Source: an uncultured Hyphomicrobiales bacterium (lineage in GTDB: Bacteria; Pseudomonadota; Alphaproteobacteria; Rhizobiales; Beijerinckiaceae). Taken from it: 33,844 nucleotides of DNA. Positions 1-33,844 of the stretch are shown here, piece after piece. The first letter of the stretch is position 1. Every line of letters begins with the position of its first letter. The position numbers and the translations under genes are program-made. The notes below the pieces were generated by a model. It searched no databases and was not told where the DNA came from. It saw nothing but the letters and a program-made list of their open reading frames with translations. The stretch covers positions 1 through 33,844 of the forward strand of contig CAISEY010000349.1 of NCBI GenBank assembly GCA_903884435.1, given 5' to 3'.

Positions 1-1517
<1,517 letters not shown>

Positions 1518-1525
1518 CCGCTTCG

Positions 1526-1606
1526 CCATCCCTCCGCTGGTTTGACCCAGATCAGGTTCGACGGGTGTAATCTCAGCCATTGTTAAAATGGCACCCCTCG
1601 GCTGTT
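1526..1606 (-). promoter_or_regulatory. TPP (THI-box) riboswitch of thiC
   Basis: On the minus strand the conserved THI-box elements appear in order: GGGGTGCC near 1591-1598, CTGAGA near 1570-1575, ACCC, then GAACCTGATCTGGGT near 1545-1559 and ACCAGCGGAGGGA close to 1530-1540. This is the standard thiamine-pyrophosphate aptamer. Its place directly ahead of thiC is the classic arrangement. Confidence 0.96.
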
Positions 1607-1682
1607 GACAAACTAGAGAGGAACCCGGCCGCGCGCAAGGGGCCGCGGCGGCGCCATGCCGGCCAGGCTTCCCGGCCACCGG

Positions 1683-2639
1683 CTACTTCAGCGCGTCGAT
1701 CTGGACGAGGTCGGCGAGTTGCCTGTCCGTCAGCGGCTCGGCGATGAACCTGAACTGCACCGCGTCCTGCATGCTCTCGGCGATGCCCGAAACACGGTCG
1801 ATCTGGAGACTTTCCTTCGTGATGAAGTCCTTCATCATTTCGCGCACGGAGATTTCCGGCAGGCCGGAGAACTCGACGTAGCGCTTCACCGCGTCGGGCG
1901 TCTCGTACATCCAGTCCAGGGTTTCGCGATAGGCCGCCAGATACCTCCTGATCGCGTCCTTTTTCGCGGCGAGCGCGGCGGCGTTGACGATCTGCACGCG
2001 GATGGTCTGGCCGCGCACGCGCGCGATGTCGCTGCCCTTCGCGAGCAGCCTGATTTCGCCCTTGCGCAGCGGCTCGAGGTTGAACGGAGCCACGCACCAG
2101 CCAATGTCGATCTGGCCGGACATGACCTGCGTGATCGTCGCGGACACATCGCCGGAGGCGACCGCCTTCGCGTCCTTCAGGCCGTATTCGCTGATGAAGC
2201 GCAGGGCGTTGATGTGGCTCGACGACCCCGTCGTGGAATAGGAAATCGTCTTGCCGTGCGCGTCCTGCATCCGCGTCACCGGCGACGAGGATTTGTTGTA
2301 CCAGAAGACTTCCCCGGAGCCGGTCGAGCTCGCGCCGATGATCCGGATCGGCGCGCCCTTGGCGAAGGCGCCGAACGCGCCCGCCGTGCCCGCGCTGAGG
2401 CCAATGTCGACCGCGCCGGAAATCACGACCTGGAGAGTCTCGCCGCCGCCCGACGTGTAGACGATGTCGAGATCGAGCCCGTGCTTTTTGAAAATGCCCG
2501 CCTGCGTTCCAAGCTCGGGAATGGCGCCCTCCCAGCTTCCCCGCTGCGGCGAGGCGATTTTCAGGGTTTCTCCGGCGGCGGCGCCCGCGAACAGCGCCGA
2601 AGCGGCGAAAAGGACGGCGAAGACAGACCTGGGCGACAT
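1683..2639 (-). CDS. Periplasmic ABC-type substrate-binding protein, NMT1/SsuA/TauA-like
   Basis: The 318-residue product starts with a Sec signal peptide of about 22 residues ending near AAAG, followed by ETLKIA and a PAELG-like region (GAIPELGTQAGIFKKHGL). This is the usual start of NMT1/THI5-type (nitrate, sulfonate, taurine or pyrimidine) binding proteins. The GGGETLQ, SGAVDIG and VMSGQIDIGW blocks match the family. It is a clear paralogue of the protein at 20702-21649. No ABC ATPase or permease is encoded anywhere in the window. It lies upstream of thiC in the same direction, but the riboswitch separates the two. Because ThiY belongs to the same superfamily, a thiamine-precursor role is possible but unsupported. 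Its own promoter is at 2664-2692. Confidence 0.85.
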   Translation of the reverse strand: MSPRSVFAVLFAASALFAGAAAGETLKIASPQRGSWEGAIPELGTQAGIFKKHGLDLDIVYTSGGGETLQVVISGAVDIGLSAGTAGAFGAFAKGAPIRIIGASSTGSGEVFWYNKSSSPVTRMQDAHGKTISYSTTGSSSHINALRFISEYGLKDAKAVASGDVSATITQVMSGQIDIGWCVAPFNLEPLRKGEIRLLAKGSDIARVRGQTIRVQIVNAAALAAKKDAIRRYLAAYRETLDWMYETPDAVKRYVEFSGLPEISVREMMKDFITKESLQIDRVSGIAESMQDAVQFRFIAEPLTDRQLADLVQIDALK

Positions 2640-2663
2640 GTGCGTTTCCTTCCGGTTGCGCCA

Positions 2664-2692
2664 ATGCTATGCGCGTCGCGTCCCGCCCTCAA
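2664..2692 (-). promoter_or_regulatory. Predicted sigma-70 promoter of the binding protein at 1683-2639
   Basis: On the minus strand TTGAGG (2692-2687) and TAGCAT (2669-2664) are separated by exactly 17 bases. The expected transcript start lies about 18 bases ahead of the ATG at 2639. The same -10 hexamer occurs before several other genes in the window. Confidence 0.55.
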
Positions 2693-2760
2693 GACCGCGC
2701 CGGCGAAACGGACCGGCGCGCGGAAGGGCGGACGCGAAAACAATGGAGGGCGCCGGACTC

Positions 2761-3780
2761 ATGCGGTTGAAAATTTCGATGACCGGTCTCGTTCTGGCTG
2801 GCTTCTGCTGGTGCTGGCCGGCGGTCGCGGCGGACTTCTACGAGGGCAAGACGATCACGCTGGTCGTCGGCAACGACCCCGGCAGCGGCTACGATTCCTA
2901 CGCCCGCGTGCTCTCCCGCCACATGAGCCAGCACATTCCGGGAAAGCCGAACATCGTCGTGCAGAACATGCCGGGCGCCGGCAGCATCACCGCGGCGCAA
3001 TATCTCTATGTCGTGGCGCCGAAGGACGGGACCACTTTCGCCATTCTCTTCCCGGGCGCCGTCATCGAGCCGCTGACCGGCGATCCCTCGAAATACCGCT
3101 ACGATCCCGTCAGGTTCGAATATATCGGCACCGCCGACAGCGGCACGCGCCTGTGCTTCACGAGCGCCGCCTCGGGGGTGAAGACCTTCGCCGACGCGCG
3201 CGGGCGCAAGACGCTGATCGCGGCCACCGCCGCCGGCAGCTCGACCTGGGACTACGCCGCCTTCTTCAACGCGGTCGCCGGCGCGAAATTCGAGATCGTG
3301 CCCGGATACAAGGGCCCCGCAGACCTCGTCCTCGCGATGGAGCGCGGCGAGGCGGACGGCGTCTGCGCGCTCGACGTGAGCACGGTGACGACGCTGCGGC
3401 CGGACTGGCTGGGCTCGGGCAAGGCGAACTTCATCGTCCAGGCGGGGATCGAACCCAACGAGAAGCTGTTGAAGTTCGGCGTGCCCTCCATGTGGGACTT
3501 CATCTCCGGCGACAATCGCGAAGTCGCCGAACTCTTTGTCAGCCAGCAGGTGTTTGGCCGCCCCTTCCTCGCGCCGCCCGGCGTGCCCGCCGAACGCGTG
3601 AAAATCCTGCGCGACGCGTTCGACGCGACTTTCCGCGATCCGGAGGCGCTCGGGGAAGCGCGCCGCATGCAACTCGAGGTGAACCCGCGCGGCGGCGAAG
3701 CGGTCGCCGCCCTCGTGAAGAAGGTTTACGCGAGCCCGCGGACGCTGATCGACCGGATGGCGAAATCGATCAGGCCATGA
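2761..3780 (+). CDS. Tripartite tricarboxylate transporter substrate-binding protein (TctC/Bug family)
   Basis: Product of 339 residues. The start at 2761 is preferred because GGAGGG lies 10 bases before it and a signal peptide ending at AVAA follows directly. The longer upstream reading is GC-driven. After the signal come DFYEGKTITLVVG, a GSGYDSYAR block, HIPGKPN and QNMPGAGS. These are typical of a divergent Bug subfamily found five times in this window. GAKFEIVPGYKG and MERGEADG follow. Bug proteins bind carboxylates in the periplasm and deliver them to TctA/TctB membrane proteins. The nearest such permease is 25 kb away at 29376-31439. The gene diverges from the NMT1-like gene at 1683-2639, with about 120 bases between them. 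Confidence 0.88.
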   Translation: MRLKISMTGLVLAGFCWCWPAVAADFYEGKTITLVVGNDPGSGYDSYARVLSRHMSQHIPGKPNIVVQNMPGAGSITAAQYLYVVAPKDGTTFAILFPGAVIEPLTGDPSKYRYDPVRFEYIGTADSGTRLCFTSAASGVKTFADARGRKTLIAATAAGSSTWDYAAFFNAVAGAKFEIVPGYKGPADLVLAMERGEADGVCALDVSTVTTLRPDWLGSGKANFIVQAGIEPNEKLLKFGVPSMWDFISGDNREVAELFVSQQVFGRPFLAPPGVPAERVKILRDAFDATFRDPEALGEARRMQLEVNPRGGEAVAALVKKVYASPRTLIDRMAKSIRP

Positions 3781-3795
3781 GGCGCGCCAAGGCGC

Positions 3796-4812
3796 TCAAA
3801 GCCCGAAATTGCTGGCCCAGACAGCCGCGAGCCTCGTCATGTCGCCCGCGCTGAAGGGCGGCATGTCGGCGACGCGCGCGATTTCCTCCATCTGCTCCAG
3901 CGTCGAGAACCCGCCGAGACCGACGATGACGCCGGGATGGGTGAGGATGAACCGAAATGCCGCCTGCGCCAGCGAAATTCCATTTTCGCGCGCGAGGAAG
4001 GCGACCGCCGCGGCCTGTTTGCGCAGCCGGATGGAGCTTTCGGAATTCATGTCGTAGGCCCGCGCCAGCGGATGCCGGTTATCGCCGCGCAGCGCGTCGT
4101 CAGTGAGGAATCCGCTCGCCAGCGGCGAATAAATGGCCGCGCCGCCGCCCCGCTCGCGCGCCCGATTGATCACGCCGCCGAAGTCCTTGACGCCCTTGAG
4201 GCCGGGCGCCGCGTAGCCCGCCGTCGGATTGAACAACGTGAACGGCGTGTTGACGAGATGAAACAACCCGCTGTCCAGCAACTCGCGCGTCTCCACGCCA
4301 TCGCCGCCGCGGCAGATGAAACCCGCGTGACGGATTTTTCCATCGTGCAGGAGGCGCCGCACGCCCTCCATCGCGCCGCCTGGTCCGGTGAACTGTTCGA
4401 GGGGGAGCTGCGCGTAATACTTGCCTTCCATCGCCAGCGGCTTCGAGGTCGGGCCATTGTGAATTTGCATCACGTCGAGACGCTCGACGCCAAGACGCTT
4501 CAGGCTCGCCTCGGTCGAGGCCACCACGTGACCGGCGATGTCGCCAAGGTTTTCCGCGCGAATCTCGACCTTGGAATTCAACAGCGGGCGCGCGCCAAGT
4601 TCCTTCAGCGCGCGTCCCAGGTTGCTCTCGGCGACGCAATTTCCGTAGTCCGGCGAATTGTCGAAATAATTGATCCCGAGTTCGAGCGCGCGCGCCACGA
4701 CGCGCGTTTGTTCCCGCGCGTCGCCGCGAATCATCAAACCGGCGTTGCCGCCGCAGCCAAAGCCGATGACGGAAAGCTCGAGACCGGTTTCGCCAATTCG
4801 CCGGTATTGCAC
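3796..4812 (-). CDS. Aldo/keto reductase
   Basis: Product of 338 residues from a GTG at 4812 (MQYRRIGETGLELSVIGFG), the normal AKR N-terminus. An in-frame extension upstream overlaps the next gene and is rejected. The catalytic tetrad is visible: Asp51 and Tyr56 in DNSPDYGN, Lys81 in NSKVEI and His118 in IHNG. Family members are NAD(P)H-dependent cytosolic oxidoreductases acting on aldehydes, ketones or sugars; some act in sugar or sulfur-compound catabolism. The stop lies 15 bases from the convergent Bug gene. It lies 17 bases downstream of the VOC gene and is probably co-transcribed with it. Substrate unknown. Confidence 0.88.
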   Translation of the reverse strand: MQYRRIGETGLELSVIGFGCGGNAGLMIRGDAREQTRVVARALELGINYFDNSPDYGNCVAESNLGRALKELGARPLLNSKVEIRAENLGDIAGHVVASTEASLKRLGVERLDVMQIHNGPTSKPLAMEGKYYAQLPLEQFTGPGGAMEGVRRLLHDGKIRHAGFICRGGDGVETRELLDSGLFHLVNTPFTLFNPTAGYAAPGLKGVKDFGGVINRARERGGGAAIYSPLASGFLTDDALRGDNRHPLARAYDMNSESSIRLRKQAAAVAFLARENGISLAQAAFRFILTHPGVIVGLGGFSTLEQMEEIARVADMPPFSAGDMTRLAAVWASNFGL

Positions 4813-4829
4813 GCGGCCTCTCCCTCGCC

Positions 4830-5231
4830 CTATTCCGCCGGAACCTTCGTCTTCTTCGCCTCCCGCTCCGGCGGATATTCCACCTGGTCGTAGCCATGCA
4901 CGGAAATGTCGAAGAGATTGCCGTCCGGGTCCATGCCGCGCTGTTCGGCGAAGGGCGTCTTCGAAGGGCGCTGCGTCGGCTTCGGCAAGCCGTGCGCGAC
5001 GATCTTCTCGCCGACCTCGTCGGCGTCGTCGACCGTGATGCCAAAGTGGTTGTAGCCGGGCGGCGCTTCCTCGGGCCGCGACTGCAGCAACGCGATGGTG
5101 AGATAACCATCGGTGACGTAATAGCCCGTGCCCTGCTGGTGAATGACCTTGAGGCCAAGGGCCTCCTGATAGAATTTCGCGAGCCGCGCCGGGTTGTGGG
5201 ACTTGAACGCGAGGTGACGGATTTTCACCAT
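4830..5231 (-). CDS. VOC family protein (glyoxalase/dioxygenase fold)
   Basis: Product of 133 residues starting MVKIRHLAFKSHNP at 5231, directly after AGGAGGA. A 10-residue upstream extension is therefore not used. It is a single vicinal-oxygen-chelate domain. Likely metal ligands are His6, His62 (GYNHFGITVDD) and Asp108 in GNLFDIS, where family members usually carry Glu. The sequence DPDGNLFDI is typical of lactoylglutathione-lyase-like or dioxygenase-like members. It is probably expressed with the aldo/keto reductase downstream. Reaction not assignable. Confidence 0.85.
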   Translation of the reverse strand: MVKIRHLAFKSHNPARLAKFYQEALGLKVIHQQGTGYYVTDGYLTIALLQSRPEEAPPGYNHFGITVDDADEVGEKIVAHGLPKPTQRPSKTPFAEQRGMDPDGNLFDISVHGYDQVEYPPEREAKKTKVPAE

Positions 5232-5273
5232 GGGCTTCCTCCTGATCGTGGCCGACGCCATGTTCGATGCCTG

Positions 5274-5302
5274 ATGCTAACACGCGAAAATCCGGCTGGC
5301 GA
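5274..5302 (-). promoter_or_regulatory. Predicted promoter of the VOC/aldo-keto reductase unit
   Basis: On the minus strand TCGCCA (5302-5297), a 17-base spacer and TAGCAT (5279-5274) precede the VOC start by about 40 bases. The -35 box is weak (4 of 6). The -10 box is the one recurring in the window. Confidence 0.4.
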
Positions 5303-5311
5303 GGCGGGGGT

Positions 5312-5340
5312 TTGACGCGCGAACCATGATCGCCGACGAT
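5312..5340 (+). promoter_or_regulatory. Predicted promoter of the flavoprotein/Bug unit
   Basis: TTGACG (5312-5317), a 17-base spacer and GACGAT (5335-5340) would start a transcript about 26 bases before the GTG at 5373. The -35 box is good and the -10 box weak. Confidence 0.35.
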
Positions 5341-5372
5341 GCGGGCAAGGTGAAAATTCCCGGAGGAAAGAC

Positions 5373-6854
5373 GTGACGGACCGGCAAACCTGCGACGTGA
5401 TCGTGATTGGCGCGGGCAGCGCGGCCTTCGAGGCTGCGGTCGCCGCGCGGCGGGCGGGCGCCGAACGCGTCGTCATGCTGGAAAAGGCGCCGGAGGCGGA
5501 AGCCGGCGGCAACGCGCGCTATTCGGGGACCGGCTTTCGCTTCGTCCATGGCGGTGCCGCCGAGATCCGCGAGTTTCTTCCCGACATGCCGCGAGCCCTG
5601 TTCGACACGATGCAAATCAATCCCTACACGGCCGCCGACTATCACGCCGATCTCGAGCGCATGACACAGGGCCGCATCGACAGGGCGCTCGCCGAAGTCC
5701 TCGTCTCGCAATCCAACGCCGCCGTGCGCTGGATGGCCGCCGCTGGCGTCAAATGGGAGCCGGTGACGGAACACGCGCTCGTCGACGGCAAGCGCTATTT
5801 CGAGCGCGGCGTCGTCCTTCATGTCGCCGGCGGCGGCCCCGGCCAGCTCGCGCAATGGCGCGAAATCGCGACGGGGCTGGGGATCGAAATCCGCTTCGAC
5901 TCGCCGGTGTGCGGCATCATCGGCGACATGCGCGCCGTCGAGGGCGTGCGCGTCGCGGGGCGCGATGGCAGCTACGAACTGCGCGCCCGCGCGGTCATCG
6001 CCTGCAGCGGCGGCTTCCAGGCCAATCGCGAGATGCGCGCGCGCTATCTGCCGGGAGCGACCGATTTCATGAAGGTGCGCGGCACGCGACACGATACAGG
6101 CGAGGTCACGCGCTTTCTTCTCGATCTCGGCGCCCGTCCGGCGGGCCAGTGGCAGTCGGGGCACATGTCGCCCATCGACGCCAGCGCGCCGGACTTCGAA
6201 ACGCCGCAAAACGCGGACGGACTCGGCAACACGCAAAGCCGCTACGACTATCCGCAGGGAATCAGCGTCAACGCGCTCGGCCTGCGTTTTTTCGACGAGG
6301 GCGAGGCGCAACATTCCTACACCTACGCGAAGACCGGCCGCGCCGTGCTGGCCCAGCCGGGCGCCGTGGCGTTCCAGATTTACGACGCGAAGGGCGTGAA
6401 ACTGTTTCGCTACCCCAAACACGCCGCGACCTTCGAGGAAGCGGACACGATCGCCGACCTCGCGCGGAAAATCGGCGTCGAGCCGCGCGTGCTCGTGGAC
6501 ACCGTCGAAAAATTCAACGCGGCCTGTCCGGCCGAACCTCCCTTCGATCCGCGCAGGCCGGACGGACGCAAGACCGTCGGCCTCGACATTCCCAAGTCGA
6601 ACTGGGCCCGGCCGCTCGACACACCGCCCTTCCGCGCCCTGCCCGTCACCGGCGGCATCACTTTCACCTTCGGCGGCGTCGAGGTGAACGGCGCCGCGCA
6701 GGTGATGAACGTCGCCGACCAGCCCGTCCGCGGCCTCTACGCCTCCGGCGACATCCTCGGCCTCTTCTTCCACAATTACCCGTCCTTCACGGGCCAGACG
6801 CGCAACGCCGTGTTCAGCAAGCTCGCCGGCGAACACGCCGTGCGCGCGAACTGA
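5373..6854 (+). CDS. FAD-dependent dehydrogenase, TcuA/fumarate-reductase flavoprotein type
   Basis: Product of 493 residues from a GTG at 5373 after a GGAGGA ribosome-binding site. The N-terminus carries the FAD-binding Rossmann motif GAGSAA (13-18). GGNARYSGTGFRFVHGG follows, the hallmark region of tricarballylate dehydrogenase TcuA and related succinate-dehydrogenase/fumarate-reductase flavoproteins. The C-terminus has YASGDILG followed by a NAVFSKLAGE stretch. TcuA oxidises tricarballylate to cis-aconitate and passes electrons to TcuB. No TcuB (Fe-S/haem) or TcuC gene is next to it. Instead a Bug binding protein follows 20 bases downstream, suggesting that a carboxylate is imported and then oxidised. 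The family is clear but the substrate is inference. Confidence 0.85.
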   Translation: MTDRQTCDVIVIGAGSAAFEAAVAARRAGAERVVMLEKAPEAEAGGNARYSGTGFRFVHGGAAEIREFLPDMPRALFDTMQINPYTAADYHADLERMTQGRIDRALAEVLVSQSNAAVRWMAAAGVKWEPVTEHALVDGKRYFERGVVLHVAGGGPGQLAQWREIATGLGIEIRFDSPVCGIIGDMRAVEGVRVAGRDGSYELRARAVIACSGGFQANREMRARYLPGATDFMKVRGTRHDTGEVTRFLLDLGARPAGQWQSGHMSPIDASAPDFETPQNADGLGNTQSRYDYPQGISVNALGLRFFDEGEAQHSYTYAKTGRAVLAQPGAVAFQIYDAKGVKLFRYPKHAATFEEADTIADLARKIGVEPRVLVDTVEKFNAACPAEPPFDPRRPDGRKTVGLDIPKSNWARPLDTPPFRALPVTGGITFTFGGVEVNGAAQVMNVADQPVRGLYASGDILGLFFHNYPSFTGQTRNAVFSKLAGEHAVRAN

Positions 6855-6874
6855 GCGGCGCGGAGACAACGCAC

Positions 6875-7876
6875 ATGCGTCTCGTGAAACTGTTCGCGCT
6901 CGCCCTCGCGGCTCTGGCTCTCGCGGCGCCGGCGCGCGCGCAGGATTACTTCAGGGGGCGAACCATCACGCTCTACGCCGGCTTCACGCCGGGCGGCGGC
7001 GTCGACGCGGAAATGCGTCTCATCGCGCAATTCCTCGGTCGCCACATCCCGGGAAATCCCAATGTTCAGGCGATGAACATGCCGGGCGCCGGCGGCATCC
7101 TTCTCGGCAATTATCTTTATTCCATCGCGAAGCCGGACGGACTCACCATCGGAATGCCCGGGCGTTCCGGATTCTTTCTCGCCGCCGCGGTCGGCGACGC
7201 GAGCGCGCGTTACGACATCGGCAAGTTCACCTGGATCGGCGCCGCCGGCGCCAACAATCTCATGCTCTGGCTGCGCAAGGGTCTTGGCGTGCGCACCTAC
7301 GCCGAACTGAAGCAGTCGAAAACGCCGGTTGTCATCGGCGGCCTCGCGACCTCCTCGTCCAGCGTCGTCGTGCCCATGGTGCTGGCGAAATACGACGGCG
7401 CGCCGCTGAAGATCATCTCCGGCTACACGGGGCTCGCCGAGGCGAGTCTCGCCATGGAGCGCGGCGAAATCGACGGGATTTACACGCACGCGGGCACGTT
7501 CCGCCCGGACCGGATCGCCTCCGGCGACATCGTGCCCGTCTTGCAGACGTTCCCGGTCGAGCCGGGAATGCCAAGTCTCGACGACGTGAAATCGCCGCGC
7601 GCGCGGGCGCTCGACAATCTGCTCACCGCGCCAAGCCGCCTCGGCGCGCCCGTGATCGCGCCGCCCGGCGTGCCGGGGGAGATCGCGACGATCCTGCGCG
7701 ACGCCTACGTCGCCACGGGATCGAGCAGGGACTATGTCGACGAGGCGGCGAGACGCGGCATAGACATCGGCAAGCCCGCCCGTGGCGAGGACCTGCAATC
7801 CTTCGTCGCCAGCAGCCTCGGCCACATACCCGGAGACATCGTCGAGGAATACAGGGGGTACGTCGGGATGAAGTGA
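6875..7876 (+). CDS. TctC/Bug family substrate-binding protein
   Basis: Product of 333 residues with a signal peptide ending ARAQ (about residue 23), then DYFRGRTITLYAG. It carries GGGVDAEMR, HIPGNPN and MNMPGAGG, the subfamily signature shared with the proteins at 2761, 9722, 18649 and 28246. A MERGEIDG block follows in the second lobe. The start is 20 bases after the flavoprotein stop and the pair is probably one operon. Its ligand is probably the flavoprotein's substrate or a related carboxylate (inference). It ends 7 bases from the convergent gene at 7884. Confidence 0.88.
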   Translation: MRLVKLFALALAALALAAPARAQDYFRGRTITLYAGFTPGGGVDAEMRLIAQFLGRHIPGNPNVQAMNMPGAGGILLGNYLYSIAKPDGLTIGMPGRSGFFLAAAVGDASARYDIGKFTWIGAAGANNLMLWLRKGLGVRTYAELKQSKTPVVIGGLATSSSSVVVPMVLAKYDGAPLKIISGYTGLAEASLAMERGEIDGIYTHAGTFRPDRIASGDIVPVLQTFPVEPGMPSLDDVKSPRARALDNLLTAPSRLGAPVIAPPGVPGEIATILRDAYVATGSSRDYVDEAARRGIDIGKPARGEDLQSFVASSLGHIPGDIVEEYRGYVGMK

Positions 7877-7883
7877 GGCCGGC

Positions 7884-8864
7884 CTAGAGGTCCGGCACGC
7901 CCAGCGACTGGAGGTACGCCGCGGTGTTCACCGCCAGAAACGCGCCGTCGTCGGTGATTTTAGTCGCGTTCGTCTGGTTCTTGAGCGCGCCCTGTCCCGC
8001 GAGTCGCTCCTGCTTCGCGCCGGGGCTGTAGACCCGCTGGAACGTCTCGTCTTCGTCGCTGTCGGCCCAGCGGATCACCACGTCGGAATAGCGTTTGATC
8101 TCGTAAAATCCGGTCGCGGCGCCCTTCGGCGGCGGAGCGAAACGGTTGCGTGGCGCCATGCCCGCGCTTACGCAGCGCACGACGCCATTCGAGCCGAAGT
8201 GATAATAGTGAACCCGCCCGGTGGAGCGGACCTCCCACCAGCCGCCAATCCACGATGGCGTGGGCTTGCCAGCGGCGAGGAGCGCGCCCACATCCACCCA
8301 ACCCTGAAGACTTTCGGGGTTCCAGGTCGCCTGCTTGCGCTTGACCTTGTCGCAGCCGGCGCCCTTGCCGCCCTGCCCGCCCTCCGCAGTGTTCCACGTG
8401 TTGCCCCCTTCCCCGTCGAAGTCGAGGGAAACGCCCATGTGGTAGTGACGCGAGCGGAAGATGTCGCCGTAACGGGGCCTCGCTCCCGATTCAGCGGGAA
8501 TCCACGCGTGCCCGAGGCCGCCGTTATACAGCACGGTGGCGATCTCGAACTGGCCCAGCGCGAACTTCGTGAAGCCCATTTTATTGCCGCACCGACCGGC
8601 GAAGGCGTTGCAGGTCGTCAGCTGGCTGCCGCTCGCCCACGCTTCCAGCAGGCCGACATGGCTCTGACCGGTGTATTTGAGAAACTTCTGGTCGGTGAAC
8701 GGCTGCTTTTCCGGGTTGACGCCCGCGTCCTGCATCAACTGGAACCATTGCGCCGCCGTGATATTTGGCATTACCGGCGCGCCCGAATTGATCTCCTTCG
8801 GCGCGGCGGGAATATCCGCGATGAAGTCCTTGAGCAGCTGTTGATAGGGTTCCAGGTTCGCCAT
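7884..8864 (-). CDS. Uncharacterised protein with a probable NlpC/P60- or CHAP-like cysteine-peptidase domain
   Basis: Product of 326 residues with no signal peptide and no membrane segment. It starts at an ATG after AGGAGG. Residues about 60-165 hold the features of a papain-like amidase or peptidase: Cys85 in LTTCNAF, a GDIF motif at 133-136, His142 in YHMGVSL, and a polar NTAEGGQ stretch at 158-164. The C-terminal third (about 205-280) is rich in Trp, Tyr and Phe (GGWWEV, VHYYHFGSNG, ETFQRVY) and could be a small binding domain. The absence of an export signal is odd for a cell-wall hydrolase. It is last in the minus-strand set with the haem-oxygenase-like, Bug and PanE-like genes. The fold assignment is my inference from motif order. 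Confidence 0.6.
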   Translation of the reverse strand: MANLEPYQQLLKDFIADIPAAPKEINSGAPVMPNITAAQWFQLMQDAGVNPEKQPFTDQKFLKYTGQSHVGLLEAWASGSQLTTCNAFAGRCGNKMGFTKFALGQFEIATVLYNGGLGHAWIPAESGARPRYGDIFRSRHYHMGVSLDFDGEGGNTWNTAEGGQGGKGAGCDKVKRKQATWNPESLQGWVDVGALLAAGKPTPSWIGGWWEVRSTGRVHYYHFGSNGVVRCVSAGMAPRNRFAPPPKGAATGFYEIKRYSDVVIRWADSDEDETFQRVYSPGAKQERLAGQGALKNQTNATKITDDGAFLAVNTAAYLQSLGVPDL

Positions 8865-8961
8865 GATGCCTCCTGTCGCGCGTCTCTATGATCTCGCGAC
8901 TGGACGGAAGGTGCCAGCGCGACCGGAATTTGTTCGTGCGGGGACGCACGTCGTGGCTTGC

Positions 8962-9693
8962 TCAGACCGGAATTTCCTCCATCATGTCCGCCAGCAATCC
9001 CTTCCAGACGCGGTCGAGCTCCCAGCTTTCGACCATCCCCTCCATCATCAGCCCCAATCCACCGGGCGCGCCGCGATGCGCGCGCGCGATTTGCATCAGC
9101 ATGTGCGCGTGCTCGACATCGACCTCCGCGTGTTCCTTCGCGTTGAGCTGCTTCTCGAAGGGAATGCCGAGCTGCGACTCGAAGCGCTTGCCCATCCTGT
9201 AGGACATGCCGCCGCCATCGACCCATTCGGAGGAATTGCTGACCTCGAGCGCGGCGCAGGCGGCAACGGATTTCAGCCAGTGGCCGGAATTGACGAGATG
9301 CAGATACGAATAGAGGCACATGCGCGTGCCCTCGCGCATCGGCGTGTCGCGAAAATCGGCGGCGGCGAGTCCGATTTCCCTGCTCTGGCGCACCTGCAAT
9401 GAATAATGATCCTCGACGCCGCGCGCCTTGTTGCCCGCGAGTTCGTCTTCCTCGTGCTCCCAGATGAGCTTCTTCACGTCCATTGGCGCGTGGCCCTGGG
9501 CGAAGGCCCAGCAGTCACGGCGATTGAGATTCCAGAACGCCTTTTGCAGCGTGTAGACGCGCGCGCGCGCCATGTTGAGCGGCATCGAGAGGATGCGGCG
9601 ATATTGACGCGAGTCATATTGCGCGTTGGCGAGCGCGCGCGTCTCGCGCGCGAATTTTTCGAGGTCCGGATCGGCTTTGGTCGCGGTCGTCAT
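8962..9693 (-). CDS. Haem-oxygenase-like iron-containing redox enzyme (TenA/PqqC/HDO superfamily)
   Basis: Product of 243 residues, mostly predicted helical. It starts at an ATG after AGGGAG. The family pattern is visible: an acidic stretch WEHEEDE (78-84), His96 in VEDHYSL, Glu150, and H-x3-D-x2-H at 188, 192 and 195 in the late helix (KEHAEVDVEHAHM). This matches the haem-oxygenase-like diiron oxidase/oxygenase (HDO) and PqqC/TenA fold. HDO enzymes use a labile diiron centre and O2 to oxidise or cleave small substrates; TenA hydrolyses thiamine breakdown products. The set of ligands suggests a metal enzyme rather than TenA. Its stop lies 97 bases before the peptidase-like gene, and it follows the Bug gene by 28 bases. 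Confidence 0.75.
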   Translation of the reverse strand: MTTATKADPDLEKFARETRALANAQYDSRQYRRILSMPLNMARARVYTLQKAFWNLNRRDCWAFAQGHAPMDVKKLIWEHEEDELAGNKARGVEDHYSLQVRQSREIGLAAADFRDTPMREGTRMCLYSYLHLVNSGHWLKSVAACAALEVSNSSEWVDGGGMSYRMGKRFESQLGIPFEKQLNAKEHAEVDVEHAHMLMQIARAHRGAPGGLGLMMEGMVESWELDRVWKGLLADMMEEIPV

Positions 9694-9721
9694 GGCTTGC
9701 TCCCTGAAAAATGATCATGCC

Positions 9722-10753
9722 TCAGCGCGTCGAGGCGTCGACGCCCATTGCTTCCCGCGCCTCGCGGATGATTTCGGGCGGCGTCTCGACCGTGCGCCGC
9801 GCGATCCGCTCCACGTCGGCGCCGGAGGCGGGATCGATGTCGAGGACCGATCTCGCGGCGTCCGCGAGAAAATCCGGATCCCGCGCCATGCGGTCGAATC
9901 CGGCGCGCAAAATTTCGAGCCGCGCCGGCGGCACGCCCGGAGGCGCGGCGAAAGGCTGGCGCATGGACACCTGCGCCGCGGCGAATTCGACGAGACGACG
10001 CTGGTCCTCGCCCTCGACGAGGTCGCCCAGCAGGGGAACGTCCCGGAGGTCCGCGTCCTTCCTCAATCCAATTTGAAGGATCGGAAGAATGAAGCCGCTC
10101 GCGACCCACCCGGGCCGCATCGTCTTCCACGACGACCACGGATTGCTGCCGTCGCCCCGCACCTCGCCGCGCTCCATGGCGAGAATGACCGAATTGCTGC
10201 CCTCGTAGCCCGTCACCACCCTGAATTTCGTGCCGAGCAGGCTGTTGACGAGCCGCGGAAAGCCGGACTTCGTGCCGGCCGCGCCCGTGGCGCCCATCAG
10301 GACCTCGACGCGCCTCGCGTCGTCGATCGCGCGCACGCCGGTCGATTTCAGCACCGAAACGACGCTCGCGGTCTGCGTCAGGCTGCCGATCCACGAGAGA
10401 CGCTCGGACCGGAAATTGATCCCGGGCTGTCCCGTGGCCTGGTAAAAGGGAATCGCGTCGTTGAAGGTCGCGAAAACGGAACCGTCCGCCGGCGCGCTCG
10501 CGTAAAGATGATTGACCGCCCGCGTGCCCGAGGCGCCTGGCATGTTTTCGACGACGAAGACGGGCTTGCCTGGAATGTGATTTCCGAGATGGCGCGCCAC
10601 CAGCCGCGCGTAGGCGTCGTAACCTCCGCCCGGCGGCGTGCCCACGATGATCCGCATTTGCCGGCCCGCGAAAAACTCCACGCCCTCCTGCGCCCGCCCG
10701 GCGGACACGAGGCAGAGCGCGAGCAGGACGCACGCGGGCCGTGAAAGACGCAT
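9722..10753 (-). CDS. TctC/Bug family substrate-binding protein
   Basis: Product of 343 residues. Start at 10753 is chosen because a GGAG box lies about 7 bases before it and a signal peptide ending AGRAQ follows. The start overlaps the stop of the PanE-like gene as TGATG, a translational-coupling arrangement. The mature protein begins EGVEFFAGRQMRIIVG, then GGGYDAYAR, HIPGKP and ENMPGASG. A MERGEVRG block occurs in the second lobe. It belongs to the NMPGA subfamily. The tight coupling to a reductase suggests that the bound compound or its product is a 2-keto or 2-hydroxy acid (inference). Confidence 0.88.
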   Translation of the reverse strand: MRLSRPACVLLALCLVSAGRAQEGVEFFAGRQMRIIVGTPPGGGYDAYARLVARHLGNHIPGKPVFVVENMPGASGTRAVNHLYASAPADGSVFATFNDAIPFYQATGQPGINFRSERLSWIGSLTQTASVVSVLKSTGVRAIDDARRVEVLMGATGAAGTKSGFPRLVNSLLGTKFRVVTGYEGSNSVILAMERGEVRGDGSNPWSSWKTMRPGWVASGFILPILQIGLRKDADLRDVPLLGDLVEGEDQRRLVEFAAAQVSMRQPFAAPPGVPPARLEILRAGFDRMARDPDFLADAARSVLDIDPASGADVERIARRTVETPPEIIREAREAMGVDASTR

Positions 10754-11736
10754 CAGTCGCTCCACAATCCCGCGTTGCGGGCGCGGGCGGCGACGAGCGG
10801 CGCGACGACGTCGAGCACCGGCGTTTTCAGGCCCGCCTGCCGCGCGAGATCCTGGACGATCAGGAACGTGCTCGAGATTTCCATCGAGCGTCCGCGCTCG
10901 AGATCCTGCAACATCGAGGGCTTGTGCGGCGAGGTTCCGGGATTTTTCAGCGCCTTCCCGGCGTCGAATCCCAGCGTCGTGAAGCCGTGCGCCAGCGCGA
11001 CGGCGTGAACCTCGGCGCTGAGATCGACGAGCGCGCGATGTAGCGGCGGATCGGCGTGAACCTGGGCGATCGTGCCGCCGGTGAGCGCGCACATGCCAAA
11101 ATTACCGATGACGCTGATGTTCTTGACCCACATGGGCGCGCGAACGTCCTCCGCGTGTTCGAAGGTCACGTCCTTCGTCGCGAGCGCCCCGACGAGCGCC
11201 TTCGCGCGCGCGTTCGTTTGGGGCATGGCGGCGCCGAGGACGAAGCGACCGCCGGCGCGGCTCGCCTCGATGACGCCCGGCTCGTGAATTTCGCCGCCGC
11301 CCCAGCAGACGATCCCCAGCGATCGTTCGGCGCCGATCACACGATGCAGCAGCCCCTCGGGATCGAGGCGCTTCATGTCGATCGTCACGCCCGGCGGAGA
11401 AAATCCGTCGCCATAGAACCAGAAGACTCCGTTCACCGCGAAGCCCGTCAGCGTGTCGGGCCCGATGAGCGGCGAGATTCCACGCGCGACCTCGAAAAAG
11501 GCAGGCGTCTTGGTCGCGACGATGACGAAGTCCTGAACGCCGAAATCACGCGCGTCGGCGCTCGCCGCGACCTTCGAGACGACCCGGGATTCCGGCGTGA
11601 CCACCGCGAGACCCTTCGCGCGGATCGCGTCGAGATGGGCGCCGCGCGCGATGACGGAGACCTCGTGTCCCGCCCGCTCCGCCGCGCTCGCGAGGATGCC
11701 GCCGATGACTCCCGCGCCGTAAACGCAAACCTTCAT
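10753..11736 (-). CDS. Ketopantoate reductase-like oxidoreductase (ApbA/PanE family)
   Basis: Product of 327 residues. It has an N-terminal NAD(P)-binding Rossmann motif GAGVIG (7-12), KTPAF at 76-80, a conserved NG pair at 102-103, and Lys205 in VKNISVIGNFGMCALTGG at the position of the PanE catalytic lysine. Family members reduce 2-ketopantoate or related 2-keto acids with NADPH. Here the first gene of a minus-strand unit with a Bug protein suggests a catabolic paralogue rather than the pantothenate enzyme. GGGAGGA lies just before the start. A predicted promoter is at 11788-11816. Confidence 0.85.
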   Translation of the reverse strand: MKVCVYGAGVIGGILASAAERAGHEVSVIARGAHLDAIRAKGLAVVTPESRVVSKVAASADARDFGVQDFVIVATKTPAFFEVARGISPLIGPDTLTGFAVNGVFWFYGDGFSPPGVTIDMKRLDPEGLLHRVIGAERSLGIVCWGGGEIHEPGVIEASRAGGRFVLGAAMPQTNARAKALVGALATKDVTFEHAEDVRAPMWVKNISVIGNFGMCALTGGTIAQVHADPPLHRALVDLSAEVHAVALAHGFTTLGFDAGKALKNPGTSPHKPSMLQDLERGRSMEISSTFLIVQDLARQAGLKTPVLDVVAPLVAARARNAGLWSD

Positions 11737-11787
11737 GTAATCCTCCCGGACGGCGTCCCCTGGCGGGCGTCGCGTTTTTCCTGCCGC

Positions 11788-11816
11788 ATGTTATAGCCGG
11801 ATCTCCGATTCCTCAA
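11788..11816 (-). promoter_or_regulatory. Predicted sigma-70 promoter of the PanE-like/Bug/HDO/peptidase unit
   Basis: On the minus strand TTGAGG (11816-11811), a 17-base spacer and TAACAT (11793-11788) precede the start at 11736 by about 45 bases. The -35 box is identical to that before the NMT1-like gene at 1683-2639. Confidence 0.5.
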
Positions 11817-11829
11817 ACGCCGGTTCGCG

Positions 11830-12390
11830 ATGACGCCAGACCAGAATCCGCCGCGGGACGTGACCCGCCTCGATCTGCTCACGGGCTTTCTGCTCGTCGG
11901 CCTGTTCGGCTTCGGCGGCATCGCGGCGTCGTCGTATCACGTCATCGTCGAGCGTCGCCGGTGGCTGACTCCGAAGCAATACGCCTCGACGCTCGGCCTC
12001 GGCCAGGTGCTCCCCGGCGCCAATCTCATCAACATGACCACGATCATCGGCGACCGCTTCCACGGCGCGGCGGGCGCCGCCATCGCCCTGTGCGGCCTCA
12101 TGTCCATGCCCGTCTTGATCCTCGTGGCGCTCGCGACGCTCTACGACCGTTTCTCGGACTTTCCGGACGTGCGCGCGGCGACGCTGGCGGCGGGCGCGGG
12201 CGCCGTGGGCCTGACCTTCGGCACGGCGTGGAAACTCGCCCGCACGATATTGACCACGCCGACCGCGCTGGTCTTTTGCGCGGCGACCTTCGTCGCGATC
12301 GGCGTCATGCGCCTGCCCATGCTGCAAACGATTTTCGTCCTGCTCCCCGCGGCCGCGCTGTTCACGTACTGGAGACGCGGCGATGAGTGA
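11830..12390 (+). CDS. Chromate transporter, N-terminal-type half (short-chain ChrA)
   Basis: Product of 186 residues with several hydrophobic segments. It contains GFGGIAASSYHVIVERRRWLT followed by LGLGQVLPGANLINMTTIIG, the CHR-domain signature. Full ChrA is about 400 residues with two CHR domains. Here each domain is a separate gene, the short-chain (SCHR) pair layout. The pair probably forms an inner-membrane heterodimer that exports chromate, although many homologues are of unproven substrate. Its last 8 bases (ATGAGTGA) overlap the second half, so the two are translationally coupled. No strong ribosome-binding site is seen before the ATG. Confidence 0.88.
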   Translation: MTPDQNPPRDVTRLDLLTGFLLVGLFGFGGIAASSYHVIVERRRWLTPKQYASTLGLGQVLPGANLINMTTIIGDRFHGAAGAAIALCGLMSMPVLILVALATLYDRFSDFPDVRAATLAAGAGAVGLTFGTAWKLARTILTTPTALVFCAATFVAIGVMRLPMLQTIFVLLPAAALFTYWRRGDE

Positions 12391-12922
12391 ATCCATTCTG
12401 CTGAAGATGGCGCTGATCTTCGCGACGACGGCGCTCGTCTCCGTCGGCGGCATCGCCACGATGATCCCGGAAATCCACCGTCAGGCCGTCGATCTCAACG
12501 GCTGGATGACCAACGACGTCTTTGTCTCGACCTTCGCCATCTCGCAGATCGCGCCCGGACCGAACATTCTGCTGATGAGCCTCGTCGGCTGGCGCGTCGC
12601 GGGCGCCGGCGGCCTGATCGTGGCGACGCTCGCGACGGTGGTTCCGACGTCGCTGGTCGCGCTGGCGGCCAGCCGCGCGGAAAACCGGCTGGCGAACGCC
12701 CGCTGGTACGCGACCCTGCGCAAGGCCGCGCCGCCCGTCGTCGTGGGGCTCATCATCGCCAGCGGCTTCGTCACGGCCCGCGTCGCGATCCGCGATCTCG
12801 CCGGGATCGCCATCGCTCTCGGCGTAGCGGTTTCGATCAACGTCGCGAAAATCAATCCGTTGATTCCGCTGGCCGTCGCCGTCGCGGCGGGCGTGCTCGC
12901 GGGACGGCTTGGCTATATGTAA
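12383..12922 (+). CDS. Chromate transporter, C-terminal-type half (short-chain ChrA)
   Basis: Product of 179 residues with about five to six hydrophobic segments. The CHR signature is present as SVGGIATMIPEIHRQAV and FAISQIAPGPNILLMSLVGWR. It overlaps the first half by 8 bases and is expected to form a heterodimeric carrier with it. Its 3' end overlaps the convergent MarR gene by 10 bases (12913-12922). Confidence 0.88.
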   Translation: MSESILLKMALIFATTALVSVGGIATMIPEIHRQAVDLNGWMTNDVFVSTFAISQIAPGPNILLMSLVGWRVAGAGGLIVATLATVVPTSLVALAASRAENRLANARWYATLRKAAPPVVVGLIIASGFVTARVAIRDLAGIAIALGVAVSINVAKINPLIPLAVAVAAGVLAGRLGYM

Positions 12923-13437
12923 TCGGCGGGGCCGTCGCTTCGCGCCGAGCGCAGCGGCGACCGGCTGAATTCGTTGTTCACGTCGACGAGACGCGACAGC
13001 AACCGCATGAACGTCTCGCGTTCGTCGGGCTCGAGCGGAGCCAGAGTGCGTTCGGCGACGCGGGCCGCCGGCCCCGGAGAGGCCAGCAGGATGTCCTCGC
13101 CCTTCGGCTCGATGTACAATTGCTTGACGCGCAGATTGTCCGCCGGCGTGACCCGCCTGATCAATCCGCGTTTTTCCAGTCCTCCAAGAATGGTTCCGAT
13201 CGTCGACCGGTCCACCGCGATCAGATCGACGAGCGTGCTCTGGTTCACTCCGGGCTTTTTGGCGATCGTGGACAGGGCCGCCATTTGCACGGGCGTCACC
13301 CGGAAATCGCGGAATTCGTCGAGAAAAATCGCCACGGCGATTTGCTGGCAACGGCGAATGAGATGCCCGGGCGTGTCCCTCGGGTCCACGGTGGCCGGGC
13401 GTGACGGCGACGCGGCGACGCTCTCGCTGTGTTTCAT
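12913..13437 (-). CDS. MarR family transcriptional regulator
   Basis: Product of 174 residues starting MKHSESV at 13437, immediately after GGGAGGA. A longer upstream reading starts inside the likely operator and is rejected. The winged-helix core is clear: RVTPVQMAALSTIAKK, NQSTLVDLIAVDRSTIGTILGGLEKRGLIRR, then the wing with VTPADNLRVKQLYI. The HLIRRCQQIAVAIFLDE helix resembles MarR regulators of aromatic or N-heterocycle catabolism, which respond to small carboxylates. It is convergent with the chromate transporter and points away from the glycosyltransferase operon. Target genes unknown; autoregulation at 13528-13540 is plausible. Confidence 0.9.
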   Translation of the reverse strand: MKHSESVAASPSRPATVDPRDTPGHLIRRCQQIAVAIFLDEFRDFRVTPVQMAALSTIAKKPGVNQSTLVDLIAVDRSTIGTILGGLEKRGLIRRVTPADNLRVKQLYIEPKGEDILLASPGPAARVAERTLAPLEPDERETFMRLLSRLVDVNNEFSRSPLRSARSDGPADYI

Positions 13438-13527
13438 GCCTGTTTCCTCCCGCTCCCGCACATCGTCGTGTGCGCGAACTCGCGGGAACTCCGGCGCTTT
13501 TCGGCCGGTATTTTCCCGCGGTTTCAA

Positions 13528-13540
13528 AGTGTTGCACACT
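13528..13540. promoter_or_regulatory. Inverted repeat AGTGT-N3-ACACT, possible MarR operator
   Basis: A perfect 5-bp inverted repeat with a 3-base centre lies 91 bases upstream of the MarR start. It directly abuts a TTGAAA hexamer on the minus strand (13527-13522). MarR proteins bind short palindromes near their own promoters. The assignment rests on position and symmetry only. Confidence 0.3.
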
Positions 13541-13581
13541 TCCGGGAGTCCCGCAATCTGGCCCGCGACGCTTGCGCCGGC

Positions 13582-15126
13582 CTAGCGGATCGACGCGACC
13601 GCCTTGCGCGCCATCACGGCGACGCCGCTCACGGTTTCCGCGATTTCGAAATCGGCCAGCGCGCCCGCGATGGCCGGATGGCGCAACATCCCGCGCACGC
13701 GCTCCCCTTCGCCGACGAGAACGATGTCGGGACGATTTTCGCGCATGTCGCGGGCGAACATCCGCGCGTCGCTGTCCTCGTAGGCCGCGAGTCTGGCCGC
13801 GTCGCCGCGCTTCCAGTCAATCAGCACTCGCGCGCTCAACATCAGCCAGAGCGAATGCGGCGACCCCGCCCAGACGCCGCCGACGCGCCGCGTCAGCGGA
13901 TGTCCGAGATCGAGTTCGCCCGAAACCGCGATGATTTTCGGACGCGCCGGCGCGTGACGGCGCACCGCTTCCGTGAGCCCCGGATATTCCTCGTGCATGG
14001 TGATCTGGATGATCGTTCCGAACAGGATCGGCAGGCCGACCGCGGCGGGCGCGGCGACGAACAGCGCGACGCGGCGCAATCCCGCCCAGGACTTGTGCCG
14101 GAGCCCCGAGGCGAGCGACGGCGCCAGCGCGAGTGCGAGCGCCAGAAACGCCAGCGCCACGCCGGGAAGTCCGTGGTTGACCCAGCCCTTGCCCTGCACG
14201 AGGAACGCGCCAAGAAAACCGGCGGAAGCCGACGCGAGAACGAGAATTCGCGCGTCCGCCCCGCCCCGGGACAGCGCCAGGGCGACGGCCGCGAGCAGCG
14301 CGAGGTTGACGAGAAACCAGGGCTCCAGAAGCAGATCGGCGAGCGGCTCCTTCACCGGAACGTAGGCGGCGAGGATCGACGGCAGCACGGTGAAGAAATC
14401 CGGGAACCACAGAAACGTGACCGCGACATAGCAAAGCACGACGCCGGCCGCGGCGAAATTCTCGATCCCGAACGCCGGACGGAGCGAGCGGCGCCAGACG
14501 AGCGCCACGCTCAGGGGCGCCAGGACGGCGAGCGCGAAATGCGGCTTGATCGACATGGCGAGCCCCGCCAGCAGCCCCGCGGCGAGCGCGCGTCCCCTCG
14601 CCACGGGCCGCCCGCCGGCGCGCGCCGCGTAAACCGCCAGCGCCGGCAGGATCGACAGCGCCGCGATGTGTTCGCGTTCGGCGAAGGAAAATCCCGGCGT
14701 CAGCACGAGCGCGAAGACGGCAGCGTTGCCAAGCACGGCGAGTTCCGCCGTCGCGATCAGGCCGGCGGCGCGCGCCACGCGGCCCGCGAGCGCGAAACTC
14801 GCGAAGGCGCCGGCGAAGACGCAGGCCGAGACCACGAATTCCGCCGGCAGGCCGACGAGGCGCGCCAGCGCCACGGCGGGCATGTAGAGCAGGAACGCGG
14901 CGGGCGGATTGGTCTCGATCACGTCGACGTAGGGCCGCGCGCCATCGAGCATTTTCTCGCACACGTCGATCAGCCACGAATTGTCGGCGTTGTGATGACC
15001 GAGACATTGTTGCAGCACGGCGAACAGGGTCATTCCGGCCGCGAGCTTCCAGCCCGTCGCGAGCCGCGCCAGCGTCTCGCCCGCGTCGGCTCGCGTCTCG
15101 CCCGCCGCTCCCTCGATTGCGCTCAT
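13582..15126 (-). CDS. Multi-span membrane protein, probable lipid-linked-sugar glycosyltransferase (GT39/PMT-like)
   Basis: Product of 514 residues with an N-terminal hydrophobic segment and about ten further spans (for example 120-150, 165-200, 210-245 and 255-290), then a soluble C-terminal domain. The first periplasmic loop contains an acidic motif in DNSWLIDVCEKMLDGARPYVDVIETNPP. That layout is typical of ArnT/PMT-type GT-C enzymes, which use a conserved acidic residue to take sugar from a polyprenyl-phosphate carrier. It follows the GtrB-like gene by 24 bases. GtrB makes the polyprenyl-phosphate sugar and a GT-C protein transfers it, so the pair probably decorates a surface glycan or lipid. 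Acceptor unknown. Confidence 0.75.
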   Translation of the reverse strand: MSAIEGAAGETRADAGETLARLATGWKLAAGMTLFAVLQQCLGHHNADNSWLIDVCEKMLDGARPYVDVIETNPPAAFLLYMPAVALARLVGLPAEFVVSACVFAGAFASFALAGRVARAAGLIATAELAVLGNAAVFALVLTPGFSFAEREHIAALSILPALAVYAARAGGRPVARGRALAAGLLAGLAMSIKPHFALAVLAPLSVALVWRRSLRPAFGIENFAAAGVVLCYVAVTFLWFPDFFTVLPSILAAYVPVKEPLADLLLEPWFLVNLALLAAVALALSRGGADARILVLASASAGFLGAFLVQGKGWVNHGLPGVALAFLALALALAPSLASGLRHKSWAGLRRVALFVAAPAAVGLPILFGTIIQITMHEEYPGLTEAVRRHAPARPKIIAVSGELDLGHPLTRRVGGVWAGSPHSLWLMLSARVLIDWKRGDAARLAAYEDSDARMFARDMRENRPDIVLVGEGERVRGMLRHPAIAGALADFEIAETVSGVAVMARKAVASIR

Positions 15127-15150
15127 GGATGGTCTCCGGCGCGCCGCGGC

Positions 15151-16146
15151 TCAGCCGGCCCGGCGGCGGCGTTCCTCGATGTCGACGCCGCGCGGCGCCG
15201 TCTCCGCGTCGGCGAATCCCGCTGTCCTGTCCACCACGTAGAGCGGACGGCGCTTCACCTCGTTGTGAATGCGCGCGATGTAGAGACCGAGAATGCCCGT
15301 CAGCATCATGTTGGCGCCGCCGAGAAAGGCGACGACGACGATGGTGGAGGCCCAGCCCGGCACGAAATCGCTGCTGAACAGGCGCGAGACGATGACGAAG
15401 GCGCCATAGAGGAAGGCGAGGCCGGACACGAAGGCGCCAAGCCACAGGGCGAGCCGCAGCGGCGTGTCGGAGAAACTCACGAGGCCGTGCATCGCCAGCC
15501 GCAACTGCTTGCGGATCGGCCATTTGGTCTCGCCCGCCGCGCGCTCCTCGCTGTCGAACAAGACCGCGGTCTGGCGGAATCCGACCCAGGCGAACATGCC
15601 GCGCACGAACCGGTCCTGCTCGCGCATCGAGCGGAACACTTCCAGCGCCTTGCGGTCGATCAGGCGAAAATCGCCGACGTTCTGCGGAATATCGACGGAG
15701 GCGAGCGAACTCATCAACTTGTAGAAAAGTTTCGCCGTGGCGAGCTTGAAGCGGCTTTCGCCGGCGCGCGTGGCGCGGCGGGCGTAGACGATCTCGAACC
15801 CCTCGCGCCATTTCGCGATCATCTCGTGGATGATTTCCGGCGGATCCTGCAAATCGGCGTCCATCAGGATCACCGCGTCGCCAGTCGCCGCGTCGAGGCC
15901 GGCGGTCATCGCGAGTTGCTGGCCGAAATTGCGGGAGAGACCGATGTAGCGGTAACGCGGATCGGATTTGGCGCGCGCCGCCAGAATGATCGAGGAACAG
16001 TCGGTGCTGCCGTCGTCGACCATGATGACCTCGGCGGGTCCGTCGAGCTGCGCCAGCACCCGGTCGAGCCGGTGGAACAGCAGCGGCAACACCGCCTCTT
16101 CGTTGAAGATCGGCAGCACCAGCGAATAGGTTGGCCTGGTCGTCAC
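15151..16146 (-). CDS. GtrB/DPM1-like polyprenyl-phosphate glycosyltransferase (GT2)
   Basis: Product of 331 residues from a GTG at 16146, which follows a G-rich stretch and puts TYSLVLPIFNEE near the N-terminus as usual. A GTG at 16185 would add 13 residues. The GT-A domain shows VDDGSTD, SRNFGQQLAMTAGLDAA, the DXD-type MDADLQDPPE and GDFRLIDRKALE. These are followed by two C-terminal membrane spans (about 220-250 and 258-290). This is the architecture of GtrB and bactoprenol-glucosyl or mannosyl transferases, which load a nucleotide sugar on undecaprenyl phosphate at the inner face of the membrane. It is the first gene of a two-gene unit with the GT39-like protein. Confidence 0.9.
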   Translation of the reverse strand: MTTRPTYSLVLPIFNEEAVLPLLFHRLDRVLAQLDGPAEVIMVDDGSTDCSSIILAARAKSDPRYRYIGLSRNFGQQLAMTAGLDAATGDAVILMDADLQDPPEIIHEMIAKWREGFEIVYARRATRAGESRFKLATAKLFYKLMSSLASVDIPQNVGDFRLIDRKALEVFRSMREQDRFVRGMFAWVGFRQTAVLFDSEERAAGETKWPIRKQLRLAMHGLVSFSDTPLRLALWLGAFVSGLAFLYGAFVIVSRLFSSDFVPGWASTIVVVAFLGGANMMLTGILGLYIARIHNEVKRRPLYVVDRTAGFADAETAPRGVDIEERRRRAG

Positions 16147-16219
16147 ACGAACCCCCGCGCGGCGCGCGATCCGCGCCATCCGCACCCTAGGGGCGAAATG
16201 GTTAACGCGGCGTTAGCAA

Positions 16220-16248
16220 TTGTCGCGCGGTTCGTTCCCGGCCATAAG
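16220..16248 (+). promoter_or_regulatory. Predicted promoter of the SnoaL-like gene
   Basis: TTGTCG (16220-16225), a 17-base spacer and CATAAG (16243-16248) lie about 28 bases before the ATG at 16276. The region also separates this gene from the divergent glycosyltransferase operon. Confidence 0.4.
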
Positions 16249-16275
16249 GGCGCGGGAAAACATCGGGAGTTCGTC

Positions 16276-16875
16276 ATGGACAAGGATTTGCTGGACCGTC
16301 TCGCCATCAGGCAGCTGGTCGATGACTGGGTCGTCTGGCGCGACGCCGGCGACTGGGACCGGTTCCGCACCGTCTGGCACGACGACGGCGTCATGCAGGC
16401 GACGTGGACGCAGGGCACGGCGGACGAGTTCATCGCCATGAGCAAGGCTGGCTGGGCGAAGGGCGTCTCGATCCTGCATTTCCTCGGCGGCAATTCCATC
16501 GACCTCGAGGGCGACCGCGCCCTGTCGCAGACCAAGATGACCATCAGCCAGCGCGCCATCGTTCACGACGTGCTCGTCGACGTCGTCTGCACGGGCCGGT
16601 TCTTCGATCTGATCGAGCGGCGCGACGGCAAGTGGGGCTTCGTGCTGCGCCAGCCGATTTACGAGAAGGACCGCATGGACCCGGTCGATCCCGCCGCGAA
16701 ACTCACGCTCGACCGGAACGCGCTGATGCGCTTTCCCGAGGGCTATCGCCACCTCGCCTATTTGCAGGAGCAGATCGGCTACAAGATCAAGATGGACATG
16801 CCCGGCCTCAAGGGCCCCGAGGTCGAGGCCCTGTTCGCCCGCGGCCGCGCCTGGCTGAAGGGCGGCAAGCTCTGA
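16276..16875 (+). CDS. SnoaL-like / NTF2-fold protein
   Basis: Product of 199 residues starting MDKDLLDRLAIRQLVDDWVVWRDAGDWDRF, the usual opening of the SnoaL-like (SnoaL_4) NTF2 fold. FHDDG-type residues appear as VWHDDGVM, and a small beta-sheet domain follows (VVCTGRFFDLIERRDGKWGF). These small cytosolic proteins act as hydratases, isomerases, dehydratases or ligand binders in polyketide, steroid or aromatic metabolism. The roughly 70-residue C-terminal tail after the fold is longer than in minimal members. It lies upstream of the cupin cluster but 154 bases away, and a separate promoter is predicted for the cupins. No specific reaction can be given. Confidence 0.8.
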   Translation: MDKDLLDRLAIRQLVDDWVVWRDAGDWDRFRTVWHDDGVMQATWTQGTADEFIAMSKAGWAKGVSILHFLGGNSIDLEGDRALSQTKMTISQRAIVHDVLVDVVCTGRFFDLIERRDGKWGFVLRQPIYEKDRMDPVDPAAKLTLDRNALMRFPEGYRHLAYLQEQIGYKIKMDMPGLKGPEVEALFARGRAWLKGGKL

Positions 16876-16970
16876 GGGGAGCCGCGGCGCGACGCCGGGC
16901 GCGCCGCGAGAGCGACGTCCCTTCATGCTATGTAAGGACGCGCGGAAAATTCGCGCGTCGCCCGGGCCCC

Positions 16971-16999
16971 TTGGCAATCTCGCGGGGCGGGCCTACGCT
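16971..16999 (+). promoter_or_regulatory. Predicted sigma-70 promoter of the cupin cluster
   Basis: TTGGCA (16971-16976), a 17-base spacer and TACGCT (16994-16999) would start a transcript about 24 bases before the ATG at 17030. The -35 box matches 5 of 6 consensus positions. Confidence 0.5.
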
Positions 17000-17029
17000 C
17001 GCGCGACAACATCAGGGAGACAGCGAAAC

Positions 17030-17539
17030 ATGGCCTCGGAAGGCACGCAGGCGCCCGCGCCAACCTTGTGGGACGAATTCCTCAAGCTGCGCGACGAACA
17101 GCGCGAAAACACGAAGGGCGCGCCGCCCGTCATCAAGGGAAACAGGCTGGCGCAGGAGACCAACCAGCAGGGATTGATGAAGTGGTATCTTCATCCCGCG
17201 CTGAAGAACACTGTCCTGTCCACCTTCATGTTCTTCGAGCAGGAGATTCCCCCCGGCAGCCGCTCCGGCCGCATCCGCTTCCAGGGCGGCCAGGTGATGA
17301 TCATCCTCGAGGGGTCGGGCTACACGCTCGTCGATGGCGTCAAGCATTTCTGGGAAGGCGGCGACGTGGTGAACCTGCCGATTCGCGGGCCCGGCATCGT
17401 CGTGCAGCACTTCAACCTCGACAAGGAGAAGCCGGCGAAATTCATCGGCGTCGAGCCGAACTGGTTCGCCTGCACCACGGTGGACCGCAGCTCGGGCTTC
17501 GAACAGCTCGAGACCGCGCCCGAATTCAAACGCTCGTGA
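17030..17539 (+). CDS. Cupin-domain protein, degenerate metal site (cupin 1 of 3)
   Basis: Product of 169 residues with a single cupin domain (about 65-150). It aligns with the two following cupins through motif 1 (SGRIRFQGGQVMIILEGSGYT) and motif 2 (VVQHFNL). At the positions where the neighbours have H-x-H (87 and 89), this protein has Ile82 and Phe84, and at neighbour His130 it has Val125. Only His127 of four candidate ligands remains. It is therefore unlikely to bind metal in the usual way and may be a structural or regulatory partner. It starts after AGGGAGA and is separated from cupin 2 by 12 bases, so the three are one operon. Confidence 0.85.
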   Translation: MASEGTQAPAPTLWDEFLKLRDEQRENTKGAPPVIKGNRLAQETNQQGLMKWYLHPALKNTVLSTFMFFEQEIPPGSRSGRIRFQGGQVMIILEGSGYTLVDGVKHFWEGGDVVNLPIRGPGIVVQHFNLDKEKPAKFIGVEPNWFACTTVDRSSGFEQLETAPEFKRS

Positions 17540-17551
17540 GGAGGACGCATC

Positions 17552-18067
17552 GTGGCTGAACAGGAACGGGTGCGGGAACGCGAGCGTCCGCCGATCTCCG
17601 ACAACGTCTATGAACGCAACATGCGCCAGCGCAAGGAGTTCGTGGAGCGCAACAAGAATGGCCCCGTCGTCATCAAGCGATCCGACAGGCAGTTGTTCCA
17701 GGCGCGGCAGGGCAAGCTGCTCTATTACCTGTGCCCCAACAACCACAAGGAGACGCCGCTGCAGGACTGGCGCGTCTTCATCCAGGAAATCCGCACCAAT
17801 TCCGGCAAGCACCGCCACGCCGGCGGCCTGCTGATCTACGTGCTCGAAGGGACCGGCTACACTATCGTCGATGGCGAGCGGCTCGACTGGGAGAAGGGCG
17901 ATCTCGTGCAACTGCCGCTGAAGGTCGGCGGCGTCGAGCACCAGCACTTCAACCTCGGCCCGCCCGAAAAGCCGGCGATCTGGATCGCCATCATCTGCAT
18001 GCCCATCCACGAATATCTCGCCTCCGACATGGAGCAGATCGAGAATTCGCCGGATTTCAAGGAGTAA
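17552..18067 (+). CDS. Cupin-domain protein (cupin 2 of 3)
   Basis: Product of 171 residues from a GTG after GAGGAGG. The charged N-terminus (about 1-35, rich in Arg and Glu) is predicted helical. The cupin core has GKHRHAGGLLIYVLEG (His87, His89) and EHQHFNL (His130, His132). The usual motif-1 glutamate is replaced by a hydrophobic residue, as in gentisate-dioxygenase-like cupins. Such cupins use Fe(II) to cleave hydroxylated aromatic rings, but the short single-domain length makes dioxygenase activity uncertain. It is 93% identical to cupin 3 (12 differences in 171 residues by direct comparison), which marks a recent tandem duplication. Confidence 0.88.
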   Translation: MAEQERVRERERPPISDNVYERNMRQRKEFVERNKNGPVVIKRSDRQLFQARQGKLLYYLCPNNHKETPLQDWRVFIQEIRTNSGKHRHAGGLLIYVLEGTGYTIVDGERLDWEKGDLVQLPLKVGGVEHQHFNLGPPEKPAIWIAIICMPIHEYLASDMEQIENSPDFKE

Positions 18068-18070
18068 CGC

Positions 18071-18586
18071 GTGGCCGAACAGGAACGGGTGCGGGAGCGC
18101 GAGCGCCCGCCCATCTCCGACAACGTCTACGAACGCAACATGCGCCAGCGCAAGGAGTTCGTGGAGCGCAATCTCAACGGGCCCGTCGTCGTCAAGCGGT
18201 CGGATCGCGAATTGTTCCAGGCGCGGCAGGGCAAGCTGCTGTTCTACCTGTGCCCCAACAATCACAAGGAGACGCCGCTGCAACACTGGCGCGTCTTCAT
18301 CCAGGAGATTCGCACCTCCTCCGGCAAGCACGTCCACGCCGGAGGGCTGCTGATCTACGTGCTGGAGGGAACGGGCTACACCATCGTCGATGGAGAGCGG
18401 CTCGACTGGGAAAAGGGCGATCTCGTGCAACTGCCGCTGAAGGTCGGCGGCGTCGAGCACCAGCACTTCAACCTCGGCCCGCCCGACAGGCCGGCGATCT
18501 GGATCGCCATCATCTGCATGCCCATCCACGAATATCTCGCCTCCGACATGGAGCAGGTGGAAAATTCGCCGGACTACCGCGAGTGA
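18071..18586 (+). CDS. Cupin-domain protein (cupin 3 of 3, recent duplicate of cupin 2)
   Basis: Product of 171 residues, GTG start only 3 bases after the cupin 2 stop. The same ligand set is kept (HVH at 87-89, HQH at 130-132). Differences from cupin 2 are mostly conservative, apart from Lys35 to Leu, Asp72 to His and Arg88 to Val. The last of these lies between the two motif-1 histidines and could alter the metal pocket. The pair may form a hetero-oligomer with each other or with cupin 1. A separate promoter at 18590 drives the next gene. Confidence 0.88.
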   Translation: MAEQERVRERERPPISDNVYERNMRQRKEFVERNLNGPVVVKRSDRELFQARQGKLLFYLCPNNHKETPLQHWRVFIQEIRTSSGKHVHAGGLLIYVLEGTGYTIVDGERLDWEKGDLVQLPLKVGGVEHQHFNLGPPDRPAIWIAIICMPIHEYLASDMEQVENSPDYRE

Positions 18587-18589
18587 CGT

Positions 18590-18618
18590 TTGCGCTCGTC
18601 CGCGCGCGCGGCTAGCAT
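18590..18618 (+). promoter_or_regulatory. Predicted sigma-70 promoter of the Bug/TAXI unit
   Basis: TTGCGC (18590-18595), a 17-base spacer and TAGCAT (18613-18618) lie 30 bases before the ATG at 18649. The same two hexamers with the same spacing occur at 21761-21789. Confidence 0.6.
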
Positions 18619-18648
18619 CGCCCGAAAGACACCGGGGAAACGTCGGGA

Positions 18649-19677
18649 ATGGTCGTCGCCCGCTCGCGCGCGATTGCGTTGTCAGGCTGGTTCGCGCTTT
18701 GCGCGCCCGCGAGCGCGCGCGCCGGCGCGGTCGCGGATTTTTACGCCGGCCATCCCCTGACCTTCGTGATCGGCTCGTCGAGCGGCGGCACCTTCGACAC
18801 GACGGCGCGCGTCGCCGCGCGACACCTGCCAAAATACATTCCGGGCCATCCGTCCATCGTCCTGCAAAACATGCCCGGCGCCTCCCACGTGCGCGCGACC
18901 GACTATCTCGCCAACATCGCGCCGCGCGACGGAACCGCCGTCGCCTTCGTGCAACCCTCCGTCATTCTCAACAAGGTCACGTCGCCCGGGGCGCGATACA
19001 ACCCCGCGGAAATGACCTGGATCGGCAGGGTCGCGCCGGCGCGCAACGTCGGTTTCGCGACGACGGCTTCGGGCGTGACCTCGGTCGCGGCGGCGCGCGA
19101 TCGCGATCTCATTCTGGGCGCCGCCGGATCGACGGGCCCGGCGGCCATGGTTCCCTGGGCTCTCAACCGCATGGCGGGCGCGAAGTTCCGCCTCGTGCGC
19201 GGCTACGCCGACGACACCGCGACCCTCGTCGCCGTGGAGCGCGGCGAAGTCATGGGCATGGGCAGCATCAACCTCGCCTCGATCACGCGCCACGGCGACT
19301 GGATCGCCCGCGGCGTCATCCAGCTTCTCTACACGATCTCGGCCGAGCGTCTCGCGGCCTCGCCCGGAACGCCCACGATCGTCGAACTCGTGTCGGACGA
19401 GCGCGACAGGGCGGTGATGAACCTGATCGCCGCCATCCCGCGGATTGGCGTCACCATCATGGGCGCGCCCGGCATTCCCGCGGATCGCGCGGACGCCCTG
19501 CGCGACGCCGCGTGGAACATGTTCGCCGATCCCGCGTTCATCGCGGAGATGAAACGGCTCGAACTCGACGTGGAGCCGATGCCCGGCGAGGAACTCGCCG
19601 GCGTCGTCGCCGCGGTCGCGCGCGCGCCCGCCGACATCGTCGAACTCCTGAAGACACAAACCGCGCCGATGAACTGA
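18649..19677 (+). CDS. TctC/Bug family substrate-binding protein
   Basis: Product of 342 residues with a signal peptide ending near ASARAGA. The mature part begins DFYAGHPLTFVIG. It carries GGTFDTTAR, YIPGHPS and QNMPGASH, then PRDGTAV and GAKFRLVRGY. Conserved blocks such as QPSVILNK and TWIGRV are shared closely with the Bug protein at 28246, so the two form a pair within the NMPGA subfamily. It has its own promoter and is followed 31 bases later by the TAXI-like gene. Confidence 0.88.
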   Translation: MVVARSRAIALSGWFALCAPASARAGAVADFYAGHPLTFVIGSSSGGTFDTTARVAARHLPKYIPGHPSIVLQNMPGASHVRATDYLANIAPRDGTAVAFVQPSVILNKVTSPGARYNPAEMTWIGRVAPARNVGFATTASGVTSVAAARDRDLILGAAGSTGPAAMVPWALNRMAGAKFRLVRGYADDTATLVAVERGEVMGMGSINLASITRHGDWIARGVIQLLYTISAERLAASPGTPTIVELVSDERDRAVMNLIAAIPRIGVTIMGAPGIPADRADALRDAAWNMFADPAFIAEMKRLELDVEPMPGEELAGVVAAVARAPADIVELLKTQTAPMN

Positions 19678-19708
19678 CGCGGCAAACCATTCTCTCGAAA
19701 GGAACCCA

Positions 19709-20683
19709 ATGAGCGATCCCAAAACACAGGCCGAGGGCCATGGCCGCTGGACGCGTCCACCCGTCATGCGCTCGCGCTTCGCCATCGAAATCGCCGCCGA
19801 ACTCGTGGCGATGGAGGATCAGCCGCTGAAGCGCGCGCGCGTGCAGATCCGCGATCAGGACCACGACACGGAATGGCCGATCAACCTGCTGGGCGCCAGC
19901 ACGATGGAAGGGCTGCTCGCCGTGTGCAAGGGCGAGGCGACGGTGTCGCTGATCAACCCGGCCGCGATTCTCACCATGGCGTACCGCGGCACGGGTCCGT
20001 TCACGGAGCCGCAACCCGTGCGGCTGATCACGACCTTTCCCTCGCCCGACGCCTGCATGATGGCGGTCAAAAAGGATCTCGGCGTGCGAAGCTTCGAGGA
20101 GCTCGTCGCGAAAAAGCCGGCGCTCAAACTCGCGGTGCGCGAGCAGCCCGACCATTGTCTGCACATGGTGCTGGATCACCTGGCGGCCTGCGCGGGATTC
20201 TCGACCGCCGACATCAAGGCCTGGGGCGGCGAATTACGCGCCGAGGCCGGCCCGCGCGTGAAAAAGGCGAAGAACGTCGCCGACGGCGCCAACGCCGTCT
20301 TCGAGGAAGCCGCCTATTCCTGGGTCGACGAGGCCATCGAGACCGGACTCGAAATCCTGCCTATGCCCGAGGAACTGCTGCGAAAGCTCGAGGCCATCGG
20401 GTATCGCCGCTCGATCCTGCGCGCGGCGGATTACGGCAAGCTCGACAGGGACATCGCAACCATCGATTTCAGCGGCTGGGCCGCCTATTGCCGCGCCGAT
20501 CTGCCGGACAGGCTCGTCTCGCAGATTTGCGCCGCCATCGAGGCGCGCAAGCATCTCATTCCCTGGCAGGGCGACGGCCCGTTGCCGCTCGGGCGCATGT
20601 GCAGGGATTCGCCGGAGACGCCGATGGACGTGCCGCTGCATCCCGCGGCGGAGGCGTACTGGAAGAGCCTCGGATACGTCTGA
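19709..20683 (+). CDS. TAXI-like solute-binding protein without signal peptide
   Basis: Product of 324 residues. The sequence LLGASTMEGLLAVCKGEATVSLINPAAIL, then PVRLITTFPSPDACMMAV and a LGVRSFEELVAKKPALKL block, resembles TRAP-TAXI and NMT1-like periplasmic binding proteins. The N-terminus (MSDPKTQAEGHGRWTRPPVMRSRF) is hydrophilic, with no Sec or Tat signal, so the protein should stay in the cytoplasm. No TRAP permease is near. It may be an intracellular ligand sensor, a trapping protein or an enzyme derived from a binding protein. It starts after GAAAGGAA, 31 bases behind the Bug gene. The fold is likely; the role is unknown. Confidence 0.7.
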   Translation: MSDPKTQAEGHGRWTRPPVMRSRFAIEIAAELVAMEDQPLKRARVQIRDQDHDTEWPINLLGASTMEGLLAVCKGEATVSLINPAAILTMAYRGTGPFTEPQPVRLITTFPSPDACMMAVKKDLGVRSFEELVAKKPALKLAVREQPDHCLHMVLDHLAACAGFSTADIKAWGGELRAEAGPRVKKAKNVADGANAVFEEAAYSWVDEAIETGLEILPMPEELLRKLEAIGYRRSILRAADYGKLDRDIATIDFSGWAAYCRADLPDRLVSQICAAIEARKHLIPWQGDGPLPLGRMCRDSPETPMDVPLHPAAEAYWKSLGYV

Positions 20684-20701
20684 CCCGGCCCCTCGCGCGC
20701 C

Positions 20702-21649
20702 TCAGGGGATGCGCACCAGTTCCGCGAGCTGCGCTTCCGTGAGCGGCGCGGTCAGGTATTTCAGCGTGACCGCGTCCTTCATCAGGTCGGGCAGGCCCAT
20801 CACCCGGTCCGGCTCGACCATTTCGCGCGGATCGAACTCCTCGCGGATCAGCCGCGCCTCGTCGACCGTGACTTCGGCGAAATCGGCGTAGACCTTCAGC
20901 GCCTCGTCGCCGCCATACATCCATTCGATGGTCTCGCGATAGGCCTGCGCGAAACGCTTGTAGACATCGGGCTTCTTCGCGAGACTGTCGGCGTTGGCGA
21001 TGTTGACGCGAATGGAATGGCCCTTGACGAGCGGCAGATCCATGGCGCGCGCGATGGCGCGGATTTCGCCTTTCGCCAGCGGCGCCAGCATGAAGGGCGG
21101 CGCCGACCAGCCCGCGTCGATCTGGCCGGACATCACCTGCGTGAAAGTCGCGCCCGCGCCGCCCGTCGCGACCGGTTTCGCGGCGATCCTGAAATGATCG
21201 ACGATGGCGAGCACGTTGGCGTTCGTCGATGATCCGTTGGTGGAATAGGCCATGGTTCGGCCAGCCATGTCGGCGATGGTCTTCACCGGCGAATCCGCCC
21301 GCACGTACCAGAAGGCGTCGTCGCCCGTCGCCTGCGCGCCGATGACGCGCACCGGCGCGCCTTTCACATACGCCGCGAAAACGCCGAGCGTTCCGGCGGA
21401 CGTGCCTATATCGGCGCTGCCGGAAATGACCGCCTGCATGGTTTCGCCGCCGCCGGCGGTCCAGAGAATCTCGAGTTGCAATCCGTGCTTCTTGAAGATG
21501 CCCGCGCGCTGGCCCAGTTCCGGGATCGCGCCGTCCCACTTGCCGCGCTGGCCGATGGCGAGCTTGAGCAAATCCTCGGCGCGGGCGCCGAAGGTCGGGA
21601 CAAGCCCCGCGACGAGCGCGAGAGCGGCGAGAATTCCGAGTCGTTTCAT
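20702..21649 (-). CDS. Periplasmic ABC-type substrate-binding protein, NMT1/SsuA-like (paralogue of 1683-2639)
   Basis: Product of 315 residues from the ATG at 21649 (MKRLGILAALALVAGLVP), with a signal peptide ending ARAE. A much longer upstream reading is a GC artefact. The blocks GAIPELGQRAGIFKKHGL, GGGETMQAVISGSADIG and VMSGQIDAGW correspond one-to-one with the protein at 1683-2639. No ABC permease or ATPase is nearby. It diverges from the CoA-transferase gene, with about 165 bases between starts, and may be functionally linked to it. Confidence 0.85.
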   Translation of the reverse strand: MKRLGILAALALVAGLVPTFGARAEDLLKLAIGQRGKWDGAIPELGQRAGIFKKHGLQLEILWTAGGGETMQAVISGSADIGTSAGTLGVFAAYVKGAPVRVIGAQATGDDAFWYVRADSPVKTIADMAGRTMAYSTNGSSTNANVLAIVDHFRIAAKPVATGGAGATFTQVMSGQIDAGWSAPPFMLAPLAKGEIRAIARAMDLPLVKGHSIRVNIANADSLAKKPDVYKRFAQAYRETIEWMYGGDEALKVYADFAEVTVDEARLIREEFDPREMVEPDRVMGLPDLMKDAVTLKYLTAPLTEAQLAELVRIP

Positions 21650-21688
21650 GGCGAGTTCATCCCGGAGACATCGTTTTTGTGCGGGGAG

Positions 21689-21717
21689 AGTTTGGCTTTC
21701 CGATCCGCGCGCGTCAA
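21689..21717 (-). promoter_or_regulatory. Predicted promoter of the binding protein at 20702-21649
   Basis: On the minus strand TTGACG (21717-21712), a 17-base spacer and CAAACT (21694-21689) precede the ATG by about 40 bases. The -35 box is strong and the -10 box weak. Confidence 0.4.
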
Positions 21718-21760
21718 ATGACCTCCACGCGCGAAACGCGCGCGCCCGAGGCGCCCGCGT

Positions 21761-21789
21761 TTGCGCGAGCAACGCGACGCCGCTAGCAT
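21761..21789 (+). promoter_or_regulatory. Predicted sigma-70 promoter of the CoA-transferase gene
   Basis: TTGCGC (21761-21766), a 17-base spacer and TAGCAT (21784-21789) lie 27 bases before the ATG at 21816. They are identical in both hexamers and spacing to the promoter at 18590-18618. Confidence 0.6.
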
Positions 21790-21815
21790 CGCCGCGACTT
21801 TTCCAGGGAGCAAAA

Positions 21816-22997
21816 ATGCCCGCGCCCCGCGCCTCGACCCCGCTCGACGACCTCGTCGTTCTCGATCTCACCCGCGCCCGCGCCGGCCCCACGGCGGCGC
21901 GGCAATTCGCCGACTGGGGCGCGAACGTCATCAAGATCGAACAGCCCGGCGACAGCGGCGAGGAAATGGGCCGCCGGCATGGCGCGGATTTCCAGAATTT
22001 GCACCGCAACAAACGCGGCATGACGCTGAACCTCAAGTCCGCCGAGGGACACGCGATCTTCCTGCGCATGGCCGCGAAGGCCGACGTCGTCGTCGAGAAC
22101 CTGCGGCCCGACGTGAAGCACCGGCTCAAGGTGGATTACGAAACCCTGCGGGCCGTCAACAGGCGTATCGTCTATGGTTCGATCTCCGGCTTCGGCCAGG
22201 ACGGGCCCTACGCGCACCGCGCCGGCGTCGACCAGATCGCCCAGGGCATGGGCGGACACATGTCCGTCACCGGCGAGCCGGGGCGCGGCCCCATGCGCTC
22301 GGGCGCGGCGATTTCCGACATGTTCGCCGGCATCCTCTGCGCCAACGCCATGCTGACGGCGCTGCACGAGCGCTCGCGCACCGGCGAGGGCCAGTGGGTG
22401 CAGACCTCGCTGCTGGAGGCGCAGATCTTCCTGATGGACTTCCAGGCGGCGCGCTGGACCGTTTCCGGGGAAGTGGCGGGCCAGGAGGGCAACCACCATC
22501 CGACATTGCAGCCCATGGGCGCTTTCCGCGCGCGCGACGGCTACATCAACATCGCCCCCGTCGCCAGCATGTGGAAGGCGTTTTGCGACACGCTGGACGC
22601 GCCGCATATTCTGACGAACCCCGATTTCGACAGCCCGCGCAAGCGCCACGCCAATCGCGCCGCCCTGATCGCCGAAATCGAGGCGATCACCTCGACGAAG
22701 GATGTCGCGCACTGGAACGCGGCGTTCGACAGGGCGCGCATTCCCTGCGGCCCGGTCTACACGCTCGACCAGACGTTCGCCGACCCGCAGGTGCGGCACC
22801 TCGGGGTGGCCCGCGACGTGGACTGGCCGGCGATCGGCAAGGCCCGGCTGATCGGCCAGCCCATCCACATGAGCCGCGCCCGCTCGGAGATCGTCGCGCA
22901 CACGCCCGACCCGGGCGAACACACGGACGAAGTGCTGGTCGAATTCGGCTACACGGCGGAGGAAATCGCCGGGTTTCGCGCGCGGGGGGTGGTTTAG
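21816..22997 (+). CDS. Class III (CaiB/BaiF/Frc-type) CoA-transferase
   Basis: Product of 393 residues, the usual family length, starting after CAGGGAG. Family blocks are clear: LTRARAGPTAARQFADWGANVIKIE near the N-terminus, NKRGMTLNLKS, VENLRPDV, GSISGFGQDGPYA, and the likely nucleophile Asp168 in SGAAISDMFAG (equivalent to Asp169 of formyl-CoA transferase). These cytosolic enzymes move CoA between carboxylic acids (formate/oxalate, carnitine, succinate/benzylsuccinate, itaconate and others). A role in activating the acid taken up by a neighbouring binding protein is inference. Confidence 0.93.
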   Translation: MPAPRASTPLDDLVVLDLTRARAGPTAARQFADWGANVIKIEQPGDSGEEMGRRHGADFQNLHRNKRGMTLNLKSAEGHAIFLRMAAKADVVVENLRPDVKHRLKVDYETLRAVNRRIVYGSISGFGQDGPYAHRAGVDQIAQGMGGHMSVTGEPGRGPMRSGAAISDMFAGILCANAMLTALHERSRTGEGQWVQTSLLEAQIFLMDFQAARWTVSGEVAGQEGNHHPTLQPMGAFRARDGYINIAPVASMWKAFCDTLDAPHILTNPDFDSPRKRHANRAALIAEIEAITSTKDVAHWNAAFDRARIPCGPVYTLDQTFADPQVRHLGVARDVDWPAIGKARLIGQPIHMSRARSEIVAHTPDPGEHTDEVLVEFGYTAEEIAGFRARGVV

Positions 22998-23037
22998 AAC
23001 AAGGGCGGCGAGCCGTCGTGAATCGCGCCGCCGCGCC

Positions 23038-24114
23038 TCACCTGAACAGGTCGCTCCAGATTTTCTCGCTGCTTTCGGAATATTTCGAAACGACCTCGGG
23101 CGTCAGGAAGTTCTCGGAATAGCCGGCGCGCGCGGGCACGACGGAATCAAGCTCCGGCAAGGCGGCGACGCCCGGCAAGGCCGGATAATACTCGGCTTTC
23201 GCCAGCGTCTCCTGCCCCTCTTTCGACAGAATGAAATCCGCCAGCAGCAGGCTCGCGTGCGGATGACGCACGCCCTTCGGGATCAGCAAGGTCGAATTCG
23301 TCACTGTCACGGGATCGAGCAATTGCGAGGCGACGGGCGCGCCCTTGCCGGCGCTGATCAGCGGATGATGCGCGAAGATTTGCAACGCGACGGGATATTC
23401 GCCGGCCATCACACGATCGACGAGCGTGCGCGCGCTGCCCGCGCCGAAATTGACGATTCCCTGCTCGCGCAACGCGCGGAAATAGGCCATCGCGCGCTCC
23501 TCGCCCCAGGCGACGCGCAGCGAGGTGATGAACAGCGGAGCGCCGCCGGACGTGCCGATGCGCCAGGCCAGCTTGCCCTTCCACTTCGGGTCGAGCAGGT
23601 CTTGATAGGACTTCGGCTGCGCGCCCGGCGGCACGAGCTTCGTGTTGTAGGCAAGGCCAAAGTAGCTGAGCCGCGACGCCGTCCACATATGGCGCGGATC
23701 GCGCAAGGCTTCCGGATAATTCAGGACGGACGGCGTCGTGTAGGGCGTGACGAGATCCGCCTCGATGGCGGCCTCGCCGACGCCTGGCCCCTCCAGCAAA
23801 TCGGCGACGGGCCGTCCGCCGCGCGTCTCCGCCGAGACCTTCGTGACGATGTCGCCGGGATCGCCGCGCCAGAAACTCATTTTCACGAATGGATATTTTT
23901 TCATGAAGGCGTCGGCGAGCGGACGCATCGCCTGGTTGACGATGATGGTCGCGTAAAGCACGACCTCCTTCTCGGCGCGCGCGCCCTCGATCAGCCGCGC
24001 CTCGCGGTCGGCGCCCGCGTGGGTCAGAATGTCCGGGGCCTGCGCGCGAACTTGCGATGACGCCGCGAGAAGCGCCGCGACGAGCGCGAGGCCCGGAACC
24101 CGAAAGCCGCCCAT
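23038..24114 (-). CDS. FbpA-like extracellular solute-binding protein
   Basis: Product of 358 residues with a signal peptide ending SSQVRAQA. The core has KEVVLYATIIVNQAMRPLADAF, YNTKLVPP, LDPKWKGKLAW and a WGEERAMAYF block. This is the layout of ABC binding proteins of the iron/thiamine/putrescine cluster. It is a paralogue of the protein at 27223-28239 (shared LDPKWKGK, WGEER, ALQI and KGAPV). Binding residues for iron (paired tyrosines) are not obvious, so an organic ligand is more likely. It is the third gene of the minus-strand unit with class II aldolase and amidohydrolase; no ABC permease or ATPase is nearby. Confidence 0.85.
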   Translation of the reverse strand: MGGFRVPGLALVAALLAASSQVRAQAPDILTHAGADREARLIEGARAEKEVVLYATIIVNQAMRPLADAFMKKYPFVKMSFWRGDPGDIVTKVSAETRGGRPVADLLEGPGVGEAAIEADLVTPYTTPSVLNYPEALRDPRHMWTASRLSYFGLAYNTKLVPPGAQPKSYQDLLDPKWKGKLAWRIGTSGGAPLFITSLRVAWGEERAMAYFRALREQGIVNFGAGSARTLVDRVMAGEYPVALQIFAHHPLISAGKGAPVASQLLDPVTVTNSTLLIPKGVRHPHASLLLADFILSKEGQETLAKAEYYPALPGVAALPELDSVVPARAGYSENFLTPEVVSKYSESSEKIWSDLFR

Positions 24115-24138
24115 CGCCGCCTCCCGCAGCGTGTTTCT

Positions 24139-24993
24139 CTAAAAACCGAACAACCGCGCGGGATTGTCGACGAAGACCTTTTTCGCCGCCGCCTCGTCCG
24201 GCATGTAGCGCAGTCCGAGATCGACCTTGCCCTTAAAGCCCGTCGGATGCAGCACGTAGGGCTTCGGCCGCGGATTGATCCAGCGCGCCACGTGCGGCCA
24301 GTCGCTGCCCCAGACGCAACGGTCGGGCGCGGCCTCGTAAAACGCGCGCCCGAAGGGAACGGCGTCGTCCCAGGGGTATTCGTGCGCGAGATGATCTCCG
24401 TTCGACAGCATGATCCAGAAGCGTTCGTCCTTCAGGAACTCCAGCAGGCGCGTCATGCCCGGCTGGCCGACGCCCTGCTCGAAAGGCAGTTGCCCCATGT
24501 GATCGAACAGGATTTTGATCTTCGTCTTGCGCAATTCGTCCGCCACGTCGGCGAGTTCGTCCGGCCCGCAAAACACTTTCGCGAACCATCCCATCTCCGA
24601 AATGCGCGCGATCTGCCGGTGGAAATCGGCGAAGTCCGGCACGAGGCCGAAGCGCGTCTGGAAATTGAACCGCGCGCCGCGCACGCCCGCGTCGTGCATG
24701 TCGGCGAGTTGCTTGTCGGAGACGCTGGAATCGACGATGGCGACGCCGCGCGCCTTGCCCTTCGGCAACGCCCGCAGCGTGTCGCAGAGGATCGAGGCGT
24801 CGGTCGCGTAGATCGTCGCGTTGACGATGACGAAATGCTCGAAGCCGAGTTCGTCGTAGATCGCCAGCGCCTTTTCGATCGTCCCCTCCCCGGGCGGGGG
24901 AACGTAGAGCGGCTTCGGATGCCGCGGAGGATATTTCGCGGGATCGGCGAAAATGTGAATCTGGCCGTCGCAGGCTCCCTTGGGAAGTTTCAT
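24139..24993 (-). CDS. Amidohydrolase family 2 protein, LigI-like (2-pyrone-4,6-dicarboxylate hydrolase type)
   Basis: Product of 284 residues, the size of LigI. It aligns with LigI in order: CDGQIHIFADPAKYP near the N-terminus, RGARFNFQTRFG, KILFDHMGQLPFEQG and WGSDWPH near the C-terminus. In the first motif the initial His of the usual H-x-H is Gln. Since LigI itself is described as metal-independent, this need not abolish activity, and the Asp of WGSDWPH is kept. LigI hydrolyses a lactone dicarboxylate in lignin-derived aromatic breakdown; here a lactone or cyclic-ester hydrolase role is likely. It starts 6 bases after the aldolase stop. Confidence 0.83.
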   Translation of the reverse strand: MKLPKGACDGQIHIFADPAKYPPRHPKPLYVPPPGEGTIEKALAIYDELGFEHFVIVNATIYATDASILCDTLRALPKGKARGVAIVDSSVSDKQLADMHDAGVRGARFNFQTRFGLVPDFADFHRQIARISEMGWFAKVFCGPDELADVADELRKTKIKILFDHMGQLPFEQGVGQPGMTRLLEFLKDERFWIMLSNGDHLAHEYPWDDAVPFGRAFYEAAPDRCVWGSDWPHVARWINPRPKPYVLHPTGFKGKVDLGLRYMPDEAAAKKVFVDNPARLFGF

Positions 24994-24999
24994 GTGTCT

Positions 25000-25782
25000 T
25001 CAGTCCCTGTAGCCGGGGTCGATCTTGTCGAGCATCGTCAGCAGCGCCGGCCAGGCGTCCGGCCTGCCGTTGCCCGGCACGTCGTCGCGCTCGTGCTGGC
25101 GCGCCGCGTGTTCCTGCACCGTCGGCGAAAGCTTGATCAGCGTGCCGCCGCTCTGCATCGCGGCGAGCTGAACCTTGCAGCTCTTCTCGAGGTTCAGCAT
25201 CGAATGGTAGGCGCGGCCAATGCTCGCGCCGCAGACCAGCAATCCGTGATTGCGAAGGATCAGCGCGTTCCTGTCGCCGATGTCGCGCACGAGGCGCGCG
25301 CGTTCGTCGAGATCGTCGGACTTTCCCTCGTAGTCGTGACAGGCGATGCGATTGTAGAAGCGAAGCGACTTCTGCGACAGCGGCAGCAAGCCTTCCTCCA
25401 GGCAGGCGATCGCCATGCCCGCGACCGTGTGCGTGTGAATGATGCAAACCACGTCCGGCCGCGCGCCATGGATCGCCGAATGAATGACAAATCCCGCGGG
25501 ATTGATCGGCCAGGGCGAGTCGGACACGATGTTGCCGGCGAGATCGACCTTGACGAGATTCGACGCCGTCACCTGCGAAAACAGCAGCCCGTAGGGGTTG
25601 ATGAGGAAATGCTCTTCCTTGCCTGGCACGCGCGCGGAAATATGCGTGGCGAGCAGGTCGTCCATGCCGTTGAGCGCGATGAGCCGGTAACAGGCCGCGA
25701 GATCGACGCGCATTTTGCGCTCGGCCTCGCTGACCGGCGCGGCCTCGTGTTTGCGGGAAATGGCGACGGGCGCGACGGCCAT
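25000..25782 (-). CDS. Class II aldolase/adducin family protein
   Basis: Product of 260 residues starting MAVAPVAISRKHEA at 25782, directly after CAGGAGGA; a 36-residue upstream extension is rejected. Zinc-site features are present: LLATHISARVPG, His pair in IIHTHTVAGMA, and RNHGLLVCG with the third His. These metal-dependent enzymes cleave or decarboxylate 2-hydroxy- or 2-keto-acid and sugar-phosphate substrates. In catabolic islands they often act on aromatic ring-derived acids. It is the first gene of a unit with LigI-like amidohydrolase and FbpA-like binding protein, which fits a path from a cyclic lactone to central metabolites (inference). Confidence 0.88.
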   Translation of the reverse strand: MAVAPVAISRKHEAAPVSEAERKMRVDLAACYRLIALNGMDDLLATHISARVPGKEEHFLINPYGLLFSQVTASNLVKVDLAGNIVSDSPWPINPAGFVIHSAIHGARPDVVCIIHTHTVAGMAIACLEEGLLPLSQKSLRFYNRIACHDYEGKSDDLDERARLVRDIGDRNALILRNHGLLVCGASIGRAYHSMLNLEKSCKVQLAAMQSGGTLIKLSPTVQEHAARQHERDDVPGNGRPDAWPALLTMLDKIDPGYRD

Positions 25783-25802
25783 TCGGGTTCCTCCTGATGT
25801 TG

Positions 25803-26089
25803 TGACGCTGGCGCAATCTAGGGCCGGCGCGCGGCTTTCGCCAGAAGATTGTGCGCGCGCCGCGACTCTGTTCGGCGCGTGGGAAGGCAACTGGCTCGCC
25901 CTGAACTTCGGTCACGACGTCGCGCTGCCCGGCGCGAAACAAGGTCCGGCGGATTTTTTGATGTATCCGCGAGGCGAGGTCGGCGCGGAACAGCTCGACA
26001 GCCTGGATCCCGACAATTTCAGGTACGAGATCACCGCGCGCGAACTCGACGCGATCCAGCCGGCGGCGGCGCGCGGCGACGTCCGCGCG
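25803..26089 (+). pseudogene. Possible 3' coding remnant in an intergenic region
   Basis: Between the aldolase start and the stop of the Bug gene at 26090 lies 307 bases with no intact gene. One plus-strand frame reads a protein-like string (FGAWEGNWLALNFGHDV, then MYPRGEVGAEQLDSLD and DNFRYEITARELDAI) with high third-position G+C. It has no start with a ribosome-binding site and no stop before running antisense into the Bug gene. The rest of a gene could have been lost on either side. I do not recognise the family. It may instead be chance in a GC-rich sequence. Confidence 0.3.
25815..25843 (-). promoter_or_regulatory. Predicted promoter of the aldolase/amidohydrolase/binding-protein unit
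   Basis: On the minus strand TGGCGA (25843-25838), a 17-base spacer and TAGATT (25820-25815) precede the ATG at 25782 by 32 bases. The -35 box is weak. Confidence 0.4.
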
Positions 26090-27061
26090 TCATTCCACCT
26101 TGATGCCGGCCTGGCGCACGCCGAGCTGGAACTCCGCGAATTGCTTGTGAAGAAACGCCGTGTAGTCCGCGCCGCAAAGGCCCTTGGGCATGACGCCAAG
26201 GGCGGCGAGCTTCGGCTGGATGGCGGGCGCCTTCAGCGCCGCGGAAAACCACCCTTGCAGCTGCGCCATCGCCGCCGGCGGCGTTTTCGCGGGCGCGACG
26301 ACGCCAAGCGTTCCCACCCAGTCGAGATCGGGGAATCCGATGTCGCCCAGAGTCGGAACATCCGGCAATTCGGCCAGCCGCTTGCCCGTGCCAACCACGA
26401 GCGGACGCAGCTTGCCGTCGGCGATTTGCCCGGCCCCCGTCGAATAATCGAACAGCGCCGCCGTGACCTGCTCGCCGAGCACCGCGGTCAGCGTCGGCGC
26501 GTCGCCGGGATAGGGCACGAAGGTCATGTCGACGCCCGCCGCGTGGCGGAACAATTCGAATTCGATGTGTTGCGCCGTCGCCGGCCCGCTGGCGGCGAGC
26601 GTCAACGCGCCGGGCCTGGCGCGCGCGGCCTTCAGCAGATCGTCGATCGTGCGATACGGCGAGGACGCCGGCACGACCATCAATTGCGGGGTTTCCACGA
26701 GGTAGCAGACGTGTTCGAAACTCGTGAAGGGATCATAGTTCAGCTTCTTCACGGTGGAGTTCACCATGAAGGAGCCCGCCGCCTGGAGGATCGTGTTGCC
26801 GTCCGGCGTCGCGCGCGCGACCATGTCGGTTCCAATGATCGTGCCGGCGCCCGCCCGGTTTTCAACGACGATCGTCACGCCCTGCGCGCGGCTGATTTCG
26901 TCCGCCATCAGGCGCGCGATCGTGTCGTTGGGACCGCCCGGCGCGAGCGGCACGATGTATCTGATCGTGCGCGACTGGGCGAAAGCCCCGCCGGCGCCCG
27001 AAAGTCCCAGCGCCAGAGCCGCGACAGCGAAGGAAGCTCCAAGAGCCCTGAACATCTTCAT
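26090..27061 (-). CDS. TctC/Bug family substrate-binding protein, classical subfamily
   Basis: Product of 323 residues from the ATG at 27061 (MKMFRALG), with a signal peptide ending GAFAQ. The mature part begins RTIRYIVPLAPGGPNDTIARLMAD, then ENRAGAGTIIGTDMVARATPDG. This is the standard Bug signature (PGGxxD, ENRxGAG), unlike the NMPGA form of the other five Bug proteins here. The C-terminus has GVVAPAKTPPAAMAQL. It diverges from the FbpA-like gene at 27223. It likely binds a small carboxylate and may feed the TctA-TctB permease at 29376. Confidence 0.9.
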   Translation of the reverse strand: MKMFRALGASFAVAALALGLSGAGGAFAQSRTIRYIVPLAPGGPNDTIARLMADEISRAQGVTIVVENRAGAGTIIGTDMVARATPDGNTILQAAGSFMVNSTVKKLNYDPFTSFEHVCYLVETPQLMVVPASSPYRTIDDLLKAARARPGALTLAASGPATAQHIEFELFRHAAGVDMTFVPYPGDAPTLTAVLGEQVTAALFDYSTGAGQIADGKLRPLVVGTGKRLAELPDVPTLGDIGFPDLDWVGTLGVVAPAKTPPAAMAQLQGWFSAALKAPAIQPKLAALGVMPKGLCGADYTAFLHKQFAEFQLGVRQAGIKVE

Positions 27062-27144
27062 GCGTTTCCCCGCGGTCCGGACCGGACTTCCGGACATTCG
27101 GCGTCCATGGCGCCGACGCCCGGAAACCCGGTCGGCCCGGCGGC

Positions 27145-27173
27145 AATTTGCCCGCGCCGGCGCGTTCTGACAA
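27145..27173 (-). promoter_or_regulatory. Predicted promoter of the classical Bug gene
   Basis: On the minus strand TTGTCA (27173-27168), a 17-base spacer and CAAATT (27150-27145) lie about 85 bases before the ATG at 27061. It overlaps a weaker plus-strand candidate. Confidence 0.35.
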
Positions 27174-27176
27174 GCT
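27148..27176 (+). promoter_or_regulatory. Candidate promoter of the FbpA-like gene, face-to-face with the Bug promoter
   Basis: TTGCCC (27148-27153), a 17-base spacer and CAAGCT (27171-27176) precede the ATG at 27223 by about 47 bases. Its -35 box overlaps the -10 box of the opposite promoter and vice versa. The hexamers are weak. Confidence 0.22.
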
Positions 27177-27222
27177 GCGACGCGCCATGTTCCGTCGCGC
27201 TACCGGGCGCCTGGAGGACTCC

Positions 27223-28239
27223 ATGAACCGCGCCATGTTCGCAGCCCTCGCCCTTCTCGCCGCCACGCCCGCGCGCGCCGCGGACCAGGCGCTCGTCGAC
27301 GCCGCGAAAAAGGAAGGCCAGGTCGTCTGGTACACGACGCTGATCCTCCAGCAACTCGGCACGCCCATCGCCGAAGCCTTCGAGAAAAAATACGGGATCA
27401 AGGTCGAGGCGACCCGCAACGATCCCGGCGAAACCGCGCTGCGCCTGCTCAACGAGCACCGCGCCGGGAACATGCAGGCGGACGTGTTCGACGGCTCCTT
27501 CGCTCCCACGACGCTGATCCGCGAAGGCGTCCTGGCGAAATTCCAGCCGGATTTCGTCGCCGGCTGGCCCGCCGAACTGAAGGACGCCGGCGGCTACTGG
27601 ACCGCGCACCGCCTCACCGTCATCACGCCGGGCTACAACACGTCTCTCGTCAGGCCAGCCGACGCGCCAAAAACCTGGAATGATTTTCTCGATCCGAAAT
27701 GGAAGGGAAAAATGGCCTGGGGCATCAATCCCGGCATCACCGCCGCGACCGGATTCGCCGGCCTCGTGCTGCGCGAATGGGGCGAGGAAAGAGGCATGGC
27801 CTATCTGCGCCAACTCGCGAAACAGGACATCACCGGGCTGAAGGTATCGGCCCGCGCCGTGCTCGACCAGGTCATCGCCGGCGAGTTTCCGATGGCCCTG
27901 CAAATCCTCAACGACAACGCCGTCATCAGCCGCAACAAGGGGGCGCCGGTGGCGTGGATTCCCATGAACCCCGCCTTCGCCTCGGTGTCGATCATCTCGG
28001 TGACGGCGAAGGCGCGGCATCCGAACGCCGCGCGCCTCCTCGCCGAGTTCGTTGTTTCGGAAGAGGGACAAACCATCGCGAAGCAACACGACTACATTCC
28101 CGTCCACCCCGCCGTGTCGGCGCCGGAGGCCGACATGAAGCCGGATGGCGTCAAGTTCCGCGCCATCACCTTCTCGCCCGAGGAGGTCGACCAGTCCATG
28201 CCCCGCTGGAAACAGGTTTACGACGACTTGTTCCGCTGA
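27223..28239 (+). CDS. FbpA-like extracellular solute-binding protein (paralogue of 23038-24114)
   Basis: Product of 338 residues from the ATG at 27223, right after TGGAGGA and with a signal peptide ending ARAA; an upstream ATG at 27187 is less likely. The core has GQVVWYTTLILQQLGTP, YNTSLVRP, LDPKWKGKMAWG and a WGEERGMAYL block, typical of ABC binding proteins of the iron/thiamine/spermidine type. No partner ATPase or permease is present. It ends 6 bases from the convergent Bug gene at 28246. Confidence 0.86.
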   Translation: MNRAMFAALALLAATPARAADQALVDAAKKEGQVVWYTTLILQQLGTPIAEAFEKKYGIKVEATRNDPGETALRLLNEHRAGNMQADVFDGSFAPTTLIREGVLAKFQPDFVAGWPAELKDAGGYWTAHRLTVITPGYNTSLVRPADAPKTWNDFLDPKWKGKMAWGINPGITAATGFAGLVLREWGEERGMAYLRQLAKQDITGLKVSARAVLDQVIAGEFPMALQILNDNAVISRNKGAPVAWIPMNPAFASVSIISVTAKARHPNAARLLAEFVVSEEGQTIAKQHDYIPVHPAVSAPEADMKPDGVKFRAITFSPEEVDQSMPRWKQVYDDLFR

Positions 28240-28245
28240 GGGGCC

Positions 28246-29271
28246 TCACGGACCCAGCGTCGCCGCCCGGAAACGCGCGGCGAAGTCCGGCGACGGCGAA
28301 AAATTCGCCGTGACGAAAGCCGCGAGATCCTCGCCGGTCATCGGATCGACACCGAACCCCGGCTTTCCGATGTCCTCGACGAAGGCCGCGTCCGCCATCA
28401 TCGCGTCGAAGGCGCGCCGCAGCGTCGCCACGCGCTCCGGGGGAACGCCAGGCGGCGCCATCAGGTTGAGACCGAGTTCGGAGATCGCCACCATCAGGCG
28501 CATCACCGCCTTGCCCTCCTCGCCGTTGGCGAGTTCGACGACGGTGGGCACGTCGGGAAGACGGGGAAGACGCTTCAGTCCCGCCGCGTAAAGCGGCCGC
28601 GCGAGGCCGCGGGTGATCCAGCCGCCCGGCGTCAGCAGCGAATCCGACATGACATTGCCGATCCCGTCGATCTCCCCCCGTTCCATCGCGAGAAGGGCGC
28701 GATGTTCGGATTCGTAGCCCGTGACGACGCGGAATTTCGCGCCCGCGAAGCCGTTGAGCGCCGTCGGCAGCATTGCTTGCGGACCAGTCGGGGAATTCGC
28801 GCCGAAAACAACGTCCCGCCGTCTCGCGTCGTCGAAGTCGCGCGCCGGCGAATCGCGCCAGACGACGCCGAGCCCGATCGTCGGTTGCACGCGGCCGATC
28901 CAGGTGAACTCGCGCGGCTCGTAGCGCGCGGCCGGATTGAGGACCTTGTTGAGCACCACGGACGGCTGGGCGATCAGCAGCGCCGTCCCGTCGCGAGGAG
29001 CGAGATTGAACGCGTACTCCGTGGCGCGGATCTGGGAAGCGCCCGGCATGTTCCGCGGCACGATGGCCGGGGCTCCCGGCAAATGGTCGCGCAGGCGCCG
29101 CGCGATGACCCGGGCCGCGAGATCGTAGGCCGCCCCTTCCCCCGCCCCGACGATCAGCGTGATGGGCTTGCCCGCGTTGAAATCCGCCGCCGGTTGCGCG
29201 GAGGCCGCGGTCGCCGTCGCCAGCGCGGCCAGCGCGCCGGCGACGCGGACGGACTTCGAGAACCGGGACAA
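28246..29271 (-). CDS. TctC/Bug family substrate-binding protein downstream of TctA-TctB
   Basis: Product of 341 residues if started at the TTG at 29271, which lies 7 bases after GGAGGA and gives LSRFSKSVRVAGALAALATATAASAQ as signal peptide. An ATG at 29286 would place that same ribosome-binding site inside the coding region, so TTG is preferred. The mature part has DFNAGKPITLIVG, GAAYDLAAR, HLPGAPA and RNMPGASQ. It closely resembles the Bug protein at 18649. It follows the TctA-TctB fusion by about 105 bases and is the natural cognate receptor of that permease, with a hairpin between the two genes. Confidence 0.87.
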   Translation of the reverse strand: MSRFSKSVRVAGALAALATATAASAQPAADFNAGKPITLIVGAGEGAAYDLAARVIARRLRDHLPGAPAIVPRNMPGASQIRATEYAFNLAPRDGTALLIAQPSVVLNKVLNPAARYEPREFTWIGRVQPTIGLGVVWRDSPARDFDDARRRDVVFGANSPTGPQAMLPTALNGFAGAKFRVVTGYESEHRALLAMERGEIDGIGNVMSDSLLTPGGWITRGLARPLYAAGLKRLPRLPDVPTVVELANGEEGKAVMRLMVAISELGLNLMAPPGVPPERVATLRRAFDAMMADAAFVEDIGKPGFGVDPMTGEDLAAFVTANFSPSPDFAARFRAATLGP

Positions 29272-29327
29272 ATTATGTTCCTCCATGTCCGGGCGGACTT
29301 CTCCGGCCCGCCCCCCGAATTGAAGAA

Positions 29328-29351
29328 GGCCGCCGTGTTTCCACGGCGGCC
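29328..29351 (-). terminator. Strong hairpin between tctA-tctB and its Bug gene (terminator or attenuator)
   Basis: A perfect 10-bp stem (GGCCGCCGTG with CACGGCGGCC) and a 4-base loop starts about 24 bases after the permease stop. On the minus strand TTCTTCAATT follows, which is only moderately T-rich. Partial termination would lower Bug expression relative to the permease, or the hairpin could protect the upstream mRNA end. Confidence 0.6.
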
Positions 29352-29375
29352 CTGTTTTCCAAACACCGGCGAACG

Positions 29376-31439
29376 CTAGCCGCTCGGAATGTTGTCCTTC
29401 CACCACGGCAGGAAGTCGCCAAGAACCGTGCCCGGCCACGGGATCGACAACAGCCAGTCGAACAGGAAGTAGATGAAGATGGTCATGAACACGGCCATCG
29501 GGATGACGATCTTCCAGGGCTCGCGCGCCTCGACGCGCATGAAGGCGATGATGAAGATCGGCACGGTCGGAATAAGCCCGATCAGCGCCATCGAAGCCAG
29601 GAACAGCAGCATCCAGCCGAAGAAGATGCAGCCGCGCAGGAAGATCGTGAGCGGCGGCAGATGGGTCACGTTCGACCCGATGTCCATGTGGATCTTTTCT
29701 TCCACCTCGCCCTTGGCCGCGGCCGCGAGCGACTTCGCCTTGTGCGTTTCGCTCTTGCAGAGGTCGTCGAGCAGGGACAGCGAGCAGAACAGCACGGCGC
29801 CGACGCCGACGATCATCGGAATGATCTTGGCGTAGAAGTTCCACGTCACCGCCTCGCGCAGCATCACCGCGAAGATGCAGAGCATGAACACGGGGAAGGC
29901 GTTCTGCCACGTCGGCTTCGGCGCGTGCAGATCGGACAGCATCCCCCTGAAGCCGCCATGCGACTTCACGTCCTTGAGGAACGGTCCCAGCAGCGAGGCG
30001 AAGGAGAGCGCGAACATCACGAGCACCAGCGGCCGGTACATCCACTGGATGCCGTAACGCTGGATCGAGATGAACATGTAGCGTTCCAGCACGGCGCCGA
30101 GAATGAAGCCCAGCACCAGCGGCGGACGCGGCCATTTGAAGTGCTTCATGCCCCAGGCGAAGACGCCGAAGAACAGCAGGGAGTAAAGGTCGCCCCACTG
30201 GCGCTTGCCCTCGAACCCGCCGATATAGACCATGCAGAGCACGACCGGCAGGATCAGCGAATAGCGCAGGCTCGCGAGTTTCGCGAACTGGCTGGAGAAG
30301 ATGTAGCACAGGCCGGAGCCAAGAATATTGGCGATGGCGATCGACCAGACCATCGAATAGGTGATGGACAGGTTCTTCGTGAGCATGTCGGGTCCTGGAA
30401 CCAGACCGTGCATCAGGAAGGCGCCGAGCAGAATCGCCATGCCGGCGCTGCCCGGAACGCCGAACACGATGGTCGGCACGAGCGCGCCGCCCTCGCGCGA
30501 ACAGGTCGCGCTTTCCGCCGCGATCACGCCGCGCACGTCGCCGCGCCCGAACGTTTGCTGGGCGTTCTTCTCCGTCTTCAGGGCGTGACCGTAGGAAATC
30601 CAGTCGATGACCGCGGCGCTGATGCCGGGAATGGCGCCGATCACGGAGCCGATCCACGCGCAACGGATGTTCAGCCACCAGTGGGTGAAGCAATCGACGC
30701 TGCCCTGGTAGAGGCCCTTCCAGTTATTGTCCATCTTCTCGGAGCTCGTCACCGAGGTGCGCGCCACGAGCAGGTCGCAAAGTTCCGGCAAGGCGAAAAC
30801 GCCGAGCGTCAGCGGAACCAGCGGCAGGCCTTCCCAGAGATAGAGCGAATCCATCGTCCAGCGCAGCGTGCCTGTCTGCGGATCCGAACCGATCATCGCC
30901 AGCATCATGCCGAAACACGCGCCGGTGAGGCCGCGCAGCGGCGTGCTGCCCGACAGGACCGACACCATCGAGATGCCGAACACCGCGAGCGCCAGCAATT
31001 CCGGCGAACCGATGAAAAGAATGAGCGGACGAACGATGGGCAAGGCCACGGCCATGAGCACCGCGCCGAACAGTCCGCCCATGAGCGCGGACATGTAGGC
31101 CGCGCCCAGGGCGCGGGCCCCCTCGCCGCGCTTCGTCATTGGATACCCGTCGAGAGCGGTCGCGGCGGAGGCCGCGTGGCCGGGCGCGCCAAGCACGATC
31201 GCGGAAATCGGATCGCCATGGGTTGTCGTCGCCGCGAGGCCGAGCAGCAGGGCCATCGCCGCCGCCGCGTCCATGCTGTAGGTGAACGGCAGCAAAAGCG
31301 CCGTTCCGGCGACGCCGCCAATTCCAGGCAAAATTCCCAGAGCCAGTCCGCAAAGCACGCCGCCCCAGAGCAGCGCCATGCGGTGCGGCTGCATGATTAT
31401 CCAGAAACCGTCGTTGAGTGCACCAAGCCAGTCGCCCAT
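29376..31439 (-). CDS. Fused TctA-TctB tripartite tricarboxylate transporter permease
   Basis: Product of 687 residues from the ATG at 31439 after GGTGGGGA. Residues 1 to about 500 are TctA, the large permease: GILPGIGG at 35-42, HGDPISAIVLGAPG at 74-87, then LDGYPMTKRGEGARALG and GAIPGISAAVIDW. TctA is normally about 500 residues. Here a further part, about 511-687, has four hydrophobic stretches with a charged linker of about 40 residues in the middle, and ends IYFLFDWLLSIPWPG. That resembles TctB, the small four-span subunit. No separate tctB gene exists in the window, which supports a fusion. It imports carboxylates by proton or sodium symport with a periplasmic Bug protein. It is the only permease for the six Bug proteins in this window. 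Confidence 0.92.
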   Translation of the reverse strand: MGDWLGALNDGFWIIMQPHRMALLWGGVLCGLALGILPGIGGVAGTALLLPFTYSMDAAAAMALLLGLAATTTHGDPISAIVLGAPGHAASAATALDGYPMTKRGEGARALGAAYMSALMGGLFGAVLMAVALPIVRPLILFIGSPELLALAVFGISMVSVLSGSTPLRGLTGACFGMMLAMIGSDPQTGTLRWTMDSLYLWEGLPLVPLTLGVFALPELCDLLVARTSVTSSEKMDNNWKGLYQGSVDCFTHWWLNIRCAWIGSVIGAIPGISAAVIDWISYGHALKTEKNAQQTFGRGDVRGVIAAESATCSREGGALVPTIVFGVPGSAGMAILLGAFLMHGLVPGPDMLTKNLSITYSMVWSIAIANILGSGLCYIFSSQFAKLASLRYSLILPVVLCMVYIGGFEGKRQWGDLYSLLFFGVFAWGMKHFKWPRPPLVLGFILGAVLERYMFISIQRYGIQWMYRPLVLVMFALSFASLLGPFLKDVKSHGGFRGMLSDLHAPKPTWQNAFPVFMLCIFAVMLREAVTWNFYAKIIPMIVGVGAVLFCSLSLLDDLCKSETHKAKSLAAAAKGEVEEKIHMDIGSNVTHLPPLTIFLRGCIFFGWMLLFLASMALIGLIPTVPIFIIAFMRVEAREPWKIVIPMAVFMTIFIYFLFDWLLSIPWPGTVLGDFLPWWKDNIPSG

Positions 31440-31513
31440 TTTCCCCACCCTGTCGGGTTGAATGACCGGACGCTTGTAGCCCGGTCCCCGCCGTTGTTGG
31501 TTCAGCGCTTTTT

Positions 31514-31533
31514 CCGGCGATTGACATCGCCGG
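31514..31533 (-). promoter_or_regulatory. Leader hairpin ahead of tctA-tctB
   Basis: A perfect 8-bp stem (CCGGCGAT/ATCGCCGG) with a 4-base loop lies about 75-95 bases before the permease start. On the minus strand it is followed by AAAAAG, so it is not an intrinsic terminator. It could be a regulatory leader structure or protein-binding site. Confidence 0.35.
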
Positions 31534-31762
31534 ACCGCGGCTGAAACTTGCCCACCTGATTCCACACGGCGTCGCCACGTTCCTCCCGAGGCGGCGCCGG
31601 CGGTCCTTATGCCAGAGCAGAGCCGTACTGAAAAGGCGTTTATCCGACTCATTTTCCAATTTTTTTTTGGCGTCTCCATGTTTAGGGAGCAAACGATCTC
31701 GCGCCATATTGCAACGCACGCCCACACTTGCCCGGCGCGATTTCCAAAAGACTTCACCTGAA

Positions 31763-31791
31763 TTGCATCATTCCCGGAATTCGATTTCAAT
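31763..31791 (-). promoter_or_regulatory. Predicted promoter of tctA-tctB
   Basis: On the minus strand TTGAAA (31791-31786), a 17-base spacer and TGCAAT (31768-31763). The -35 box matches 5 of 6 and the -10 box 4 of 6 consensus positions. The leader to the ATG at 31439 would be about 315 bases. Confidence 0.4.
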
Positions 31792-31827
31792 TTTAGAGTA
31801 TTTGTCTTTGGAAATCTCGATTTACAG

Positions 31828-31841
31828 CTTAATTAATTAAG
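31828..31841. promoter_or_regulatory. Perfect 14-base palindrome CTTAATTAATTAAG, possible activator site
   Basis: A full palindrome with an AT-only core stands about 40-50 bases upstream of the candidate -35 box of tctA-tctB, the usual location of an activator site. Such AT-only symmetry is unlike the surrounding GC-rich sequence. The binding protein is unknown. Confidence 0.4.
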
Positions 31842-32005
31842 TAATTACCAAACAATCGCGTGGGGCGCTACTGCCCACATCCCCTCCAAAAGTCGCAAGG
31901 CGGCCCCCGGATGCGCGGCCGCGGACGGCGCCATCCTGTTCGCGTGACGGATTGGCGCGGTCGAATACTTGGGACGAAACCCGCCAGCTAACGCATGGGT
32001 GACGC

Positions 32006-32044
32006 CTGATTTTCTCCGGTCGAAGCCGGAATTGATGAAATCAG
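32006..32044 (-). terminator. Extended imperfect hairpin at the 3' end of the EutA-like gene
   Basis: On the minus strand CTGATTT at the stop codon pairs with AAATCAG about 30 bases on, enclosing an inner CCGG-loop-CCGG stem. There are internal loops and no T run, so it could be a weak or Rho-assisted terminator. Confidence 0.3.
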
Positions 32045-33621
32045 GACGCCTCGCGACCAAAAAGAAGCGATTTGATCGTGACGGGAACCGTGTTCGAGGG
32101 CAGGCGCAGACGCCCGATGTCGACATAGTCGAAATCCCTGAGCACGAGGCCGTCCACGACGAGCGCCTCGCTGGCGACGCCCGCTTCCTCCCGCAACAGA
32201 TGGCCCAGCCCGAGCGCGGCGTCGCCTTCGAGCATGATGAACAGGGGCGCGCCACGCGCGATCACGTCCGACATGCCACTGGCTATTCCGTCGGCGAAGG
32301 CGCGCAGACGCGCGTGATCCGGCGGGCCGCGCCATCGAAAGGCGAGTGCGAACGGAACATCCGGGGACGCCAGGCCGAACAGACGTCGGTGCTCGGCGAT
32401 GGCCCGGGCGAGCGCCTCCGCGTCGATCGCCCCGCCGAAATCAAAGGGCGGCGCCAGAACCGGCAGATCCCGGCGCGGCAGGAGCGCCGCGTGACTGGAG
32501 ACGTGGATGGTCTGCCCGCTGAGCTGGACCGAATGTTCCGCCGCCCCGAACACCGTGGCGCGGATGCATTCCCCGGCGGGGAGCAACGGCCAGGCCAGCG
32601 CTCCTTCGTCGATCCGCTCCCGCAAGGCGCGTCCGAGACGGCGTCCGAGGTCGCGAAAGTCCCGGGTTTCCCTCCCGTAGACATATTCCGCGACGCCGCC
32701 GGAAAACATGACGCCGTCGAGGCGGCCGAGGTCCGGGAGCGGCCCGAGAATGAAGAGCGGCGCGATCTCCGCCGGCGGCGCTCCCGGCGCCAGCGCCGCC
32801 AGCAGCGCGTCCGCCATCGCGTCCGCGACGCGCGTCAGAGCCTCCGGCGGCGCGGCGGCGCCTCTCTCGAAAACGAGCCCGGCCCGCGCGGCGTGCGCGG
32901 CTCCGGCGGCGTCGCACCGCGCGATCCTGTCCTCGCGATCGACCACGACGAGACGCCCGCCAATCGAGAGGGCGGTCGTCGCCGTCACGCGCCCGTCATC
33001 GATCAGGGCCAGTTTGGTCGTCGCTCCCCCTATGTCTATGTTGAGGATGCGTCGCCCTCCCCCCAGGCGTGAAGCCTCGACCGCCCCGGAGCCGCGGGCG
33101 GCCAGCATGGCCTCCATGCGGTCGCCCGCGATGGCGCACACCAGTTCCCCCACGTCCTCCGCAACGAGACGCGCGATGGCGGCGGCGTTGCGCTGCTTCG
33201 CCGCTTCGCCCGTCAGGATCACCGCCCCGGTCTCGATGTCGTCAGGCGTCAACCCGGCGGCCCGGAAGGCGGCGCCGATCACGCCGCGCAGACGCGCCTC
33301 GTCGATGGTCCCGTCGTCGCGGAACGGCGTGACGGCCACGGGCGACATATAGAGGGTCTCGCGGCTTCGGGCCTGCCGCCGCAGGGCGCGATGCTCGCCC
33401 GGCCCGCGCATTTCAAGGCGCGTGAACATGACCTGGGTGCTCGACGAGCCGATATCCAGCCCGATGCTCGTGAAGCCGACGCTCTCCAGCGCCTTCGACC
33501 CTGCTTCGAGAAAATCCTCGTCGTGATCGTGATCGAATTCGCCCTCCCCATGCTCGTGCGCGGCCAACGCGCCAAGCGAATGATCGGCGAGGGAGTGAGG
33601 ACTGTCCGGAGGAGGGCTCAT
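32041..33621 (-). CDS. eutA: Ethanolamine ammonia-lyase reactivating factor EutA-like protein
   Basis: Product of 526 residues. A His-rich N-terminus (His14, 22, 24, 31, 33) is followed by ASKHA ATPase motifs DIGSSSTQV (56-64) and LNIDIGGATTK (193-203), and by RETLYMSPVAVTPF and IDEARLRGVIGAAF, as in EutA. EutA uses ATP to release damaged cobalamin from ethanolamine ammonia-lyase EutBC and restore activity. No EutB or EutC is in the window; they could lie beyond 33844 upstream or elsewhere. Alternatively the protein serves another B12 enzyme. The start follows GGAGGAGG. The gene is minus-strand and ends about 600 bases before the tctA-tctB start. Confidence 0.88.
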   Translation of the reverse strand: MSPPPDSPHSLADHSLGALAAHEHGEGEFDHDHDEDFLEAGSKALESVGFTSIGLDIGSSSTQVMFTRLEMRGPGEHRALRRQARSRETLYMSPVAVTPFRDDGTIDEARLRGVIGAAFRAAGLTPDDIETGAVILTGEAAKQRNAAAIARLVAEDVGELVCAIAGDRMEAMLAARGSGAVEASRLGGGRRILNIDIGGATTKLALIDDGRVTATTALSIGGRLVVVDREDRIARCDAAGAAHAARAGLVFERGAAAPPEALTRVADAMADALLAALAPGAPPAEIAPLFILGPLPDLGRLDGVMFSGGVAEYVYGRETRDFRDLGRRLGRALRERIDEGALAWPLLPAGECIRATVFGAAEHSVQLSGQTIHVSSHAALLPRRDLPVLAPPFDFGGAIDAEALARAIAEHRRLFGLASPDVPFALAFRWRGPPDHARLRAFADGIASGMSDVIARGAPLFIMLEGDAALGLGHLLREEAGVASEALVVDGLVLRDFDYVDIGRLRLPSNTVPVTIKSLLFGREAS

Positions 33622-33844
33622 GGAAGCCAGATGACTCCCGGCAATCCCGCGCGCAAGACCCGCGCGCCCGAAAAAGGCGGCGAAAAGCCTCGCCCGGAGC
33701 GTGTTTGCAACGAAGGGAATAAAGGCCTAGCCCGGATAATGCATCGCGAGCTGGCGGATGTGGCTTAAATATCTGATTTCGCGTAGGGTTTGGGTGTCGA
33801 ATCCAACCCGCGCGATTTCGGAAAAGCCACACCCGCCATGAACG
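33622..33844. other. Intergenic region upstream of eutA
   Basis: No gene is supported in these 223 bases. It contains an imperfect inverted repeat, GGGTT...AACCC, at 33786-33809 that could be an operator. An ATG at 33833 region close to the window end (ccatgaacg) could open a plus-strand gene, but only a few bases are visible. Confidence 0.3.

Follow-up and report, generated by a model that had tools for sequence, protein, structure and literature searches.

Many receptors beside one fused permease: a probable shared TctAB system in an uncultured Rhizobiales bacterium

We consider it probable that a lineage-specific expansion of tripartite tricarboxylate transporter (TTT) receptors has taken place in the genus of an uncultured Rhizobiales bacterium, and that the receptors of one divergent group, termed here the BugD clade, share a single conserved permease in which TctA and TctB are fused. 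The periplasmic TTT receptors, mostly of the BugD clade, lie scattered singly or in short arrays beside genes of catabolic enzymes. BugD-clade receptors would dock onto one common fused TctAB and deliver to it their ligands, probably carboxylates, for uptake, and the neighbouring enzymes would use the ligands taken up. The NMT1 and FbpA-like receptors would be served by ABC permeases encoded elsewhere.

Gene content of the window

The window is the whole of contig CAISEY010000349.1 (33,844 nt), which belongs to a MAG of 461 pieces that is 6.9% contaminated. A preliminary description counted eleven solute-binding protein (SBP) genes against a single TctA-TctB fusion. Pfam searches of the window's frames bear this out, as they do the four-family make-up of six TctC/Bug-like, two NMT1, two FbpA-like and one TAXI-like protein. 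The absence of ABC components is likewise confirmed, with zero BPD_transp_1 matches on the contig and ABC_tran missing from every frame given to Pfam. The features are as follows; the Pfam cut-off for TctC (PF03401) is 27 bits.

1683-2639, minus strand: NMT1/SsuA-like SBP (NMT1a); PF09084, E 7e-23; signal-peptide-like N-terminus
2761-3780, plus strand: BugD-clade SBP 1 (BugD1); PF03401, 25.5 bits; tree
within 3796..6854, minus strand: aldo/keto reductase; Pfam
within 3796..6854, plus strand: FAD_binding_2 flavoprotein; Pfam
6875-7876, plus strand: BugD-clade SBP 2 (BugD2); profile and tree
9722-10753, minus strand: BugD-clade SBP 3 (BugD3); PF03401, 17.9 bits
11830-12922, plus strand: chromate-transporter (CHR) pair; Pfam on frames
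16285..18586, plus strand: SnoaL-like protein and three cupins; Pfam, first cupin by identity
18649-19677, plus strand: BugD-clade SBP 4 (BugD4); PF03401, 33.9 bits
19709-20683, plus strand: TAXI/NMT1_3-like protein; PF16868, E 7e-10
20702-21649, minus strand: NMT1/SsuA-like SBP (NMT1b); PF09084, E 7e-23
21816..22997, plus strand: CoA-transferase family III (CaiB-like); PF02515, E 1e-111
23038-24114, minus strand: FbpA-like SBP (Fbp1); PF13343, E 1e-18
24139..24993, minus strand: amidohydrolase (Amidohydro_2); Pfam
25000..25890, minus strand: class II aldolase; Pfam
26090-27097, minus strand: classical Bug/TctC SBP (BugC); PF03401, E 2e-60
27187-28239 (start uncertain), plus strand: FbpA-like SBP (Fbp2); PF13416, E 1e-18
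28246-29286, minus strand: BugD-clade SBP 5 (BugD5); PF03401, 35.2 bits
29376-31439, minus strand: TctA-TctB fusion permease; PF01970, E 5e-116, and PF07331, E 1e-6, in a single frame
32041..33621, minus strand: EutA-like ATPase; PF06277, E 2e-101

For the first cupin (16925-17539) Pfam gives no match; it is named by its 32-37% identity to the other two. Percent identities obtained between unlike families reflect free end gaps and are disregarded. Several of the enzyme genes recur elsewhere. An amidohydrolase-family gene also adjoins BugD/TctAB in Pacificitalea and Paraburkholderia, and a class II aldolase is found in Pacificitalea and Arthrobacter loci. Of 33 related loci, 14 have the EutA-like ATPase together with TctAB; many of the remainder are truncated.

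The window is rich in SBP genes, yet unexceptional for its genome. They make up 11 of its 32 genes, compared with 61 of 394 genes in 40 stretches drawn at random from the same genome, where the labels are slightly incomplete (one control gene encodes an unlabelled NMT1_2 protein). The window's share is reached by 13% of 52 overlapping 16-gene runs. A special chance clustering of SBP genes in the window is ruled out by the existence of denser contigs, two of which have 10 of 18 and 9 of 20 genes of this kind. The mixing of families, which the preliminary description found striking in one island, is the state of the whole genome.

Receptors of the BugD clade

Five of the six window Bugs are divergent and constitute the BugD clade, the sixth (BugC) being classical. 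The clade is split from the classical Bugs at 100/100 in the tree, and members borne in operons are interleaved within it. A GY...LAxxRGE-like motif is common to the clade and present in all five window members, in one with L changed to V; it was not seen in the 14 classical Bugs aligned. The long frame of BugD2 has no Pfam match at E 0.01. In a test of TctC/Bug homology, PF03401 was matched at this E value by 16 of 21 members, and profile A2 matched 11 PDB chains, all of them TTT SBPs (E 7e-17 to 4e-8).

The structure model of BugD3 has a pLDDT of 91.8. Every one of its 17 best PDB matches is a TTT SBP, with E values from 1.4e-15 to 1.9e-10, and the match that follows them is at 2.6e-7. The protein is thus predicted to have the Bug-family fold (type II SBP).

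Other receptors

The nearest PDB relative of BugC is a terephthalate-binding protein (E 2.5e-47). A rough home-made signal check predicts export for ten of the eleven window SBPs, including all six Bugs. The exception is the TAXI-like protein, where this check found no cleavage-site pattern after the hydrophobic stretch. In hydrophobicity (1.82) it hardly falls short of the weakest among the other ten (1.89), and the call thus rests on position and site. The protein reaches 41 bits with TIGR02122, under that model's cut-off. It is probably cytoplasmic, judging from its N-terminus, and appears to differ from a TAXI TRAP SBP, which would be exported and have a DctQM permease; no TRAP permease occurs in the window frames scanned. 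Its structure model (pLDDT 38) is useless.

Abundance in the genome and the genus

The search of the whole genome for permeases, as proposed in the preliminary description, gave 3 TctA and 85 ABC permease domains. The receptors are far more numerous. A TctC search gave at least 151 matches (150 of 346 candidates scored), and a BugD-clade profile was matched by all 150 scored candidates of 427, the worst at E 3.6e-90. United, the two lists hold at least 269 TctC/Bug-like places. The number of Bug places is estimated by capture-recapture at about 330 (294-404). Direct extrapolation of the sampled density (43 in 459 kb) disagrees, giving about 498. This density varies with contig size, from 39 per Mb in contigs under 20 kb to 129 per Mb in 20 kb stretches, and the capture-recapture figure is therefore preferred. 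With at least 131 NMT1 and at least 66 SBP_bac_6 places, the SBP places listed come to at least 466 in 5.3 Mb, or roughly a tenth of all genes if the number of genes is guessed to be about 5,000.

All 51 genomes searched from the genus match BugD5, each with at least 11 matches, and most of them hold tens of copies or more of the BugD clade. Elsewhere in the order the clade is weak or sporadic. Ten genomes listed from other genera of the same family, with 8 candidates scored per genome, have 0-4 matches, the best at E 5.8e-10. By these comparisons the BugD clade appears to be a lineage-specific expansion, large in the genus and small in its sisters. Density is lower in one relative, G022, where a sample of 16 stretches (320 kb) contained 10 Bugs, or 31 per Mb.

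The fused permease and its pairing with the BugD clade

In the TctA tree (midpoint root, long branches flagged) the window TctAB groups at 100/100 with permeases adjacent to BugD-clade genes (26 rows), apart from the other two TctA of the genome. The same fusion, in the same tree group, is found in Paraburkholderia caribensis strain MBA4. This species is the example given where fused TctAB is described as rare (PMC5812351), whereas here each of the 22 same-genus relatives searched gives a DNA-level match to the fusion. In a search of genome contigs, 27 of 33 loci match the fusion over nearly its full span. The same-genus relatives have 1-11 TctA each, and G022 has two fused copies. In G018, which is 96% complete, there is one TctA match, the fused TctAB is open in a single frame, and of 62 BugD-clade candidates 35 were scored, every one a match.

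The first-ranked 17 plasmid records for the window TctAB have 41-50% identity to it. In every one a BugD-clade match lies 197-5,349 bases from TctAB, although the records are not independent, seven being from Sinorhizobium and four from Paraburkholderia. Among the next twelve tabulated, nine have no BugD match at E 1e-20. Of 24 BugD-clade records (E 1e-20), 20 have a listed TctAB match; the two fetched from the remaining four both hold TctA and TctB. A TTT permease is present in all 12 BugD-clade loci fetched, fused in 8 and split in 4. The pairing with the fusion is not exclusive, because on one contig of the present genome (C134) a BugD-clade gene directly adjoins a non-fused TctA, with a classical Bug on its other side.

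Comparison with relatives

Synteny was compared, as had also been suggested. The window's gene order recurs in blocks in two relatives, G011 and G009, so that an accident of assembly is rejected for the blocks covered. In G011 the cupin and TAXI genes have no BugD4 between them, and in both relatives BugD5 is missing between Fbp2 and TctAB. None of the matches listed for the 51 genus genomes exceeds 50% identity to BugD5. At the Fbp1 spot, G011 has a 503-base stretch with a small frame, seen by eye. Window genes cleanly absent from collinear G011 spots are SBP genes in 4 of 6 cases, compared with 5 of 23 among shared genes (p 0.056). G011 has ThiC inverted with respect to AKR, and the position of NMT1a and BugD1 thus allows no clean comparison; a 71% homologue of BugD1 lies on another G011 contig. 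If this pair is added, SBPs are 6 of 8 absent genes (p 0.012). These figures are suggestive of the SBP genes being the variable layer between relatives. The permease is conserved, while single receptor genes vary. G011 also carries one non-SBP gene, Vgb-like by eye, that is missing from the window.

Receptor sharing and its alternatives

The earlier suggestion that orphan receptors share a few transporters is supported by the BugD-clade genes that, in other bacteria, adjoin a fused TctAB of the window's type. A precedent is TphC of Comamonas, described as encoded beside catabolic enzymes in its operon, apart from its permease genes tpiBA (PMC8556258). That system differs in having one receptor, separate tpiB and tpiA, and a known ligand, terephthalate.

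It is unlikely that the receptors are served mainly by other permease types encoded elsewhere (ABC, TRAP), with TctAB used by few. The 85 ABC permease domains agree with such an arrangement, and one lies within 4 kb of 31 of 131 NMT1 and 18 of 66 FbpA-like genes. Moreover, 41 Rhodoplanes TTT SBPs are reported as linked to ABC genes and 8 to TRAP genes (Rosa et al., PMC5994714). However, among the genes listed, just 9 of 150 in the BugD-clade set and 7 of 150 in the TctC set have an ABC permease this close, and in other bacteria the BugD clade is paired with TctAB.

That the receptors act as sensors, the other suggestion made at the outset, is improbable and unsupported in the window. Such a role is published for some TTT SBPs, and in Rhodoplanes 14 of 22 histidine kinase genes are reported to have TTT SBP genes close by (PMC5994714). 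Four other fused-TctAB operons were fetched, and three of them have histidine kinase and response regulator genes at their flanks; the SBPs of all four belong to the BugD clade in the tree, where they sit on a long branch. The window frames, on the other hand, contain no kinase, chemoreceptor or two-component gene, and hence no SBP gene adjoining a two-component system in the manner of BctDE; the lone regulator seen resembles MarR, as judged by eye. No histidine-kinase or response-regulator family is among the 25 families listed, of 79, for 65 SBP-neighbour genes, whereas Response_reg and PAS occur twice each among the 25 listed for 65 control genes away from SBPs. Least probable is that the receptors are drifting and of little function, a side effect of genes being often duplicated and moved: relatives do differ in receptor genes at single positions, but 149 of 150 listed BugD-clade genes lack an internal stop, and signal peptides and motif are retained.

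Sharing of the fused TctAB by BugD-clade receptors may be put in a bolder form, which we offer tentatively. One fused TctAB could be the obligate hub of the genus, on which well over 100 BugD-clade receptors, differing in specificity, dock through a shared surface marked by the GY...LAxxRGE region. Diet would then shift by gain or loss of a receptor gene beside an enzyme gene, the permease staying fixed.

Relation to known systems

Expanded Bug families are, as the preliminary description noted, already known; over-representation is published for Bordetella and Rhodoplanes. Rhodoplanes is reported to have 434 TTT SBP genes (53 per Mb, compared with at least 51 per Mb here), in hundreds of mostly orphan genes, singly or in short arrays, with few full TTT operons (PMC5994714). 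The present bacterium is similar in these respects. It belongs to another genus, has a large share of its receptors in the divergent BugD clade, and also has large NMT1 and SBP_bac_6 families. The Bordetella Bugs are likewise described as orphan receptors with few tctAB sets, but are classical and from beta-proteobacteria (PMC5812351).

The BugD-clade expansion and its pairing with TctAB are apparently new, no report having been found in the literature searched. The sharing of permeases by orphan TTT receptors is presented as a question that has stood unanswered since the Bordetella genomes (PMC5812351). The genus provides a clear test case, with a receptor clade that has an identifiable partner permease and, in G018, a single TctA match.

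As single sequences, BugD1-5 match the PDB chains of BugD, BugE, Bug27, TphC and AdpC with best E values of 7.5e-8 to 2.7e-3. These five chains are five of the six queries given for the Rhodoplanes study, whose threshold was 1e-15; at that threshold its queries would probably miss BugD1-5, although database sizes differ. This points to a large group of TTT receptors being undercounted in surveys that rely on classical queries.

Gene content of the window

The window is a complete contig (C349, 33.8 kb) of a 5.32 Mb MAG in 461 contigs, which has a completeness of 93.5% and a contamination of 6.9%. A codon-usage caller found 32 genes. Eleven products resemble solute-binding proteins (SBPs): two NMT1, two FbpA-like, one TAXI-like, one classical Bug (BugC) and five divergent Bugs (BugD1-BugD5). 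The only partner permease is one TctA-TctB fusion (TctAB), in agreement with the preliminary description of eleven SBPs and a single permease. Also encoded are a chromate-transporter pair, a haem-oxygenase-like protein and enzymes including AKR, FAD_binding_2, PanE-like, SnoaL, cupin, CaiB-like, amidohydrolase and class II aldolase proteins. The closest named kin of the TctAB protein are uncultured Rhizobiales, Hyphomicrobiales and Beijerinckiaceae MAGs, whose isolate names we take to be those of lake and pond surveys. Individual features are:

1512-1608, minus strand: TPP riboswitch (RF00059, 64 bits); thiC, at the left edge, lies on one side of it and the gene of the NMT1/SsuA-like SBP NMT1a on the other
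7884-8864, minus strand: 326-residue protein without a Pfam match
17552-18067 and 18071-18586, plus strand: two adjoining cupins, 93% identical
19709-20683, plus strand: TAXI-like protein with no visible signal peptide
32041-33621, minus strand: EutA-like ATPase

SBPs across the genome

The SBP richness of the window is not special within its own genome. There are at least 151 PF03401 matches (150 of 346 candidates scored), at least 131 NMT1 matches (150 of 161 scored) and 68 SBP_bac_6 matches (66 above the cut-off), together with 85 to BPD_transp_1 and three to TctA. NMT1 is a second very large SBP family here. The profile of the five divergent Bugs gave 427 candidates, and all 150 scored match (worst E-value 3.6e-90). 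Merged with the PF03401 list, these occupy at least 269 places, or at least 466 with NMT1 and SBP_bac_6 added. Forty random stretches (459 kb) hold 43 Bugs, and 61 of their 394 genes encode SBPs. Since 35 of these 43 Bugs recur in the merged list, the Bug total is estimated at about 330 (294-404). The density is lower in the near-complete relative G022 (10 Bugs in 16 stretches, 320 kb). NMT1 and FbpA-like receptors too mostly stand apart from ABC permeases: among the matches listed, 31 of 131 and 18 of 66, respectively, lie within 4 kb of one. Expansion of receptors of the tripartite tricarboxylate transporter (TTT) as such is already known, and a river-water report describes many tctC variants (PMC7597016).

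The divergent Bug clade

Singly, the five divergent Bugs match solved structures weakly (best E-values 7.5e-8, 5.5e-4, 1.4e-7, 1.6e-5 and 2.7e-3). A profile of 14 divergent Bugs matched 11 PDB chains, all TTT SBPs, and the BugD3 model (pLDDT 91.8) has TphC, Bug27, AdpC, MatC and their kin as its 17 best folds. No NCBIfam model was matched at E 0.001 by BugD1-5, BugC or TctAB. The clade stands apart from classical Bugs in the tree at 100/100, with inner forks that are often weak (18 of 58 open). In the alignment its members have a GY...LAxxRGE-like stretch, where the classical Bugs shown mostly have PY and then R-G or similar. The window BugDs are 32-44% identical pairwise and are thus old rather than fresh duplicates.

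Candidates number 28-420 per genome of the genus, and all scored ones match except in G010 (13 of 28); the BugD5 query matched in 51 of 51 genus genomes. Across the order, the profile matched 172 of 249 genomes, a set to which the source genome of the window belongs. Most of these matches were weak; besides the source genome, eight genomes gave one below 1e-80. Some plasmid-borne members are annotated as TTT substrate-binding protein.

Association with the fused permease

At E 1e-20, a tblastn search of plasmids with TctAB gave 790 records; the best 60 were listed and the best 29 tabulated. The best 17 (41-50% identity; Paracoccus, Pacificitalea, Burkholderia, Paraburkholderia, Neorhizobium, Caballeronia, Sinorhizobium) all have a BugD-clade gene 197-5,349 bases away; the next twelve have one in three cases and none in nine. 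Conversely, 20 of 24 BugD-clade plasmid records at E 1e-20 have a listed TctAB match. Of the remaining four, two are from Pseudarthrobacter and were left out, and the two whose sequences were retrieved both encode TctA and TctB. Several fetched records lack annotation. Some of these loci share amidohydrolase, class II aldolase and EutA families with the window, and a Phyllobacterium locus has a chromate-transporter pair.

The window TctAB falls within a 26-row group (100/100) of BugD-linked permeases, with long branches flagged, and the genome's two other TctA fall away from it. The SBPs of four lower-ranked fused permeases lie inside the BugD clade on a long branch; a two-component system adjoins three of these four permeases. 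A counter-example is contig C134 of the same genome, where a BugD-clade gene adjoins a non-fused TctA.

The permease is retained, whereas receptors differ among relatives. All 22 same-genus relatives searched match the fused TctAB at the DNA level, although in some the match is incomplete at a contig end or broken up. The single TctA match of G018 is taken to be the intact fusion. BugD5, BugD4 with one cupin copy, BugC, the FbpA-like Fbp1 and 7884-8864 are missing in G011, where their neighbours are present in order; BugD5 is missing in G009 too. TctAB is 91% identical in G011, whereas the closest BugD5 relative among matches listed for 51 genus genomes reaches 50%. A limited literature search found neither the divergent clade and its partner fused permease nor this contrast.

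A probable mechanism

The receptors, predicted to be exported, would bind a carboxylate-like solute and dock on the shared TctAB, and the enzyme adjoining each receptor would use the product. This scheme follows the TphC precedent (PMC8556258) and the idea of permease sharing raised for Bordetella (PMC5812351) and Rhodoplanes (PMC5994714). It is rather probable that many enzyme-linked receptors share one fused TctAB, our confidence being slightly lowered by the nine permease records without a BugD match and by the density in G022. That the single TctAB is an obligate hub of the genus, with more than 100 BugD receptors docking through the GY...LAxxRGE surface and diet shifting by receptor gain and loss, is a tentative and considerably less likely proposal. 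A thermal-shift ligand test is practicable, since it was done with eight TctC proteins of Variovorax, one of which was required for growth on its own ligand (PMC8102459).

Other features

Given the TPP riboswitch between it and NMT1a, thiC is probably controlled separately. The TAXI-like protein would be a cytoplasmic protein of SBP fold, unusual if so. EutA-like ATPases of the window and of the related loci L021 and L032 adjoin cupins together with either TctAB or an ABC transporter. No EutBC occurs among the ten proteins scanned, and these ATPases may not be ethanolamine-related. At the missing 7884-8864 gene, the flanking alignments in G011 are 14 bases apart. The cupin pair is a recent tandem duplication; G011 has a single copy at that spot.
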